From assembly GCF_023015805.1 (NCBI RefSeq), contig NZ_JALKBA010000002.1, forward strand, positions 372,001 to 436,000: DNA of 64,000 bases. The letters are read 5' to 3'. Below, in pieces: positions 1 through 64,000 of the stretch. Numbering within the stretch: the stretch's first letter is position 1; each line of letters opens with the position of its first letter. Below the pieces are notes generated by a model. That model did not search any database. It was given only the letters and a program-made list of their open reading frames with translations, and was not told the origin of the DNA. The DNA comes from Cellulophaga sp. F20128 (lineage in GTDB: Bacteria; Bacteroidota; Bacteroidia; Flavobacteriales; Flavobacteriaceae). The position numbers and the translations under genes were made by a program.

Positions 1-45
1 GATAGACAGGAGTAGAAAAATTGCGGTATTAAAATAAGTTCTCAT
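1..45 (-). CDS. possible start of a leftward gene (secretion signal), cut by the window edge
   Basis: Reading leftward from an ATG at 45-43, fifteen codons run open to the edge and give MRTYFNTAIFLLLSI. A polar start followed by a hydrophobic run looks like the beginning of a signal peptide. The 179 bp between this and the GH20-like gene would then be a divergent promoter region. Fifteen codons is too little to name a product, and the open frame could be chance in AT-rich DNA. Confidence 0.3.
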   Translation of the reverse strand, partial: MRTYFNTAIFLLLSI

Positions 46-224
46 TGTTTTTGGTTTAAAAAAAAATGAAGATAGTATTTTATTAAAAAACGATGCGATT
101 CTAGGCGATAAATTCCACAAAAGGATTTGTTTTTGTATTTTAATTATAAAGAGTATTCAATGTAATATAAGTCTATTGGTTTATATTTGACTTCTTACGT
201 TTAAAACCAAAAATAAACAGCCAA

Positions 225-2327
225 ATGAAAAAACTAATGCTAATTTTTCTTGCCACTATTTTAATTAGTTCTTGTGGGGCCATCGAAAAAAAAGAAGGAG
301 ATTTTAAATTATTGCCATTGCCACAAGAGTATGCAATTAGTGGTATTAGTGATTTGCAATTTGAGGATGTTATCTTGGCTTATGCCAAGGAAGGGGATGA
401 GCTTCCTTTTTTGGGGAATTTTTTCAACGATTTAAAACTTACACCAGACCAGGATAATGCTCAAATTACCTTTAGTATTGCGTCAGACTTAGATATAAAA
501 GCAGAAGGTTATACATTAGAGATAAGCACGGTGCAAATTAACTTACAAGCAAAGGATAAGGCCGGACTTATGTATGGGTTCATGACCCTAGGGCAGTTAC
601 TTCAAGATGCAAAAGAGCAAAATGCTTACTTGCCGGTATGCAGCATAAAAGATTACCCAGCCTTGGCGTATCGGGCAATTCATTTGGATGTAAAACACCA
701 TTTAGAAAAAACATCGTATTACTATAGTTTACTAGATAAGTTGGCCAGTTATAAAGTAAATGCCATTATATTAGAAATAGAAGATAAAGTAAAGTATCAG
801 CGGCAACCAATAGTGGGGTCGCCAGATGCATTAACCATTGAAGAATGGAAAGAAATTAGTGAATATGCCCATGCTCGAAATATCGAAATAAGCCCTTTGG
901 TGCAAGGACTTGGTCATGCTTCGTTCGTTTTAAAACACGAAGAATATAAAGATTTAAGAGATGATCCTAATAGTGATTGGGCCTTTAATCCCTTAGATCC
1001 AAAAACATATGAGGTTCAGTATGATCTGTATTTGGATGCAATAGAAGCTATGCCTTATGGAAAGTACTTGCATATTGGAGGGGATGAGGTACATACCACT
1101 GGACGAAATAGTGGAAAATCACCCTTAGAATTACAGTTAGATTGGCTGGCCAAGGTGTGTCAATTTGCAGCAGAACAAGGGAAAACGCCAATCTTTTGGG
1201 ATGATATGCCATTAAAGCATGCTGGGGTATACAGCGCAATGTTTAATGGAAATTTAACTGCTGCAGAAGTCGATTCCATTTGGGCAAAGAACGAACACAA
1301 ATTAGTTGAGTTTTTAGACGTTTTTCCTAAGAATTGTATCTATATGAGGTGGAATTATAATATTCCACAGGCCTTAGGAAACAAAAAGGCAATGGAATGG
1401 TTTATGGAGCATGACTTGCAAGTGATGGGAGCAACGGCTGGGCAAACAAGATGGGTGCTTATGCCTCAAAATGAAAGTAATATTGAAAATATTAAGTCCT
1501 TTGCAAACAGCTCTATTTCAAGTGGTTTAAACGGTTTGTTGTTAACACTTTGGGATGATGACTCTCCTCATTTTGAGTTGTATATGCGCGGGATAATTGC
1601 TTTTTCAGAATTAACCTGGTCTGGAGATAAAAGAACAAATACAGCCTTGAAATCTGCCTACAGACAAAGAGAGTTTTCAAATACAGTAAGTGATAGCTCC
1701 TATGCTTTTATAGATGCATTAGAAACACCTGTAGCCCATTGGAAAAATATATTGTTAGAGAATAAAGTTTCTCGAAATATTTTAATGCGTGATAAAAGAT
1801 CTAAAGAAGAACTTGTCATCACATTGCCAACTAAAGAGGCGAAGGGAGCTTGGAGCAAAAAGTATGCAAAACGTATTGAACAAGCGCAAAACACTCTAGT
1901 TGCAACCAATGATGTTGCTAAAAAGATAGCATCAGTTAAATCACTTGCAACGCGTAACACCTATAACTTAGAAGTGTATGAGCAAGTGAATAAGTTAGTT
2001 TCATATTCGGCGAATGTTATTGTTGCCTTGTCTAATTATGATACGGCTACCACAGATGCAGAACAAGCTACGGCTTTCAAAGCAATTAGCGAATTGTCTA
2101 ATGAATTTAATACCGTTAGAAATTCATTGGAAAAAGTTTATGGGGAAACCCGGATTTTAACGAAACCAGAAAATTATATACTGGATCAAGACCACCATGC
2201 GCATTTAGCAAACCAGACTATTTCTTTTGATTGGATGTTTATAGGTGAATTATTCTTTCTGGAGACATTGGAAAATCACATTACAAACGGCGGTTTTGGG
2301 TTAGAATTAAAGCCTAGTGATAAATAG
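225..2327 (+). CDS. GH20-like glycoside hydrolase (beta-N-acetylhexosaminidase family) lipoprotein
   Basis: The 700-residue product starts with a lipoprotein signal peptide (lipobox ISSC, Cys17). A GH20-type N-terminal alpha/beta domain (about 30-145) precedes a TIM barrel. The barrel carries the GH20 signature HIGGDEVH with the Asp287-Glu288 pair; in GH20 the Asp orients the substrate N-acetyl group and the Glu is the acid. The C-terminal 220 residues are helical and not assigned. GH20 enzymes remove terminal beta-linked GlcNAc or GalNAc; the substrate here is unknown. It stands alone, 81 bp before the SulP gene. A TATATTTG box at 182-189 fits the Bacteroidota -7 consensus. The family call is firm. 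Membership of the fucan regulon is uncertain because the gene lies left of the minus-strand gene. Confidence 0.8.
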   Translation: MKKLMLIFLATILISSCGAIEKKEGDFKLLPLPQEYAISGISDLQFEDVILAYAKEGDELPFLGNFFNDLKLTPDQDNAQITFSIASDLDIKAEGYTLEISTVQINLQAKDKAGLMYGFMTLGQLLQDAKEQNAYLPVCSIKDYPALAYRAIHLDVKHHLEKTSYYYSLLDKLASYKVNAIILEIEDKVKYQRQPIVGSPDALTIEEWKEISEYAHARNIEISPLVQGLGHASFVLKHEEYKDLRDDPNSDWAFNPLDPKTYEVQYDLYLDAIEAMPYGKYLHIGGDEVHTTGRNSGKSPLELQLDWLAKVCQFAAEQGKTPIFWDDMPLKHAGVYSAMFNGNLTAAEVDSIWAKNEHKLVEFLDVFPKNCIYMRWNYNIPQALGNKKAMEWFMEHDLQVMGATAGQTRWVLMPQNESNIENIKSFANSSISSGLNGLLLTLWDDDSPHFELYMRGIIAFSELTWSGDKRTNTALKSAYRQREFSNTVSDSSYAFIDALETPVAHWKNILLENKVSRNILMRDKRSKEELVITLPTKEAKGAWSKKYAKRIEQAQNTLVATNDVAKKIASVKSLATRNTYNLEVYEQVNKLVSYSANVIVALSNYDTATTDAEQATAFKAISELSNEFNTVRNSLEKVYGETRILTKPENYILDQDHHAHLANQTISFDWMFIGELFFLETLENHITNGGFGLELKPSDK

Positions 2328-2408
2328 TAGTTCCGGAAAAGTAGAAGCTATATAAAACACACTTTTGTTTTTACGGGCTATTTGTAAACAAAACAGTAAA
2401 TTTGTGTA

Positions 2409-4127
2409 ATGCAAAATTACTTTCCATTTGTAAAGTGGCTTTCAGCCTATAAAAGAGGAGATTTAATTAAAGATATATTGGCTGGTTTTACGGTTGGTGT
2501 TGTTTTAATTCCTCAGGGCATGGCCTATGCTATGATTGCTGGGTTGCCTCCTGTTTATGGTTTGTATGCGGCATTATTTCCCACCTTAATTTATGCTTTT
2601 TTTGGCACCTCTAGACACATAGCCGTGGGACCTGTGGCTATGGATTCACTTTTGGTGGCAGCCGGTTTAGGAGCCTTGGCGTTAACAAAAACGGAAGATT
2701 ATATAGCGATGGCCATAGTACTAGCCTTTATGGTTGGAGCCATTCAGTTTACCCTAGGGGTTTTTAGAATGGGGTTTTTGGCTAATTTTTTATCTAAACC
2801 CGTTATCAGTGGCTTTACTTCTGGAGCTGCAATAATTATCATGTTTAGTCAAATTAAACATTTGTTAGGAGCAGATATTGAGGGGAGTAATAAGTTTATA
2901 ATTCTGTTGCAGAATGTTTTTCAAAGGGTTGCAGAAACTAATATGTACGACCTTGCAATAGGTGTTGTGGGAATAGTAATTATTGTTGGATTAAAAAGTT
3001 GGAACAAAAAAATACCATCCATTTTATTAGTAGTCATTCTGGGAATTTTGACTGTTTTTTTCTTCAACCTTCAAGAATATGGTGTTAAAATAGTTGGAGC
3101 CATACCCGATGGTTTACCTACATTTCAGGTGCCAGGGGTCACTTTTAAAAACGCCTTGGATATATGGCCTTTTGCACTTACATTGGCATTGGTTGGGTAC
3201 TTAGAAGCTGTTTCTATAGGTAAGGCATTGGAAGAGAAAAGCAAAGAAGAAACAATCGATGTAAATCAAGAATTAATTGCTTTAGGAACCTCAAATATGG
3301 TAGGTTCGTTCTTTAGATCTTTTCCAGTTACGGCAAGTTTTTCAAGATCTGCTATTAATTATGAAGCGGGAGCAAAAACAAATTTAGCATCCTTATTTAG
3401 TGTAGTAATGGTGGTGCTAACCTTATTGTTTTTAACACCATTATTTTACTACCTTCCAAAAGCTGTGCTAGCCTCTATTATAATGGTTTCTGTTTTTAGC
3501 TTAATAGACTTGGGTTACCCCAAAGAATTGTGGAAATTTCGTAAAGATGAATTTTTGGTGTTGTCCGTCACCTTTTTGTGTACCTTATTTATTGGGATTA
3601 AAGAGGGGATTTTAATTGGTGTTTTATTTTCATTATTGTTGATGGTGTATAGAACATCCAACCCACATTTTGCCGTACTAGGCAATGTGAAAGATACAGA
3701 CTATTACAAGAATGTAGATCGTTTTGGAGCAGAAGTGATCACTAGAGAAGATCTTTTAATAGTTCGGTTTGATGCACAATTGTATTTTGGAAATGCTAGC
3801 TTTTTTAAGACGGAATTGTATAGACATATCCATAAGAAAGGAGCAACCCTAAAAGGGGTTATTTTAAATGCTGAAGCTATTAATTATATAGATTCTAGCG
3901 CCGCTTTAATGTTAGAGAAAGTAATAAAGGAAATTCACGACAAAAACATACAGTTTTATGTTGCCGGAGCCATTGGTCCAACTCGAGATGTAATTTTTGC
4001 GAGTGGTATAATTACAGAATTGCACCAAGAGTTTTTATTTGTAAAAACAGCAGAAGCCGTAACCTATTTTGATGAACCAAAAGCAATTTCGGTATTGAGG
4101 GCAAAGGTGGCACATCAAAAAAATTAG
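2409..4127 (+). CDS. SulP-family anion (sulfate/bicarbonate) transporter with STAS domain
   Basis: A 572-residue inner-membrane protein of normal SulP length. The N-terminal 400 residues hold the typical many-span SulP core, including LPPVYGLYAALFPTLIY and the GPVAMDSLL region. The last 130 residues form a cytoplasmic STAS domain (GVILNAEAINYIDSSAALML). SulP proteins carry sulfate, bicarbonate or other anions, and the sequence does not tell which. It is followed after 70 bp by a persulfide-dioxygenase-type gene, which suggests sulfur handling. Sulfate released by the nearby sulfatases would be a plausible substrate, but that is inference. TAAATTTG at 2397-2404 resembles a -7 box yet lies only 4 bp before the start codon. 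Confidence 0.85.
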   Translation: MQNYFPFVKWLSAYKRGDLIKDILAGFTVGVVLIPQGMAYAMIAGLPPVYGLYAALFPTLIYAFFGTSRHIAVGPVAMDSLLVAAGLGALALTKTEDYIAMAIVLAFMVGAIQFTLGVFRMGFLANFLSKPVISGFTSGAAIIIMFSQIKHLLGADIEGSNKFIILLQNVFQRVAETNMYDLAIGVVGIVIIVGLKSWNKKIPSILLVVILGILTVFFFNLQEYGVKIVGAIPDGLPTFQVPGVTFKNALDIWPFALTLALVGYLEAVSIGKALEEKSKEETIDVNQELIALGTSNMVGSFFRSFPVTASFSRSAINYEAGAKTNLASLFSVVMVVLTLLFLTPLFYYLPKAVLASIIMVSVFSLIDLGYPKELWKFRKDEFLVLSVTFLCTLFIGIKEGILIGVLFSLLLMVYRTSNPHFAVLGNVKDTDYYKNVDRFGAEVITREDLLIVRFDAQLYFGNASFFKTELYRHIHKKGATLKGVILNAEAINYIDSSAALMLEKVIKEIHDKNIQFYVAGAIGPTRDVIFASGIITELHQEFLFVKTAEAVTYFDEPKAISVLRAKVAHQKN

Positions 4128-4129
4128 GA

Positions 4130-4143
4130 ATGATATATATCAT
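4130..4143. promoter_or_regulatory. perfect 14-bp palindrome with CRP/FNR-like core upstream of the persulfide dioxygenase
   Basis: ATGATATATATCAT is a perfect palindrome containing TGAT-N4-ATCA, the core of CRP/FNR-type operators. It lies 54 bp before the start of the MBL/rhodanese gene, and TATTTTTA at 4166-4173 could serve as a -7 box. An AT-only centre makes chance occurrence plausible. Confidence 0.3.
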
Positions 4144-4197
4144 AAAAGTGAATTAGAAAAAAGCGTATTTTTACGTAGATAGATAAAGAAAAGGATT

Positions 4198-5607
4198 ATG
4201 AAAATAGAACAAATATATACAGGGTGTTTGGCACAAGGTGCTTATTATATAGAAAGCAATGGGGAAGTGGCTATAATAGATCCTTTGCGGGAGGTAGAGC
4301 CTTATTTGAAAAGGGCAAAGGCCGATAACGCAACCATAAAATATATTTTTGAGACTCACTTTCATGCCGATTTTGTAAGTGGACATGTGTCACTTTCAAA
4401 GGCAACTGGAGCGCCAATAGTGTTTGGACCTAATGCCAGTACTACTTTTGATTCTATCATAGCGAAAGACTTGCAGGAATTTAAATTGGGAGAAATTACC
4501 ATTGTGGTTTTACATACCCCAGGACATACTTTAGAAAGTACAACTTATTTATTGCGGGATAAAAATGGAAAGGACCATGCTATCTTCTCTGGAGATACTT
4601 TATTCTTGGGTGATGTTGGAAGACCCGACTTAGCACAAAAGTCGGCTGATATGACTAAAGAGGACTTGGCAGGTATTTTGTTTGATAGTTTGCGAACTAA
4701 AATTATGCCATTGGCCGATGATGTAATTGTTTATCCAGCACACGGAGCTGGTTCTGCATGTGGTAAAAATATGATGAAGGAAACAGTGGATACTTTAGGG
4801 AATCAAAAACAAATGAATTATGCACTTAGAGCAGATATGACCAAGGCAGAATTTGTAAAAGAGGTTACTGATGGTTTGGCACCGCCACCAAAGTATTTCC
4901 CTTTAAATGTAAAAATGAACAAAGAGGGGTATGATGATATAGATATTATCCAAGATCGGGGAACAACACCCTTACCTCCAGATGAGTTTGAAGTACTTGC
5001 AAACGAAACGAGTGCTATCGTTTTAGATGTAAGGCATCAATCAGACTATGTAAAAGAGCATATTCCACGTTCTATTTTTATTGGTTTGGATGGTAGTTTT
5101 GCGCCATGGGTGGGCGATTTAATAGCAGATGTAAAGCAGTCTATTTTATTAGTAACCCCAGAAGGAAGAGAAAAAGAGGCAGTAACCCGCTTGTCTCGCG
5201 TTGGTTTTGATAAGACCGTTGGTGTACTAAAAGGGGGAATTGAAGCTTGGAAAGCGGCAGGAAAAGAGGTAGATAGCCTGCGTTCAATTTCTGCAGAAGA
5301 TGCCAAAAAGGAAATTGCATCAAACAAGGCTCCGGTATTTGACGTACGTAAAGTAGCGGAATACCAATCTGAACATTTGGTAGATGTGCACAGTACCCCA
5401 TTAAGTGAATTAAATGATCATTTAGCAGCGTTTCCTTCAGAAGAAACCTTTTACGTGCATTGTGCAGGCGGGTACCGCTCTGTCATTGCAGCATCTATCT
5501 TAAAGAGTAGAGGTATTCATAATTTGGTTGATATAGCTGGTGGTTTTGCAGCGATGCGAAAGGCGGAGATGGACATAACCAACTATGTATGCCCATCAAC
5601 TTTATAG
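4198..5607 (+). CDS. persulfide dioxygenase-like MBL-fold hydrolase fused to two rhodanese domains
   Basis: A 469-residue cytoplasmic protein. An N-terminal metallo-beta-lactamase domain of the ETHE1/CstB type (1-240) carries the metal motif THFHADFVSGH (His54, His56, Asp58, His63) and a later HTPGHT. Two rhodanese domains follow. The first (about 260-360) has the loop LVTPEGREKEA with no cysteine and is probably inactive. The second (about 365-469) has HCAGGYRS with active-site Cys422. Such proteins oxidise glutathione- or CoA-type persulfides to sulfite and move sulfane sulfur. The layout matches CstB-like multidomain enzymes. It follows the SulP gene and ends 12 bp from the convergent GH95-like gene. 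A FNR-like palindrome lies upstream. Confidence 0.85.
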   Translation: MKIEQIYTGCLAQGAYYIESNGEVAIIDPLREVEPYLKRAKADNATIKYIFETHFHADFVSGHVSLSKATGAPIVFGPNASTTFDSIIAKDLQEFKLGEITIVVLHTPGHTLESTTYLLRDKNGKDHAIFSGDTLFLGDVGRPDLAQKSADMTKEDLAGILFDSLRTKIMPLADDVIVYPAHGAGSACGKNMMKETVDTLGNQKQMNYALRADMTKAEFVKEVTDGLAPPPKYFPLNVKMNKEGYDDIDIIQDRGTTPLPPDEFEVLANETSAIVLDVRHQSDYVKEHIPRSIFIGLDGSFAPWVGDLIADVKQSILLVTPEGREKEAVTRLSRVGFDKTVGVLKGGIEAWKAAGKEVDSLRSISAEDAKKEIASNKAPVFDVRKVAEYQSEHLVDVHSTPLSELNDHLAAFPSEETFYVHCAGGYRSVIAASILKSRGIHNLVDIAGGFAAMRKAEMDITNYVCPSTL

Positions 5608-5619
5608 AAAAACACTTAT

Positions 5620-7911
5620 TTAGTGTATGGTAATGATAGCTTTCGGTTTAGTCACGATCTCTAAAACACCATCATTCCAAGTATAACTTTCAGATCCATT
5701 TATTTCTAATTCTTTAGTTGTAAATGGATTTTCTAATTTAATAGTTCCTCCTTTTTCAGAAAGTATTTGAACAAAAGTTGTGCTCCCCTTTTCTTTTTTG
5801 GCAGAAATAAGAAATGCCCCTTCTGTTCGCAACTGCTGAAAAGAAACCTCCTTCCAATTCTTGGGGATGGCTGGGAAGAGTTTTACGATTCCGGTATGAC
5901 TTTGGATCAGCATTTCTTGGATGCCAGCAGCAAATGCAAAATTCCCTTCCAAGGTAAATGGTCTGTAGGTAAAGTTAGATTTTCCCGTACCAGATTGGTC
6001 GCCATTCACATGAAAACTGTTGGGTAACACAAAAGAGGTTGCAAAATCTTTGAGCGCTTTAGCTGCCCCCTCGCCATCAAAAGCACGAGCTTTTAAATTG
6101 CCTAACCAACTAAAAGAATAACCTACCCATTGGCTAGAGCCTGTTTTGTCTAAATTGGCAATGGTCTTATCAATAATTTGTTGCTGTTGCTTGCCGTTTG
6201 AATAATCTAATAGACCTAGTGGGTGTATGGCCATTAAATGCGAAAAGTGGCGGTGAGAACTATTAAACGGTAAGTCTGCTGTAAACATTAATCCATCTTC
6301 ATTCACTGCGTAGTCTGGCCATTCTAAGCCTATTTTTTTCCATTTTTCTGCTTCGTCTTTTTTACCGAGTTCACTGGCAAGTTCACTTGCTTTTTCAAAA
6401 GTCCATCGCACAAGTGCTAAATCAAAATTACTCATCGAATCGAACCATGCATTTCTGGCATTGTTGTGAATTTCAGGACTAGAGCTCAAGGGAAGTTTTC
6501 TTTTTCCGTTAGCGTCTAAAACGGATAATTCATCCAAATGAATGGCTACATCTTTAATCCAAGGATACGCTTTGTTGGTAAGGAAATCTCTATCCATAGA
6601 ATAGCGCCAATGCAAATAATAATGCTGTCCTAACCAAGCACTTACTGTTGGTCCAAAGGCATATTGAATCCATCCTCCCATAGGATCCCCAGTAAGGGTA
6701 GAAACTCCCGGGACATTTATTCCAGTTGTGTTGTAGTATTCAGCGGTGTATTTTTTAAAAGTTGGTTTGTATTTTTCTAACCAATCTATAAACCCTTCTT
6801 CTAAATCCAAATGGTTGCCAGAGTAGGTTGGCCAATAACTAAGTTGGGTGTTTAGGTCATGGTGAAAATCTCCCTTCCATGGTGGTAATTTTCCATTGTC
6901 AGCGGTCCAAACACTTTGTAGTGAAATTGGAGGTGCTCCTTTGCGAGCGGCGGCACCTAATTTATACATTTCCATATACCACTGGTTTTGTAAAATGGTG
7001 TCAGGAATCGAAATACTAGACTTGCTCCAAAAGGATGTCCACCACTTTTTATGGCTTGCCAGTAAATTACCTTTGTCGTTAAGAGCGCTATTTGCAGCAA
7101 TGGTTTCTTTGGCGGTAGCCGTTACTTCCGTTTCAGTTTTTTTAGAACTTATGCTCCAACTTCCTTCTAAAGTAGTTCCTTCTTTAATCCATTCCGTATG
7201 AACTTCGTAGCTAAAGTCATTCCATCCTTTTTGAACATAGGTATGGGAATTTTTAGTGCTTATAATTTTACCTCCTGGATATTCCAACCTACGTAAATCT
7301 TTTCCAGTTACGGGATCTTCGGGACCTGCAGTTTTTATGGAAACATAACTTGGAGCAATAATTACCGGAGAAAGCTCTTGGGTTAGGTTTTCAAACCGAT
7401 ACCAGCCAATGGGTTCGGTGGCGTGTACAAAGGTTGTTAATTGAGTTCCATTTTTCCACTTTACTGTACATAAGGCATTCTTTAGGCTAAGGGTAACGGA
7501 CGCAATTTCACCCAATTTTTTACTGTTAAATTCTAGGGCTGCCGCAGGAATTTTAGATGGTGCAGGTAGGTTGTCATAAGGAGCGTCATATTTTTGCTGT
7601 ACTTTTTCGTACGTATTTTTGTGCCATTGTTCTAGTACCCATTTAAAATCATAGTTTTCAAAATCTAGATTGGCCATAGGGCGTAAATCCCATAAATCTG
7701 CCCGATCTAAGGAGAATCTTAAAGCGTCTTCGTTTTGCCATATTAAAGCACCAATGGTTGCATTTCCAAGCGGAATTCCTTCGTCCCAAGTACGTGCTAA
7801 AGCAGGGAATTTTAATTCATATTCAGGGAGCATTTTATTCCAAGGAGATGTCTTGTCTGTAGTGCATGAGCCTAATAGTAGCAGTGCAATAAGTATTAAT
7901 TTTATTTTCAT
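5620..7911 (-). CDS. divergent GH95-like glycoside hydrolase lipoprotein
   Basis: A 763-residue lipoprotein (lipobox LGSC, Cys16), the only complete gene on the minus strand. The GH95 architecture is visible. The start IPLGNATIGALIWQNEDALRF parallels the LPVGNGRLGAMVFG start of the clear GH95 at 23.5 kb, and SSSPE puts Glu480 at the general-acid position. The two Asn residues of the GH95 motif NINLQMNYW are here DLNTQLSYW (Asp352, Asn354). The QIDGNFG Asp is Glu655 (TLEGNFA). GH95 enzymes are inverting alpha-L-fucosidases or alpha-L-galactosidases, so these changes suggest another linkage or sugar. The promoter lies in the 376-bp divergent region shared with the AraC gene, and the 3' end faces the persulfide dioxygenase. 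Confidence 0.7.
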   Translation of the reverse strand: MKIKLILIALLLLGSCTTDKTSPWNKMLPEYELKFPALARTWDEGIPLGNATIGALIWQNEDALRFSLDRADLWDLRPMANLDFENYDFKWVLEQWHKNTYEKVQQKYDAPYDNLPAPSKIPAAALEFNSKKLGEIASVTLSLKNALCTVKWKNGTQLTTFVHATEPIGWYRFENLTQELSPVIIAPSYVSIKTAGPEDPVTGKDLRRLEYPGGKIISTKNSHTYVQKGWNDFSYEVHTEWIKEGTTLEGSWSISSKKTETEVTATAKETIAANSALNDKGNLLASHKKWWTSFWSKSSISIPDTILQNQWYMEMYKLGAAARKGAPPISLQSVWTADNGKLPPWKGDFHHDLNTQLSYWPTYSGNHLDLEEGFIDWLEKYKPTFKKYTAEYYNTTGINVPGVSTLTGDPMGGWIQYAFGPTVSAWLGQHYYLHWRYSMDRDFLTNKAYPWIKDVAIHLDELSVLDANGKRKLPLSSSPEIHNNARNAWFDSMSNFDLALVRWTFEKASELASELGKKDEAEKWKKIGLEWPDYAVNEDGLMFTADLPFNSSHRHFSHLMAIHPLGLLDYSNGKQQQQIIDKTIANLDKTGSSQWVGYSFSWLGNLKARAFDGEGAAKALKDFATSFVLPNSFHVNGDQSGTGKSNFTYRPFTLEGNFAFAAGIQEMLIQSHTGIVKLFPAIPKNWKEVSFQQLRTEGAFLISAKKEKGSTTFVQILSEKGGTIKLENPFTTKELEINGSESYTWNDGVLEIVTKPKAIITIH

Positions 7912-8287
7912 TTTACGATTTATTGTTTACTTTTTCAGTTGTTCTATTTTTTAGATCGCCCAATGCCATACATCTAGCGTTGGTTATTTTAATAAAAATC
8001 CTCCAGTTAACTTCCTGTATATTTTACATAACTACCAAACTTAAAAAGGGCCGCCTTCTGACAAAAAAGACAACCCTGTTTAACAAAAAACTAACTCAAA
8101 TAAAAAACTAATTAACAGACTTTAAAAACTAGAACTTTAAAAATGTCTATTATCTTATAAAAGTAAATTATATAAAGGTAAGAATCTACCAATAATTTAA
8201 CAGTTGATAATACTTTTTATACTTTTTTAGGTGTTATTATATAAATAATGTAATTTCACGCTTTGTTAATAGGTCAAATGCCCAATT
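7912..8287. other. divergent intergenic region (376 bp)
   Basis: This AT-rich spacer separates the minus-strand GH95-like gene from the AraC gene. The only structured element I see is the TTGGTA/TACC site at 8177-8194. An open frame over 7923-8111 has no protein-like composition and I do not call it a gene. Confidence 0.6.
8177..8194. promoter_or_regulatory. candidate AraC-regulator operator (copy 1)
   Basis: GGTAAGAATCTACCAATA lies 94 bp before the AraC start codon. Its reverse complement, TATTGGTAGATTCTTACC, matches 17 of 18 bases of 9201-9218 in front of fucD. It can be read as TTGGTA-N6-TACC. The position suits autoregulation of the AraC gene and possibly control of the divergent GH95-like gene. 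Confidence 0.5.
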
Positions 8288-9163
8288 ATGAAATTACATT
8301 TAATAAACAGAACAAGTCTTAAAAACAGTTCGTTTACCGTTAAAAATAATGAGTATTCCAATTTTTTAAAAGTATGGCATTATCATCCTGAATTAGAACT
8401 CGTAGTTGTCTTAAAAAGTACCGGCAAACATTTTGTTGGTGATAGTATAGATAAATTTGAAGAAGGCGAAGTAGTATTAATTGGCAAAAACTTACCACAC
8501 ATGTGGTTAAACGATGATGAGTATTTTCAATCCGATTCTAATTTGGTGGCGCAAGCCGTAAGTGTTCATTTTGATGCTGAGTTTTTAGGCGCAAGTTTTT
8601 TTGATGTTCCAGAAATGAAGCCTATATCTGAATTACTCCAAAGGTCTATGTACGGAATTAAGTTTATTGGTTTAAGTCCCAAAATAAAAAAGGAAATTGT
8701 AGAACTGCTAGAGCATACTCCTTTTGTGCGAACGATGCGGTTAATTGAAATATTAAATTCATTGGCTAACCATAAAAACTACGCCTTGCTTTCTAGTGCT
8801 GGTTTTATAAATTCCTTTAATAAAACCGATAATAAGAATTTGGATCAGATTTATGAATTTGTTTTTAAAAATTTTAATACGCCTATACAATCCAAAGATG
8901 TAGCGGCAGTTGCGAATATGAATACCTCTTCTTTTAGCAGATTCTTTAAAAGAATACACAGAAAAACCTTTACAAGGTATTTAAATGAAATTAGAATAGG
9001 GTATGGTTGTAAGTTGCTTTTAGAAAAAAAGTACAATGTTACCGCGGTATGTTACGAATCTGGGTTTAATAATATATCAAATTTTAATAGACAATTCAAG
9101 GATATAACGGGCTTGTCACCAACAGAATATGTTAGATTTCATACTGAAAAAAGACAGGATTAG
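8288..9163 (+). CDS. AraC-family transcriptional regulator
   Basis: A 291-residue cytoplasmic protein. The N-terminal half is a cupin-like sensor domain (HYHPELELVVVLKSTGKHFVGDSIDKFEEGEVVLIG with a following LPHMW) that would bind a small sugar-derived ligand. The C-terminal 100 residues contain two helix-turn-helix units of the AraC type, ending in the hallmark ESGFNNISNFNRQFKDITGLSPTEY. It sits between the GH95-like gene and fucD, and a near-identical 18-bp sequence occurs upstream of both itself and fucD. The likely role is activation of the fucose catabolic genes in response to fucose or an intermediate. The effector is inferred from position only. Confidence 0.88.
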   Translation: MKLHLINRTSLKNSSFTVKNNEYSNFLKVWHYHPELELVVVLKSTGKHFVGDSIDKFEEGEVVLIGKNLPHMWLNDDEYFQSDSNLVAQAVSVHFDAEFLGASFFDVPEMKPISELLQRSMYGIKFIGLSPKIKKEIVELLEHTPFVRTMRLIEILNSLANHKNYALLSSAGFINSFNKTDNKNLDQIYEFVFKNFNTPIQSKDVAAVANMNTSSFSRFFKRIHRKTFTRYLNEIRIGYGCKLLLEKKYNVTAVCYESGFNNISNFNRQFKDITGLSPTEYVRFHTEKRQD

Positions 9164-9200
9164 GGTATGTGGGCAAAAATAGTATCATTATAGGTGATAA

Positions 9201-9220
9201 TATTGGTAGATTATTACCAA
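9201..9220. promoter_or_regulatory. candidate AraC-regulator operator (copy 2) at the fucD promoter
   Basis: The palindrome TTGGTA-GATTAT-TACCAA occupies 9203-9220, and the 18 bases 9201-9218 match the reverse complement of 8177-8194 at 17 positions. TAGATTTG at 9230-9237 fits the TAnnTTTG -7 consensus, so the site would overlap or adjoin the -33 region. That is the expected place for an AraC activator. Confidence 0.55.
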
Positions 9221-9261
9221 CTCATAAATTAGATTTGTTTTTATTTTTAAAACTATAAAAT

Positions 9262-10587
9262 TTGAAAACAGATACGACGATTACAGATATAGTAGTTAAG
9301 GATGTACGCTTTCCTACGAGCAGAACAATGGATGGTTCAGATGCAATGAACCCAGATCCAGATTATTCAGCAGCATACGTAATATTAAAAACAGATCACC
9401 CAGATGGTTTAGAGGGGCATGGGCTCACGTTTACCATCGGAAGAGGGAATGAACTTTGTGTAGCGGCAATAGAATCTCTTGCGCCTTTAGTCAAGGGTAA
9501 AACATTGGAAAGCTTTACTCAGAATATGGGTGAATTTTGGAAAATGATAACAGGTGATAGTCAGCTGCGCTGGTTAGGGCCAGAAAAAGGAGTCATTCAT
9601 TTGGCAACAGGAGCTGTTGTAAATGCGGTATGGGATTTATATGCTAAAAAAGAAGGGAAGCCATTGTGGCAATTATTGGCAGATATGAGTCCTGAAGAAT
9701 TAATTTCCTGCATAGATTTTACGTATATTACCGATGCAGTTACACCAGAAGAAGGGCTTGCATTATTAAAGAAAAATGAAAGTTCTAAACAAGAACGTAT
9801 CCAGTATTTAAAAGAAAATGGATATCCAGCGTATACAACTTCTGCAGGTTGGTTGGGGTATTCTGATGATAAAATGAGACGTCTTTGCCAAGAAGCAAAA
9901 GCAGAAGGATTTAAGCATATTAAGATAAAAGTAGGTTCTGATTTAAAAGATGATATGCGTAGGGCGGGTATCATTAGAGAAGAAATAGGAGAGGATCTAA
10001 AATTGATGATGGATGCAAACCAGAAATGGGATGTAGATGAGGCTATTAGTTGTATGGCTGAATTAAAAAAGTACAATCCATGGTGGATAGAAGAGCCAAC
10101 GAGTCCCGATGATATTTTAGGGCATGCACGAATTGCAAAAGCAGTTGCACCCATTAAAGTTGCAACAGGAGAACATTGCCAAAATAGAGTTATGTTTAAG
10201 CAGCTAATGCAAGCTGGTGCTATAGAGGTCTGCCAAATAGATAGTTGTAGAGTTGGTGGTGTAAATGAGATTTTAGCGATTTTATTAATGGCAGCCAAAT
10301 TTGAGATTCCTGTTTGTCCTCATGCTGGTGGTGTTGGATTGTGTGAATATGTACAACATTTATCAATGTTCGATTTTATTGCAGTAAGTGGCTCTTTGGA
10401 AGATAGGATTATAGAATATGTAGATCATTTGCATGAGCACTTTTTTGATCCTGTAGTGATTAAAAATGGGGCGTATATGCCGCCGTCAATGGCTGGTTAT
10501 AGTATTACTATGAAGCCAAAATCTTTAGCAGATTATAGCTTTCCAAATGGTATGGTGTGGGAAGACGATAGAAAAACAAATAGTTAA
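9262..10587 (+). CDS. fucD: L-fuconate dehydratase (enolase superfamily)
   Basis: A 441-residue cytoplasmic enzyme of normal FucD length that dehydrates L-fuconate to 2-keto-3-deoxy-L-fuconate. The N-terminal capping domain starts ITDIVVKDVRFPTSRT. The barrel has the KxK motif (HIKIKVGSD), metal ligands in MMDANQ, IEEP and ATGEHCQ, and the FucD-type PHAGGVGLCEYVQHL carrying the catalytic His. The start is TTG: a stop codon (9256-9258) lies two codons upstream in frame, and the next Met is residue 23, which would remove part of the capping domain. It leads an operon with the following dehydrogenase (10 bp gap) and has a candidate AraC site at its promoter. Confidence 0.92.
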   Translation: MKTDTTITDIVVKDVRFPTSRTMDGSDAMNPDPDYSAAYVILKTDHPDGLEGHGLTFTIGRGNELCVAAIESLAPLVKGKTLESFTQNMGEFWKMITGDSQLRWLGPEKGVIHLATGAVVNAVWDLYAKKEGKPLWQLLADMSPEELISCIDFTYITDAVTPEEGLALLKKNESSKQERIQYLKENGYPAYTTSAGWLGYSDDKMRRLCQEAKAEGFKHIKIKVGSDLKDDMRRAGIIREEIGEDLKLMMDANQKWDVDEAISCMAELKKYNPWWIEEPTSPDDILGHARIAKAVAPIKVATGEHCQNRVMFKQLMQAGAIEVCQIDSCRVGGVNEILAILLMAAKFEIPVCPHAGGVGLCEYVQHLSMFDFIAVSGSLEDRIIEYVDHLHEHFFDPVVIKNGAYMPPSMAGYSITMKPKSLADYSFPNGMVWEDDRKTNS

Positions 10588-10597
10588 AAATAAAATA

Positions 10598-11365
10598 ATG
10601 AAATTTAATTTAAAAGGGAAAACGGCTGTAGTTACTGGTGGTGGTTCTGGTATTGGTAAAGCAATATCAATCGCATTAGCGGGACAGGGTGCAAAAGTGC
10701 ATATTTTGGAACTTAATATAGACAACGCAAAAACTACACTAGAAGAGGTAAAGAGTAATGGAGGTGAAGCAGTTGCGCATAGTTGTAATGTTGCAGATAA
10801 AAAAAATGTACAGGCAGTTATAGGTACTATTACTGGTGCCATAGATATTTTAATTAACAATGCAGGTATAGCTCACGTTGGTAATTTAGAAGGCACTGAG
10901 GAGGAAGATTTAGATCGTGTTTATAATGTAAACGTTAAAGGCGTTTACAACTGTATGAGTGCAGTTATTGGTAAAATGAAAGATAAAGGTGGTGTTATTT
11001 TAAATATGGCATCTATAGCATCTTCTGTGGGGATTTCAGATAGGTTCGCTTATTCTATGTCTAAGGGCGCAGTTTTAACAATGACCTATTCCGTAGCTAA
11101 AGATTATGTAGGTTATGGAATTCGATGCAATAGTATGTCTCCAGCGCGTATTCACACCCCATTTGTTGATGGTTTTATTAGTAAAAATTATCCAGGTAGG
11201 GAAGAGGAAATGTTTGAAAACTTATCAAAGACACAGCCAATTGGTCGTATGGGTAAACCAGAAGAAGTTGGAAATTTAGCTTTGTATTTGTGTTCAGATG
11301 AAGCTTCTTTTATTACCGGTACGGATTTTCCTATTGATGGCGGATTTATAAAATTGAATGGTTAA
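10598..11365 (+). CDS. SDR dehydrogenase, probable 2-keto-3-deoxy-L-fuconate dehydrogenase
   Basis: A 255-residue short-chain dehydrogenase with the NAD(P) motif TGGGSGIGK near the N-terminus, the NNAG motif, and the YSMSK catalytic Tyr-Lys. It ends FPIDGGF, as classical SDRs do. I place the start at ATG 10598, because the upstream in-frame extension overlaps fucD and precedes the Rossmann start with unlike residues. Position directly after fucD matches clusters in which an SDR oxidises 2-keto-3-deoxy-L-fuconate to the 2,4-diketo acid. The hydrolase for the next step is at 19.4 kb. The exact substrate is inferred from context. Confidence 0.85.
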   Translation: MKFNLKGKTAVVTGGGSGIGKAISIALAGQGAKVHILELNIDNAKTTLEEVKSNGGEAVAHSCNVADKKNVQAVIGTITGAIDILINNAGIAHVGNLEGTEEEDLDRVYNVNVKGVYNCMSAVIGKMKDKGGVILNMASIASSVGISDRFAYSMSKGAVLTMTYSVAKDYVGYGIRCNSMSPARIHTPFVDGFISKNYPGREEEMFENLSKTQPIGRMGKPEEVGNLALYLCSDEASFITGTDFPIDGGFIKLNG

Positions 11366-11507
11366 AATAAATATGGAGAAAAGGCAATTTGTTCCCTGAT
11401 TTTTACTGGAAAAAAGTAAATAATTTCTCAATTTTGATTAGAATTTTGGATGTTTTTAGGTGTAAAACTTATAAGAGCATCCTTTTTTAAATATAATACT
11501 ATAGAAG

Positions 11508-13751
11508 ATGAAAAAATTTGCAATTGGTGTATTGTTAATTAGTGTAGTACTTTCTTGTGCAGAAAAGGAAACAGGATTGTTGATGGAAACGGCTAGTACT
11601 ATTCCAATTACAGAAATAGATACAAATGATTCTATAATCCGGAAAGCGGCCCATGTAGTGCCAACAACTAATCAATATGAAGCGCTAAAGAATGAGTTTA
11701 TTGCATTTATTCATTTTGGACCCAATACCTTTACCAGAATGGAATGGGGCAATGGAATGGAAAACCCTGAAGTTTTTAATCTCCAGAATTTAGATACAGA
11801 TCAATGGTGTAAAGCGATGAAGGAAGCTGAGATGAAAATGGTGATCATCACTGTGAAGCATCATGATGGTTTTGTGCTTTGGCAAAGTAGGTATACAGAA
11901 CACGGTATTATGTCTACGCCATTTAAGGATGGTAAAGGCGATATTTTAAGGGAATTATCTGAATCTTGTAAGAAGTATGGATTAAAGTTAGGCGTTTACT
12001 TATCGCCAGCAGATTTGTATCAAATAGAAAACAAAGAAGGTTTGTACGGTAATTTAAGTGAATATACAGAGCGTACAATTCCTAGGCCTGTGGCAGGCAA
12101 GCCATTTGAGAATAAAACTACCTTTAAGTTTAAGGTAGATGATTACAATGAATATTTTTTAAATCAATTGTTTGAATTACTTACGGAGTACGGACCAATT
12201 CACGAAGTTTGGTTTGATGGTGCACATCCTAAAAGAAAAGGAGGACAAACTTACAATTACCTCGCTTGGAAAGAATTAATTCATCAACTAGCTCCCAAAG
12301 CTGTTGTTTTTGGAAAACAAGATATTCGCTGGTGTGGCAATGAAGCAGGGCAAACAAGAGATACAGAATGGAACATAATTCCGTACACTGAGGATCCTGC
12401 AAAATTAAATAGGTTTGCAGATTTAACCAATGCATCCTTAGGTCAAAGAGAAGATTTATACAAGGGCAAGTTTCTTCATTACCAACAGGCAGAAACCAAT
12501 ACGTCTATTCGAGCAGGTTGGTTTTATAGGGATGATACAAATCAAAAAGTGCGAAGCTCAGATGATGTTTTTGATATGTATGAACGTTCTGTTGGTGGCA
12601 ACTCAACCTTTTTATTAAATATTCCCCCCAATAGGGAGGGGAAATTTTCACCCCAGGACGTTGAAGTTCTTCAAGAAACAGGGAAGCGCATACGAGCTAC
12701 CTATGCTACAAATTTATTGGCAGGAGCAAGTGGACCTGAGTCTGTTTTAGATGCAGATACAGAAAGCTATGAATTGTTAAGTGATGAAAACAAAGAAATT
12801 ATTATTACTACTTCATCACCTATTACAATAAATCGTTTGGTGTTGCAAGAGGCAATTGCAACCCACAGTGAGCGCGTAGAAATCCATACAGTAGAGGCTT
12901 GGGTCAATGATTCATGGCAAGAAATTGCAAAGGCGACGAATATTGGATACAAAAGAATTTTGCGGTTTCCGGAGGTTACCACAAAAAAGCTTAGAATTAA
13001 AGTTCTGGAATCGAGATTGGCACCGGCTATTTCTAATATCACGGCACATTATTACAAGACACGCCCACCACAACTTTCAATTACTAGAACTGTAGCGGGT
13101 GCTGTTAGTATTCAGCCTAAAAAAGAAGATTTTGTTTGGCACTATTGGAAACCAGATGCTGATGATATATCTAAGAACCTGAATGGTGGTTATGAAATTA
13201 GATATACTACAGATGGTAGTTTGCCAACCAAAGCATCAGCCTTGTTTACCTCACCGTTTTCTGTAAATTCTGGAGAAATAAAAGCTTTGGCATTGGATGA
13301 TAATGAAAAAGGAAGCGTGGCATCTGCCGTTTTTGGTATCCTAAAAAAAGATTGGAAGATTATTGGTGCGGATAGTTCTACTGACAAGCGACTAGGAGAG
13401 CATGTTTTTGATGAAGATGAGAATACCTATTGGTCATCCAATGAAAGTAATGCTTCGCATTACCTAGAAATTGATTTGGGAACAAGCCATACGCTGTCTG
13501 GTTTTGGATATACACCCCAGAAAATTGATGGCAAGGGTATGATAGAAAGAGGATTATTAAAGATAAGTGACAATGGTAAGACTTGGAGAACTGTAGCGGA
13601 TTTTGAGTTCGGTAACCTTATCAACGACCCTACCCAAAGAACCCATAATTTTAAGAGTCCAATTACAACAAGATATATAAGAATTGAATCCAAAGTCATT
13701 GCAGGGGGCGGGAAATCAGCCGCGATAGCAGAATTAGATTTTTTTAATTAA
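11508..13751 (+). CDS. GH29 alpha-L-fucosidase with C-terminal F5/8-type domains
   Basis: A 747-residue lipoprotein (lipobox VLSC, Cys17) that removes terminal alpha-L-fucose with retention. The GH29 barrel (about 55-390) shows FIHFGPNTF, VKHHDGFVLW and the nucleophile motif EVWFDGAH (Asp237). From about 400 there is a discoidin-like segment (VLQEAIATHSERVEIHTVEA), then a chitobiase-type beta-sandwich (YEIRYTTDGSLPTKAS). A final F5/8 C domain (VFDEDENTYWSS, LEIDLG, YIRIES) may bind glycan. The long form with extra domains resembles linkage-restricted GH29 enzymes. It opens the hydrolase block and is followed after 11 bp by the beta-helix gene. Confidence 0.9.
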   Translation: MKKFAIGVLLISVVLSCAEKETGLLMETASTIPITEIDTNDSIIRKAAHVVPTTNQYEALKNEFIAFIHFGPNTFTRMEWGNGMENPEVFNLQNLDTDQWCKAMKEAEMKMVIITVKHHDGFVLWQSRYTEHGIMSTPFKDGKGDILRELSESCKKYGLKLGVYLSPADLYQIENKEGLYGNLSEYTERTIPRPVAGKPFENKTTFKFKVDDYNEYFLNQLFELLTEYGPIHEVWFDGAHPKRKGGQTYNYLAWKELIHQLAPKAVVFGKQDIRWCGNEAGQTRDTEWNIIPYTEDPAKLNRFADLTNASLGQREDLYKGKFLHYQQAETNTSIRAGWFYRDDTNQKVRSSDDVFDMYERSVGGNSTFLLNIPPNREGKFSPQDVEVLQETGKRIRATYATNLLAGASGPESVLDADTESYELLSDENKEIIITTSSPITINRLVLQEAIATHSERVEIHTVEAWVNDSWQEIAKATNIGYKRILRFPEVTTKKLRIKVLESRLAPAISNITAHYYKTRPPQLSITRTVAGAVSIQPKKEDFVWHYWKPDADDISKNLNGGYEIRYTTDGSLPTKASALFTSPFSVNSGEIKALALDDNEKGSVASAVFGILKKDWKIIGADSSTDKRLGEHVFDEDENTYWSSNESNASHYLEIDLGTSHTLSGFGYTPQKIDGKGMIERGLLKISDNGKTWRTVADFEFGNLINDPTQRTHNFKSPITTRYIRIESKVIAGGGKSAAIAELDFFN

Positions 13752-13762
13752 TAAAATTTGAA

Positions 13763-16114
13763 ATGAAATTATTCTCCAAAGTAATAGGTATTGTTTTTTT
13801 AGTCCTTGTAGGATGTAAAACTTCCGTGATTAATATTTATGTTTCATCTACAAAGCCTATTAGTAAAGAAGGTGACAGTAAAGTTGTGGTGTCTCTAGAG
13901 GAGGCTTTAAAAACGGTGTTGGTGTATCGCGAAAACAAGAATAATGCACCAATTCAAATTCATTTAGAGGCTGGAGAGTACCGATTATCTTCACCGATTA
14001 AAATAGGGCCAGAACATGGTGTTGTTGAAATTATTGGAGCAGGAACTGATAAAACTACGATTAAAGGTTCTGAGCTTTTAAATATAAAATGGGAGAAATA
14101 CAACGATCATATTTGGAAGGCACAATTGGATGCAAATACACAATTTGATCAATTATTTTTAAATAATGAACAACAGATTTTAGCGCGTTATCCCAACTAT
14201 GATGAAAATAGTGGACATTGGCAAGGGCATGCTGCTGATGCCATTGCTAAGGAGCGGATCCAAAACTGGACCACCGCTTCAGGAGCAATAGTCCATGCAA
14301 TGCACAGTGGGGAATGGGGTGGATTCCACTTTAGAGCTACTGGAGTAGATGATACTGGAGAATTGGTATTGGAAGGTGGACATCAAAATAATAGGCCTTC
14401 CAAAATGAACCCAAAATATAGAATGGTTGAGAATGTTTTTGAAGAGTTAGATAGCCCTGGAGAATGGTATGTAGACCTTAAGAATACCTTGTTTTATTGG
14501 CCGTCTACAGCTATGGATTTACAAAGTACAATAGCAGAAGGGGTTACTCAAAAGCATTTGATAGAAATTATAGGAACAGAAGAAAATCCGGTACTCGGGG
14601 TCACTATTAAGGGAATAAAGTTTGAACATGCACAACGTACCTTATTTGAAGAGTATGAGCCTTTATTGCGAAGTGATTGGACCATGTATCGAGGAGCGGC
14701 AATTCTTTTGGAAGGAACAAAGGATATCACAATTGCAAATAATGAGTTTACCAATTTAGGGGGGAATGTAATCCTGGTTAGTAATTACAATAGAGGTACT
14801 AAAATTACCGACAACCACATTTACAATTGTGGTGCTTCTGCAATTAGTTTTGTAGGGAGTCCTTCTGCGGTTCGTTCACCATCATTTCAATATTCGGAGT
14901 TTGTTTCTTTAGCTGAAATGGATACGGTAAAAGGACCAAAAAGCAATAAATATCCGGCAGATGCCTTGGTAGACAACAACCTAATTCATAGAATAGGACG
15001 CGTAGAGAAGCAGACGGCAGGTGTGCAAATAGCAATGGCTATGCATATTACGGTAAGTAATAATAGCATCTATGATGTGCCAAGAGCAGGTATTAATATT
15101 GGCGATGGCACTTGGGGCGGGCATATAATAGAATTTAATGATGTGTTTAATACGGTGCTGGAGTCTGGAGATCATGGTGCTTTTAACTCTTGGGGACGCG
15201 ATCGCTTTTGGCATCCAAATAGAGGGAAATTAAATGAGATTGTTGCCAATAATCCTGAAATGCCAAAATGGGACGCCATACATACAACCATAATTAGAAA
15301 TAATAGGTTTAGATGTGATCACGGGTGGGATATAGACTTGGATGATGGATCCTCAAATTACCATATTTATAACAATGTTTGTCTTAATGGTGGATTAAAA
15401 CTTAGAGAGGGGTTTTTCAGAACTGTTGAAAATAATATTATACTAAACAACGGTTTTCACCCGCATGTATGGTTTAAAAATAGTGGAGACGTATTTAAAG
15501 AAAATATTGTTTTTACGGAACATAGGGATATAAGGTTAGCCGAATGGGGAAAAGAAGTAGATTACAATTTCTTTCCTTCCAAGGAGGCCTTAGACGATGC
15601 TCAGAAAAAAGGAGTAGATGCCCATAGTATCTATGGGAGCCTAGAATTTGCTGATGCAGCCAATGGTAATTATGATTTAAAAGAAAATACAGCTGCAGCA
15701 AAAATTGGTTTTCAACCTTTTAAAACAGATGTCTTTGGGGTGAAAAACGAAAAACTTAAAGCCTTAGCCCAAAAACCTACATTTCCTGATTTGTATTTTA
15801 GTGCTAACAGTAAAGCATCAGATAAAGTAACATGGCAACATGCAGTATTGAAAAATATTGAAACAATGGCAGAAAGATCTGCTTCTGGGTTAAATAAAAC
15901 GGCTGGAGTGTTGGTAGTATCACTAGAGGAATCTAGTATATTGAAAAAATCAGGGATTGCCGTTGGCGATGTCATTGTTAGTGCCGAAGGAAAAGAAATT
16001 AATTCAATTGCAGATTTAATCAGTACATATCAAAAACTAAATTGGAAAGGAAAAATTGGATTGGGTATTTTTAGGAATCAAAAAGAACAGCAAATTAACC
16101 TAACAACTAAATAA
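13763..16114 (+). CDS. GH141-like right-handed beta-helix protein with C-terminal PDZ domain
   Basis: A 783-residue lipoprotein (lipobox LVGC, Cys18). A pectate-lyase-like parallel beta-helix spans about 35-640 and is rich in repeats such as NNEFTNLGGNVILVSNYN and DNHIYNCGASAISFVG. This fits GH141, a family with known alpha-L-fucosidase and xylanase members that is common in fucoidan loci. Residues 690-783 form a PDZ-like domain (GLNKTAGVLVVSLEESS, GVAVGDVI-type loop), an unusual tail for a hydrolase. The stop shares an A with the next start (TAATG), so translation is coupled to the first sulfatase. A decayed copy of this C-terminus lies at 17716-17835. The GH141 assignment is from overall pattern, so the activity is open. 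Confidence 0.72.
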   Translation: MKLFSKVIGIVFLVLVGCKTSVINIYVSSTKPISKEGDSKVVVSLEEALKTVLVYRENKNNAPIQIHLEAGEYRLSSPIKIGPEHGVVEIIGAGTDKTTIKGSELLNIKWEKYNDHIWKAQLDANTQFDQLFLNNEQQILARYPNYDENSGHWQGHAADAIAKERIQNWTTASGAIVHAMHSGEWGGFHFRATGVDDTGELVLEGGHQNNRPSKMNPKYRMVENVFEELDSPGEWYVDLKNTLFYWPSTAMDLQSTIAEGVTQKHLIEIIGTEENPVLGVTIKGIKFEHAQRTLFEEYEPLLRSDWTMYRGAAILLEGTKDITIANNEFTNLGGNVILVSNYNRGTKITDNHIYNCGASAISFVGSPSAVRSPSFQYSEFVSLAEMDTVKGPKSNKYPADALVDNNLIHRIGRVEKQTAGVQIAMAMHITVSNNSIYDVPRAGINIGDGTWGGHIIEFNDVFNTVLESGDHGAFNSWGRDRFWHPNRGKLNEIVANNPEMPKWDAIHTTIIRNNRFRCDHGWDIDLDDGSSNYHIYNNVCLNGGLKLREGFFRTVENNIILNNGFHPHVWFKNSGDVFKENIVFTEHRDIRLAEWGKEVDYNFFPSKEALDDAQKKGVDAHSIYGSLEFADAANGNYDLKENTAAAKIGFQPFKTDVFGVKNEKLKALAQKPTFPDLYFSANSKASDKVTWQHAVLKNIETMAERSASGLNKTAGVLVVSLEESSILKKSGIAVGDVIVSAEGKEINSIADLISTYQKLNWKGKIGLGIFRNQKEQQINLTTK

Positions 16115-17694
16115 TGAAGGCAGTAAATGTATTACTTGTAATTGGTGCGTTCATTTTATTTTCAGCTTGTAATGAAACTAAAAAGGAGGCCTTTACCCTG
16201 ATTGAAAAGCAGCCCAATATTATTTATGTTTTAGCGGATGATTTGGGATATGGAGACATAAAGGCTTTTAATCCGAATGGGAAAATAAGCACGCCTTATT
16301 TAGACCAACTAGCAGCAGACGGAATTAAATTTACAGATGCTCATACTTCGTCAGCAGTTTGTACACCAACAAGATATGGTATTCTTACCGGACGCTACAA
16401 TTGGAGAAGCCGATTAAAAAGCGGTGTTTTATCGGGTGTTTCTAAGGCATTGATTCCCAATAGCAGAACAACGGTAGCCTCCTTGCTTAAAAAAAATGGT
16501 TACCATACCGGTTTTATTGGTAAATGGCATTTGGGCTGGGATTGGGCTTTAAATCCGGATTATTCCCTTATAGATAAGGCGCACAATCCTAAAGATTTTG
16601 AAAATATAGATTTTTCCAAAGCAGTGACCAATTCACCAAACGATATAGGGTTCGATTATGCTTACGGACACAATGGTTCCCTAGATATGGCACCTTATGT
16701 GTATGTAGAGAATGGTATGCCTACGAGCATTCCTCTAAAAAATACGATAAATAAGGCGAAGTATACACATTGGCGAGGCGGGCCAACAAGTCCAGATTTT
16801 GTACATACCGATGTAACGCCTAATTTTTTTAGACGTTCTTTTAATTTTATCAAAGAAAACGCTAACAAAGACAAACCGTTTTTCTTGTATTTACCCTTGC
16901 CATCACCACACACTCCCATTTTACCAACGGAAGAATGGTTGGGGAAAAGTGGCTTAAATCCATATGCAGATTTTATGATGCAGATTGATGATTTTATGGG
17001 AAAATTAGTAGCTACCATTGAGGAGGCGGGCATTGCAGAAAATACCATTGTAATTTTTACAAGTGACAATGGTTGTTCCCCTCAAGCAGATTTTAAAATA
17101 TTGGCCGAAAAAGGACACCACCCAAGTGGGGAGTATAGAGGGCATAAAGCCGATATTTTTGAAGGCGGACATAGAGTGCCTTTTATTGTAAAATGGCCAG
17201 CCAAAGTAAAGGCAGGGTCTACATCTGATGCCACAATTTGTACTACAGATTTATTAGCAACTGCAGCAGATATTGTTGGTGTTACTTTGGAAGATAACGA
17301 AGGAGAAGACAGTTTTTCATTCTTGTCGCTACTGCAAGATGGTGCTAAAAACAAATATAAAAGAGAGGTGACAATCCACAGTTCAATTAACGGGAGTTTT
17401 GCTATTAGAAAAGGCGATTATAAATTAATTTTGGCGCCAGGCTCTGCCGGATGGAGCGCTCCTAGACCCAACGCTAAAGAAGCCAAGGATTTGCCAGAAA
17501 TACAGTTGTACAATTTAAAAGAAGATGTTGGTGAAACTCAGAATTTACAGGCATCCCATCCAGAGAAGGTTGCAGAATTGAAACAGTTATTGGCAAAGCA
17601 AATTACCGATGGAAGAAGTACTTCTGGAGCTGTACAAGCCAATGATTCAGTTTCAAATTGGAAACAAATAAAATGGATTACAGCATCGGAATAG
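16114..17694 (+). CDS. S1-family sulfatase (Cys type), tandem copy 1
   Basis: A 526-residue lipoprotein (lipobox FSAC, Cys19) that hydrolyses sulfate esters after conversion of Cys83 to formylglycine. The signature CTPTRYGILTGR starts at Cys83. The metal pair is Asp42-Asp43 (ADDLGYGD), followed by GKWHLGWDW, SPHTPILP and FTSDNGC, and a normal C-terminal subdomain ends the protein. It overlaps the beta-helix gene by one base. It is closely similar to the next gene over the whole length, with equal length and active-site numbering, and differs mostly around residues 100-230 and near 405. Sulfated fucan is the likely substrate; the sulfate position cannot be read from sequence. Confidence 0.93.
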   Translation: MKAVNVLLVIGAFILFSACNETKKEAFTLIEKQPNIIYVLADDLGYGDIKAFNPNGKISTPYLDQLAADGIKFTDAHTSSAVCTPTRYGILTGRYNWRSRLKSGVLSGVSKALIPNSRTTVASLLKKNGYHTGFIGKWHLGWDWALNPDYSLIDKAHNPKDFENIDFSKAVTNSPNDIGFDYAYGHNGSLDMAPYVYVENGMPTSIPLKNTINKAKYTHWRGGPTSPDFVHTDVTPNFFRRSFNFIKENANKDKPFFLYLPLPSPHTPILPTEEWLGKSGLNPYADFMMQIDDFMGKLVATIEEAGIAENTIVIFTSDNGCSPQADFKILAEKGHHPSGEYRGHKADIFEGGHRVPFIVKWPAKVKAGSTSDATICTTDLLATAADIVGVTLEDNEGEDSFSFLSLLQDGAKNKYKREVTIHSSINGSFAIRKGDYKLILAPGSAGWSAPRPNAKEAKDLPEIQLYNLKEDVGETQNLQASHPEKVAELKQLLAKQITDGRSTSGAVQANDSVSNWKQIKWITASE

Positions 17695-17715
17695 GTTTAG
17701 ATTAGTGTTTAAATA

Positions 17716-17835
17716 GAAATGATTTTAAGTGATCTTTCAATATAATAGATCAAAAAATAAAGTAAAAAGAAAGCCCAGAAAGGGGTATTTTTAGAAACAA
17801 AAAAGGAAATACAACCGAACTTAAGAACGAAATAA
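17716..17835 (+). pseudogene. decayed copy of the C-terminus of the GH141-like/PDZ gene
   Basis: One frame through this spacer aligns with the end of the 13763-16114 protein. It reads GVFLETKKEIQPNLRTK-stop where the parent has GIFRNQKEQQINLTTK-stop, and upstream DL...KK...KGVF faces DLISTYQK...GIF. The frame has three internal stops. At the DNA level GGGTATTTTTAG and AAATAATGAAG are shared, and the TAATG junction to the sulfatase start is the same. About 40 codons remain. This is best read as the scar of a tandem duplication that covered the beta-helix/sulfatase junction. Confidence 0.7.
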
Positions 17836-19415
17836 TGAAGTCAAAAAATTTACTTGCTGTACTGTGTATCTTATTTTTATTTTCAGCTTGTGATGAAAAG
17901 AAAAAAGAAGGCGTTGTCATCCCAGAAAAACAGCCCAATATTATTTATGTTTTGGCAGATGATTTGGGATACGGAGACATTAAAGCCTTTAATCCGAATG
18001 GAAAAATAAGCACTCCCTATTTGGATCAATTGGCGGCAGATGGAATTAAATTTACAGATGCACATACGTCCTCTGCAGTGTGTACTCCAACAAGATATGG
18101 TATTCTTACCGGTCGCTACAATTGGAGAAGCCGCTTAAAAAGTAGTGTTTTAACAGGGGCATCCAAAGCATTGATTCCCAATAGCAGAACAACGGTAGCT
18201 TCTTTCCTGAAAAAAAATGGCTACCATACTGGGTTTATTGGAAAATGGCATTTAGGTTGGGATTGGGCCTTGTCTTCTGGAGATAGTGTGGTTGGTAATG
18301 GCTGGAATCCTAAAGACTTTAAAAATATAGATTTTTCCAAACCTATTACAAATTCACCAAACGATTTGGGGTTCGATTATGCCTACGGGCATAGTGGTTC
18401 CTTAGATATGGCACCGTATGTATATGTAGAGAATGGAATGCCTACTGCTGTTCCGGATACAGTTACGGTAGACAAAGGAAAATATACATGGTGGCGTGAA
18501 GGACCAACAAGTCCAGATTTTGTGCATACCGATGTAACACCTAATTTATTTAGACGCTCCTTTAAGTTTATAAAAGAGAACGCTAACAATGACAAACCGT
18601 TTTTCTTGTATTTACCCTTACCATCACCGCATACACCTATTTTACCGACAGAAGAGTGGTTGGGGAAAAGCGGTTTAAATCCATATGCAGATTTTATGAT
18701 GCAGATTGATGATTTTATGGGAAAATTGGTAGCTACCATTGAAGAAGCAGGCATCGCAGAAAATACCATTGTAATTTTTACCAGTGATAATGGGTGTTCT
18801 CCTCAGGCAGACTTTAAAATATTGGCAGAAAAAGGACACCACCCAAGTGGGGAGTATAGAGGGCATAAAGCGGATATTTATGAAGGTGGACATAGAGTAC
18901 CATTTATTGTAAAATGGCCCGCAAAAGTAAAGCCTGGTAGTACATCTGATGCCACAATTTGTACCACAGACTTATTGGCAACGGCTGCAGATATAGTGGG
19001 AGGATCATTGGAAGATAACGAAGGAGAAGACAGTTTTTCATTCTTGTCGTTATTGGCAAACGAACCTAAAGCGACCTATAAAAGAGAGGCTACAATTCAC
19101 AGCTCTATAAATGGGAGTTTTGCCATTAGAAAAGGCGATTATAAATTAATTTTGGCCGCAGGATCTGCAGGATGGAGCGCTCCAAGACCCAACGCTAAAG
19201 AAGCAAAGGATTTGCCAGAAATACAGTTGTACAATTTAAAAGAAGATGTTGGTGAAACTCAGAATTTACAAGCATCGCACCCTGAGAAAGTGGCGGAATT
19301 AAAACAGTTGTTAGCCAAACAGATTATGGATGGGAGAAGTACTGCGGGTGCTGTTCAGTCCAATGATTCGGTTGAGAATTGGAAACAAATAGAATGGATT
19401 ACAGAAACTAATTAA
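17835..19415 (+). CDS. S1-family sulfatase (Cys type), tandem copy 2
   Basis: A 526-residue lipoprotein (lipobox FSAC, Cys19) and paralogue of the preceding sulfatase. It has the same formylglycine site (CTPTRYG, Cys83), metal Asp pair and GKWHLGWDW. Differences cluster in the segment after GWDWAL (about 166-230), which shapes the substrate pocket in S1 enzymes, so the two copies may act on different sulfate positions. The start overlaps a decayed beta-helix tail in TAATG exactly as copy 1 overlaps the intact gene. It is followed after 24 bp by the FAH-family hydrolase of the fucose pathway. Confidence 0.93.
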   Translation: MKSKNLLAVLCILFLFSACDEKKKEGVVIPEKQPNIIYVLADDLGYGDIKAFNPNGKISTPYLDQLAADGIKFTDAHTSSAVCTPTRYGILTGRYNWRSRLKSSVLTGASKALIPNSRTTVASFLKKNGYHTGFIGKWHLGWDWALSSGDSVVGNGWNPKDFKNIDFSKPITNSPNDLGFDYAYGHSGSLDMAPYVYVENGMPTAVPDTVTVDKGKYTWWREGPTSPDFVHTDVTPNLFRRSFKFIKENANNDKPFFLYLPLPSPHTPILPTEEWLGKSGLNPYADFMMQIDDFMGKLVATIEEAGIAENTIVIFTSDNGCSPQADFKILAEKGHHPSGEYRGHKADIYEGGHRVPFIVKWPAKVKPGSTSDATICTTDLLATAADIVGGSLEDNEGEDSFSFLSLLANEPKATYKREATIHSSINGSFAIRKGDYKLILAAGSAGWSAPRPNAKEAKDLPEIQLYNLKEDVGETQNLQASHPEKVAELKQLLAKQIMDGRSTAGAVQSNDSVENWKQIEWITETN

Positions 19416-19439
19416 TATAAAACATAATAATTATTACTT

Positions 19440-20294
19440 ATGAAACTAATACGATTTGGAGAAGCCGGTAATGAAAAGCCAGGAATACAGAAAGAAGACG
19501 GCACTTGGTTAGATGTTTCGAAATTTGGTCAGGATTATACCGAGCAATTTTTCGAAAATGATGGATTGGAAAAATTAAAAACTTGGTTGCATACGAATGA
19601 GGCTTCATGTCCAGTTGTTTCTAAAGAGACACGTTTAGGCCCCCCGTTTACACGTCCGTCTAAAATAGTGTGTGTGGGCTTAAATTATGCCAAACATGCC
19701 GCAGAAGGTGGTATGGCTGTCCCTAGTCAGCCTGTCTTATTCTTTAAAGCAACATCTGCAATAGTAGGCCCAAATGATGACGTTGTAATTCCTAAAGGCA
19801 GTGTTAAGACAGATTGGGAAGTAGAGTTGGCCATTGTTATTGGTAAAAAAACATCCTATGTTTCTGAGGAGGAAGCTATGGATTATGTTGCCGGTTATGT
19901 CTTGCATAACGATTATAGCGAACGCGAATTTCAATTAGAAAGAGAAGGACAATGGGTAAAAGGTAAAAGTTGTGATACCTATGCTCCTTTAGGGCCTTTT
20001 ATGGCGACAAAAGATGAAATTAAAAATCCACATAACCTTAGACTTTGGCTAACGTTAAATGGTAAAATGATGCAGGATAGCAATACCTCTGATTTTATTT
20101 TTGACATACCAAAGCAAATAAGTTATATCAGCCAGTACATGACTTTACTTCCTGGAGATGTAATTTCTACAGGAACACCCTTTGGAGTTGGTCTTGGTTT
20201 AAAGCCACCAACGTATTTAAAAGACGGAGATGTTGTTGAATTGGGTATCGATGGTTTGGGTACTTCAACACAAACTGCAAGAGCATATAAATAA
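19440..20294 (+). CDS. FAH-family hydrolase, probable 2,4-diketo-3-deoxy-L-fuconate hydrolase
   Basis: A 284-residue cytoplasmic protein of the fumarylacetoacetate hydrolase family, with no signal peptide. It shows KIVCVGLNYAKHAAE, the metal-binding DWEVELAIVIGKK and HNDYSERE, and the closing GDVISTGTPFGVG. In the non-phosphorylating fucose route a protein of this family cleaves 2,4-diketo-3-deoxy-L-fuconate to pyruvate and L-lactate. The neighbouring fucD, SDR and lactate dehydrogenase genes support that role. It lies between extracytoplasmic sulfatases rather than with the other catabolic genes. Related FAH enzymes act on ureidoglycolate or other diketo acids, so the substrate rests on context. 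Confidence 0.85.
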   Translation: MKLIRFGEAGNEKPGIQKEDGTWLDVSKFGQDYTEQFFENDGLEKLKTWLHTNEASCPVVSKETRLGPPFTRPSKIVCVGLNYAKHAAEGGMAVPSQPVLFFKATSAIVGPNDDVVIPKGSVKTDWEVELAIVIGKKTSYVSEEEAMDYVAGYVLHNDYSEREFQLEREGQWVKGKSCDTYAPLGPFMATKDEIKNPHNLRLWLTLNGKMMQDSNTSDFIFDIPKQISYISQYMTLLPGDVISTGTPFGVGLGLKPPTYLKDGDVVELGIDGLGTSTQTARAYK

Positions 20295-20303
20295 AATTTA
20301 GGC

Positions 20304-20401
20304 ACTTGTGTAGGTTACAAGTCTGGTATCAATTTTACGGGGAGTACATTTTAAATTCTAGGGAATGGGAAGTTACACTCGCGTAAAATTGGTATCAGAC
20401 T
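20304..20401. other. small stem and long 20-bp imperfect inverted repeat between FAH gene and sulfatase
   Basis: A small stem ACTTGT/ACAAGT (20304-20322) is followed by GTCTGGTATCAATTTTACG at 20321-20339 and CGTAAAATTGGTATCAGAC at 20382-20400. In RNA all 19 positions pair (two G-U), plus one flanking A-U, around a 42-base loop. No T-run follows, so it is not a standard terminator. It could stabilise mRNA, separate expression of the two genes, or be two inverted protein-binding sites. Confidence 0.55.
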
Positions 20402-20454
20402 AAAAGTAGTTTTGTTTACTTTGGAAATTAAAATAAGGTATAATCGTTAATCAT

Positions 20455-21924
20455 ATGAAAATGTATATAAAAGCAATTGCAGTACTCGTTATAGTCCTAA
20501 CTTTTATGAGTTGTAAGGAAGGTGCTACAAGCACAAAAAATGCCGATACAACCAATGGGAAGAAGCCTAATATTATTTTCTTATTTGCAGACGATCAAAG
20601 TTATAAAGCAGTAAACGCTTTAGGTAATCCTGAAATTAGTACCCCAACAATGGATTCTTTTACTACCGAAGGAACCACATTTACCCACGCTTACAATATG
20701 GGTGGCTGGAACGGAGCTATTTGTTTAGCGTCTCGAGCAATGATAATTAGTGGAAGATCTGTTTGGCGAGCACAACAAATTTCTGACGAGTATAAGAAAA
20801 ATAGGCAAACAGATAAAACCTGGTCTAAACTTATGGAGAGCGCAGGTTATGAAACTTATATGAGTGGCAAATGGCATATTAGTGCAAAAGCCGATTCTAT
20901 TTTTAATCACGTTACACATGTACTTCCTGGAATGCCCAATCAAGTTCCTGAAGGCTATAGTAGACCAAAGAGTGAAACAGACACCCTTTGGCAACCTTGG
21001 AAAACGGAATTTGGCGGTTATTGGAAAGGTGGCAAACATTGGAGCGAAATGATACGCGAAGATGCTGTGGCCTTTTTAGATAGCGCAAAGAATAGGGAAA
21101 AACCGTTTTTCATGTATGTAGCTTTTAACGCACCGCATGATCCAAGGCAAGCACCTAAAAAATACGTAGATATGTATCCTTTAGATAAGATTGCCTTGCC
21201 TGAGAGTCATTTGCCTGAATATCCATATGCTGAAGAAATGGGTGCAGGGCGTAAATTACGCGATGAGGCATTAGCTCCGTTTCCGAGAACCGAATATGCA
21301 GTTAAGGTTAACAGGCAAGAGTATTATGCTATCACAACGCATTTAGATGATCAGTTGAAGCAGATTATCACGAGATTAAAAGAAAATAACCAATTAGACA
21401 ATACTTATATTTTTTACACGGCAGACCACGGATTGTCTGTTGGTGAACACGGGCTAATGGGAAAACAAAATATGTTTGATCATAGTATGCGCGTCCCTTT
21501 AATGGTTATTGGTCCTGATATTCCAAAAGGTAAAAAAGTAGAAACCGATGTTTATTTGCAAGATGTTATGGCATCTGCCTTAGAAATTGCGGGTATAGAA
21601 AAGCCAGATTATGTTGAATTTCATAGTTTGTTAGACTTTGCAAAAGGCAACAAAACAAAAAGTAATTACAACGGCATATATGGTACTTACCAAAAAAACT
21701 CTCAGCGTATGATTCGCAAAGATGGTTACAAATTAATTGTGTATCCAAAAATTGAAAAGGTATTGTTGTATGACCTTAATAAGGATCCTAAAGAATTGAA
21801 AGATATTGCAGAACAACCAGAAAATAGCAAAAAATTGAAAACGCTCTTTGCAGATTTAATGGAATTGCAAAAGGAAATGGGTGATGAATTGGATTTAAAA
21901 TCGTTATTTGATAAACTAATTTGA
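20455..21924 (+). CDS. S1-family sulfatase (Cys type, CxAxR variant)
   Basis: A 489-residue lipoprotein (lipobox FMSC, Cys20). The formylglycine motif is ICLASRAMIISGR with Cys90, so alanine replaces the usual proline of CxPxR, a variant tolerated in some S1 subfamilies. Metal ligands are in FLFADDQSYKA, and GKWHISA, NAPHDPRQAP and TADHGLSVGEHG carry the other active-site residues. It differs clearly from the tandem pair at 16-19 kb and so probably attacks another sulfate position. The gene is preceded by the long inverted repeat and followed by a 204-bp spacer. Confidence 0.92.
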   Translation: MKMYIKAIAVLVIVLTFMSCKEGATSTKNADTTNGKKPNIIFLFADDQSYKAVNALGNPEISTPTMDSFTTEGTTFTHAYNMGGWNGAICLASRAMIISGRSVWRAQQISDEYKKNRQTDKTWSKLMESAGYETYMSGKWHISAKADSIFNHVTHVLPGMPNQVPEGYSRPKSETDTLWQPWKTEFGGYWKGGKHWSEMIREDAVAFLDSAKNREKPFFMYVAFNAPHDPRQAPKKYVDMYPLDKIALPESHLPEYPYAEEMGAGRKLRDEALAPFPRTEYAVKVNRQEYYAITTHLDDQLKQIITRLKENNQLDNTYIFYTADHGLSVGEHGLMGKQNMFDHSMRVPLMVIGPDIPKGKKVETDVYLQDVMASALEIAGIEKPDYVEFHSLLDFAKGNKTKSNYNGIYGTYQKNSQRMIRKDGYKLIVYPKIEKVLLYDLNKDPKELKDIAEQPENSKKLKTLFADLMELQKEMGDELDLKSLFDKLI

Positions 21925-22093
21925 TTAAAAATTAAGGATTTAAAATTCTGAAATTGCTATTTTCAACACAAGGTTTGTTTCGTTCTTTTTTGCAAATTAT
22001 ACGGCTTAATTTTATTGATGTGGTAGGGTTTAGAATGCCCTTTATTACACTACAGATGGCGTTCATCTAAAATCTAAGGCGAATGTGGTTTGT

Positions 22094-22107
22094 GGAATGT
22101 ATATTCC
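22094..22107. promoter_or_regulatory. GGAATGTATATTCC palindrome upstream of the acetylesterase
   Basis: Five-base arms GGAAT/ATTCC flank GTAT, 21 bp before the ATG at 22129. A 13/14 match occurs at 53165-53178 upstream of the fucose dehydrogenase operon. It is a possible shared operator, but short AT-rich palindromes arise easily by chance. Confidence 0.25.
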
Positions 22108-22128
22108 AAGGATTTTAATAAACAAAAA

Positions 22129-23532
22129 ATGAAAAAATACATCGGGTTACTGCTGCTCTTGTTAGTGTTCCAAAATGGTTTTGCCAAATTGTGGTTGCCA
22201 TCAATTTTGTCGGACAATATGGTGTTGCAACAGCAAAAAGAGGTAACTATTTGGGGCTGGACAACAGCATCAAGCGAAACAATTACCATTACAGGGTCTT
22301 GGAATAATTTACCCATAAGCGTTAAAGCAATTCAGGGAAAGTGGTCCGCTAAATTGCCTACTCCAAAAGGAGGTGGCACATATACTGTTACGGTAAAGGG
22401 GCATGAAGAAATCGTAATTAAAAATGTATTGATTGGTGAGGTTTGGTTGGGCTCCGGACAGTCCAATATGCAATGGACCCCTTCTAATGGTTTATTAAAT
22501 GCCGAAGAAGAAATTATAAATGCGAACTATCCCAACATTCGCTTTTTTCATGTAGAAAGACATACGGCCCAATATCCTCAAGAGCAAACTTTAGGTAAAT
22601 GGGTAGAGTGCACGCCAGAAACTATGAAGTATTTTAGTTCTGTAGCCTATTTCTTTGGTAGAAAACTACATCAAGATTTAAAGGTGCCTGTGGGTTTAAT
22701 CAATTCGAGCTGGGGAGGAACGCCGGTAGAAACATGGATAGATAAAGCGCTTATTGAGAAGGATGAAGAATTAAGAGAAGCTGCGAAAAAAGTTCCTTCC
22801 AATGTCTCGCGACCCAGCAATGCAGGGGACGCTTATAATGCAATGATACATCCTATTGTAAACTTTACTATTGCAGGATGTATTTGGTATCAAGGAGAAA
22901 CCAATCGTGTAAATGCAAATTCATACTACAAATCGTTTCCATTACTAATAAACTCCTGGAGAGAAAAATGGGGTACAGAATTTCCGTTTTATTTCGTGCA
23001 ATTAGCTCCCTTTAAATATGAAACTATTGAAGATATTGATGTCGCTGTGGTAAGGGATGCACAATTACAAACAATGCTGACAGTTCCTAAATCGGGAATG
23101 GTAGTTACCAATGATATTGGAAATTTAAAAAATATCCACCCAATTAAAAAACAAGAAGTAGGCAGACGGCTAGCCTTGTGGGCTTTAGCTAAGGATTATG
23201 GAGTGGATGATATAGAATATTCGGGACCGATTTATAAATCTATGATAATAGACAAAAGAAAAATTGTGCTCAGTTTTGATCACTCTGAGCATGGACTACT
23301 GCAAAGAGGAAAAGAATTAACAGATTTTTACATCGCTGGAAGCGATAGAAAATTTCAGAAAGCCAAGGCAAAAATTGTTGGAAATACGGTAGTAGTCACC
23401 TCTAAAACTGTGAAAGATCCAGTGGCAGTGCGTTTTGCATTTTCTGATGTTGCTGAGCCTAATTTGTTCAATAAAGAAGGATTGCCAGCAACGGCTTTTA
23501 GAACAGATACATGGGATATTAATTTACAATAA
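22129..23532 (+). CDS. sialate O-acetylesterase-like (SASA/SGNH) carbohydrate esterase
   Basis: A 467-residue secreted esterase. I place the start at ATG 22129, because a signal peptide ([19 protein letters not shown]) begins there, whereas the upstream extension is hydrophilic. An N-terminal beta-domain ([15 protein letters not shown]) is followed by the SGNH block with nucleophile Ser112 in [14 protein letters not shown]. The oxyanion motif is [15 protein letters not shown], then WYQGETN. A C-terminal His is in [15 protein letters not shown]. Such enzymes remove O-acetyl groups from sugars, and fucoidans are often acetylated, so deacetylation before fucosidase action is likely. The following GH95 starts 10 bp later. 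Confidence 0.85.
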
Positions 23533-23542
23533 GTAAGAATCA

Positions 23543-25906
23543 ATGAGAATAAAAATTAGTGTACTTGGGTTGTTTTTGATGGTGTTTTTTTCGTGCAGCA
23601 CAACAAAGAAGCGGGAAGAAGTAAAAAATACAATCTGGTATAGTGCGCCAGCTTCAAAGTGGATGGAGGCTTTACCTGTAGGAAATGGTCGTTTGGGAGC
23701 AATGGTTTTTGGAGACCCTATGAATGAACATATTCAATTAAATGAGGACTCTATGTGGCCTGGAGGTCCAGATTGGGGGAATTCAATTGGGAATGCAAGT
23801 GATTTAGAAGAGATACGAACCTTGTTAAAAAATGGCGATGCTCATCAAGTAGATAAACTTATTATAGAGCGGTTCTCATACAAAACAGTTGTGCGATCTC
23901 ATCAAACAATGGGCGATTTGTTTATTGATTTTCAAGATAAAAAAGAGGTAGAAAATTATAGTAGATCTTTAAGTTTAGATGAAGCCGTAGCAAGCGTTAC
24001 TTATACCTCTGAAGGGAATACATACTCCCAAAAAGTTTTTTCATCAGCTGTAGATGATGCATTGGTTATTCAATTGGAAACGGATGCGGAAGTAGGGATG
24101 AATTTTGACTTGCGTTTAAATAGACCTGAAGACAAGGGACATAAAACGGTAGCTATAACTACACCTTCTAATACTGAAATAAGTATGAAAGGCATGGTTA
24201 CCCAATTTGGGGGTAAAAAAGTGAATGAACCATTCCCAATAGATTACGGTGTAAAGTTTGAAACCAAGCTGTCCGTAAAAAATGAAGAAGGCACTGTCAC
24301 CGCTGAAAATGGTAAACTAGTACTGCGTGGCGTAAAAAAAGCCACACTTATAATTTCTGGAGCTACTTCATTTTATAATACCGATTACGAGGCTAAAAAT
24401 ACAGCAGTTTTAGAAAAGGCTACCCGTCAGACCTATAAAGATCTTGAAAATAACCATATTCAAGAGTACCAAAAATATTACAAGAGGTTAACATTAGATT
24501 TGGGAGGTAAGGAGCTAGATACGATACCTACAGATAAAAGGTTGCAGCGCATTAAAGATGGGCAAAATGATCCAGACCTAGCAGCTAAGCTTTTTCAATA
24601 CGGAAGGTATTTATTAATTTCATCCTCTCGACCAGGAACAAACCCTGCCAATTTACAAGGGATATGGAATAACCATATAGAAGCACCATGGAATGCAGAT
24701 TACCATCTAAATATTAATTTACAAATGAATTATTGGCCAGCAGAGGTAACTAATTTAAGTGAAATGCACCAGCCTTTGTTTGATTTTTCTGACCGTTTGT
24801 TAGAAAGGGGTAAGCTAACTGCTAAAGAACAATATGGAATGGAAGGGGCTGTAATGCACCAGGCAACAGATTTGTGGGCACCGGCATGGATGCGTGCTCC
24901 CCAGCCGTATTGGGGTGCTTGGATTCACGGTGGTGGTTGGTTAGGGCAACATTATTGGGAACACTATATGTACACTAAGGATGAAACATTTTTAAAAGAA
25001 AGAGCCTATCCCTATATTAAATCAATAGCTGCCTTTTATAACGATTGGTTGGTTTGGGATGAGGATGCTCAAAAATGGGTGTCTACCCCAGAAACTTCCC
25101 CTGAAAACTCATATAGGGCTAAGGACGGCAAGCCAGCTGCCATTTCTTATGGAGCGGCTATGGGGCATCAAATTATTGCTGAAGTTTTTGACAATACCCT
25201 AGCCGCAGCAAAAATTTTAAAAATTGAGGATGAATTTACCGAAGAGGTAAGGTCCAAACGGGAAAAGTTATTTCCTGGAGTTGTTGTAGGTAAGGAAGGG
25301 CGCATTTTAGAATGGAATGACGATTATGATGAGCCTGAAAAAGGTCATCGTCACATGTCTCATCTGTATGCACTTCATCCTGGTAATACAATAACGGAGA
25401 AAGACAGCAAAGCCTTTACTGCTGCGCAAAAGACTATTGATTATAGGTTAGAGCATGGGGGTGCAGGAACGGGTTGGAGCAGAGCTTGGATGATAAATGC
25501 CAATGCACGTTTGCTCGATTCTGTCGCTGCCCAAGAGAATATTATTAAACTTCTTCAAAGATCTATAGCTGATAACTTGTTTGATGAACACCCTCCTTTC
25601 CAAATTGACGGAAATTTTGGATATACTGCTGGTGTGGCAGAGCTATTAATGCAATCTCATGAAGGCTTTATTAGAATCTTACCAGCCTTGCCAACTACCT
25701 GGGAATCAGGAAATATTGAAGGCCTAAAGGCTCGGGGCAATATAGAAGTTGGGATAGCGTGGAAAGCAGGAACCCTTGTGACAGTTAGCCTGAAATCTAA
25801 AGAAGATAAAACATGTAAGCTAATATACAATGGTAAGCATGGAGAGGTTGATCTAAAGGCAAATGTTGAAATTGTATTGGATAAAAACTTTGTCCAACTA
25901 AAATAG
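23543..25906 (+). CDS. GH95 alpha-L-fucosidase (or alpha-L-galactosidase)
   Basis: A 787-residue lipoprotein (lipobox FFSC, Cys18) with canonical GH95 order: N-terminal beta-domain (EALPVGNGRLGAMVFG, QLNEDSMWPGG), (alpha/alpha)6 barrel, and C-terminal beta-sandwich. Catalytic residues known from GH95 are present: Asn390 and Asn392 in HLNINLQMNYW, Glu521 in TSPEN, Asp689 in QIDGNFG. The enzyme inverts configuration while removing terminal alpha-L-fucose, often the 1,2-linked sugar; close relatives cleave alpha-L-galactose. It sits 10 bp after the acetylesterase and 15 bp before a GH29, suggesting one transcript. Unlike the minus-strand GH95-like protein at 5.6 kb, no key residue is changed. 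Confidence 0.93.
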   Translation: MRIKISVLGLFLMVFFSCSTTKKREEVKNTIWYSAPASKWMEALPVGNGRLGAMVFGDPMNEHIQLNEDSMWPGGPDWGNSIGNASDLEEIRTLLKNGDAHQVDKLIIERFSYKTVVRSHQTMGDLFIDFQDKKEVENYSRSLSLDEAVASVTYTSEGNTYSQKVFSSAVDDALVIQLETDAEVGMNFDLRLNRPEDKGHKTVAITTPSNTEISMKGMVTQFGGKKVNEPFPIDYGVKFETKLSVKNEEGTVTAENGKLVLRGVKKATLIISGATSFYNTDYEAKNTAVLEKATRQTYKDLENNHIQEYQKYYKRLTLDLGGKELDTIPTDKRLQRIKDGQNDPDLAAKLFQYGRYLLISSSRPGTNPANLQGIWNNHIEAPWNADYHLNINLQMNYWPAEVTNLSEMHQPLFDFSDRLLERGKLTAKEQYGMEGAVMHQATDLWAPAWMRAPQPYWGAWIHGGGWLGQHYWEHYMYTKDETFLKERAYPYIKSIAAFYNDWLVWDEDAQKWVSTPETSPENSYRAKDGKPAAISYGAAMGHQIIAEVFDNTLAAAKILKIEDEFTEEVRSKREKLFPGVVVGKEGRILEWNDDYDEPEKGHRHMSHLYALHPGNTITEKDSKAFTAAQKTIDYRLEHGGAGTGWSRAWMINANARLLDSVAAQENIIKLLQRSIADNLFDEHPPFQIDGNFGYTAGVAELLMQSHEGFIRILPALPTTWESGNIEGLKARGNIEVGIAWKAGTLVTVSLKSKEDKTCKLIYNGKHGEVDLKANVEIVLDKNFVQLK

Positions 25907-25921
25907 AATTAAAATAGGTTT

Positions 25922-27265
25922 ATGAATATGATTAAAAAATATGTATTAGTGATTTTCGCCTTTGCTACTTGTGGTATGCATGGGCAAGAAATTGATTCCG
26001 TTCAGCAGCGGCAAGAAAAAATGCAATGGTTTAAAGATGCTAAATTAGGTGTTTTTATACATTGGGGTCTGTACTCCGTTAATGGAATTGATGAGTCTTG
26101 GTCTTTTTATAATGGTTACATTTCTCATCCAAATTATTTGAAACAAACCAATGGTTTTACTGCAAAAAAGTACGACCCAAAAGCCTGGGTTGAACTTATT
26201 AAAGAAAGTGGTGCAAAATACTCGGTCATCACATCTAAACATCACGATGGTTTTGCATTGTGGAATACAAAATTTGGAACCCTTAATGCTACAATGGGTT
26301 CTGCTGCGAAACAAGACGTTTTAACACCCTTTGTAAAGGAATTGCGGAAGAACAAACTAAAGGTTGGGATTTATTTTTCGCTGCCAGATTGGTCTTATAA
26401 TGATTATACGCACTTTACTAGAGATTCAATTCGGTATAAAGTATCAGCAGAACCCAAACGTTGGGAGAAGTACTTAACCTATTACCAAGGACAGTTAAAA
26501 GAGTTGTCCGATAATTACAATCCAGACCTGTATTGGTTTGATGGTGATTGGGAACACAACTCCGAAGAATGGCAAGCACCAAAAGTGAAACAAATGCTTT
26601 TGGATAGGAATCCCAAAACAATTTTAAATTCAAGACTCCGTGAACATGGTGATTATGCAACGCCAGAACAGGGAATGCCCATTACACGACCTACAAATAA
26701 ATACTGGGAGCTGTGCATGACAATGAATGATTCTTGGGGCTATCAAAAGAACGATCATAATTATAAAACCACAGATCAGGTCATCGGAATTTTTGCAGAT
26801 GTAATTGGCAATGGCGGCAATTTATTATTAGATATTGGACCAAGGGGAGATGGTTCCATTCCTGAAGAACAAGTTGAAGTATTAAAAGGACTTGGAAGAT
26901 GGACAAACAAACATAAAGAAGCTATTTATGGTACAATAGCTGGTATTCCAAAAGAACATTTTTACGGGCCATCCACCTTGTCTAAAGATCAAACAATTTT
27001 ATACTTATTTGTAAAAGGAAACCCCAATGGAGAAGTTGTTATTCGTGGGTTAAAGAATAAAATTAATCGCATATATGTCGTTGGGGAAGGAACAAAATTA
27101 TCCCATCAAATTGTAGGAAAGATATATTGGAGCCACTACCCAGGAATTGCCTATGTGAAAGTTCCGGACTACGTACTAGACAAGAACATGACGGTTCTTG
27201 CGGTAATGCTAGATGGTAAAGTAGATTTGTATCGAGAAGATGGCTCAGTTATAGAAAGTAATTAA
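25922..27265 (+). CDS. GH29 alpha-L-fucosidase
   Basis: A 447-residue secreted enzyme with a short signal peptide (MNMIKKYVLVIFAFATCGMHGQ). Classical GH29 motifs appear in order: GVFIHWGLYS (His47), KYSVITSKHHDGFALW, KVGIYFSLPDW, and the nucleophile Asp207 in DLYWFDGDW. The C-terminal 100 residues are the usual beta-sandwich. The Trp-rich HWGLYS/ESWSFYNGY region resembles broad-specificity GH29 enzymes more than the long GH29 at 11.5 kb, so the two may divide linkages. It lies in a dense run with GH95 before it and an NPP-like gene 11 bp after it. Confidence 0.93.
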   Translation: MNMIKKYVLVIFAFATCGMHGQEIDSVQQRQEKMQWFKDAKLGVFIHWGLYSVNGIDESWSFYNGYISHPNYLKQTNGFTAKKYDPKAWVELIKESGAKYSVITSKHHDGFALWNTKFGTLNATMGSAAKQDVLTPFVKELRKNKLKVGIYFSLPDWSYNDYTHFTRDSIRYKVSAEPKRWEKYLTYYQGQLKELSDNYNPDLYWFDGDWEHNSEEWQAPKVKQMLLDRNPKTILNSRLREHGDYATPEQGMPITRPTNKYWELCMTMNDSWGYQKNDHNYKTTDQVIGIFADVIGNGGNLLLDIGPRGDGSIPEEQVEVLKGLGRWTNKHKEAIYGTIAGIPKEHFYGPSTLSKDQTILYLFVKGNPNGEVVIRGLKNKINRIYVVGEGTKLSHQIVGKIYWSHYPGIAYVKVPDYVLDKNMTVLAVMLDGKVDLYREDGSVIESN

Positions 27266-27276
27266 AATAAATAAAA

Positions 27277-28197
27277 ATGAAGAGTAGGTTAAAAATATAT
27301 GTATTGATTTTTTGTGGATCAATGTTGATGCTATCCTGTAAATCTACCGCTATAGATACAATTACAAAGCCTCTTGCAAAACATGTTATTCTTATCGGAT
27401 CAGACGGTTTTGGAGCTTATGCTTTTAAAAATGGAAAATTCCCTAATTTAAGGAAAATGATGGATAAGGGCTCTTATTCTTTAGAAGCTCGGTCAGTTTT
27501 GCCATCATCCAGTGCTGTTAATTGGGCATCCATGATTATGGGCTCTCCTCCAGAATTGCACGGCTTTACAGAATGGGGAAGTAAAACACCAGAAATACCA
27601 TCTCGTGTAATTGGTAAGGGAGGCATTTACCCTTCACTTTTTAGCTTGCTCGAAACGCAAGTACCCAACGAAAAAAAAGGTGTAATTTATACTTGGGGTG
27701 GTATCGGCTATTTGTTTGAAAAAAATATGGTGGATATGGATGTCAATGGTGCATCGGACCAAGAAACAATGGAAACGGCTTTGGAGTTTATCACTAACGA
27801 AAAGCCTGTATTTACCTTTGTTCATTTTTCAGAACCAGATAATACAGGCCATGCAATTGGACACGATATTCAAGAATATTATGCAGCGGCTGAAAATATA
27901 GACCGGTTAATTGGGAAGATAATAGCAGGACTAGAGGCTGCCAATATGATGGAGGATACGGTTATTTTGTTTAGCTCGGATCATGGTGGTGTAAACAAAG
28001 GACATGGTGGTAAAACACTAGTTGAAATGGAAATTCCATGGATTATTTATGGAAGCAATATTCAGGCCAAAGGTAAATTGAATTCTACCATTATTACCTA
28101 CGATACTGCGGCTACCATTGCTCATATTCTAGGGTTGGAAACCCCAGAATTTTGGAGAGGAAAGAATATTACTGAAGTTTTTGAAAATGAAAAATAA
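27277..28197 (+). CDS. NPP-like phosphodiesterase/alkaline phosphatase superfamily lipoprotein
   Basis: A 306-residue lipoprotein (lipobox MLSC, Cys21). Metal ligands of the nucleotide pyrophosphatase/phosphodiesterase family are present: Asp43 (IGSDGFGAY), Asp188 and His192 in SEPDNTGHAIG, Asp235-His236 in SSDHGG, and a later GHGG. The nucleophile position of the NPP motif PTxTxPN is PSSSAVN here, making Ser79 the candidate. There is no formylglycine motif, so it is not an S1 sulfatase although it shares the fold. It overlaps the next sulfatase by 11 bp. Possible roles are cleavage of a phosphodiester on the glycan or of a sulfate or phosphate monoester; none is proven. Confidence 0.8.
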   Translation: MKSRLKIYVLIFCGSMLMLSCKSTAIDTITKPLAKHVILIGSDGFGAYAFKNGKFPNLRKMMDKGSYSLEARSVLPSSSAVNWASMIMGSPPELHGFTEWGSKTPEIPSRVIGKGGIYPSLFSLLETQVPNEKKGVIYTWGGIGYLFEKNMVDMDVNGASDQETMETALEFITNEKPVFTFVHFSEPDNTGHAIGHDIQEYYAAAENIDRLIGKIIAGLEAANMMEDTVILFSSDHGGVNKGHGGKTLVEMEIPWIIYGSNIQAKGKLNSTIITYDTAATIAHILGLETPEFWRGKNITEVFENEK

Positions 28198-29731
28198 ATT
28201 TATCCTAAGTGCCATAGGCTTTTTATTTTTTTTTGCCTGCAAGCAAGAAAAGAAAGAAGTAGTTGTTGAAAAGAAACCAAATATTATTTTGTTTTTTGTA
28301 GACGATATGGGGTGGCAAGATACTTCTGTGCCCTTTTGGAACAAACGCACGCCCTTTAATGATTTGTACAAAACCCCAAATATGGAGCGTTTGGCAAAAG
28401 AAGGAATGAAATTTACCCAGGCTTATGCCACGGCAGTATGTTCGCCAACACGGGTGAGTTTAATGACTGGGATGAATGCTGCACGACATAGAGTTACCAA
28501 TTGGACCCTTAAAAAGGATGCTTTGCAGCCTATGGAAACCAACCATAAAGAATTACAATTTCCGGAATGGAACGTCAATGGGTTGAGTCCGGTAAAAGGT
28601 ATAGACAAGGCGGTTTATGCTACACCCTTACCTCAGTTGTTACAGGAAGCCGGCTATTATACTATTCACTCAGGAAAAGCTCATTTTGGAGCCATTGGAA
28701 CGCCGGGAGCTAATCCCATAAACTTAGGTTTTGACGTAAATATAGCAGGACATGCTGCAGGTGCACCAGAAAGCTATTTGGGAACTGAAAATTTTGGAAA
28801 TGGAAAAAATGGTAAAGAAGTTTGGGCAGTGCCTGGGTTGGAAAAATACCACGGAAAAGATATTTTTTTAACTGAGGCACTAACGCAAGAAGCTTTGTTG
28901 TCTGTGGATAATGCCGTAAAGGCTGAGCAACCTTTCTTTTTATATATGGCGCATTATGCGATACATACACCTTTATATGGGGATGATAGGTATGTTCAAA
29001 AATATTTGGATATTGGTTTAGATCCTAAAGAAGCTAAATATGCTTCTATGATAGAAGGTATGGATAAGAGTTTAGGCGATATTATGAATTATTTGGATGA
29101 CAATAAGCTTTCAGATAATACGATCCTTCTATTTATGTCAGACAATGGAGGACTAAGTGTACATGGGCGTGGTGGTAAACCAAACACACATAACAAACCC
29201 TTAAACAGTGGTAAAGGTTCTGTTTATGAGGGCGGAATTAGAGAGCCAATGTTGGTAAAATGGCCTGAAAAAGTACAACCAAATTCGGTTACGGATGAAA
29301 AAGTAATTATAGAAGATTTTTATCCTACGATTTTGGAAATAGCAGGTGTAGAAAGTCCAAAAACGGTTCAAACTGTAGACGGAATAAGTTTTGTTTCTGT
29401 ACTGAATAATAAAAAAGCAATAGTAAAGAATAGACCTTTATTTTGGCATTACCCCAATGAATGGGGGCCATCAGGGCCAGGAATAGGCGCTTCAAGTGCA
29501 GTTAGATTTGGAGATTATAAGCTTGTGTATTACCATTTAGATAGCCGGATGGAGCTTTTTAATATCAAAGAAGATATTGGTGAAGTAACAAATTTAGTGG
29601 AATCCAATACTGATAAAGTAAAGGAGTTAGCCAAAATTTTATCAGATCATTTGCGTAAAGTAGATGCACAGATGCCATCGCTTAAAAAAACAGGGATCAA
29701 GGTGGCCTTGCCAGATGCTATTGTTCCTTAA
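28187..29731 (+). CDS. S1-family sulfatase (Cys type)
   Basis: A 514-residue lipoprotein (lipobox FFAC, Cys18) with formylglycine site Cys85 in AVCSPTRVSLMTG. Other marks are FFVDDMGWQD for metal, HSGKAHFGAIG, MAHYAIHTPL, and MSDNGG. I use ATG 28187 rather than the TTG two codons upstream. The gene overlaps the NPP-like gene by 11 bp, so the two are translationally coupled. The sequence is of the arylsulfatase A-like group and distinct from the 16-19 kb pair. It is followed after 12 bp by the propeller-GH29 gene, hinting that both act on one oligosaccharide. Confidence 0.93.
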   Translation: MKNKFILSAIGFLFFFACKQEKKEVVVEKKPNIILFFVDDMGWQDTSVPFWNKRTPFNDLYKTPNMERLAKEGMKFTQAYATAVCSPTRVSLMTGMNAARHRVTNWTLKKDALQPMETNHKELQFPEWNVNGLSPVKGIDKAVYATPLPQLLQEAGYYTIHSGKAHFGAIGTPGANPINLGFDVNIAGHAAGAPESYLGTENFGNGKNGKEVWAVPGLEKYHGKDIFLTEALTQEALLSVDNAVKAEQPFFLYMAHYAIHTPLYGDDRYVQKYLDIGLDPKEAKYASMIEGMDKSLGDIMNYLDDNKLSDNTILLFMSDNGGLSVHGRGGKPNTHNKPLNSGKGSVYEGGIREPMLVKWPEKVQPNSVTDEKVIIEDFYPTILEIAGVESPKTVQTVDGISFVSVLNNKKAIVKNRPLFWHYPNEWGPSGPGIGASSAVRFGDYKLVYYHLDSRMELFNIKEDIGEVTNLVESNTDKVKELAKILSDHLRKVDAQMPSLKKTGIKVALPDAIVP

Positions 29732-29743
29732 AATACTTATAGA

Positions 29744-32122
29744 ATGAAAATTAAATGTATTATCCTTCTTTGTTTCAGTCTTTCGTTTGCCATTGGTCAA
29801 ACAAAAGAAGATGATTTGTTTGTATATGATCGGTTTGAAAATGTCACTGAGGATAATATTTTTAAAACTGAAGGCTATTACAATTGGGGTGCATCCATTG
29901 TAAAAGGGAAGGATGGAAAATACCATAATTTTTATGCACGTTGGAAAAAAGAATATGGTTTTGGAGGTTGGTTAACACATTCTGAGGTTGCACATGCAAC
30001 AAGTAAAAATCCTTATGGCCCGTGGATATATAAGGAAACGGTTTTAAAAGGAAACAGGAATGGATCATGGGATGCAATTACAGCCCACAATCCGAAGATA
30101 AAACATTTTGAAGGGAAGTACTACCTCTACTATATCAGTACTAATTTAGGCGAAAACACCTATACGGAAGAAGATTTAGTTGAAACAGCCAAAGTCGGGT
30201 ATAATCATTCTAATTGGAAAATTTTACGTCCCAATCAGCGAACAGGAGTAGCTGTTTCCAGTTCATTAAATGGCCCTTGGAAAAGAATAGATAAACCGCT
30301 AATAGAACCTGGAGGTCCCATTACTACTCTTACGGTAAACCCGGCAATTGATAGAGGCAAAGACGGAAAGTATTATCTGGTCGTAAAGGGAGACAAGCCT
30401 AATGAAACTAAGTTTGTTAGAAATCAGGCAATTGCTATTGCAGACAAGCCAGCGGGGCCTTTTGTTATTCAAGAAAAACCAGTTATAGATTACCTAGATA
30501 CGGAAGATATGTCTATTTGGTATGATGAGGTTCGGGAACGTTTTTATGGTGTGTTTCACGCCCACACCTATATTGGTATGGTGACTTCTTCTAATGGAGT
30601 GGACTGGGAGAAAGCCAATGAATATATTTTAAAAACAAAAGACATAACCATGGAAGACGGTACTGTACTAGTACCGGGTAGAATGGAACGTCCATTTATT
30701 TATGAAGAAAACGGTGTGCCTTTAGTATTGTCGGTTGCTGTTAAAAAAGGCGATGAATCCTATACTGTTTTTATACCTATTGAAAAAAATGATGTACCCA
30801 AACCCAACAAACGACAATTGGCTTGGCAAGAAGCAGAGTTAGGTGTGGTTTTTCATTATGATTTGCACGTGTTTGATGGTATTAAATATGGGCAAGGCAA
30901 TAATCGCATTGACCCTATTGCTGATTATCAAATTTTTAATCCAAAAAAGTTAGATACAGACCAGTGGGTAAAGGCAGCAAAAGACGCTGGGGCAACCTTT
31001 GCTATTTTAACGGCAACCCATGAAACAGGCTTTGCATTGTTTCAATCCAAGGTAAATCCATATAGCGTAAAAGCATTAAATTGGCGAGATGGTAAAGGAG
31101 ATGTGGTAGCTGATTTTATAGCGAGTTGTAGAAAATACGGTATTAAGCCAGGGATCTATTTGGGAATCCGATGGAACTCCTTTATGGGGGTGCATGATTT
31201 TAAGGTTAACGGAGAAGGTGCATTTAAAGAGAATCGACAAAAGTGGTACAATAAAATGGTAGAAGGTATGGTAAAAGAGATTTGTACCAACTACGGGGAA
31301 TTGTTTGAGATTTGGTTCGATGGTGGGGCAGACCATCCTAAAAATGGAGCGCCCGATGTATTGCCAATCGTTCGTCAATACCAACCCAATTGTTTGTTTT
31401 ATCACAATGGTCAGCTGGCAGAAGCCCGTTGGGGCGGATCAGAATCCGGTATTGTAGGCTACCCAAATTGGTCAACCTTTACCTACCCTGCAACAGGCGC
31501 CGGAGAAAGTGCCAAGGCAAATATTGCGAAAGACAATTTTAAATTATTAAAACATGGCGATGTTAACGGTAGCTATTGGGTGCCGGCTATGGCAGATGCC
31601 CCGTTACGAGGGTATAACGGTAGGCATGAATGGTTTTGGGAGCCCGATGACGACGGTCATTTATTTCCTGTTGAAAACCTCATGGAAATGTATTATAAAT
31701 CGGTGGGAAGAAATGCAACCTTGATTATGGGATTAACACCTAATCCAGATGGTGTATTGCCAGAGCCAGATGTTATACGTTTAAAAGAATGGGGAACTGA
31801 ATTGAAAAGAGTATTTTCAAATCCATTGGCTACAGTAGCAGGAACAGAAAATACAATTAATATGCGCTTTAACAAGCCAACGACTGTAAATCAAATTGTA
31901 ATTCAAGAAGATATTAGCAAGGGAGAGCGGGTTAGAGAATATCGTATTGAAGGTTATTTAAAAGGGAAATGGTCTCTCATTGAAACCGGAGAAAGCATTG
32001 GACACAAAAGAATTCAGAAATTTGATACGGTTGAGGTTACACGTTTGCGTTTGCGAATCATAAAGGCAGATGCAGAACCTGTAATTAAAAACTTTAGCTC
32101 CTATTTTGTGAGCAGAGATTAA
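29744..32122 (+). CDS. two-domain hydrolase: N-terminal five-bladed beta-propeller fused to divergent GH29
   Basis: A 792-residue secreted protein (signal peptide MKIKCIILLCFSLSFAIGQ). Residues 25-345 look like a five-bladed GH43/GH117-type propeller: NWGASIVKGKDGKYHNFY, AHNPKIKHFEGKYYLYY, NPAIDRGKDGKYYLVV, DMSIWYDEVRERFYGVFH, ERPFIYEENGVP. Residues 355-690 are a GH29 barrel with nucleophile Asp526 in FEIWFDGGAD. The GH29 motif KHHDGF is changed to ATHETGF (425-430), and HFG is FHYDLH. A discoidin-like tail (about 695-792) follows. Two catalytic folds in one chain suggest sequential removal of two residues. The propeller may be active or only bind glycan. It is the last gene of the hydrolase block. 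Confidence 0.8.
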   Translation: MKIKCIILLCFSLSFAIGQTKEDDLFVYDRFENVTEDNIFKTEGYYNWGASIVKGKDGKYHNFYARWKKEYGFGGWLTHSEVAHATSKNPYGPWIYKETVLKGNRNGSWDAITAHNPKIKHFEGKYYLYYISTNLGENTYTEEDLVETAKVGYNHSNWKILRPNQRTGVAVSSSLNGPWKRIDKPLIEPGGPITTLTVNPAIDRGKDGKYYLVVKGDKPNETKFVRNQAIAIADKPAGPFVIQEKPVIDYLDTEDMSIWYDEVRERFYGVFHAHTYIGMVTSSNGVDWEKANEYILKTKDITMEDGTVLVPGRMERPFIYEENGVPLVLSVAVKKGDESYTVFIPIEKNDVPKPNKRQLAWQEAELGVVFHYDLHVFDGIKYGQGNNRIDPIADYQIFNPKKLDTDQWVKAAKDAGATFAILTATHETGFALFQSKVNPYSVKALNWRDGKGDVVADFIASCRKYGIKPGIYLGIRWNSFMGVHDFKVNGEGAFKENRQKWYNKMVEGMVKEICTNYGELFEIWFDGGADHPKNGAPDVLPIVRQYQPNCLFYHNGQLAEARWGGSESGIVGYPNWSTFTYPATGAGESAKANIAKDNFKLLKHGDVNGSYWVPAMADAPLRGYNGRHEWFWEPDDDGHLFPVENLMEMYYKSVGRNATLIMGLTPNPDGVLPEPDVIRLKEWGTELKRVFSNPLATVAGTENTINMRFNKPTTVNQIVIQEDISKGERVREYRIEGYLKGKWSLIETGESIGHKRIQKFDTVEVTRLRLRIIKADAEPVIKNFSSYFVSRD

Positions 32123-32727
32123 TTCGTATCATTTCAATGAGATAGAAAAGGGTGGGTCGTTACATAGGTTGAACGGTAGTTGGAGTTCGTTGTCAATGAC
32201 CATTTAAAACCCTGCAGCGCCTAAATATATCATGGGTTGTCAAGAGAAATCTCAAAAAAATAGTGGTATTAATAGACCAACCCCCAACATCCGCAATAGG
32301 AATTTCAATCCTTTGGAGTATTGAAATCGTGCAAAAAATCGACTTCTATTATAGTGGTAGTAGGCCTATATTAACTCACCTAGATAATATAGCTAAATAG
32401 ATCAGGAATAAGCCCTTGGAAGCCCGCATTTATAGCAAGATTCCAGGATCTTACCATTGGTATGATGTAAGAAGCACTTTTGATTATAAAAAGGGAATTT
32501 GCAGTCAGCAATTCCTAGAAGTAGTAAATAAAGATGTAAAATTACAAAGGATTATAAAGGCCATAAAAAAAATGGCAATTCTTGGTCTTAAGCTAAACGA
32601 ACTTGGAAGTTTATTGGAGAATAGGTAATTTTAAGCGGGAAATGCCATACTAAAAAAACCTTAGTTGCATTTTAAGCTAATGCTTAAATTTATAGTATTA
32701 TTATTGTAGAGCGTAAAGTAGCAGTTA
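32123..32727. other. intergenic region (605 bp)
   Basis: No clear gene lies here. It contains a perfect inverted repeat ATTTCAAT/ATTGAAAT at 32302-32327 with a 10-base loop and no T-run. A weak 70-codon frame (32416-32628) is listed separately. The last 100 bp should hold the promoter of the regulator gene. Confidence 0.5.
32416..32628 (+). CDS. doubtful small ORF, unknown; possible gene remnant
   Basis: Seventy codons run from a TTG with an in-frame stop just upstream (32398-32400). The translation includes GSYHWYDVRSTFDYKKG and a lysine-rich amphipathic end (IIKAIKKMAILGLKLNELG). I recognise no family. It may be a leftover of a lost gene between the hydrolase block and the regulator, or chance. 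Confidence 0.2.
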   Translation: MEARIYSKIPGSYHWYDVRSTFDYKKGICSQQFLEVVNKDVKLQRIIKAIKKMAILGLKLNELGSLLENR

Positions 32728-35613
32728 ATGAAAAAAAAATATTTTAGCCTAGTATTATTTCTCATCCTTACTTGTTTTTATGCATGGTCTCAAGAATATC
32801 CCTTTGATCATGTAACAACCGTAAATGGGCTGTCGCATAATGAAGTACGGAAGATCACAAAAGATTCGGAAGGGTTTCTATGGTTTGGTACCCAAAATGG
32901 TTTAAATAGGTTTGATGGCTACCGTTTTAAAGTTTTTAAAAATAGTCCAAAGGATAGTACTAGTATCCTAGGCGATAAAATATACGCACTTGCGGCAAGT
33001 AAGCATAAGTTATGGGTGGGTACCACAACCGGTTTAAGTGTAATTAATACAGCTTCGTTAGAAGTCCTTTCTACCAAAAAACTCTTTGAAACTATTGGTA
33101 GCACCTTAATTCTTCATCTATATTCGGGGCCTAATAATACGGTTTGGGCAACTACAGAAGCCCATAATTATATTATTGATGCAACCAGTCTTGAAGTCAA
33201 AACAGTTTTAAAGGACTATAAGATCGCATGTGTGGCCAATGGATTAAAAAATACCTATTGGTTAGGAACAGACAAAGGACTCTTGCAATATGATCTTACG
33301 CAGTCTAAAGTTCTAAAAACATATGATTTTGGCCGAGGTCACTTTAATGCCTATGATTTGGATGAAATTTATACCAATGATTATGGAGAAATATGGGTAA
33401 CCCTCGGTAGTACTATATTTAGATACCAATCTGAAAGGGATAGATTTATAGAAGTTTTTAATGGTAAATCGTTAAACTCTATAGCAGAGGATCATAACGG
33501 AAATCTCTTATTTGGTAGTTATGGCGAGGGTTTTGTGCGTTACAATAGGGCTAGTGGTCAATTTAAAACTTTTAGTGCAGATCCTGTAAATCGCACAGCA
33601 TTGAGTAGTAATGATGTCTATGAAATCTTTGTTACGGAAGAAAATACCGTTTGGGTTGGTACCCAAGAGGGGTTAGATTATTATGATTTTTCAAGGCATA
33701 GATTTAAAAGTTTGGTTCATTTGCCCAAGGACAGTAATAGTTTAGGCAATAATTTTGTACAGACCATTTACCAAGATAAGGACGGTGTATTTTGGATTGG
33801 TATGCGAAACGGAATTGATAAGGTTCTTTTTGAAGAAGGGTACCAAAATCCTAAGGTTATTCATTTTAAGGCAAACGAAAACCTTTTATCTCAATTAAAT
33901 GAGGATCATATTATTAGTATTTACCGAGACTCTAAAGGGAGAATGTGGATTGCTACCATGAGCAACGGATTGGTTTTGTATGACGATGTAAAACAATTGC
34001 TAAAGTGGTTTAAAAATGATCAAAGCAATAGTGAAAGTATTGTTTCCAATTCTGTGCGTTCTATTATGGAGGATCACCTAGGGCGGTTGTGGTTTGGTAC
34101 CGGCGGAGGCCTTGCTTTGTTAAAGGATAAAGGCAATGGGGATTATGGTTTTGAAAATTTCAGCTATTCTAAATACGATACCGGTTCCTTGCCATTGAAC
34201 GATATTTATTCAGTTTTTCAGGATAGTAAAAAAAGGATTTGGATTGGGATGAACCATGGAGGGGTTAGCCTTTTAGAAGAACAAGGGAATGGTATTCGTT
34301 TTTTAAGGTTCGTAAATGAGCCGACTAATAAAACTTCAATAAGCAATAATGAGGTATTTGTTATTTATGAAGATACGAAGGAACAACTATGGTTTGGTAC
34401 TTCAGGGGGTGGACTAAATTTATTAAAGGAAGACGGTAATCCTAACTACAACAAAGGGTATTATTTTAAAAGATTTACTGAAGCTGATGGACTTTCAGAC
34501 AACGAGGTAAATGGCATATTAGAAGATGATTCGGGTAATTTATGGATTGCTACCAATAAGGGGTTGTCTCAGTTTAAGGAAAATAAAGGACAATTTGTAA
34601 ATTATACAACCTATGATGGCGTGTTAAAAGGGAAGTTTAGAAAAAATGCACAATGGAAAACAAAAGATGGGACACTTTTTTTTGGGGGAACGGCCGGAAT
34701 TAATTTTTTTAACCCCAATGATTCTAAAGCAAATAATATAGCGCCACAACCGGTTTTTACTGGTTTGTTTATAGATGGGAATGAAATTGTGCAAGGGCAA
34801 GAACTAGACGGTAGTATTATTCTTAAAAGCCCTTTAGGATTAGGGTCTTTAATTACACTGCCGGCAAAAGATAACAGATTTGAAATTGAATTTTCTGCCT
34901 TGTCTTATACCTCTCCTTTACGCAATGAATATGCCTATAAATTAGAAGGTATAGATGTAGATTGGAATATTACTTCTGATGAGAATCCAAGGGCAAGCTA
35001 TTCTAAATTACCTAGCGGTCAATATCGGTTTTATTTAAAATCAGCCAATAGCGATGGGGTGTGGAATGAAGATGCTATTCACCTAGACTTTTTGGTGAAA
35101 GGGTCTTTTTTTAATGGCAAATTTTTTAAAATTATGGGGATCCTACTTTTTCTATCAACGCTAGTCTTAGGCTATTTACTGTATATAAATTATGGGAAAG
35201 GTGGCAGTCTAAAAGAGTTTAACCGAAAAATTAAAAAACCGGTTAAAATATTGGATCCAGAAACTGAATTTGAAATTATAGCAGAAGTTTCGGCATTGGA
35301 TCAATTGATGAATAGGGAACAACTGTACTTAGATGCGGAATTAAGCTTAAACCAGTTGGCGGAAAAAATGGGAGTTAGTGCAAACCACCTCTCTATGTTG
35401 CTTAATGATGCGATAGGAAAGAATTTTTATGATTATGTCAATCATTTTCGGGTAGAGGAAGTAAAACAAAGACTGACAAATCCAAACTATTCAAAACAAA
35501 CTATATCTTCAATTGGTGGAGATTGTGGTTTCAATTCTAAATCGGCTTTTAATAGAATTTTTAAAAATTCAACAGGTAAAACTCCAAGTCAATATCAAAA
35601 TAAACCCAGCTAG
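32728..35613 (+). CDS. membrane sensor-regulator: two-component propeller, Y_Y_Y domain, TM, AraC HTH (no kinase)
   Basis: A 961-residue protein. After a signal peptide (MKKKYFSLVLFLILTCFYAWS) come many two-component-regulator propeller repeats (for example DSEGFLWFGTQNGLNRFDG, DSKGRMWIATMSNGLVLYD, DDSGNLWIATNKGLSQF). A Y_Y_Y-type domain follows at about 700-790 (IEFSALSYTSPLRNEYAYKLEGID). One transmembrane helix lies at about 798-821, with a cytoplasmic AraC HTH at about 850-961 ending STGKTPSQYQNK. This is the sensor half of a hybrid two-component system joined directly to the DNA-binding half, with no histidine kinase or receiver. It lies before susC, so it is the likely sensor of an imported oligosaccharide and a candidate reader of the GTCYTA sites. 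Confidence 0.85.
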   Translation: MKKKYFSLVLFLILTCFYAWSQEYPFDHVTTVNGLSHNEVRKITKDSEGFLWFGTQNGLNRFDGYRFKVFKNSPKDSTSILGDKIYALAASKHKLWVGTTTGLSVINTASLEVLSTKKLFETIGSTLILHLYSGPNNTVWATTEAHNYIIDATSLEVKTVLKDYKIACVANGLKNTYWLGTDKGLLQYDLTQSKVLKTYDFGRGHFNAYDLDEIYTNDYGEIWVTLGSTIFRYQSERDRFIEVFNGKSLNSIAEDHNGNLLFGSYGEGFVRYNRASGQFKTFSADPVNRTALSSNDVYEIFVTEENTVWVGTQEGLDYYDFSRHRFKSLVHLPKDSNSLGNNFVQTIYQDKDGVFWIGMRNGIDKVLFEEGYQNPKVIHFKANENLLSQLNEDHIISIYRDSKGRMWIATMSNGLVLYDDVKQLLKWFKNDQSNSESIVSNSVRSIMEDHLGRLWFGTGGGLALLKDKGNGDYGFENFSYSKYDTGSLPLNDIYSVFQDSKKRIWIGMNHGGVSLLEEQGNGIRFLRFVNEPTNKTSISNNEVFVIYEDTKEQLWFGTSGGGLNLLKEDGNPNYNKGYYFKRFTEADGLSDNEVNGILEDDSGNLWIATNKGLSQFKENKGQFVNYTTYDGVLKGKFRKNAQWKTKDGTLFFGGTAGINFFNPNDSKANNIAPQPVFTGLFIDGNEIVQGQELDGSIILKSPLGLGSLITLPAKDNRFEIEFSALSYTSPLRNEYAYKLEGIDVDWNITSDENPRASYSKLPSGQYRFYLKSANSDGVWNEDAIHLDFLVKGSFFNGKFFKIMGILLFLSTLVLGYLLYINYGKGGSLKEFNRKIKKPVKILDPETEFEIIAEVSALDQLMNREQLYLDAELSLNQLAEKMGVSANHLSMLLNDAIGKNFYDYVNHFRVEEVKQRLTNPNYSKQTISSIGGDCGFNSKSAFNRIFKNSTGKTPSQYQNKPS

Positions 35614-36216
35614 CATTTGGAAGTGTTTACTATTTAATTTTTCTGTTGTAACAGCGGTTTCAACGGGCCATTATTTATTACTTCTAAGTCTTTAGCTTCT
35701 TCTTATAACATTTGGGAAACACCGTTAAATGACCTGTCTATACTTTAGTTCGAATCAAAAAACTACAATTTCTTTTTACTTTTCAGCTCCATATCTAAAT
35801 TATTTTTGAGCTGTTAGGTAACTTTTAACAGGGCTTCAATTTTGGAATAATGCTTCAATTTAGGGGCTACTCTAGCAAACTAAAGTAGTCTTACAAGGTT
35901 AACGTTTCTGTGTCCAAATTTATTTAAGTTAAATGCTTCTTTATCCCTATTTTAAAGGGTTTTTTAGGGAGTTAGCCCATGTCCTAATGCTCATTAGGAC
36001 ACTTTTTAAGCGCATACTTTGTCCTAATTTTTCTTTTAGGTCGATTTTCACTGTGTATTGTGGTAAAATCGTAAGGTATTAGTCTTTATATTAATTAATC
36101 TTTATTTCAAATGTTAAAAAACAAATTTTATGATATAAAACACCAATGCTAAAAGTTGTGCTCTTTTCGGGAGTAGCCTTAACTAAGAATAAATAACAAT
36201 CAAAAACCTATTAAGA
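35614..36216. other. intergenic region (603 bp) carrying the susC promoter
   Basis: No gene is visible. A weak hairpin CCCT...AGGG followed by six T (about 35945-35966) could end transcription from the regulator. Two GTCYTA palindromes follow (listed separately), then TAAAATCG at 36064-36071 as a poor -7 candidate. That leaves a leader of about 140 bases before susC. Confidence 0.55.
35981..36042. promoter_or_regulatory. paired palindromic operator upstream of susC (40-bp period)
   Basis: Site 1 (35981-36000) is GTCCTAATG-CT-CATTAGGAC, a perfect 9-bp inverted repeat. Site 2 (36021-36042) is GTCCTA-N10-TAGGTC. The two begin exactly 40 bp apart with a 20-bp spacer between them. The same arrangement occurs at 58393-58454. 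This is typical of a dimeric regulator bound twice on one DNA face; the propeller-AraC protein just upstream is the obvious candidate. Confidence 0.7.
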
Positions 36217-39200
36217 ATGAAATTTAAAAACTTAAAAAAGTACCAACGAAAATATGCTTGCCTCATAAGGATGTTGCCAGCAGTATTAATTTTGTTTGCA
36301 TTTACGCCTTTAAAGGCAGGTTCTACCCTAAATGTATATAATCTAGTAGTTCAACAAGAAATAAGTGGAACCATTGTAGATGCATCAGGAAACCCTATTC
36401 CGGGCGTAAATGTATTAGTGGTAGGTATGACTACAGGTACAATGGCAGATTTTGATGGAAAATATACGATAACTGCAAATGACGGACAAGTACTGCGTTT
36501 TTCCTCTATTGGTTACAAAACCATAGATGTTACTGTAGGAGCTCAGGCATCTTATAATATAACAATGGAAGAAGATGTGAATAGTTTGAATGAGGTTGTT
36601 GTAGTTGGGTATGGCTCAACGATTAAAAGAAATTTAACAAGTTCAGTAGCCACAGTATCAGCCGATGAGATGGCTGAAATTCCAGCGACGTCATTAAGTA
36701 ATGCCATTGCAGGAAGATTAGCTGGGGTTACTATTGAACAAAGTAATGGTAAACCCGGTAGTACTTCAGCAATAACTGTAAGAGGTGCTACATCTGGTGG
36801 TTTTGCAGGAAATAGTCTTCCTCTTTATGTTATTGATAATGTAATTGCAACTAAATCACTGTTTGACGCATTAGATGTTAGTGAAGTAAAAAATGTAACT
36901 GTTTTAAAAGATGCAGCATCGGCGGCAGTATACGGTGCAAGAGCTGCAAACGGAGTGGTTTTAGTGACTACCAAAACAGGAAAAAGTGGAAAATCTGTGA
37001 TTAACTTCACACAAACTATTGGTACTACGGAACCGACAAATATTCCCCCAATGATGAATGCTTTTCAAAAAGCTACTATAAATGAAAGTCAAATGGATTT
37101 TAATGGTGTGCCTGCAAATGACGCAGCGAGACTGAACCAAACCGAATGGGATTATCTTAAAAACTACAAGAGTCAGACCTTTGCAGAGGAAGCTTCGGGA
37201 TCACCTGTTTTAACTAGAACAGCACTTTCAGCTTCAGGTGGGTCAGAAAAAATAACCTATTTTATGTCGGGATCTTATGTTAATCAAACTGGAGATTTCG
37301 CAAAACTCAAGTATAAAAAAACAAATTTTAGAGCTAATGTGGCGGCGGATATCACAGAAAACCTAAATGTTTCTATGAACATGAGTACTAATAATGACGT
37401 GAGAGACGAATTTTATTGGAGATGGAATGGGAGTGATGAAGATTTTGGAGATTTTTATAGAACCGCGAATAGGACTGGAATTTTTGCACCTGGTATTCAC
37501 AACGGCGAATATGTAGCAAACTTTAACGGTTGGAATCCTGTGCATTTAGCAGATGGAGGTGCGGGTAATAATACGCGTAAAGCTAGAAATATCAATGCTA
37601 TTATTGATGTAAACTATAAAGTTCCGTTTGTAGAGGGGCTAACTGCAGGTTTAACCTACAACAGATTGAATCAAAGAACAGATCAAACCTTATTTAAAAA
37701 AGTAACGCGTGATGTTACTTTTGGTGTAGATCCTAATAATCGTTTTCTTCTTACAGATGACATATTAGGTGTAAGAGTAAGAAGTGATGACGGAGCCGAT
37801 TCTGATAGTTTAGAAGAGGGAACTGCGGAAGAAGATTCTTATCAATTTAATGCAAGAGTTGCTTATAATAAAGTTTTTGGTGATCACACTGCTAATGGTT
37901 TTTTTAATTATGAAGTTTGGGAGCGCTATGATCGCAATTTTTGGGGTAGAAGACGTGGATTGCAAACAGAATTTGTTACTCAGTTATTCGCTACAGACCC
38001 AGCTGCGGAAAGTCAATTTGCCAATGGTGGCGGTGGTGAATTTGGAAGGGCCTCTTATATTGGTGGATTAGGATATAATTATAAGGAGAGATTATTTATA
38101 AACACAACGTTCAGATACGATGGTTCTACTAAATTTTCTGAAGCTGAACGCTGGGGATTCTTTCCTTCAATTTCATTAGGTTGGATTGCTTCTGACGAAA
38201 GCTTTATGTATGATAATACTATTTTTGACTTTCTTAAAGTAAGATTTTCTGCAGGTACTACTGGAAATGACAATGTTGGGAGTTCAAATTTTCCCTACCT
38301 TCAAAGTTATAATGTTGGCGGATCTGGAGCTGTTTTTGGAGAATCAGAATCTACTTCAAACTCTGCAGCAATTGGGCCACAGCCAGACATTTTTATCACC
38401 TGGGAAAAGCAAACTTCATATAACTTAGGTTTTGATATGCAATTTTTAGAAAGTAAGTTGTCAACTACTCTTGATATTTGGAAAAATGTAAAAACAGATT
38501 TATATGGTAGTAGGCAAGAGTTTATACCATCTTCTTCAGGATTAACGCTAGGAAATACGAATTACGGAGGCATTGATATTAAGGGTATTGATCTAGTAGC
38601 TTCTTATAAAGACAATTTAAGTGAAGATTTTAGCTTTGACCTAGGGTTTAATTTGGGTTATGCAAAAGATAAATATACTAGTTTGGACGAACCAGAAACG
38701 AGAAGAGGATATGAATTATTATTAGGGAATGGAACCAGTAGAATTTGGGGACTTACTGCCTTAGGAATTATTAGAACTCAAGAACAATTAGATGATTTAA
38801 TAGCTTCCGGTTATACTTATAATAATGCTGCTCCCCAAATTGGAGCCTTGTATTATAAGGATTTAAGAGGGAACGCTCAAGTTGATCCAGATGGGAATAC
38901 ACCTGATGGTAATATTGATGGTAATGATAATAGTTATATTGGTTCAGCCGGCACGGCACCAGTATCTTATGGTGTCCGATTAAATTTAAATTACAAACGT
39001 TTTAGCTTACAAGCTTTCGCTCAAGGTTTTGCAGGACATCAAGCTTACCAACCAGCAAACAACAGATTTAATTTTGGAGGCTATGAAAACGCGGCACATA
39101 TACAATTTGTTGATTCTTGGACCCCAGATAATATAAATGCATCAATGCCTAGATTTGGTTCTCCAGGTCAAGATGCTAACTCAACATTTTGGTTGCAAGA

Positions 39201-39414
39201 CGCAGATTTCTTACGAATGAAAAACTTAAATCTCGCATACGACATACCTGAATCTATTGTTTCTAAAATAGGAGCAGAAAGAATTAGCATATTTGGTAAC
39301 GGAACAAATCTATTTATGATTTATAGTAAAATTGATGAATTTGATCCAGAGACAAGTGGAAGGGGTATTCCTGTAAATAGGTCTTATAGTTTGGGTATTA
39401 ATGTTACATTTTAA
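36217..39414 (+). CDS. SusC-like TonB-dependent outer-membrane transporter
   Basis: A 1065-residue outer-membrane protein, of normal SusC length. After a signal peptide (about 1-35) comes the carboxypeptidase-regulatory-like domain (ISGTIVDASGNPIPGVNV, about 49-125). The SusC/RagA signature NEVVVVGYGS follows, then the plug (AGVTIEQSNGKPGSTSAITVRG, YGARAANGVVLVTTK) and a 22-strand barrel ending in the aromatic SLGINVTF. It imports oligosaccharides in complex with the SusD lipoprotein encoded 8 bp downstream, driven by TonB. The promoter region carries the paired palindromes. A fucan oligosaccharide is the inferred cargo. Confidence 0.96.
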   Translation: MKFKNLKKYQRKYACLIRMLPAVLILFAFTPLKAGSTLNVYNLVVQQEISGTIVDASGNPIPGVNVLVVGMTTGTMADFDGKYTITANDGQVLRFSSIGYKTIDVTVGAQASYNITMEEDVNSLNEVVVVGYGSTIKRNLTSSVATVSADEMAEIPATSLSNAIAGRLAGVTIEQSNGKPGSTSAITVRGATSGGFAGNSLPLYVIDNVIATKSLFDALDVSEVKNVTVLKDAASAAVYGARAANGVVLVTTKTGKSGKSVINFTQTIGTTEPTNIPPMMNAFQKATINESQMDFNGVPANDAARLNQTEWDYLKNYKSQTFAEEASGSPVLTRTALSASGGSEKITYFMSGSYVNQTGDFAKLKYKKTNFRANVAADITENLNVSMNMSTNNDVRDEFYWRWNGSDEDFGDFYRTANRTGIFAPGIHNGEYVANFNGWNPVHLADGGAGNNTRKARNINAIIDVNYKVPFVEGLTAGLTYNRLNQRTDQTLFKKVTRDVTFGVDPNNRFLLTDDILGVRVRSDDGADSDSLEEGTAEEDSYQFNARVAYNKVFGDHTANGFFNYEVWERYDRNFWGRRRGLQTEFVTQLFATDPAAESQFANGGGGEFGRASYIGGLGYNYKERLFINTTFRYDGSTKFSEAERWGFFPSISLGWIASDESFMYDNTIFDFLKVRFSAGTTGNDNVGSSNFPYLQSYNVGGSGAVFGESESTSNSAAIGPQPDIFITWEKQTSYNLGFDMQFLESKLSTTLDIWKNVKTDLYGSRQEFIPSSSGLTLGNTNYGGIDIKGIDLVASYKDNLSEDFSFDLGFNLGYAKDKYTSLDEPETRRGYELLLGNGTSRIWGLTALGIIRTQEQLDDLIASGYTYNNAAPQIGALYYKDLRGNAQVDPDGNTPDGNIDGNDNSYIGSAGTAPVSYGVRLNLNYKRFSLQAFAQGFAGHQAYQPANNRFNFGGYENAAHIQFVDSWTPDNINASMPRFGSPGQDANSTFWLQDADFLRMKNLNLAYDIPESIVSKIGAERISIFGNGTNLFMIYSKIDEFDPETSGRGIPVNRSYSLGINVTF

Positions 39415-39422
39415 AAAATAAT

Positions 39423-41237
39423 ATGATGAAAATAAAAAATATAAATAAAGTTTTGATACTGTGTTGTTCTTTGGTTTTTATCCAATGTACTGAAGATGCA
39501 TTAGACAAAACCGATTTAGGAGCAATTAGTTCAGATGTCATTTGGAGTGATCCGCATCTTGCTGAGGGGTTTGTAAATAATATATACACACGAGCACTAC
39601 CAGGATGGAATGTAAACGCTTCTAGGGCTACAGATGATGCTCAGGGTGCAGACGCACTAATGTATGGTGAAGTAGGAGCAGGATCGCAAGGTATGTATGG
39701 GGGTAGTTACACCACAATTAAAGATATTAATATCTTATTAAGAGATGTTGGTTCTGGAACTATTTCGGTTGAAGATCAGGATATATTGAAAGGGCAAGCT
39801 CTCTTTTTTAGAGCATACCTTTATTTTAGATTGGTTTCAACTTATGGTGGAGTTCCTATAGTGTTGGAAGCCAAAGATCAATCTGATGTTGAAGCTTTAA
39901 AAGTTCCTAGAAATAAAACTTCAGAATGTATGACACAAATTTTATTGGATATGGATGCAGCAATAGCCGCATTACCAGATTCTTATGATGATTCGGATTA
40001 CGGAAGAATTACCAAAGGTGCTGCTATGGCTATGAAAGGTAGAATATTACTTCATTATGCTAGTGAGCAATTTGATCCTACACAAAGTGCCAACCGTTGG
40101 CAAGCTGCCTATGATGCAAACAATGCAGCTTTAACCTATTTGGAATCTCAGGGAAAAGGATTGCATCCTGATTATGCTGGATTATGGTTTGAAGAAGGTG
40201 GGTCTAATATAGAGGCTATAATGGTTAGAAATTATACTTTAGACCAATCACACAATCGCGACGCAGGTTGCCGCCCTTTTATAACTGGAACCAATGGAGA
40301 ATCTTTTGATAAACCTACTAAAGGATTGGTAGATGCTTTCCCCATGAAAGATGGTAAGGCTATTGATGATGTTACAAGTACGTATACCTATGATGATACC
40401 GCACTTTGGTTAAACAGGGATCCTAGGTTTGAAGCAACTATAGCTTGGAATGGTTCTATTTGGCCTTTGAATAACCCAGCGCCCAACCGTACCAGTGATT
40501 TAGAATGGACTTTTCAGTTGAGTGCTGTAAACGGTGAATCGGATTCTAGAATTACTGCAACTAGTTTTAACTGTAGGAAAGCAATTGATGGCACTATAGA
40601 AGGTGGTGCAGCTAGTTTGAGCTCACCAACTGATTGGATTGAAATTAGATTTGCAGAGGTGTTGTTAAATTTAGCAGAAGCAGCCAATGAGATTTCTAAT
40701 TTTCCTGTTGCCTATGATGCCTTAACAAAAATTAGGGATAGAGCAGGGATAGATCCTGGAGTAGATAATCTATATGGGTTAACTGCAGCTATGACTCAAG
40801 ACCAGTTAAGAGATGCTATACTGCTTGAAAGAAGATTGGAGTTGGTTTTTGAAGGTAAAAGATCACAAGATTTAAGAAGACGAAGAATGTATGCAACAGT
40901 ACTTAATGGTACCCATAGATTTGGGTATGAAATTCGGAAGACAGCCGCCTTTGATGCATTAGATGGTACAGCTTTAGTACTAGATGACAGAAAAGCCTTA
41001 GAAGTGGGTGTTTTGGATGGTAGTATCAATCTAGATGATCCCACGGAGTACAATACGTATTTTGAAACCAACCTAAGAAGTTTGGAGCGTTTTGGTAGTG
41101 TTCTTGTAGATGGTGATCCAATCAATTATTTGGACCAATATTATTTCTATGACATTCCTCAAGGGGACTTAAATAAAAATGTAAACCTTGAGCAAACTGC
41201 AGGTTGGCCAGGTGGAACTTTTGATCCATTAGAATAG
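39423..41237 (+). CDS. SusD/RagB-like glycan-binding lipoprotein
   Basis: A 604-residue surface lipoprotein (lipobox FIQC, Cys22) of the SusD/RagB family. The N-terminal region TDLGAISSDVIWSDPHLAEGFVNNIYTRALPGW, the helix GQALFFRAYLYFRLVSTYGGVPIVLE and the C-terminal ILLERRLELVFEGKRSQDLRRR are typical. It forms the lid of the SusC transporter and first captures the oligosaccharide. It lies 8 bp after susC and is followed by a strong terminator. At 604 residues it is a little longer than many SusD proteins, without an obvious extra domain. Confidence 0.95.
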   Translation: MMKIKNINKVLILCCSLVFIQCTEDALDKTDLGAISSDVIWSDPHLAEGFVNNIYTRALPGWNVNASRATDDAQGADALMYGEVGAGSQGMYGGSYTTIKDINILLRDVGSGTISVEDQDILKGQALFFRAYLYFRLVSTYGGVPIVLEAKDQSDVEALKVPRNKTSECMTQILLDMDAAIAALPDSYDDSDYGRITKGAAMAMKGRILLHYASEQFDPTQSANRWQAAYDANNAALTYLESQGKGLHPDYAGLWFEEGGSNIEAIMVRNYTLDQSHNRDAGCRPFITGTNGESFDKPTKGLVDAFPMKDGKAIDDVTSTYTYDDTALWLNRDPRFEATIAWNGSIWPLNNPAPNRTSDLEWTFQLSAVNGESDSRITATSFNCRKAIDGTIEGGAASLSSPTDWIEIRFAEVLLNLAEAANEISNFPVAYDALTKIRDRAGIDPGVDNLYGLTAAMTQDQLRDAILLERRLELVFEGKRSQDLRRRRMYATVLNGTHRFGYEIRKTAAFDALDGTALVLDDRKALEVGVLDGSINLDDPTEYNTYFETNLRSLERFGSVLVDGDPINYLDQYYFYDIPQGDLNKNVNLEQTAGWPGGTFDPLE

Positions 41238-41282
41238 TTTAAACAATGTTGAAATAGAGTTTGTTAGAGTTTATTTAGTTTA

Positions 41283-41313
41283 AAAGAGACTGCCATAAAC
41301 AGTCTCTTTTTTT
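41283..41313 (+). terminator. rho-independent terminator after susD
   Basis: AAAGAGACTG-ccataaa-CAGTCTCTTT is a perfect 10-bp stem with a 7-base loop, running into a T-run that ends at 41313. It lies 45 bp after the susD stop and before the VCBS genes, which therefore need read-through or their own promoter. Confidence 0.9.
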
Positions 41314-41411
41314 AATTCTGTAAATTAGACATAATTTAAAATTGTATGATGACATTCACATGTAACCAATCAGAAAAAGCAAAGAATACATTCAAGGTTT
41401 GTGTTGTAAAT

Positions 41412-44400
41412 ATGACAACAAGGCTAAGGGGGCAAAGTATCTATTTGCTCTGTCTATTGACTTTCACTTTAAGTGGTTTTTCACAATTAAAAGAGGATTC
41501 TAAAGATAAGGAGGTATTTACCTTATTAAGTCCCGAACAAACCAAAGTATATTTCAATAATACCCTAACCCAAACAGCAGAAAACAATATTTTTGTATAC
41601 AAAGGTTTTTATAAAGGAGGTGGCGTTGCTGTTGGTGATCTTAATAATGATGGGTTGTTAGATCTTTACTTTACAGGAAACCAGGTTGGTGATAAATTGT
41701 ACCTAAACAAAGGTGACTTGCAGTTTGAGGATATTACCCAAGAGGCCGGTATACTAGATAAGAAAGGCTGGTCTACCCATGTAAGTATTGTAGATATTAA
41801 TAATGATGGTTTTAAGGATATTTATGTGTGCAAAAGCCTTTATGATTCAAATCCTGAGTTAAGAGAGAATGAACTTTATATCAACAATGGGGATCTAACA
41901 TTTACCGAGGCGGCTGCGGCCTACAATCTCAATGATAGTAATAGAACTACAGAAGCTAATTTTTTTGATTATGATAGGGATGGTGACTTTGATGTATTTT
42001 TGATAAACCAACCTAAAAATTCATCCTTTCTTGCACCAGCCACAAATGAACCAAAAATTGAACCTAGGCAGAATTACAGATTACTAGAAAATACGGCTGA
42101 TGGTTTTCGGCAATCTGCAACCAATGGTGGACTTAGTAATTTTGGATACGGGCTAAGTTCTAGTATCGCTGATTATAACAATGATGGTTGGCAAGATATT
42201 TATGTAGCCAACGATTATATAGGGCCAGATTTTTTCTATATCAATAATAAGGATGGCACTTTTACTAATAAAATTTATGACAATGTACAACACACCTCTT
42301 ACTTTAGTATGGGGTCAGATGTTGGCGATATTAATAATGACGGCTGGTTAGATTTTGTGGTTTTAGATATGGTAGCAGAGGATAATTACAGACTTAAAAG
42401 TAATATGAGTTCTATGAATCCGGCAGAGTTTTGGGAGAATGTTAGTCGTGGTGGGCATTACCAATATATGTTTAATACTCTTCAATTAAATAATGGGGTC
42501 ACCCAAAATGGGGAGCTTAAATTTAGTGAAATTGCACAAATGGCAGGAGTTTCTAGTACAGATTGGAGTTGGTCCCCACTTTTGGCAGATTTTGATAACG
42601 ATGGTCGTTTAGATCTCTTTGTAACCAATGGTATAAGACATGAGATTGGCAATACGGACGCCTTAAAACAATTAGACCAATATGTTGGGGAAATTGATAA
42701 AAAATACAATACCAAGAATGATAAATCATTTGATGCTTGGCAGTACCTAAACCTAGAGAAACTATTGGCTTTCTTTCCGTCAGATAAGATTAAAAATTAT
42801 ATGTTTCACAATACCAACGGGCTTAAATTCAATAAGGTTACAGATCAATGGGGGCTTTCCCAAGAAACATTTTCTACAGGAGCTGCTTATGGAGATTTAG
42901 ACAATGATGGAGATTTAGATTTGATCGTTAATAATATTGATGAGGTTGCTTATATCTATAAGAATAATACCAATGAAAATAGCAATAACAATTACCTTCG
43001 AATAAAATTTTTAAAGGCTAAAAAAGAACAAAGTTTCTTTGGTACAAAAGTAAGTTTATATCATAAAAATGGATTGCAAATATCAGAGCTTACTAATGCA
43101 CGTGGAATAAATTCCAGTAGTGAAGATCTGGTGCATTTTGGCCTTGGAACTAATTTAAAAGTGGATAGCTTACACATAAGTTGGGCTAATGGAACAACTA
43201 CGTTGCTAAATAACATCAAAGGAAATAGGACAATTGTTGTTGACTATGATAAGGTGAAAAAGCAAGCAACCAAAGTTCCTAACGAGAAAATTCCAAATTT
43301 CCAAGAGGTTACCAATGCGGCTGCTATAGATTTTATACACAAAGAAAATCGTTTTGATGATTACGGTAGAGAAGTTTTGCTGCCGCATAGAATGTCTACT
43401 TTGGGTTCTGGTGTGGCTATTGGCGATGTAGATGCTAACGGATTGGATGATTTTTATATTGGTGCCCCCAATGAAGGCCTTGGGAAAATATTTAAACAAC
43501 AAGAGGATGGCACTTTCCAGGGGAGCTATCTGAGTCTTTCCCCAGACCTAGAAAGGGAAGATATGGGAGCCGTTTTTTTTGATGCAGATAATGACGGGGA
43601 TCAAGATTTATATGTGGTTTCTGGAGGCAATGAATTTTCCCTTGAGGCAGACAATTACCAAGATAGAATGTATCTCAATAACGGAGAGGGAAAATTTGTG
43701 TTGGCTAATACCGCCTTGCCCGTTATAAAGGCAAGTGGTTCAAGGGTAAAAGTAGCCGATTACGATCAAGATGGAGATCTAGATTTGTTTGTTGGTGGGC
43801 GTCAGGTTCCTGGACATTATCCCGAGCCTGCCCAAAGTTATTTGTTAACAAACCAATTGGTAGAAACTGGGGAATTGAAGTTTGAAAAAACTGAAGAACA
43901 ACTCTTAGGTAAATTAGGAATGGTTACAGATGCTGTATGGACAGATTTTGATGGAGACCAAGATTTGGATTTAGTGGTTACTGGTATGTGGATGCCCATA
44001 ACGGTATTAGAAAACAGGAATGGGGCTTTTGTTAATAGCACTCAAAAATTAGGCTTGCAAGATACTACTGGTTGGTGGTTTAGCATAGCCAAGGAAGATA
44101 TGGATGGAGATGGAGATGATGATTATGTATTGGGTAATTTAGGCGTCAATTATAAATACAAAGCCTCAGCAAGCGAGCCTTTTGGAGTGCATTATGGAGA
44201 TTTTGATAATAATGGACACAATGATATCGTATTAAGCTATTATAATTATGGCACTCAATATCCTTTAAGGGGAAGATCTTGCTCTTCACAGCAGATTCCT
44301 AGCATCAAGGAAAAATTTGGCACCTATAATGAGTTTGCCTCCTCTAGCCTAACGGAGGTTTATACGGAAGCTTCCTTGGAGAAAGCCCTACAGTATGAGG

Positions 44401-44774
44401 TAAAAACTTTTGAAAGTGTTAGTATTGAAAATAAAGGTAATGGGGACTTTACCATTAGAGCCTTACCAGATTTGGCACAAATATCAAATATTAATAGTGC
44501 TGTAATTTACGATGTAGACAAGGATGGTATTAAGGATATTATTATTGCTGGAAATTTATATGGTTCTGAAATAGAAACTACTAGGAACGATGCTAGTTTA
44601 GGGTTGCTTTTAAAAGGTAAGAAAGGCTTTAATTTTGAGGCTGTTCCTATGGGAGATAGCGGATTAAACCTTCCAGAAGACGTAAAGGAATTAAAACTTA
44701 TAAATTATGGTGACCAAAAAGCTTTGGTGGTAGCTGTAAATAATGGAAGACTAAAACTGATCAAAATAAACTGA
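41412..44774 (+). CDS. VCBS/FG-GAP repeat protein with ASPIC/UnbV domain (tandem copy 1)
   Basis: About 1120 residues. I choose ATG 41412, where a signal peptide starts (MTTRLRGQSIYLLCLLTFTL); the open frame extends to 41346 with hydrophilic residues. Many calcium-binding repeats (for example DLNNDGLLDLYFTGN, DINNDGFKDIYVCK, DYDQDGDLDLFVGGR) suggest a beta-propeller. A central ASPIC/UnbV domain (FGTKVSLYHKNGLQI, HFGLGTNLKVDSLHISWANG) divides the two halves. No catalytic motif is visible. Such proteins follow SusCD in many Bacteroidota loci and are probably secreted or surface-attached glycan-binding proteins. The gene is paralogous to the next one. Confidence 0.82.
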   Translation: MTTRLRGQSIYLLCLLTFTLSGFSQLKEDSKDKEVFTLLSPEQTKVYFNNTLTQTAENNIFVYKGFYKGGGVAVGDLNNDGLLDLYFTGNQVGDKLYLNKGDLQFEDITQEAGILDKKGWSTHVSIVDINNDGFKDIYVCKSLYDSNPELRENELYINNGDLTFTEAAAAYNLNDSNRTTEANFFDYDRDGDFDVFLINQPKNSSFLAPATNEPKIEPRQNYRLLENTADGFRQSATNGGLSNFGYGLSSSIADYNNDGWQDIYVANDYIGPDFFYINNKDGTFTNKIYDNVQHTSYFSMGSDVGDINNDGWLDFVVLDMVAEDNYRLKSNMSSMNPAEFWENVSRGGHYQYMFNTLQLNNGVTQNGELKFSEIAQMAGVSSTDWSWSPLLADFDNDGRLDLFVTNGIRHEIGNTDALKQLDQYVGEIDKKYNTKNDKSFDAWQYLNLEKLLAFFPSDKIKNYMFHNTNGLKFNKVTDQWGLSQETFSTGAAYGDLDNDGDLDLIVNNIDEVAYIYKNNTNENSNNNYLRIKFLKAKKEQSFFGTKVSLYHKNGLQISELTNARGINSSSEDLVHFGLGTNLKVDSLHISWANGTTTLLNNIKGNRTIVVDYDKVKKQATKVPNEKIPNFQEVTNAAAIDFIHKENRFDDYGREVLLPHRMSTLGSGVAIGDVDANGLDDFYIGAPNEGLGKIFKQQEDGTFQGSYLSLSPDLEREDMGAVFFDADNDGDQDLYVVSGGNEFSLEADNYQDRMYLNNGEGKFVLANTALPVIKASGSRVKVADYDQDGDLDLFVGGRQVPGHYPEPAQSYLLTNQLVETGELKFEKTEEQLLGKLGMVTDAVWTDFDGDQDLDLVVTGMWMPITVLENRNGAFVNSTQKLGLQDTTGWWFSIAKEDMDGDGDDDYVLGNLGVNYKYKASASEPFGVHYGDFDNNGHNDIVLSYYNYGTQYPLRGRSCSSQQIPSIKEKFGTYNEFASSSLTEVYTEASLEKALQYEVKTFESVSIENKGNGDFTIRALPDLAQISNINSAVIYDVDKDGIKDIIIAGNLYGSEIETTRNDASLGLLLKGKKGFNFEAVPMGDSGLNLPEDVKELKLINYGDQKALVVAVNNGRLKLIKIN

Positions 44775-44779
44775 TTCTT

Positions 44780-47700
44780 ATGCGTCAAAAAAAGTTTGTT
44801 GGTATTATTTTCTTTTTACTATTTTTCTGTTTTCAAGCGGAAGCGCAGGATCAGTCCCAGCTTTTTAAGGCAATAAATGCAGAACATTCTCAACTCTATT
44901 TTAACAATGTTATAGAGGAAACTCCAGCCTTTAATTACTACACTTTTATGCATATGTATATGGGTGGAGGGGTAGCTACGGCCGATTTTAATAATGACCA
45001 ATTGCCAGATATCTACTTTACCTCAAATAGAGGTGCTAATAAATTGTTTTTGAATAAGGGGAATTTCCAGTTTGAAGATATCACAGCTGTGGCTAACGTA
45101 CAAGGTGACGGTGGGTTCTATACAGGAGTAACTACCGTAGATATTAATGATGATGGGTATATGGACTTGTATGTGTGTCGCTCTGGCCCGGAAACTGATC
45201 AACCTCAAAATAACCTATTATATATTAATAATGGGGATCTTAGCTTTACAGAATCGGCAGCAGATTATGGTTTGGCAGAATCAGAGAGTCATTCTATTCA
45301 ATCTAGTTTTTTTGATTACGATAATGACGGTGATTTGGATGTATACATTGTTAATACGCCAGTAGCCTTTAATTTAGCCAATGAAGTTTTCAATTTAGAT
45401 AAAGTATATGCAAACCCAGCGTTTAAAAAATATGGAGGTGCAGACAAGCTGTATAGAAATAATGGCAACAATACCTTTACCGATGTTTCTGCCGCCTCTG
45501 GCATAGTGGCTGATATATTTTTTGGACTAACCGTAGCGGTAACCGATTTTAATGAAGATGGTTTTTCAGATATTTTTGTTGCCAATGATTTTTCTGGACC
45601 CGATTTTCTCTATATGAATAATGGTGATGGTACATTTAGTAATAAGGCCCAGCAACTGTTTCAGCATACTTCCAATTACAGTATGGGGGCAGACGTGGCA
45701 GATATTAATAATGATGGGCATCAAGATTTATTGGTGTTAGATATGTTGCCAGAAGATTATAAGCGCTCTAAAACTTCTATGAGTATGATGCCAAGGGAGG
45801 TGATGTACAATATGGTAGCCTCTGGTTATCATTGGCAGTATATGCATAATGTGTTGCAAATTAACAACGGCATTTTTAAAGACAATCAGCCGCTATTTAA
45901 AGACTTGAGCTATTTTTCAGGTATAGAAAATACAGATTGGAGTTGGTCTTGCTTAATGGCAGATTTTGATTTGGATGGCTTTAATGATATCCATGTAACT
46001 AATGGGATTCTTAGAGATGTAACCAATATGGACGCCAGAATTGAAGAAAAAAAAGCCGTGCAAAAATTGAAAGAGGACAAGAACTTCATTCCTGGTGCTG
46101 CAGAACTAAAAGCAGCAAGAGAACGCTACCCATCGGTTAAATTATCTAACTATTTGTTCAGAAATAAAGGCAACCTTACTTTTGAGGATATCAGTACCAA
46201 CAATGTAGGTGCACCATCATTTTCAAATGGTTCTGCCTATGCAGATTTTGATAATGATGGGGATTTAGACTTGGTTTGCAATAATGTAAATAACAATGCC
46301 TACCTATTGCAAAATTTAGCGGCTAATAAAGAAAATCATTTTTTAAAGATAGCCTTTAACGGACCCGTAAAAAATAACATGGGCTATGGAACAAAAGTAA
46401 AAACGGTGGTTGGTAATAAAATTCAGCTGAAAGAAGTACAGGCTACAAGAGGTTACTTTTCGGCCTCTGAACCTATATTAAATTTTGGATTGGGGAAGAC
46501 AAAAAAGATAGATGAGCTTATCGTGTATTGGCCAGACGGAAAAACACAGCGGTTGTCGAAAGTAAAAACCAATCAAAGAATTGTGCTATCCTATAAAAAT
46601 GCAATGCATATGCCAATTACAAAAGCTGATAACACTACAGTTTTAAAGGAAACCTATGATTTGGTGTCTCCTAGTTATGTACATACAGATATAGATTATG
46701 ACGACTTTAAAGATCAACTTTTATTACCACATAAATTAACCAATGAAGGCCCGTGTATGGCCGTTGCAGATGTAAATAATGATGGATTAGAAGATTTTTT
46801 TATTGGGGGTGCCGCTTGGTTTACTGGAGCAATTTACTTGCAACAATATGATGGTAGTTTTAAATTATTGCCACAGCTAGATTTTGAAAAAGACAAAAAG
46901 AGTGAAGATACAGCCGCTCTTTTTTTTGATGCCAATGGGGATAAATTTGTCGACTTATATATAGTGAGCGGTAGTTATGAAATGGACAAAGGGGATAAGG
47001 CATTACAAGATCGCCTATACCTAAACGATGGTAAAGGGGGATTTAGAAAGTCAGAAAATGGTGTGCCATCCATACAAAATTATGGTTCTAGTATAGCCGC
47101 TGTGGACTATGATAGCGATGGAGATTTGGATATTTTTGTTGGTGGACAAGTGGAAAAAGGACAATATCCTTTTGCAGCCAACTCATATCTGTTGCAAAAT
47201 ATGGGCAATGGGAGTTTTACAAATGTTTCTAGCCAGGCATTGGAAGCTGTAGGGAATTTGGGGATGGTTACAGATGTACAAGTAAGCGATTTTGATGAAG
47301 ATGGAGATGATGATTTATTAGTTGTAGGAGAATGGATGCCCATTACTTTTTTAGAGAATGTAAATGGAACTTTTATAAATAGTACGGCCCAATATGGATT
47401 TACAGAGACTTCAGGTTGGTGGAATGTAATCACCCCCGCAGATATTGATGGCGATGGACGTATGGATTATATTCTTGGGAATTTAGGACTTAATTACAAA
47501 TTTAAAGCCAACCCTAAAAAGCCATTTCATATTTATGGGGACGACTTTAATGCTAAGGGTACTGTAGATATTGTTTTGGCAAAAGATATTGATAATGAAC
47601 TTTTTCCGGTACGTGGTAAAATGTGTTCTGCCCAACAATTGCCATTTATCAAAGATAAATTTCCTTCTTTTAACAGTTTTGCACAAGCGAGTCTAACAGA

Positions 47701-48112
47701 TATTTATGGGGCATCTCCATTGCAAAAGGCTTTACATCTCCAGGTGCAAGAGTTTCGTTCACTCATCTTAAAAAATATGGGTAAGGGTAAGTTTAAAGTG
47801 CAACCCCTGCCGTTAGAGGCGCAATACGCCCCTATAAACGGAATTGTATGCCATGATTTTGATGGGGATGGTTATAATGATTTATTAGTGGCAGGGAATA
47901 AGTTTGAGGTAGAAGTAGAGACCAGTAGGGCAGATGCAGGTACAGGCTTGCTGTTAAAGGGAAATAAGTCGGGTACGTTTGAATCGGTTCCAGGTTGGGA
48001 AAGTGGCTTTTTTGTGCCTGGAAACATAAAATCGTTAAAGAAAATAGCCACTAATAACGGAGTTATGGTATTGGCCGGTGAAAATAATGGCACCTTAAAG
48101 GTTTTTAAGTAA
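44780..48112 (+). CDS. VCBS/FG-GAP repeat protein with ASPIC/UnbV domain (tandem copy 2)
   Basis: A 1110-residue secreted protein (signal peptide MRQKKFVGIIFFLLFFCFQAEA) starting 5 bp after its paralogue. It has the same order: N-terminal FG-GAP repeats (DFNNDQLPDIYFTSN, DINDDGYMDLYVCR), an ASPIC/UnbV domain (YGTKVKTVVGNKIQLKEVQ, NFGLGKTKKIDELIVYWPDG), then a second repeat set ending LVLAGENNG-like. Both copies keep the phrases YSMGADVADINNDG and FSMGSDVGDINNDG, FWENV/MYNMV and NTDWSWS. The pair may act together at the cell surface. The function is not known from sequence. Confidence 0.82.
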   Translation: MRQKKFVGIIFFLLFFCFQAEAQDQSQLFKAINAEHSQLYFNNVIEETPAFNYYTFMHMYMGGGVATADFNNDQLPDIYFTSNRGANKLFLNKGNFQFEDITAVANVQGDGGFYTGVTTVDINDDGYMDLYVCRSGPETDQPQNNLLYINNGDLSFTESAADYGLAESESHSIQSSFFDYDNDGDLDVYIVNTPVAFNLANEVFNLDKVYANPAFKKYGGADKLYRNNGNNTFTDVSAASGIVADIFFGLTVAVTDFNEDGFSDIFVANDFSGPDFLYMNNGDGTFSNKAQQLFQHTSNYSMGADVADINNDGHQDLLVLDMLPEDYKRSKTSMSMMPREVMYNMVASGYHWQYMHNVLQINNGIFKDNQPLFKDLSYFSGIENTDWSWSCLMADFDLDGFNDIHVTNGILRDVTNMDARIEEKKAVQKLKEDKNFIPGAAELKAARERYPSVKLSNYLFRNKGNLTFEDISTNNVGAPSFSNGSAYADFDNDGDLDLVCNNVNNNAYLLQNLAANKENHFLKIAFNGPVKNNMGYGTKVKTVVGNKIQLKEVQATRGYFSASEPILNFGLGKTKKIDELIVYWPDGKTQRLSKVKTNQRIVLSYKNAMHMPITKADNTTVLKETYDLVSPSYVHTDIDYDDFKDQLLLPHKLTNEGPCMAVADVNNDGLEDFFIGGAAWFTGAIYLQQYDGSFKLLPQLDFEKDKKSEDTAALFFDANGDKFVDLYIVSGSYEMDKGDKALQDRLYLNDGKGGFRKSENGVPSIQNYGSSIAAVDYDSDGDLDIFVGGQVEKGQYPFAANSYLLQNMGNGSFTNVSSQALEAVGNLGMVTDVQVSDFDEDGDDDLLVVGEWMPITFLENVNGTFINSTAQYGFTETSGWWNVITPADIDGDGRMDYILGNLGLNYKFKANPKKPFHIYGDDFNAKGTVDIVLAKDIDNELFPVRGKMCSAQQLPFIKDKFPSFNSFAQASLTDIYGASPLQKALHLQVQEFRSLILKNMGKGKFKVQPLPLEAQYAPINGIVCHDFDGDGYNDLLVAGNKFEVEVETSRADAGTGLLLKGNKSGTFESVPGWESGFFVPGNIKSLKKIATNNGVMVLAGENNGTLKVFK

Positions 48113-48260
48113 TAGTAAAAAAAGCTAGGAGGTTGAATAGGAAATTTTTTAACCCATCAGTAGAATTAGTAGGCCCAGTGGAAAGGGTGTTGAAGTACAA
48201 AAATATTTTATAAAAATATAAATATTAATAAATTAACAAAGTATAAATAAATCAAAGTGA

Positions 48261-50330
48261 ATGAGAAAAATTATTAGAATAGCAGTCCTTTTTTCAGTTT
48301 TAATGGTGATAAGCTGTACTACAGATCAAACGTTTGTTTTGGAAAATGATACTGTTTCCAGAACCATAACAATTGAAGGCAATCAACTTTTTACCACGCA
48401 AATAGAGAATAAAATTGCACATAAAAAATTAATTCCAGCTACTAGTCAAGAGTTTAAACTGCGTATTTCTAAAGGTACACATACCCAAGGAACAGATATT
48501 GAATTGACCTCTAAAGATTTCGATTTCGTAAAAATTATCAAAGAAGAAGAAGGCGAACTGGGCTTTTTGTTAACCAACAAAACCCATGGATTAGACGTTG
48601 AGGTTCATTATGAATTGGAACCCGGAGATTTTTATATTCGCAAATATTTAAAAATAAAAAGCAGCACGCCAATTGCATTGGAACGCATAGATATAGAAGT
48701 GTTCTCTCTAGAAGATATTTACCAGCCGTATCAAATTAAACAAATTACGGCCCAAGGGGTGGCCAAGTGGCGACCAGGCTTGGGGCAACCGCTATATACT
48801 TCAAAATCTGCTGTTTTTTTAGGAGTAGAGTTTCCAGCGGCTGATAATTTTGTAAATAACGGAATTGGTTATTGTGGTTATTTGTGGGGTAAGGAAATAA
48901 AAGAGGGGGAGTTATACACATCGCATAAGGCAGTATTAGGGGTTGCTGATGATCCAAATTTTATAAAGGATAGCTTTTATGATTATATAGATGCTGTACG
49001 AATAAGGCCGTTGCGCTTACAGGTACAATACAATAGTTGGTTCGATTTCTACAGTAGTGTAGACCAAGATAAGTTTGCCGAAAGTGTCTCAGAAATAAAC
49101 CAAAAATTAGTCGAAGAAAGAGGCGTAAAGCCACTTAGTGCCTATGTAATTGATGATGGTTGGCAGGATGTTAATGCAGACTGGTCCGACAAAGCCTGGA
49201 AGGTAAATCATAAGTTCGATTCCAATTTTATGAGTAGTACTACCAATGTGCAAAAAGCAAATTCTAAGTTGGGATTATGGATGAGCCCGGGCTTGCTATT
49301 TGGTGCACAGCCGGCAGCCCAGAAATATAAGGCACAAGGGTTTGAAACCATGGGGAAATGGATGTCTATGGCTGGTCCTAAATATATGCAGTTGTTAGAA
49401 GATCGCATTGTTGAATTAACCAAAAATGGAGTGTCTTATTTTAAATTAGACGGGGTATTTGGTCATTTAAACACCCGTGAATTTGAATTGCATGGCGACC
49501 GTTATGGCATACCAACTATGCCGCAATTGGGAACAGATTCCATAGCGCCTTCAGATCCTATTTTAAACGATCCAAAATTTGATGAGCTCAAAACCTATTA
49601 TTTGGTGGCAGGTACAGAACGTTTAATGCAACTTTTTAAAAAACAACATGAGGTAAATCCTAATGTTTATGTCGTGATTTCTAACGGTGCCTATTTAAGT
49701 CCTTGGTGGCTTATGTACATAGATGCTGTATGGATGATAAATGCAGGTGATGCTGCAGGCGGCAGCAATAGAACCCAAGAGTTGGTGTATAGAGATGGTG
49801 TATATTACGATACTTGGCAAATGGAAAACACCCAATTCCCAATCCATTCCGTATTTAACCACGAACCTAAAAAAGTAAAAACGGGTGAAAGCCCAGAGGC
49901 ATTTGCAGAATACCTTTGGATGAACCTTTCTAGAGGAACCGGTTTTGTAGAGATTTATATAAAAACAAAACAACTGTCTTCCAGTGATTGGGACGTTTTG
50001 GCCGAAGGATTAAAATGGGTAAATTCCGCTTTTCCAAATTTCAAAAGAGCTAGAATGCACGGAGGCAATCCTACCTCAGCTGAGGTTTACGGTTATACTG
50101 GCTGGACCAAAGACAGTGGCTATATTTCCTTTCACAACCCATCCCAAGAGATCAAATCATATACGGTAACCTTAGATAGGGCGTTTGGACTCATCCCAGG
50201 AAAGCAAGACTATACCTTATCATCGCCCCTTGGTGTATCCGAGGAATTCAACAATAAAACGCTTGCCTATGGGAGCGATTTAAAAATAAGTTTGGGCCCT
50301 GGAGAAGTAAAAGTCCTGGACTTTAAATAA
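48261..50330 (+). CDS. clan GH-D (GH36/GH27-like) alpha-galactosidase-type lipoprotein
   Basis: A 689-residue lipoprotein (lipobox VISC, Cys19). An N-terminal beta-supersandwich (about 25-240) leads into a TIM barrel with YNSWFDFYSS, SAYVIDDGWQDVNADW and KLGLWMSPG. The retaining nucleophile is Asp397 in SYFKLDGVFG, matching the FKxD motif of GH36. A C-terminal beta-domain closes the chain. It would release terminal alpha-galactose or a related sugar, which would fit a galactofucan substrate. The general acid cannot be placed with confidence. It is followed after 53 bp by the unassigned hydrolase-like gene. Confidence 0.78.
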   Translation: MRKIIRIAVLFSVLMVISCTTDQTFVLENDTVSRTITIEGNQLFTTQIENKIAHKKLIPATSQEFKLRISKGTHTQGTDIELTSKDFDFVKIIKEEEGELGFLLTNKTHGLDVEVHYELEPGDFYIRKYLKIKSSTPIALERIDIEVFSLEDIYQPYQIKQITAQGVAKWRPGLGQPLYTSKSAVFLGVEFPAADNFVNNGIGYCGYLWGKEIKEGELYTSHKAVLGVADDPNFIKDSFYDYIDAVRIRPLRLQVQYNSWFDFYSSVDQDKFAESVSEINQKLVEERGVKPLSAYVIDDGWQDVNADWSDKAWKVNHKFDSNFMSSTTNVQKANSKLGLWMSPGLLFGAQPAAQKYKAQGFETMGKWMSMAGPKYMQLLEDRIVELTKNGVSYFKLDGVFGHLNTREFELHGDRYGIPTMPQLGTDSIAPSDPILNDPKFDELKTYYLVAGTERLMQLFKKQHEVNPNVYVVISNGAYLSPWWLMYIDAVWMINAGDAAGGSNRTQELVYRDGVYYDTWQMENTQFPIHSVFNHEPKKVKTGESPEAFAEYLWMNLSRGTGFVEIYIKTKQLSSSDWDVLAEGLKWVNSAFPNFKRARMHGGNPTSAEVYGYTGWTKDSGYISFHNPSQEIKSYTVTLDRAFGLIPGKQDYTLSSPLGVSEEFNNKTLAYGSDLKISLGPGEVKVLDFK

Positions 50331-50383
50331 TGCCTAAAATGAATAACAATGGATGACCAAATTAAACTTAATAAAATCAATTT

Positions 50384-52822
50384 ATGAAAACTATAATTTT
50401 ACAAATTGCTCTTGTTGCTACTTTGTTTGTGTCTTGTTCCAGTGATAATGGAATGGTATTCACGGCTGGTGATTTAATGATAGGAATGAACGGCAAAGGA
50501 GCAATTGTTGAACTTGAAGACCAAAAATCTAAGACAAATTATTTATTTAAGGATACGGTTCCAAATACAATTTTAGCCATAAAAGTAAACGGAAAATTAG
50601 AATATCCGCAGACCATAAAGGCCAACGAAGACGGGAAAACTCTGGTTCTAGAATATCCTAAAAATATGGTAGAAGCCCAGTTGCAAGTGGTGGAAAAAGA
50701 AAATTACCTCACTTTTGAGCTAATTGCTATAACCAAGGAAGCCGAGATAGAACTGGTACTTTGGGGCCCCTTTAAAACTACCATCCATCAAACTGTTGGA
50801 GAAACTATTGGGGTTGTTCGGAATTCGGAATTCTCCATAGGGATACAAGCTTTAAATTTGCGAACTTTAGGCGGCTACCCCTTAGAAGATGGTGATGATG
50901 GTACCCCTTCCTATAATATATTTGGTACTACAAGTTTGGTTGATGTTTCTGATTCTTTGCAAATCTTATACCGTGGGCATACAGCTTTACCTAAGGATTA
51001 CGGCAGTTCCATACAAGCCTATACTAGAAATAGAAGTAAAGAGCGCATTGTTAAGACTATGAATCACCAAAGTTATGTGGCACCAATTTATAAAGATCTC
51101 GGCATCATAGGTTCTAAAATAGCACTTTTTGGTTGTGCGCCAGAAGAGGTGTTAAATACCATAGAAAAAATTGAACTGGCAGAAGGGTTGCCGCATCCAA
51201 CATTAAATGGGGAATGGGCAAAACGTTCAAAACTAGCATCTTCTGCTTATCTAATTCAGAATTTTGGAATGGAATCTATTGACGAAGCCATTGCCTTAAC
51301 AAAAAAGGCAGGGTTAAAATATTTGTACCAATCAGGTCCCTTTAAAAATTGGGGCCAATTTGATTTGTATGACGATGCATTTCCTGATAATTGGGAGAGC
51401 TTTAAGGCGTGTGTGCTTAAGGCGGAAAAAGAGGGGATAAAACTTGGAGTACATACACTGTCGAATTTTATAACAACCAATGATGCCTATGTTACCCCTG
51501 TTCCAGACAAGCGATTAGCCAAAGTAGGTGCTAGTAGCTTGGTGAACGATATTGATGCTTTAGCTAAAAACATTGAGATTAATGATCCTGTATTTTTTAA
51601 CCAAATGAAAAATAATAGTCTTCATACAGCAATGTTAGGGGACGAATTAGTGCGGTATGAATCAGTTTCGGAAACTGCTCCGTGGATCTTGAAAAACTGT
51701 GAACGAGGTGCTTTTGGTACTCAACCAGCAGTTCATAAAAAAAATACTATGATTTCTAAATTAGCAGATCACGGTTATAAAACATTCTTAACAAGTGCAG
51801 AACTTGGAAAAGAAATGTCTGCTACACTTGCTGATTTTTATAATAAAACCGGCACCAAACAGATCTCATTTGACGGTCTTGAAGGTAATTATTCTACTGG
51901 AATGGGTGCCTATGGAGAGTTATTATTTGTAGACAGTTGGTATCAAAATTTAGCCCCAGAAATAAAGAATGATTATATAATGGATGCTAGTAAACCTGGT
52001 CATTATTTCTGGCATATGTTTACCCGTATGAACTGGGGAGAACCATGGTACGCCGGTTTTAGAGAAAGTCAAACTGCTTATAGGTTGCTCAATCAAGATT
52101 ATTTTAGGAGAAATTTTATACCTAGTATGTTGGGTTGGTTTAGCATGCGGGCTACCACCAGTTTAGAAGATATAGAATGGATGTTAGCCAGGAGTGCAGG
52201 TTTTGATGCCGGATACGCCTTGGTAACCTCACCAAAGCTCATTGCGGAGAATGGATTTGGCGATGAGATTTTGGAAAAAATTAAACAATGGGAAAGAGCA
52301 AGAACCTCAAATTCATTTTCTGTGGAACAGAAGAAGAAAATGGAGGATATAAATAATGAATATACTTTGCAGACCGTTTCTGATGATAGCTGGAATTTAA
52401 TCCCCTATGATGTAAGTAGGTTTGAACATCAATTGAAAATTAGGCAACCAGGAGAACCTGTTTGGACAGAATTTGAATTGGAAAATAAAAATGTAGAACA
52501 GCCATTGCAGTTTATTCTAACAACAAAAAATAGCACAATTTCTAATATCAGTATGGAAATAGATAACTATAAAAAAATTGTTTTTAATATCAGTTTAGCA
52601 CCAAAACAGTATTTAAAATATACTGGAGGTAATGAAGTTATACTATACGATGAAACTTGGCACAAGATTAAAAGTATAACTGTAGATCCTCAGAAATTAA
52701 ATATGGCATCGGGTTCGCATAAGTTAAAAATTGATTGTAAATTTTCGGCTAAGGAAGATGCTAGTTTAAAACTAGAAGTAAAAACTGTTGGTAATTCAGA
52801 AAATATTCTAATGAAAAAATAG
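50384..52822 (+). CDS. unassigned TIM-barrel glycoside-hydrolase-like lipoprotein
   Basis: An 812-residue lipoprotein (lipobox FVSC, Cys18). The first 270 residues are beta-rich, then a barrel-like region shows alternating strands and helices (AIALTKKAGLKYLYQSGPFKNWG, GIKLGVHTLSNFITTND). TKQISFDGLEG puts Asp497 at the end of a strand, a typical nucleophile position. FWHMFTRMNWGEPWYAG and MLGWFSMRATTSLEDIEWMLARSAGFD follow, then a C-terminal beta-domain from about 690. I recognise no named family. The gene lies downstream of the GH36-like gene in the same direction and is probably co-transcribed. A terminator follows at 53.03 kb. Confidence 0.65.
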   Translation: MKTIILQIALVATLFVSCSSDNGMVFTAGDLMIGMNGKGAIVELEDQKSKTNYLFKDTVPNTILAIKVNGKLEYPQTIKANEDGKTLVLEYPKNMVEAQLQVVEKENYLTFELIAITKEAEIELVLWGPFKTTIHQTVGETIGVVRNSEFSIGIQALNLRTLGGYPLEDGDDGTPSYNIFGTTSLVDVSDSLQILYRGHTALPKDYGSSIQAYTRNRSKERIVKTMNHQSYVAPIYKDLGIIGSKIALFGCAPEEVLNTIEKIELAEGLPHPTLNGEWAKRSKLASSAYLIQNFGMESIDEAIALTKKAGLKYLYQSGPFKNWGQFDLYDDAFPDNWESFKACVLKAEKEGIKLGVHTLSNFITTNDAYVTPVPDKRLAKVGASSLVNDIDALAKNIEINDPVFFNQMKNNSLHTAMLGDELVRYESVSETAPWILKNCERGAFGTQPAVHKKNTMISKLADHGYKTFLTSAELGKEMSATLADFYNKTGTKQISFDGLEGNYSTGMGAYGELLFVDSWYQNLAPEIKNDYIMDASKPGHYFWHMFTRMNWGEPWYAGFRESQTAYRLLNQDYFRRNFIPSMLGWFSMRATTSLEDIEWMLARSAGFDAGYALVTSPKLIAENGFGDEILEKIKQWERARTSNSFSVEQKKKMEDINNEYTLQTVSDDSWNLIPYDVSRFEHQLKIRQPGEPVWTEFELENKNVEQPLQFILTTKNSTISNISMEIDNYKKIVFNISLAPKQYLKYTGGNEVILYDETWHKIKSITVDPQKLNMASGSHKLKIDCKFSAKEDASLKLEVKTVGNSENILMKK

Positions 52823-53027
52823 TTCCTTGACCATAAAACTGTAATTTTAAGATTTCTAGGGTAATAGTTTTTTTGCGTATCCTGGTAATGTTTAGAATTA
52901 AGAGTGTATAAAAATTGACAGGCATCAGGCTATAGTGCTATATTGTTTTAAAAAAAAATGATTTTGGCTTATTAGAGAAATGGGGGTAGCCTGTATATTA
53001 AAGGTGACTTGAAATAATATAGATTCT

Positions 53028-53058
53028 AAAACGACTGTTCACTACAGTCGTTTTTTTT
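53028..53058 (+). terminator. rho-independent terminator after the 50.4-52.8 kb gene
   Basis: AAAACGACTG-ttcacta-CAGTCGTTTT is a perfect stem with a 7-base loop, continuing as eight T (53051-53058). It lies 205 bp after the previous stop codon. Confidence 0.88.
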
Positions 53059-53164
53059 GCCTTGGACAATATAAAAATACTGTATATATTCTCGTTGGAG
53101 CCACGGATTAAAGGGGTCTATATTACGGGGATTTGAATAAAGTGTTGTGCGGGTCTTGTTCAAC

Positions 53165-53178
53165 GGAATTTATATTCC
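53165..53178. promoter_or_regulatory. GGAATTTATATTCC palindrome upstream of the fucose operon
   Basis: Arms GGAAT/ATTCC flank TTAT, and outer bases extend the symmetry (CAAc...cTTG). It matches 13/14 bases at 22094-22107. It lies 316 bp before the fucose dehydrogenase start, far for a promoter site. Confidence 0.25.
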
Positions 53179-53430
53179 CTTGGTTCTTGTTATAAAGAAT
53201 AATGAAAAAGTAAAAATTTGTGTTAATTAACTTTCCGGTAGTGTTGCTATTTTAAAGCAAATGGAAGCTGAATTGCACGAAGGGATAGGATAGTAATTTC
53301 AAATGAGAAGAGAATTGGGCCTTGGCTACCATTGAATTACTGTGGTCAATAGGGGTGAAAGAACATAAAAATTTAATAAGTTTGGAGTAGTAAAATGACA
53401 CCGAATTAACCCCAAATAAATATAAAATCA

Positions 53431-53472
53431 GGACCTAAAAATTTTTGAACATATTTTGTGAGCACAGAATAA
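53431..53472 (+). pseudogene. possible decayed GH29 C-terminal tail
   Basis: The frame reads GP-KNF-stop-TYFVSTE-stop, against KNFSSYFVSRD-stop at the end of the propeller-GH29 gene. The DNA TATTTTGTGAGCA is identical in both, and the stop codon is in register. Upstream, NIKSGP faces IIKADAEP with a small gap. The match is short, so it is suggestive only. Confidence 0.4.
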
Positions 53473-53494
53473 AATTGGATATTAGAAAATTGAT

Positions 53495-54277
53495 ATGGAT
53501 TTAAATTTAAAAGATAAAATTATAATTGTTACCGGCGGTTCCAAAGGAATTGGAAAAGGTATTGTTACTGTTTTGGCAAATGAAGGAGCAATCCCGGTAA
53601 TTATAGGCCGCGACAAAGAAAGTGTAGCCAAGGAGTTGCAGTTCATAAAAGACAGCGGCGGTGATGCTTTTTCTGCTATAGCAGAACTTACAGATCCAAA
53701 ACAATGTGAAGCCGCAGTGCAGTCGGTTATTGAAAAGTATGGACGTATAGACGGACTTGTGAATAATGCAGGAGTTAATGATGGAGTAAGTCTAGAAAAT
53801 GGGAATTATGAAGATTTTTTACAATCTATAAATCGCAATATTACCCACTATTATCTAATGGCACACTATGCCTTAGCTGAGCTTAAAAAAAGTAAGGGTG
53901 CAATTGTGAACATTGGATCTAAGACAGGAGAAACAGGGCAAGGCGGTACCTCAGGATATGCGGCTTCTAATGGAGGGCGAAATGCGCTGACACGAGAATG
54001 GGCAGTAGAGTTGTTGCCATTTAGTATACGTGTTAATGCTGTTATTGTTGCGGAATGTTATACTCCTTTATATGATAGGTGGATTAAAACTTTTGAAAAT
54101 CCAGAAGAAAAACTAAAGGCAATTACCTCTAAAATTCCCTTAGAAAATAGAATGACAACAGCTGAGGAGATCGCCAATATGGTGGTCTTTTTGTTGTCTT
54201 CAAAATCAAGTCATACTACCGGACAATTGATCTATGTAGATGGTGGCTATACACATTTAGATAGATCATTAACATAA
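53495..54277 (+). CDS. SDR dehydrogenase, probable L-fucose dehydrogenase
   Basis: A 260-residue cytoplasmic SDR with TGGSKGIGKG, VNNAGVN, the GSKTGETGQGGTSGYAAS loop seen in L-fucose dehydrogenases, and the closing YVDGGYTHLD. It would oxidise L-fucopyranose to the lactone as the first step of the non-phosphorylating route. Position immediately before fucP and the mutarotase supports this. Oddly, the YxxxK motif reads Tyr155-Ala-Ala-Ser-Asn159, so the usual catalytic lysine is missing, although the rest of the active site looks normal. Activity may survive through another base, or the enzyme may belong to a lineage with a changed motif. Confidence 0.82.
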   Translation: MDLNLKDKIIIVTGGSKGIGKGIVTVLANEGAIPVIIGRDKESVAKELQFIKDSGGDAFSAIAELTDPKQCEAAVQSVIEKYGRIDGLVNNAGVNDGVSLENGNYEDFLQSINRNITHYYLMAHYALAELKKSKGAIVNIGSKTGETGQGGTSGYAASNGGRNALTREWAVELLPFSIRVNAVIVAECYTPLYDRWIKTFENPEEKLKAITSKIPLENRMTTAEEIANMVVFLLSSKSSHTTGQLIYVDGGYTHLDRSLT

Positions 54278-54300
54278 CCAAATTAAAACCAAAAATTAAA

Positions 54301-55617
54301 ATGAAAAATACAGAAAGAATACCCGTGGTGCCAAAAAATATGGTGATCCCCTTTATATTAGTAACTTCATTATTTGCATTGTGGGGGTTTGCAAATGCGG
54401 TAACAGACCCGATGGTTTCTGCCTTTAAGAAAGTATTAGAGCTTAGTAATACCCAGGCATCTATGGTGCAAATGGCCTTCTATGGTGGTTATTTCTGTAT
54501 GGCATTGCCGGCGGCAATGTTTATGCGTAAATATTCGTACAAAACAGGAATTTTAATTGGTTTGGGTTTATATGCAGTAGGTGCATTGTTGTTTTACCCA
54601 GCAGCAATTACAGAGCAATTTTGGTTTTTTTGTTTGGGACTATACGTGCTTACCTTTGGATTGGCGTTTTTAGAAACAGCGGCAAACCCCTATGCTTTGG
54701 CAATGGGAGCCAAAGAAACTGCTACGCAACGTTTAAACCTAGCTCAGGCATTTAATCCGGTTGGTTTAATAGGTGGCTTGTTTGTAGCCCAACAATTTGT
54801 CTTAAAAAATTTAAAGTCCGATGATATTCAGGATTTTAGTGCTTTGGATGAAGCCTCTAAAATCTTAGTAAGAACTTCAGATTTAATGGTAATCCGCGAC
54901 CCGTATGTTATTCTAGGATTGGTGTTAATTGGTGTTTTTATTTTGTTTGTTATTAGCAAAATGCCACAATCTAAGGATGAAGGAGGAATGCCAAGCATGG
55001 GGGATACTTTTAAAGCATTGATCTCTAATAAAAAATATGTACTGGGAGTCTTAGCGCAAATATTATATGTAGGAGCACAGATTATGTGTTGGACCTATAT
55101 TTATCAATACGCTGAGGCAATAGCAATGGATAATGTAACTGCCGGATATTATCAAATGGCAGCATTTGTTATCTTTACACTTGGACGTGCGGTAGGTGTT
55201 TATTTATTGCGCTTTTTAAGTGCAGGAAAATTATTGATGATTTTCGCATTGCTTGCCATGGTATTTATTGCAGGAACAATATTTATAGAAAGTATTGTTG
55301 GGCTGTATTGTTTGGTAGGGGTGTCTTTTAGTATGTCCTTAATGTTCCCGACAATTTACGGTATCGCTTTGGGAGATTTAACGGAAGAGCAATCTAAAGT
55401 GGGTTCTGCAGGTTTAATTATGGCGATTGTTGGTGGGGCTTTAATGCCTGCCTTACAAGGAATGATTATAGATGCTGGCGGATCAGGTGTAAGTGATACA
55501 ACAATAGCAGGTGTGTCTGAGGTGAATTTCTCATTTATTTTACCACTTGCCTGTTTTGTTTATATTGCCTGGTACGGATATACAGTTTATAAAAAACATG
55601 AAACAATAACTGCTTAA
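54301..55617 (+). CDS. fucP: L-fucose:proton symporter (MFS)
   Basis: A 438-residue inner-membrane protein with about 12 transmembrane helices, the normal FucP length. The start FALWGFANAVTDPM has Asp36 at the place of the proton-coupling Asp46 of E. coli FucP. FLETAANPYAL holds the conserved glutamate of the second key site. GYFCMALPAAMFMRKYSYKTGI is the family loop between helices 2 and 3. It imports L-fucose freed in the periplasm. It lies 23 bp after the dehydrogenase and 11 bp before the mutarotase. Related members carry glucose/galactose, but the context points to fucose. Confidence 0.92.
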   Translation: MKNTERIPVVPKNMVIPFILVTSLFALWGFANAVTDPMVSAFKKVLELSNTQASMVQMAFYGGYFCMALPAAMFMRKYSYKTGILIGLGLYAVGALLFYPAAITEQFWFFCLGLYVLTFGLAFLETAANPYALAMGAKETATQRLNLAQAFNPVGLIGGLFVAQQFVLKNLKSDDIQDFSALDEASKILVRTSDLMVIRDPYVILGLVLIGVFILFVISKMPQSKDEGGMPSMGDTFKALISNKKYVLGVLAQILYVGAQIMCWTYIYQYAEAIAMDNVTAGYYQMAAFVIFTLGRAVGVYLLRFLSAGKLLMIFALLAMVFIAGTIFIESIVGLYCLVGVSFSMSLMFPTIYGIALGDLTEEQSKVGSAGLIMAIVGGALMPALQGMIIDAGGSGVSDTTIAGVSEVNFSFILPLACFVYIAWYGYTVYKKHETITA

Positions 55618-55628
55618 AGTTTATAAAG

Positions 55629-55958
55629 ATGAAAAGACATTGTTTAGCCCTGGATCTAGTGGATGATGAAAAGCTGATACAAGCCTATGAAGAATATCAT
55701 AAAGAAGTCTGGCCCGACATTATTACAAGTATAAAAGAATCTGGTATTCTAGACATGCAAATCTATAGAGTAGGGAATCGTATGTTTATGATTATGGATG
55801 CCGATGATGATTTTTCCTTTGAAAAGAAGGCCAAAATAGATGCCAAGTATCCGGCCAATGTAGAATGGGAAGAGCTCATGTGGAAATACCAACAAGCCCT
55901 TCCAATAGCCAAGCCGGGAGAGAAGTGGATGTTGATGAAAAAAGTATTTCAATTGTAA
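55629..55958 (+). CDS. L-fucose/L-rhamnose mutarotase (RhaM-type)
   Basis: A 109-residue dimeric alpha/beta-barrel protein of the YiiL/RhaM family, full length. Motifs include RHCLALDLVDDEKLIQAYEEYHKEVWPDI with the catalytic His, YRVGNRMFMIMD and the closing PGEKWMLMKKVF. Family members speed interconversion of alpha and beta anomers of deoxy sugars; in fucose clusters this type serves L-fucose and supplies the anomer used by the dehydrogenase. It sits between fucP and the metallophosphoesterase, and its stop overlaps the next start (TAATG). Confidence 0.88.
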   Translation: MKRHCLALDLVDDEKLIQAYEEYHKEVWPDIITSIKESGILDMQIYRVGNRMFMIMDADDDFSFEKKAKIDAKYPANVEWEELMWKYQQALPIAKPGEKWMLMKKVFQL

Positions 55959-56962
55959 TGAAACGTAGAAAGTTTGTAAATCATATGGGATTTGGGGTCG
56001 CCGCAACTGTGGTGCCGCAAACCTTGATTTCGTTTAAGCCAAATAGGGATAAGAAAATAGCAAAGCCCTTAAAATTTGGTATAGTTTCGGATGTTCATAA
56101 AGATTTAATCCCGGATGCCGATGAAAGATTGGAAAAGTTTATCGCAACGGCAACAGCCCAAAAAGTAGACTTTATAATTCAATTGGGGGATTTTTGTTTT
56201 GCGGATCCTAAAAATTTAGATTTTCTAGGAATTTGGGAATCTTTTCAAGGCCCTAAGTTTCATGTATTGGGGAATCATGATATGGATAAAAATTCCAAAT
56301 CTGAAATGTTAGATTTTTGGGGCATGCCCAAAACCTATTATTCGTATGATTTTAATGGGGTTCACTTTATCGTATTAGATGCTAATTTTTTATATCAGGA
56401 TGGAAAGTTTGTAGATTATGAGCGCGCAAATTTTTATGTGAATGATAATGAGCGCACTTATATTAATGATGAACAAATAGCTTGGTTTAAGGGTGACCTT
56501 GAAGCAACAAAATTGCCAACGATAGTATTTTCGCATCAAAGTTTATGGCATTACCAATGGGGTATAAAGAATCGGTTAACGATTCAAAAGATTTTGGAAG
56601 CAAACGAATCAAAAATCATTTGCTGTATGAATGGCCATAATCATTTGGATTTTCATCACCAACAAAACGGTATAGATTATATTGAGGTTAATAGCATGTC
56701 TTATCAATGGATGTCTGAACCCTATACGTCTGCGGATCGGTTTCCGAAGCACTATTACAAAGAGTATGGCAATTTACCACATATCGCAGCCTACAAGGAT
56801 CCTTTGTATGCGGTTGCAACCATAGACCCTAAAGGTACTATGCAGATAGAAGGGGTTAAAAGTGAATGGCTTGCTCCCTCACCTTACGACATGGGAATGC
56901 CAAAGGGTATATATGGATCAGAATTCACGGCGGAAATGTCTAACTACAAATTAAAGTTTTGA
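55958..56962 (+). CDS. Tat-exported calcineurin-like metallophosphoesterase
   Basis: A 334-residue protein starting at ATG 55958, which shares an A with the mutarotase stop; the frame upstream merely overlaps that gene. The N-terminus MKRRKFVNHMGFGVAATVV has a twin-arginine signal. All five metallophosphoesterase motifs are present: VSDVHKDL, LGDFCF, LGNHDMD, FSHQSLW and NGHNHLD. It should be periplasmic, unlike its catabolic operon partners. The substrate is unknown; phosphate or sulfate-linked sugar debris is possible. The tight coupling suggests a steady link with fucose use. Confidence 0.82.
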   Translation: MKRRKFVNHMGFGVAATVVPQTLISFKPNRDKKIAKPLKFGIVSDVHKDLIPDADERLEKFIATATAQKVDFIIQLGDFCFADPKNLDFLGIWESFQGPKFHVLGNHDMDKNSKSEMLDFWGMPKTYYSYDFNGVHFIVLDANFLYQDGKFVDYERANFYVNDNERTYINDEQIAWFKGDLEATKLPTIVFSHQSLWHYQWGIKNRLTIQKILEANESKIICCMNGHNHLDFHHQQNGIDYIEVNSMSYQWMSEPYTSADRFPKHYYKEYGNLPHIAAYKDPLYAVATIDPKGTMQIEGVKSEWLAPSPYDMGMPKGIYGSEFTAEMSNYKLKF

Positions 56963-57006
56963 GGCTTTAAAAATTATTAAAATAATAGTTCAATTAAATA
57001 AGATTG

Positions 57007-58167
57007 ATGAGTAAAAAAGAGATTAAAATAGATACTAGGTATCCCTCAGTAGATGATTTACGTACTAGGGCTCAGCAACGGATTCCAAAATTTGCTTTCG
57101 AATATCTAGATGGTGGTTGTAACGAAGATGTGAATTTACATAAAAATACGGCGGAGATTAGGAAGGTAGAATTGTTGCCGAGCTATTTAAACAAGCATAC
57201 ACATTCTAATATGAAAACGGAATTGTTTGGTCATACCTATGATGCTCCATTTGGGATTGCTCCGGTGGGTTTACAAGGGTTAATGTGGCCAAATGCACCC
57301 GAAATATTGGCCAAAGCTGCGTTTGAACACAATGTGCCATTTATATTAAGCACGGTTACTACAACTAGTATTGAGCGTGCTGCAGAGATTACGGAAGGAA
57401 AATCATGGTTTCAACTGTACCATCCAACAGAAGATAGAGTAAGAGATGACATAATTAATAGAGCAGCCGCTGCAGAATGCCCTGTACTTGTAATTTTGTG
57501 TGATGTTCCTACCTTCGGTTTCCGACCAAGGGATATAAGAAATGGATTGGCTATGCCACCAAAAATGTCTGTTAAAAACATTCTGCAAGTCTTGGGGAAA
57601 CCAAATTGGGCTATGCAAACTTTAAAACACGGTCAGCCTAATTTTGAAACCTTAAAACCATACATGCCTAAGGGCTTAGATTTGGCGCAATTGGGTAAAT
57701 TTATGGATGCTACCTTTTCAGGCCGATTGAATGAGGAAAAGATAAAGCCAATTCGCGATATGTGGAAAGGTAAATTAGTTTTAAAAGGAGTGGCAAATGA
57801 AGCGGATGTAGACAAGGCCTTAAAATTAGGGATAGATGGCGTTATTGTTTCCAATCATGGCGGAAGGCAGTTAGATGCTGGTGAATCTACCATTGCGCCT
57901 TTAACTAGAATCGCAAAGAAGTATGGCAAGGAGCTTACGGTTATGATGGATAGTGGCTTGCGTTCTGGTCCGGATATTGCAAGAACCTTGGCAAAAGGCG
58001 CTCAATTTACATTCATGGGACGTTCTTTTATGTACGGAGTTGCAGCCTTAGGAGCAAAAGGAGGAGACCATACTATATCATTATTAAAAACAGAATTACA
58101 ACAGGTTATGGAGCAAATTTGTTGTGAAGAAGTAGCAGATTTTCCAAATCATCTGATTGTAAAATAA
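57007..58167 (+). CDS. lldD: FMN-dependent L-lactate dehydrogenase (alpha-hydroxy-acid oxidase family)
   Basis: A 386-residue enzyme, normal LldD length. Marks of the FMN family are the N-terminal RIPKFAFEYLDGGCNED, APFGIAPVGLQGLMWP, WFQLYHP, and the active-site VSNHGGRQLDAGEST holding the catalytic His-Arg, then MMDSGLRSGPDIA and FMGRSFMYG. I use ATG 57007 instead of the TTG one codon before. It would oxidise the L-lactate made by the diketo-deoxy-fuconate hydrolase to pyruvate, completing the route. It closes the operon and is followed by a terminator 62 bp later. Confidence 0.88.
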   Translation: MSKKEIKIDTRYPSVDDLRTRAQQRIPKFAFEYLDGGCNEDVNLHKNTAEIRKVELLPSYLNKHTHSNMKTELFGHTYDAPFGIAPVGLQGLMWPNAPEILAKAAFEHNVPFILSTVTTTSIERAAEITEGKSWFQLYHPTEDRVRDDIINRAAAAECPVLVILCDVPTFGFRPRDIRNGLAMPPKMSVKNILQVLGKPNWAMQTLKHGQPNFETLKPYMPKGLDLAQLGKFMDATFSGRLNEEKIKPIRDMWKGKLVLKGVANEADVDKALKLGIDGVIVSNHGGRQLDAGESTIAPLTRIAKKYGKELTVMMDSGLRSGPDIARTLAKGAQFTFMGRSFMYGVAALGAKGGDHTISLLKTELQQVMEQICCEEVADFPNHLIVK

Positions 58168-58229
58168 ACTACAGATCAACCTAAATTTATAACGGAATAA
58201 AAGGCGTATTTGCGCCAGAAGGTATACTC

Positions 58230-58280
58230 AAAATGCTGGGAGAGAAGAACTTTGTGTTCTGCTTTACCAGCATTTTTTTT
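58230..58280 (+). terminator. rho-independent terminator of the fucose operon
   Basis: AAAATGCTGG at 58230-58239 pairs with CCAGCATTTT at 58267-58276, with an inner AGAAC/GTTCT stem, and a T-run extends to 58280. It lies 62 bp after the lactate dehydrogenase stop. Confidence 0.88.
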
Positions 58281-58392
58281 ATAGGGGTTGCATGGATTCT
58301 TAAACCTTTAGACCAGCTGTTTGGGGTTTAAATTTCACTTTTGAAATTCTACATGGATAAGGTATATGTCTTATAAAAACAATAGAATGTAG

Positions 58393-58454
58393 GTCCTACT
58401 AAGCATTAGGACAGATTTAATTAAAATAAAATGTCTTAGGAAATCACTTGGGTC
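58393..58454. promoter_or_regulatory. paired palindromic operator upstream of the NPCBM hydrolase gene (40-bp period)
   Basis: Site 1 (58393-58412) is GTCCTACT-AAGC-ATTAGGAC. Site 2 (58433-58454) is GTCTTA-N10-TGGGTC. The starts are exactly 40 bp apart with a 20-bp spacer, the same as upstream of susC, and a TAANNTNN box lies at the same offset after site 2 in both. The start codon is 70 bp downstream. Confidence 0.7.
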
Positions 58455-58524
58455 GTCAGCTCCCTAATTTTCATATAATTTTAGAGCAACATAAAGAAAG
58501 TCTAATTCTAATTACATTAAAAAA

Positions 58525-61341
58525 ATGACCGTATTAAAAAAATCAATTTACCTTTTGTTCTGTATGCTAACTACTTTATCGTATGGTCAGCAAGGTACTT
58601 TAGATCAGTTAAATATATCTGATTTAGATATGAGTAAAATTGAACAACCTTGGTGGACTGCACAAAAAAACAGAGCAATTACAGGAGAAAAAATAAGTAT
58701 TTCTGGAAATGGATATACGCATGGTATTGGAACTATTTCTAGAAGTAAGCTATTCATTTTCTTAGATGGAAAATCGAATACATTTACGGCTGAAGTCGGA
58801 ATACAAGATCCCGAAGTCAAAACAGGACCTTTTAAGTTCAATGCATTAGGGGATGGCACTAAATTATTCTATCAAGAAAATAGTAAAGGAAAAACATTTG
58901 TTGGTATTGCTAATACAGAAACTTCCATTCAAAAAGGTTCTGTTATATTTATAATTAAAGGAGACGACAAAACCCTTTGGAAAAGCAAAAAAATAAAAGG
59001 AGGAGAACAAGCTATTCCACTAAATATTTCAGTTAAAGGAATAAAAGTTTTAGAACTTATAGTTGAGGATACTGGAGATGGAGTGTCTGGTGATCATGCT
59101 GTTTGGGCAAATGCAAAATTAGTATTTAATGGGTATAAACCACAAATAGTGGATGGCAACTATTTCAACCGAATGGAGATTGCTGATAACGTCTTTAACT
59201 CTACATTGGAACCATTAATTAAAACATTACCAAAACTGACTGCGCAATATGTGGATGGTGTGCAAAAAGATTGGCTTATAGAAAAGAGCACATTACCATC
59301 TTTGGTGTTTAAAAGCGATAATGGTAAAGAAATTACCATTTCCAATGGCTTGGTTAGTAGAACCTTTAGAGTAACCCCAAATTGTGCTACAGTTGATTTT
59401 AAAAATTTAGTAACAGGAGAATCCCTTTTACGTGGGGTTAGTTCTGAAGCAATGGTGCAAATTGATGGCATAGAATATAATGTTGGTGGATTAGATGGAC
59501 AAGTGGAATATGGTTATCTGAAAAAAGAATGGCTAGAACAAATGTGGAGTCCTAAAAATTCATTTCAAGTTGAAAACTTTAGAATAGAAGATATAAAGCC
59601 ACGTATCAATTGGAAAAACAAGAGATGGGCATTAGAGAAAAAGGAGGATATAAAGGGAAAAGAACTAATTTTTGAATACAAACACATCGACCTACAAGAT
59701 GTAAAAGTAGAAGTGCATTATGAAATTTATGATGGGATACCATTAATAAGTAAATGGATTACTATAGAAAATAATAGTTCCAAAGAAATTATCTTGAATA
59801 ATTTTAAGAGCGAAATTTTAGCCACCATTGAGCCAGAAAGTGCTGTTGAACGAGGAGAGACGGGCTGGGAATTACCAAATATTCATATTGAAAGTGATTT
59901 TGCATTTCACGCCATGTCCTTTAAAGGATCCAATCAAGTAGTTCATTGGGAAAAGGACCCGCGCTATACTTCGCAAACAAATTACCCGCTTTTAATGCCT
60001 TGCCTGTTGGAGTGCAAACTGCCAATAGGACCAAATGAAACAATAGAGAAAGGAAGTGATTTTGAGTCTTTCCGTATTTGGGAAATGCCATTTGATAACC
60101 ATGATAAGCAAAGAAAAGGATTGGCAACAAATAGATTTTATAATCTAGTAGCCCCATGGACAAGCGAAAATCCACTGTTTTTACATTTGACAACAACTGA
60201 TGAAAGCAAGGTTAAGGCTGCGATAGATCAATGTGTAGATACCGGTTATGAAATGGTGATTCTCAGTTTTGGAAGTGGTCTTAATATGGAGGATGTTTCT
60301 GAAAAAAATATTGCAAAATTTAAAGGGTTGGCAGATTATGCTCACTCAAAAGGAATTGAATTAGGAGGTTATTCCTTATTGTCAAGTAGATGGATAAGTG
60401 ACGAAGTAGATGTTATTAACCCCGAAACTGGAAAAAGGGGAGGTGTTATTCATGGTAGTTCTCCTTGCTTAAACAGTCAATGGGGGATAGATTATTTTCA
60501 AAAACTAAAAGTTTTCTTTGAAAAAACTGGTTTTGATTTATTAGAGCACGATGGCTCTTACCCTGGTCAATTATGTGCATCAACTACACATGTAGGACAT
60601 AAAAACGTAGAAGATTCGCAATGGAAGGCTTGGAAAAGAATTTCAAACTTTTATAAATGGTGCAACGAACAAGGAATCTCATTAAATATTCCAGATTGGT
60701 ATTATTTAAATGGAAGTACAAAAAATGGAATAGGTTATAGAGAAGTAAACTGGTCTTTACCAAGAGAACGGCAATTGGTATTAGGGCGACAGAATATTTT
60801 TGATGGCACATGGGATAGAACCCCAAGTATGAGTTGGACTTTTGTGCCGTTAACACAATATCATGGGGGTGGTGCAGCAGCTACCATAGAGCCTTTAAAT
60901 GATCATTTAGATGCCTATGAAGCCCATATGATTCAAAATTACGGCTCTGGGGTACAAGCGTGTTATAGGGGGCCTCGATTATATGATACGGAAAGGACCA
61001 AAAATGCAGTAATTGATATTGTTGAATGGTATAATACATATAGAAATATATTAAACTCACCCATTGTTCATCTTAAAAGAGCCAATGGTAGAGAAATTGA
61101 TGGCATTATGCATGTAAATCCAGAATTGAAAGAGAAAGGCTTTGTGCAATTTTTCAATCCAACAGATGCAACTATTAAAAAATCAATCAAGATTCCTTTG
61201 TATTATACAGGGTTGAAAACCACAGCAAAGGTAAGAGAACAAGAAGGAAGCTCAAAGATATACACCCTAGATAGAGGCTATAATATAGCAATGGAAATTG
61301 AAGTGCCAGCCAACAGTAATACTTGGTTTGTAATTGAGTAA
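58525..61341 (+). CDS. NPCBM-domain glycoside-hydrolase-like protein (clan GH-D-like barrel)
   Basis: A 938-residue secreted protein (signal peptide MTVLKKSIYLLFCMLTTLSYG). Residues about 26-202 form an NPCBM galactose-binding-like module (GYTHGIGTISRSKLFIFLDG, HAVWANAKLVFNG). A beta-supersandwich (about 280-520) precedes a barrel with GYEMVILSFGSGLN, KGIELGGYSLLSSR and FDLLEHDGSYPG, where Asp676 is the likely nucleophile. The C-terminal beta-domain runs from about 860. The layout resembles alpha-galactosidase-like proteins, but motifs differ from the GH36-like gene at 48 kb and I cannot name a family. It shares its operator pattern with susC, so it is likely co-induced with glycan import. 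Confidence 0.7.
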   Translation: MTVLKKSIYLLFCMLTTLSYGQQGTLDQLNISDLDMSKIEQPWWTAQKNRAITGEKISISGNGYTHGIGTISRSKLFIFLDGKSNTFTAEVGIQDPEVKTGPFKFNALGDGTKLFYQENSKGKTFVGIANTETSIQKGSVIFIIKGDDKTLWKSKKIKGGEQAIPLNISVKGIKVLELIVEDTGDGVSGDHAVWANAKLVFNGYKPQIVDGNYFNRMEIADNVFNSTLEPLIKTLPKLTAQYVDGVQKDWLIEKSTLPSLVFKSDNGKEITISNGLVSRTFRVTPNCATVDFKNLVTGESLLRGVSSEAMVQIDGIEYNVGGLDGQVEYGYLKKEWLEQMWSPKNSFQVENFRIEDIKPRINWKNKRWALEKKEDIKGKELIFEYKHIDLQDVKVEVHYEIYDGIPLISKWITIENNSSKEIILNNFKSEILATIEPESAVERGETGWELPNIHIESDFAFHAMSFKGSNQVVHWEKDPRYTSQTNYPLLMPCLLECKLPIGPNETIEKGSDFESFRIWEMPFDNHDKQRKGLATNRFYNLVAPWTSENPLFLHLTTTDESKVKAAIDQCVDTGYEMVILSFGSGLNMEDVSEKNIAKFKGLADYAHSKGIELGGYSLLSSRWISDEVDVINPETGKRGGVIHGSSPCLNSQWGIDYFQKLKVFFEKTGFDLLEHDGSYPGQLCASTTHVGHKNVEDSQWKAWKRISNFYKWCNEQGISLNIPDWYYLNGSTKNGIGYREVNWSLPRERQLVLGRQNIFDGTWDRTPSMSWTFVPLTQYHGGGAAATIEPLNDHLDAYEAHMIQNYGSGVQACYRGPRLYDTERTKNAVIDIVEWYNTYRNILNSPIVHLKRANGREIDGIMHVNPELKEKGFVQFFNPTDATIKKSIKIPLYYTGLKTTAKVREQEGSSKIYTLDRGYNIAMEIEVPANSNTWFVIE

Positions 61342-61364
61342 TACTAGTGATAAATAGCGTGTTA

Positions 61365-62828
61365 ATGAAACTAAATGGTGTATTGCCTTTTTATCTTGTT
61401 TTACTTTGTATAAGTAGCACATGTATTGGACAAATAAATAATGGAGATAAGTTGCCCCAGGAAGTAAAATGGATGTATGATGAAGCCCAATGGGGTATAA
61501 GTCATCATTATTTGGCAGGAGGAGAGCTAGATAAAGCATATTACGACATTCGAAGTTTTGAACAATGGGATTATTATACGGCCAATTTTGATGTAAATGC
61601 CTATGCCGATTTGGTTAAAAAATTGGGGGTCGGGTATGTGATATTTACAATAACTCAAAATAGAGGATACCTTGCAACAACGAGTAAAATTTACGACTTA
61701 AACTCTCCTCCTTGTCCGCCCAAAACCCCCGATTGTAAAAATCAAGAAGGTACTTTAAGGGCTGATTATACGCCAAATAGAGATTTACTAGGAGATTTAG
61801 CAATGGCTTTAAGTACAAAAGGAGTTAGAGTGATAGCCTACCTCCCTTCGCATATGGGTGATCGTTGGACAGGGAGGCAAATTTCGCCCCCGGCATACCC
61901 AGATTGGTGGATCAATGATTTTATTGGAGAATTATCAAAAAAGTGGGGAGATACTGTTGCTGGTTGGTGGTTTGATGGGTATTGGAATATTAGTAAAGTG
62001 GAGCAAGCAAATGATTATCCCATTGCAACGAAAATATGGAATGCCGTTAGGAGTGGAAATCCAAATGCCATAATGGCCTTAAATACAGGGCTAGGAAGTG
62101 AGGTGTTTACGAGTCCGGACAAATACAGTCAGTATTCGGCAGGAGAAGCTAATGAACTACCACCATTGCCAACAGTTAGAGCTTCTAAAGGAAAAGGAGA
62201 AAAATTTACTCAATATGTAGGTTGGTCTTTTTTGTCAGAACTAGATCCTCTTTTTGCGGGATGGGGAGAGGTCGATAGAAATTTGCGATTTAAAGATGAA
62301 GACGTGGCAAATCACACGGTAAAAGCAAGAGAAAATGGCGGGGTATCTACTTGGGATGTTGCCATTAACCCCAATGGAAAATGGCCTTTGGCAAAAATAA
62401 AACAAATTCAAGTAATCGGCAATGCAACAGGAACAACAGCTGATACCACTTATTCAAGTTTACAGCTTGTGAATGATACTGATCCAGAAATAAACTATTC
62501 AGGTAATTGGAAGTATTCGGAAGACAGAAAAACAGGAGCATTTGAACAAGACGTACATTATACATCTAAAAGTGGTGATTCTTTTAGTTATTCTTTTGAA
62601 GGTACAAGTATTGTATTTGCAACCTCAAAAGCAGATGACCAAGGTGACATTGAATTATTCCTAGACAATAACTCGCTCGGTATTTTTTCAACCCATGATG
62701 CCTATAAAAGACAGGTACAAGAAATCATTTATGAAAACCACAATTTAGCATCAGGGAGACATACTTTAAAAGGGGTAAAAAGGTCAGGTAACTTTATGCT
62801 TGTTGATGTACTCGGAATTAAAAATTAA
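61365..62828 (+). CDS. divergent GH29-like alpha-L-fucosidase with C-terminal beta-sandwich
   Basis: 487 residues. I start at ATG 61365, where the signal peptide begins (MKLNGVLPFYLVLLCIS), rather than the GTG at 61347. Barrel features are KWMYDEAQWGISHHYLAGG, VGYVIFTITQNRGYLATTS, VRVIAYLPSHMG and the nucleophile-like Asp204 in GWWFDGYW. The GH29 phrases FIHWG and KHHDGF are replaced by GISHHYL and TQNRGYL, so the subfamily is remote and the activity uncertain. Residues about 375-487 form a separate beta-sandwich (YTSKSGDSFSYSFEGTSIVF, GDIELFLDNN), probably a glycan-binding module. It follows the NPCBM protein by 23 bp and precedes an esterase by 11 bp. Confidence 0.72.
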   Translation: MKLNGVLPFYLVLLCISSTCIGQINNGDKLPQEVKWMYDEAQWGISHHYLAGGELDKAYYDIRSFEQWDYYTANFDVNAYADLVKKLGVGYVIFTITQNRGYLATTSKIYDLNSPPCPPKTPDCKNQEGTLRADYTPNRDLLGDLAMALSTKGVRVIAYLPSHMGDRWTGRQISPPAYPDWWINDFIGELSKKWGDTVAGWWFDGYWNISKVEQANDYPIATKIWNAVRSGNPNAIMALNTGLGSEVFTSPDKYSQYSAGEANELPPLPTVRASKGKGEKFTQYVGWSFLSELDPLFAGWGEVDRNLRFKDEDVANHTVKARENGGVSTWDVAINPNGKWPLAKIKQIQVIGNATGTTADTTYSSLQLVNDTDPEINYSGNWKYSEDRKTGAFEQDVHYTSKSGDSFSYSFEGTSIVFATSKADDQGDIELFLDNNSLGIFSTHDAYKRQVQEIIYENHNLASGRHTLKGVKRSGNFMLVDVLGIKN

Positions 62829-62839
62829 AACCAATTTTT

Positions 62840-63637
62840 ATGAAAAATTTAAATTTACTTGCACTTAGTTTGTGTCTTTGCATTCTTATAGGTTGCTCAA
62901 AAGAAAAGGAAGAAACTCATATTTTTATTTTAATGGGGCAGTCTAATATGGCGGGTTATGGAGAGCTCTTACCTAAAGACACAATCCCGGTTGATAAAGT
63001 TTTTTTAATTCCCACTAAGGCAAAAGAGCCATACATATGGCAAGCAGCAGCACACCCTTTACACAACCGATTAACCTCTGATCGTTTTGGCTTAGGTCTT
63101 CCCTTTGCTAAGGCATATTTAAGAAAGCATCCTAATGTTACTATAAAATTAATTCCGGCCGCTTGGGGAGGTGCTGCTATAGATGATTTAAACAGAGGAA
63201 CTGATACCTATAATGACGCCATAAAGAAGGCGTTATTTGCCCAAAACAAGGGTGAGATAAAAGGGGTCTTATGGCATCAAGGAGAGTCGGATACAGTTAC
63301 CGAAGAATTAGCAAATACCTACGAAACAAAGCTTCATCAATTAATAAATGATATACGCACCGATTTAAACCTTGCAGAGCTTCCGTTTGTTGTTGGGAAT
63401 TTGGCTGAATTTTATGGTACAGGAAAAGACCATAATTCTACAGAAAGGGTAAAAAAAATAAACCAAGTGAAAAATGCCTTAAAAAACCTTCCTTCTAAAG
63501 TTAAGTATACTGGGTTTGCTGAGAGTAGTGATTGTAAATCTATTGATCAACATATGGTTCATTTTGATAGGGAATCTTATATAATACTAGGTAAAAGGTA
63601 TGCTCAAGAAATGGACAATGTATTAAATACGAAATAA
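62840..63637 (+). CDS. SASA-domain carbohydrate acetylesterase lipoprotein
   Basis: A 265-residue lipoprotein (lipobox LIGC, Cys19). The SGNH nucleophile is Ser35 in IFILMGQSNMAGYGEL. Block III-like AAWGGAAIDDL and GVLWHQGESD follow, with a C-terminal His near DQHMVHFD. This small SASA type removes acetyl groups from polysaccharides and differs from the larger acetylesterase at 22.1 kb, which has an extra N-terminal domain. It lies 11 bp after the GH29-like gene and 49 bp before the partial DUF2961 gene. The presence of two esterases suggests an acetylated substrate. Confidence 0.83.
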   Translation: MKNLNLLALSLCLCILIGCSKEKEETHIFILMGQSNMAGYGELLPKDTIPVDKVFLIPTKAKEPYIWQAAAHPLHNRLTSDRFGLGLPFAKAYLRKHPNVTIKLIPAAWGGAAIDDLNRGTDTYNDAIKKALFAQNKGEIKGVLWHQGESDTVTEELANTYETKLHQLINDIRTDLNLAELPFVVGNLAEFYGTGKDHNSTERVKKINQVKNALKNLPSKVKYTGFAESSDCKSIDQHMVHFDRESYIILGKRYAQEMDNVLNTK

Positions 63638-63686
63638 ATTTTTACCCGAAAATCAACAAAAACTATAAAGGTATAACAATAAGAAA

Positions 63687-64000
63687 ATGACAAAACAGAA
63701 AAACAGCAATCGAAAGTTAAAATTTTTTGGTTTCACCTTGGCCATACTTTTGGTTATTTCCTCTTGTAGGGAGCCTAAGGAGAATAGAAACAATAGTAAG
63801 GAAGTTACTATGGAAGGTTTGTTAAAAGAGATGATTGATCGAGATCAAATCACAAACTTTCCTGAAAACAATTATCAGTTGTTACAAGCAAGTAGTTATA
63901 ATAGAGCGTCTGTTTCTCCAGAGAAACCGGGTTGGTTTGCAGATAGTGATGGAGAATCTTTTATTCGGGTTGAAGAGAACAATGGAAAAAAAGAATGGGT
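63687..64000 (+). CDS. DUF2961/GH172-family protein, N-terminal part (runs off the window)
   Basis: The first 104 codons of a lipoprotein (lipobox ISSC, Cys27). After a charged start (MTKQKNSNRKLK) and a hydrophobic stretch, the mature part reads LLKEMIDRDQITNFPE, QASSYNRASVSPEKPGWFAD, and FIRVEENNGKKEWV, the typical N-terminus of DUF2961 proteins, now GH172. That family contains alpha-D-fructo- and arabino-furanosidase activities and has many members in marine polysaccharide loci. The catalytic region lies outside the window. It continues the operon that begins at 58.5 kb. Confidence 0.85.
   Translation, partial: MTKQKNSNRKLKFFGFTLAILLVISSCREPKENRNNSKEVTMEGLLKEMIDRDQITNFPENNYQLLQASSYNRASVSPEKPGWFADSDGESFIRVEENNGKKEW

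Follow-up and report, generated by a model that had tools for sequence, protein, structure and literature searches.

Two promoters of one gene island in Cellulophaga sp. F20128 carry the same pair of short sites, which raises the question of which protein reads them and to what effect. We examined a 64,000-nucleotide stretch of this genome (contig NZ_JALKBA010000002.1, positions 372,001 to 436,000; here, the window), for which a sequence-only reading had proposed a local regulon with the propeller-AraC protein encoded just before susC as the likely binder. Judged by titles and the beginnings of abstracts, none of the papers among the matches listed in our literature searches concerned this operator, and the matches listed for a search with the motif letters all had titles on unrelated subjects.

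Paired sites in the window and in the genome

At the susC promoter, the distal site (site 1; 35981 to 36000, forward strand; GTCCTAATGCTCATTAGGAC) is a near-perfect palindrome (9 of 10 pairs) at predicted positions -95 to -76. The proximal site (site 2; 36021 to 36042, forward strand; GTCCTAATTTTTCTTTTAGGTC) extends to 36046 when a conserved GATT is included (GTCCTAAT...TTTAGGTC), and its right arm, GGTCGATT, falls at predicted positions -37 to -30, over the -33 region. Both sites recur on the forward strand at the promoter of the NPCBM-protein gene, site 1 at 58393 to 58412 (GTCCTACTAAGCATTAGGAC; 7 of 10 pairs) and site 2 at 58433 to 58454 (GTCTTAGGAAATCACTTGGGTC); the extended form of the latter (58433 to 58458; GTCTTAGG...TTGGGTC) ends in GTCA, not GATT. 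At both promoters, the sites start 40 bp apart with a 20-bp spacer, their centers are 41 bp apart, and a -7-like box follows at an identical offset (36064 to 36071, TAAAATCG, and 58476 to 58483, TAATTTTA; both forward strand), with transcription starts predicted near 36076 and 58488. The two exact pairs, their spacing, and the offset of the box are thus as the sequence-only reading had placed them.

Two units are predicted to be controlled by these promoters. The first (36217 to 52822, forward strand) is a run of close, co-directed genes with a putative boundary set by gene gaps; it contains susC, susD, genes for two FG-GAP/ASPIC proteins, and genes for a 689-aa and an 812-aa protein, neither of which had a Pfam match. 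The second (58525 to 63637, forward strand; boundary likewise putative) encodes the NPCBM protein (mean pLDDT of its structure model, 40.3), a fucosidase-like protein, and a SASA esterase, and runs on into a DUF2961 gene immediately beyond the window. We read the island as a locus for a fucose-rich, probably sulfated glycan.

Together with related loci, the window yielded a set of 11 elements (6 susC promoters and 5 further promoters), in which site starts are 40 to 41 bp apart. The earlier description of two palindromes per promoter holds for site 1, the arms of which are complementary at 80 of 110 positions (shuffle mean, 28.8), and only in part for site 2, which is partly symmetric (56 of 121 positions; shuffle mean, 28.6). 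The best-conserved portion of site 2 is its asymmetric right arm, GGTCGATT in most elements. Arm covariation gave no row-specific signal, with 367 (site 1) and 1184 (site 2) of 2000 re-dealings of arms among rows reaching the observed value. Because covariation was no better than with re-dealt arms, it is the symmetry of the sequence that points to a dimer.

Within the window, a loose half-site pattern matched only the four sites. Across the whole genome (4.17 Mb), the pattern GTCYTA-N8-10-TRGGNC had 11 matches (7 forward and 4 reverse), 6 of which were the four window sites (two counted on both strands); the other 5 were single sites on other contigs, none paired. Since a reversed control pattern gave 7 matches (3 and 4) compared with 11, we regard single sites as background; what stands out is the pair alone. 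The genome-wide search for the spaced pair that the sequence-only reading had called for therefore returned just the two window pairs, and this pattern scan found no third pair. A profile trained only on elements of other genomes (R2), from which the window was always withheld, also ranked the two window pairs first (E values of 8e-17 and 5.7e-6; next match, 0.079). The NPCBM copy is off consensus (GGTCGTCA, TAATTTTA) and scored 28.3 bits with R2, barely over the top noise match of a second profile, R1, elsewhere (26.4 bits). R1 found no element at the other genes of the island (225 to 32122 and 53495 to 58167) or at the regulator gene itself.

The predicted binder and core-promoter geometry

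The propeller-AraC protein (961 aa; 32728 to 35613, forward strand) was characterized by Pfam, hydropathy, AlphaFold2, and Foldseek analyses. It consists, in order, of a signal peptide, Reg_prop propellers, Y_Y_Y, one transmembrane helix (about residues 797 to 821), and an AraC HTH (about 874 to 957). Pfam matches at an E value of 0.001 were limited to Reg_prop, Y_Y_Y, HTH_18/HTH_AraC, and weak propeller families; neither a histidine kinase nor a receiver was matched at this threshold. The HTH_18 match (E value of 2.5e-18; PF12833, residues 877 to 958) corresponds to a two-HTH AraC domain, and in the AlphaFold2 model (mean pLDDT, 76.8) the transmembrane helix is followed by a short linker and then by the HTH, which is helical from 874 to 957.

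The distance between the right arm of site 2 (GGTCG/GGACG) and the TA of the -7-like box is 25 bp in all 11 elements; TA occurs at each of the other 51 offsets in at most 3 of 11. At this distance from the -7 TA, GGTCGATT covers the -33 position, which gives the promoter a class II-like layout: in the sequence, and with starts as predicted, an activator site sits over the upstream promoter element at a fixed distance from the core. The consensus -7 box is placed at -12 to -5 in PMC9723704. None of the 11 boxes is an exact TAnnTTTG, so it is their position and conservation that mark them as -7 boxes; TAnn.T(T/C) is present in all 11. TTTG at -36 to -33 is found in 0 of 11 promoters (one has TTTG starting at -41), and the lack of both motifs suggests promoters that need an activator. 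Promoters of Flavobacterium johnsoniae, according to PMC7366714, may lack a visible -33 box. The reading we favor, with good confidence, is that the element is an operator for class II activation, its other site lying four helical turns farther upstream.

The same protein might instead act as a repressor, with site 2 over -33 keeping polymerase out until the sensor detects the glycan. A site that overlaps the core promoter fits repression equally well, and the Bacteroides hybrid regulator BT2391 is described as repressing its locus (PMC11253607), but promoters that lack TTTG at -36 to -33 and an exact TAnnTTTG (0 of 11 in each case) look activator dependent. We consider repression unlikely; it shares its binder with the activator reading, and its weight overlaps that of the latter.

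Co-occurrence among relatives and other explanations

The element was present upstream of susC in all six loci found with a propeller-AraC orthologue, every one from a single family. It is kept in Kriegella, Arenibacter aquaticus, Aestuariibaculum, A. certesii, and genome G238, and the spacers are mostly unconserved. In G238 the regulator and susC are divergent, and in A. certesii the locus is damaged, susC stopping after 95 codons. Five further promoters of related genes, the second copy in the window included, carry the element: it precedes the orthologous NPCBM gene in Kriegella (52% identity) and in A. aquaticus (51%), and an NPCBM-gene paralogue in the latter, and a second G238 copy lies on a separate contig before an operon of window-gene relatives (SASA, 41%; 689-aa protein, 64%; DUF2961, 73%). 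The regulator orthologues are 50 to 62% identical over the whole protein, and the AraC domain is more conserved (63 to 79% in four full-length orthologues).

In a family sample (n = 397), strong elements occurred in 4 of 4 genomes with the regulator and in 0 of 393 without it; three of these four contributed to the training of R1, which had seen neither G238 copy. At an E value of 0.01, R1 matched 42 of the 397 genomes, the four true holders included. The weak matches in other genomes (26.4 bits and below) were treated as noise; the top one (G019, 26.4 bits), the sole weak match inspected, sits within a 145-aa open frame. In 32 other loci with related AraC or propeller genes and in the five other Reg_prop loci of this genome, R1 gave three matches at E values up to 1 and nothing above 17.0 bits. 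The regulator HTH is 36 to 51% identical to the HTHs of those 32 loci. Against the HTHs of presumed HTCS in this genome, it showed 26 to 29% identity for two and no match at an E value of 1e-3 for the other three. The five other Reg_prop genes of this genome, with open frames of 1319 to 1457, are presumed HTCS by length, and four of them carry an S/CHIP motif.

Among relatives of genome G129 (apparently Kriegella), the regulator was found in 2 of 247, and matches above 26.4 bits were found in the same 2; this set overlaps the family sample and contributes no new holder. The regulator occurred in 1 of 4 genomes of the genus of G238, in 1 of 5 of the genus of G115 (again no new holder), and in 1 of 395 of an order sample, namely, our own genome. 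Because the genus and order samples add no holder, we regard the regulator as rare. The sequence-only reading had named many copies before unrelated genes and a lack of conservation in relatives as outcomes that would count against it. Neither came about: strong copies track the regulator, and each regulator locus has the element. This comparative evidence favors a local regulon with the propeller-AraC protein as its predicted binder.

Another regulator, above all the cupin-AraC protein encoded in the same island (8288 to 9163), could bind the paired sites, but we consider this improbable. It is of the AraC type, two of the three other element-bearing genomes, G129 and G115, have relatives of it (63% and 55% identical), and the G129 relative is on the contig of the element, about 25 kb before it (C6:35819 versus 61924). 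However, relatives at 55 to 63% identity are also present in 6 of 8 examined genomes without a strong element (G011, G001, G018, G002, G203, and G019), and the best relative in G238, with its two elements, is only 35% identical. Taking the best match per locus, the cupin-AraC protein matched the regulator's own HTH in four element loci (L010, L012, L013, and L050) and had no match at an E value of 1e-4 in L011 and L118.

Reading site 1 as an intrinsic terminator, with a stem and a T tract, and the likeness of the two places as a by-product is very improbable. The susC copy did score as terminator-like (TGTCCTAATGCTCATTAGGACA then CTTTTTAAGC), but five consecutive T within 10 bases past site 1 occur in only 4 of 11 elements, and in G238, where the regulator and susC diverge, the nearest listed upstream gene on the strand of the element ends about 3.5 kb away. 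A terminator would also leave the fixed second site and -7 distance unexplained; a double role as operator and terminator is possible at the four T-tract copies. Least probable is a function in RNA as a 5' leader structure: the inverted repeats could form hairpins, but every part lies upstream of the start predicted from the conserved -7-like box, and so would fall outside the transcript of this promoter, and the 11 elements lack row-specific arm covariation.

Proposed mechanism and relation to known regulators

In all likelihood, the propeller-AraC protein has its operator in the paired sites, at two promoters of a single fucose-rich-glycan locus. Because relatives keep the same switch beside the same sensor-regulator, we predict that this membrane sensor very probably docks there to turn the island on. 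By analogy with its relative BT4663, the periplasmic propeller/Y_Y_Y sensor would bind an oligosaccharide cut from the glycan. The signal would cross the single membrane helix, and the cytoplasmic AraC domains would dimerize or reposition, presumably without phosphotransfer, since kinase and receiver are absent. Judging from symmetry and spacing, two AraC pairs would bind, one at the distal palindrome and the other at the proximal site, which lies on the same DNA face about 41 bp (four helical turns) downstream. Because GGTCGATT covers -33, 25 bp from the -7 TA, the protein bound there may substitute for the absent -33 contact and recruit sigma-A polymerase. The geometry of this class II step is visible in the sequence, and from it we infer activation; the susCD and NPCBM-protein units would then be switched on jointly.

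Class II AraC-family activators of proteobacteria, such as RhaS and MelR, likewise have a proximal site over the upstream promoter element and a further site upstream. They are soluble and act at sigma-70 promoters, whereas the window regulator is a membrane protein at a Bacteroidota -7/-33 promoter. Bacteroides HTCS (e.g., BT4663) share with it the Reg_prop propellers and Y_Y_Y of the periplasmic sensor, a single membrane helix, AraC-type HTH output, and a gene beside susC; the best Foldseek match of the sensor was 4a2l_D, and 4a2m_A had a TM-score of 0.83 on the target. The sensor fold is also shared with BT4673 (PDB 3ott; about 20% identical), of which only the extracellular domain is solved. 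The title of 3ott calls it a putative one-component system, a label made uncertain by 3va6, also BT4673, which is titled hybrid two-component. We know of no operator for BT4673.

HTCS carry kinase and receiver in one chain, whereas Pfam found neither in the window regulator, and the sites predicted for them are direct repeats at a mean distance of 21 bp (PMC3878776), in contrast to an inverted-repeat site 1 and a partly symmetric site 2 about 41 bp apart in the window. SusR-like proteins (BT3705 and BT3091) are also one-component susCD regulators with periplasmic sensing and two sites per promoter. The DNA-binding part of SusR is described as dissimilar to other families, and the direct repeats predicted as its sites are spaced at 67 or 77 bp (PMC3878776); by this description, the window regulator, with its AraC-type HTH_18 and site starts 40 to 41 bp apart, is set apart from SusR. 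More tentatively, kinase-less propeller-AraC sensors of marine Flavobacteriaceae may have an operator class of their own, in which a dimer of dimers anchored in the membrane spans two inverted-repeat sites separated by four helical turns and the proximal site stands in for the -33 element; HTCS and SusR, by contrast, are predicted to use direct repeats. Such sensors might have arisen by the joining of an HTCS-type sensor to the AraC output domain of another lineage.

The predicted operators known to us for propeller-type glycan-locus regulators are from gut Bacteroides and are direct repeats. For a kinase-less member from marine Flavobacteriaceae, the present analysis gives an operator and a core-promoter geometry concrete enough to test; it links the sensor to two operons of a fucose-rich-glycan locus and supplies a profile for predicting the regulon in other genomes. 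It also offers a handle on how these bacteria could use activators in place of a -33 box that their promoters may not show, as noted for Flavobacterium johnsoniae (PMC7366714).

Paired sites upstream of susC and the NPCBM gene

The sequence-only reading had described twin pairs of sites with the same period at two promoters, and direct inspection recovered all four: site 1 (GTCCTAATGCTCATTAGGAC, 35981) and site 2 (GTCCTAATTTTTCTTTTAGGTC, 36021) upstream of susC, and site 1 (GTCCTACTAAGCATTAGGAC, 58393) and site 2 (GTCTTAGGAAATCACTTGGGTC, 58433) upstream of the NPCBM gene, with starts 40 bp apart at both promoters. They were the sole matches of a loose half-site pattern in the window. A related pattern matched 11 times in the whole genome (4.17 Mb), 6 times at the sites of the element (i.e., paired sites 1 and 2) and 5 times as singles elsewhere, none of which was paired. 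A sequence profile trained on nine elements, two from the window (R1), scored the window copies at 73.1 and 54.3 bits and everything else in this genome at ≤15.2 bits. Another profile built from nine elements, all from outside the window (R2), ranked these copies first (63.1 bits, E 8e-17) and second (28.3 bits, E 5.7e-6), followed by a match of 15.0 bits (E 0.079); given 28.3 versus 63.1 bits, the second window copy is clear but weaker.

A search for relatives of the propeller-AraC protein encoded at 32728-35613 on the + strand (the regulator) gave 36 loci. Four were taken as orthologues, from Kriegella aquimaris (62% identity), Arenibacter aquaticus (61%), Aestuariibaculum suncheonense (50%), and Arenibacter certesii (53%, truncated by a contig edge); the other 32 matched either the HTH alone or, at 22 to 27%, the sensor. 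With the window and an orthologue (50%) in another family genome, G238, there were six regulator loci. The expected conservation in related genomes was borne out: the element lay upstream of susC in 6/6, including G238, where susC is divergent from the regulator gene, and five further copies, one being the window's second, brought the total to 11. The orthologous NPCBM gene was preceded by the element in Kriegella (52% identity) and A. aquaticus (51%), and one A. aquaticus copy preceded a 975-aa paralogue (52% over 557 residues).

Two of these loci showed signs of decay. Immediately before the Kriegella susC element lies an AraC-HTH-like stretch (L010:14181-14500) with stops in all three frames and 40% identity over 65 residues to the regulator HTH, perhaps a remnant of a second regulator copy. 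In A. certesii (L013:2881-4893), susC runs for 95 codons before a stop, and a GH31-type frame comes next; the sequence of the predicted operator before this broken susC is still conserved.

Symmetry and promoter geometry

Two palindromes per promoter had been proposed. This description suits site 1, where 80 of 110 positions were complementary across the 11 elements (28.8 in shuffles) and 5 to 9 of 10 positions were symmetric per element, whereas site 2 was only partly symmetric (56/121, versus 28.6); for either site, 0/2000 shuffles reached the observed value. Arms re-dealt between rows often did so (367/2000 for site 1 and 1184/2000 for site 2), and the symmetry is thus without extra covariation. 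Half-site centres were 14 to 16 bp apart, which we take to fit a facing AraC domain pair better than two HTH of one monomer.

When the elements were aligned in register on GGTCG/GGACG (found in 11/11, with ATT as the next three bases in 9/11), the -7-like box noted earlier kept its shared offset: a box TAnn.T(T/C) had its TA 25 bp from the first G in 11/11, and ≤3/11 elements had TA at any of the other 51 offsets tested. The exact consensus TAnnTTTG occurred in 0 of the 11 boxes. In passages on Flavobacterium psychrophilum, this sigma-A box occupies -12 to -5 (PMC9723704). By that scale, GGTCGATT spans -37 to -30, over the place around -33 where passages on Bacteroides fragilis describe TTTG, which was not observed in F. 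johnsoniae (PMC7366714); none of the 11 elements carried TTTG at -36 to -33. Site 1 would span about -95 to -76, and transcription is predicted to start at 36076 and 58488, which would leave leaders of 141 and 37 bases.

The best explanation of the element, whose sequence, conservation, spacing, and co-occurrence with the regulator were all observed here, is an operator for that protein with class II geometry. The regulator would bind it as two dimers and would activate the promoters on a glycan signal; as far as sequence can indicate, repression seems less likely.

The element co-occurs with the regulator

Among 397 sampled family genomes, R1 exceeded 40 bits only in the window's own genome, G129, G115 (these two, by position, apparently the Kriegella and Aestuariibaculum genomes), and G238, the same four that had the regulator at E 1e-120; three of them contributed training elements, and both G238 copies, at 42.5 and 40.8 bits, were unseen. 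The top match in the remaining 393 was 26.4 bits. This distribution favours a local regulon, as first proposed, over many copies before unrelated genes, with >40-bit elements in 4/4 genomes with the regulator and 0/393 others. On the 32 other loci and around the other five Reg_prop genes in the window's genome, R1 scored 17.0 bits at best, and it found no element before the regulator gene in the window.

The cupin-AraC protein of the island (8288-9163) is a much less probable binder than the regulator: its relatives (55 to 63% identity) occur in G129 and G115 but also in 6/8 examined genomes without a strong element, the best in G238 reaches only 35%, and its best match in the element loci examined is the regulator's HTH or none. 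Its presence does not track the element across genomes, although in its favour the G129 relative lies on the element's contig, about 25 kb off. That site 1 is a terminator is hardly credible, since the T tract that lets susC site 1 match a simple terminator pattern (35980-36010), and that recurs as a T run behind site 1 in three other susC copies (the terminator scan being of the window copy), is absent in 7/11 element copies.

The regulator and its predicted genes

Pfam assigns Reg_prop, Y_Y_Y, and AraC HTH domains to the regulator but gives no match to a kinase or receiver domain. Its structure model (mean pLDDT, 76.8) predicts a membrane helix (797-821), a cytoplasmic helix (845-863), and HTH helices (874-957); the nearest structural match of the sensor is the heparin sensor BT4663 (4a2l/4a2m). 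Its HTH is 36 to 51% identical to those of other loci from the 36-locus search. Reg_prop matched six proteins in the genome, the regulator (963 residues) and five with open frames of 1319 to 1457 residues, presumed to be HTCS. In the five regions, the regulator HTH was matched in L122 (29%) and L123 (26%), and in L124 (32%) but in a separate 289-aa gene; L120 and L121 had no match at E 1e-3. Passages of Ravcheev and colleagues predict direct repeats, spaced on average 21 bp apart for 16 HTCS and 67 or 77 bp apart for SusR-like proteins (PMC3878776), and the geometry of the element fits neither prediction. No paper on the operator appeared among the open-licence papers that the literature searches listed. 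The title of PDB entry 3ott already names a propeller sensor as a putative one-component system (although the 3va6 title labels that protein hybrid two-component), so the regulator may belong to a known protein type.

The first copy lies ahead of susC, susD, and a further four closely spaced genes; the second lies ahead of genes for the NPCBM protein, a fucosidase-like protein, a SASA esterase, and, just beyond the window, a DUF2961 protein. Within the predicted unit, susD is followed by two long proteins of the FG-GAP/ASPIC-UnbV type (1142 and 1110 aa; 41346-48112). In the 48261-52822 stretch, a 689-aa protein had no match in Pfam and NCBIfam scans and an 812-aa protein none in a Pfam scan; both are candidates for new glycan-active enzymes. 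With fucosidase-type families (Alpha_L_fucos, Glyco_hydro_95), sulfatases, SASA esterases, an L-fucose dehydrogenase and a fucose symporter (each exceeding its NCBIfam cut-off), and sugar-acid-type enzymes assigned by family, the window resembles a locus that serves a sulfated glycan rich in fucose, and the enzyme families point to sulfated fucan as the putative substrate.

In Kriegella (L010:6903-12883) and A. aquaticus (L011:6898-12880), the NPCBM-gene element, the NPCBM gene, and the regulator gene follow one another in this order, an arrangement suggestive of positive autoregulation in these two genomes. On a separate G238 contig, the element precedes an operon for a SASA esterase (41% to the window's at 62840), a 692-aa protein (64% to the 689-aa protein at 48261, which has this relative under the same kind of element), and a DUF2961 protein (73% to its counterpart just past the window). 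This operon combines genes from both window units, and the element therefore follows function through rearrangement.
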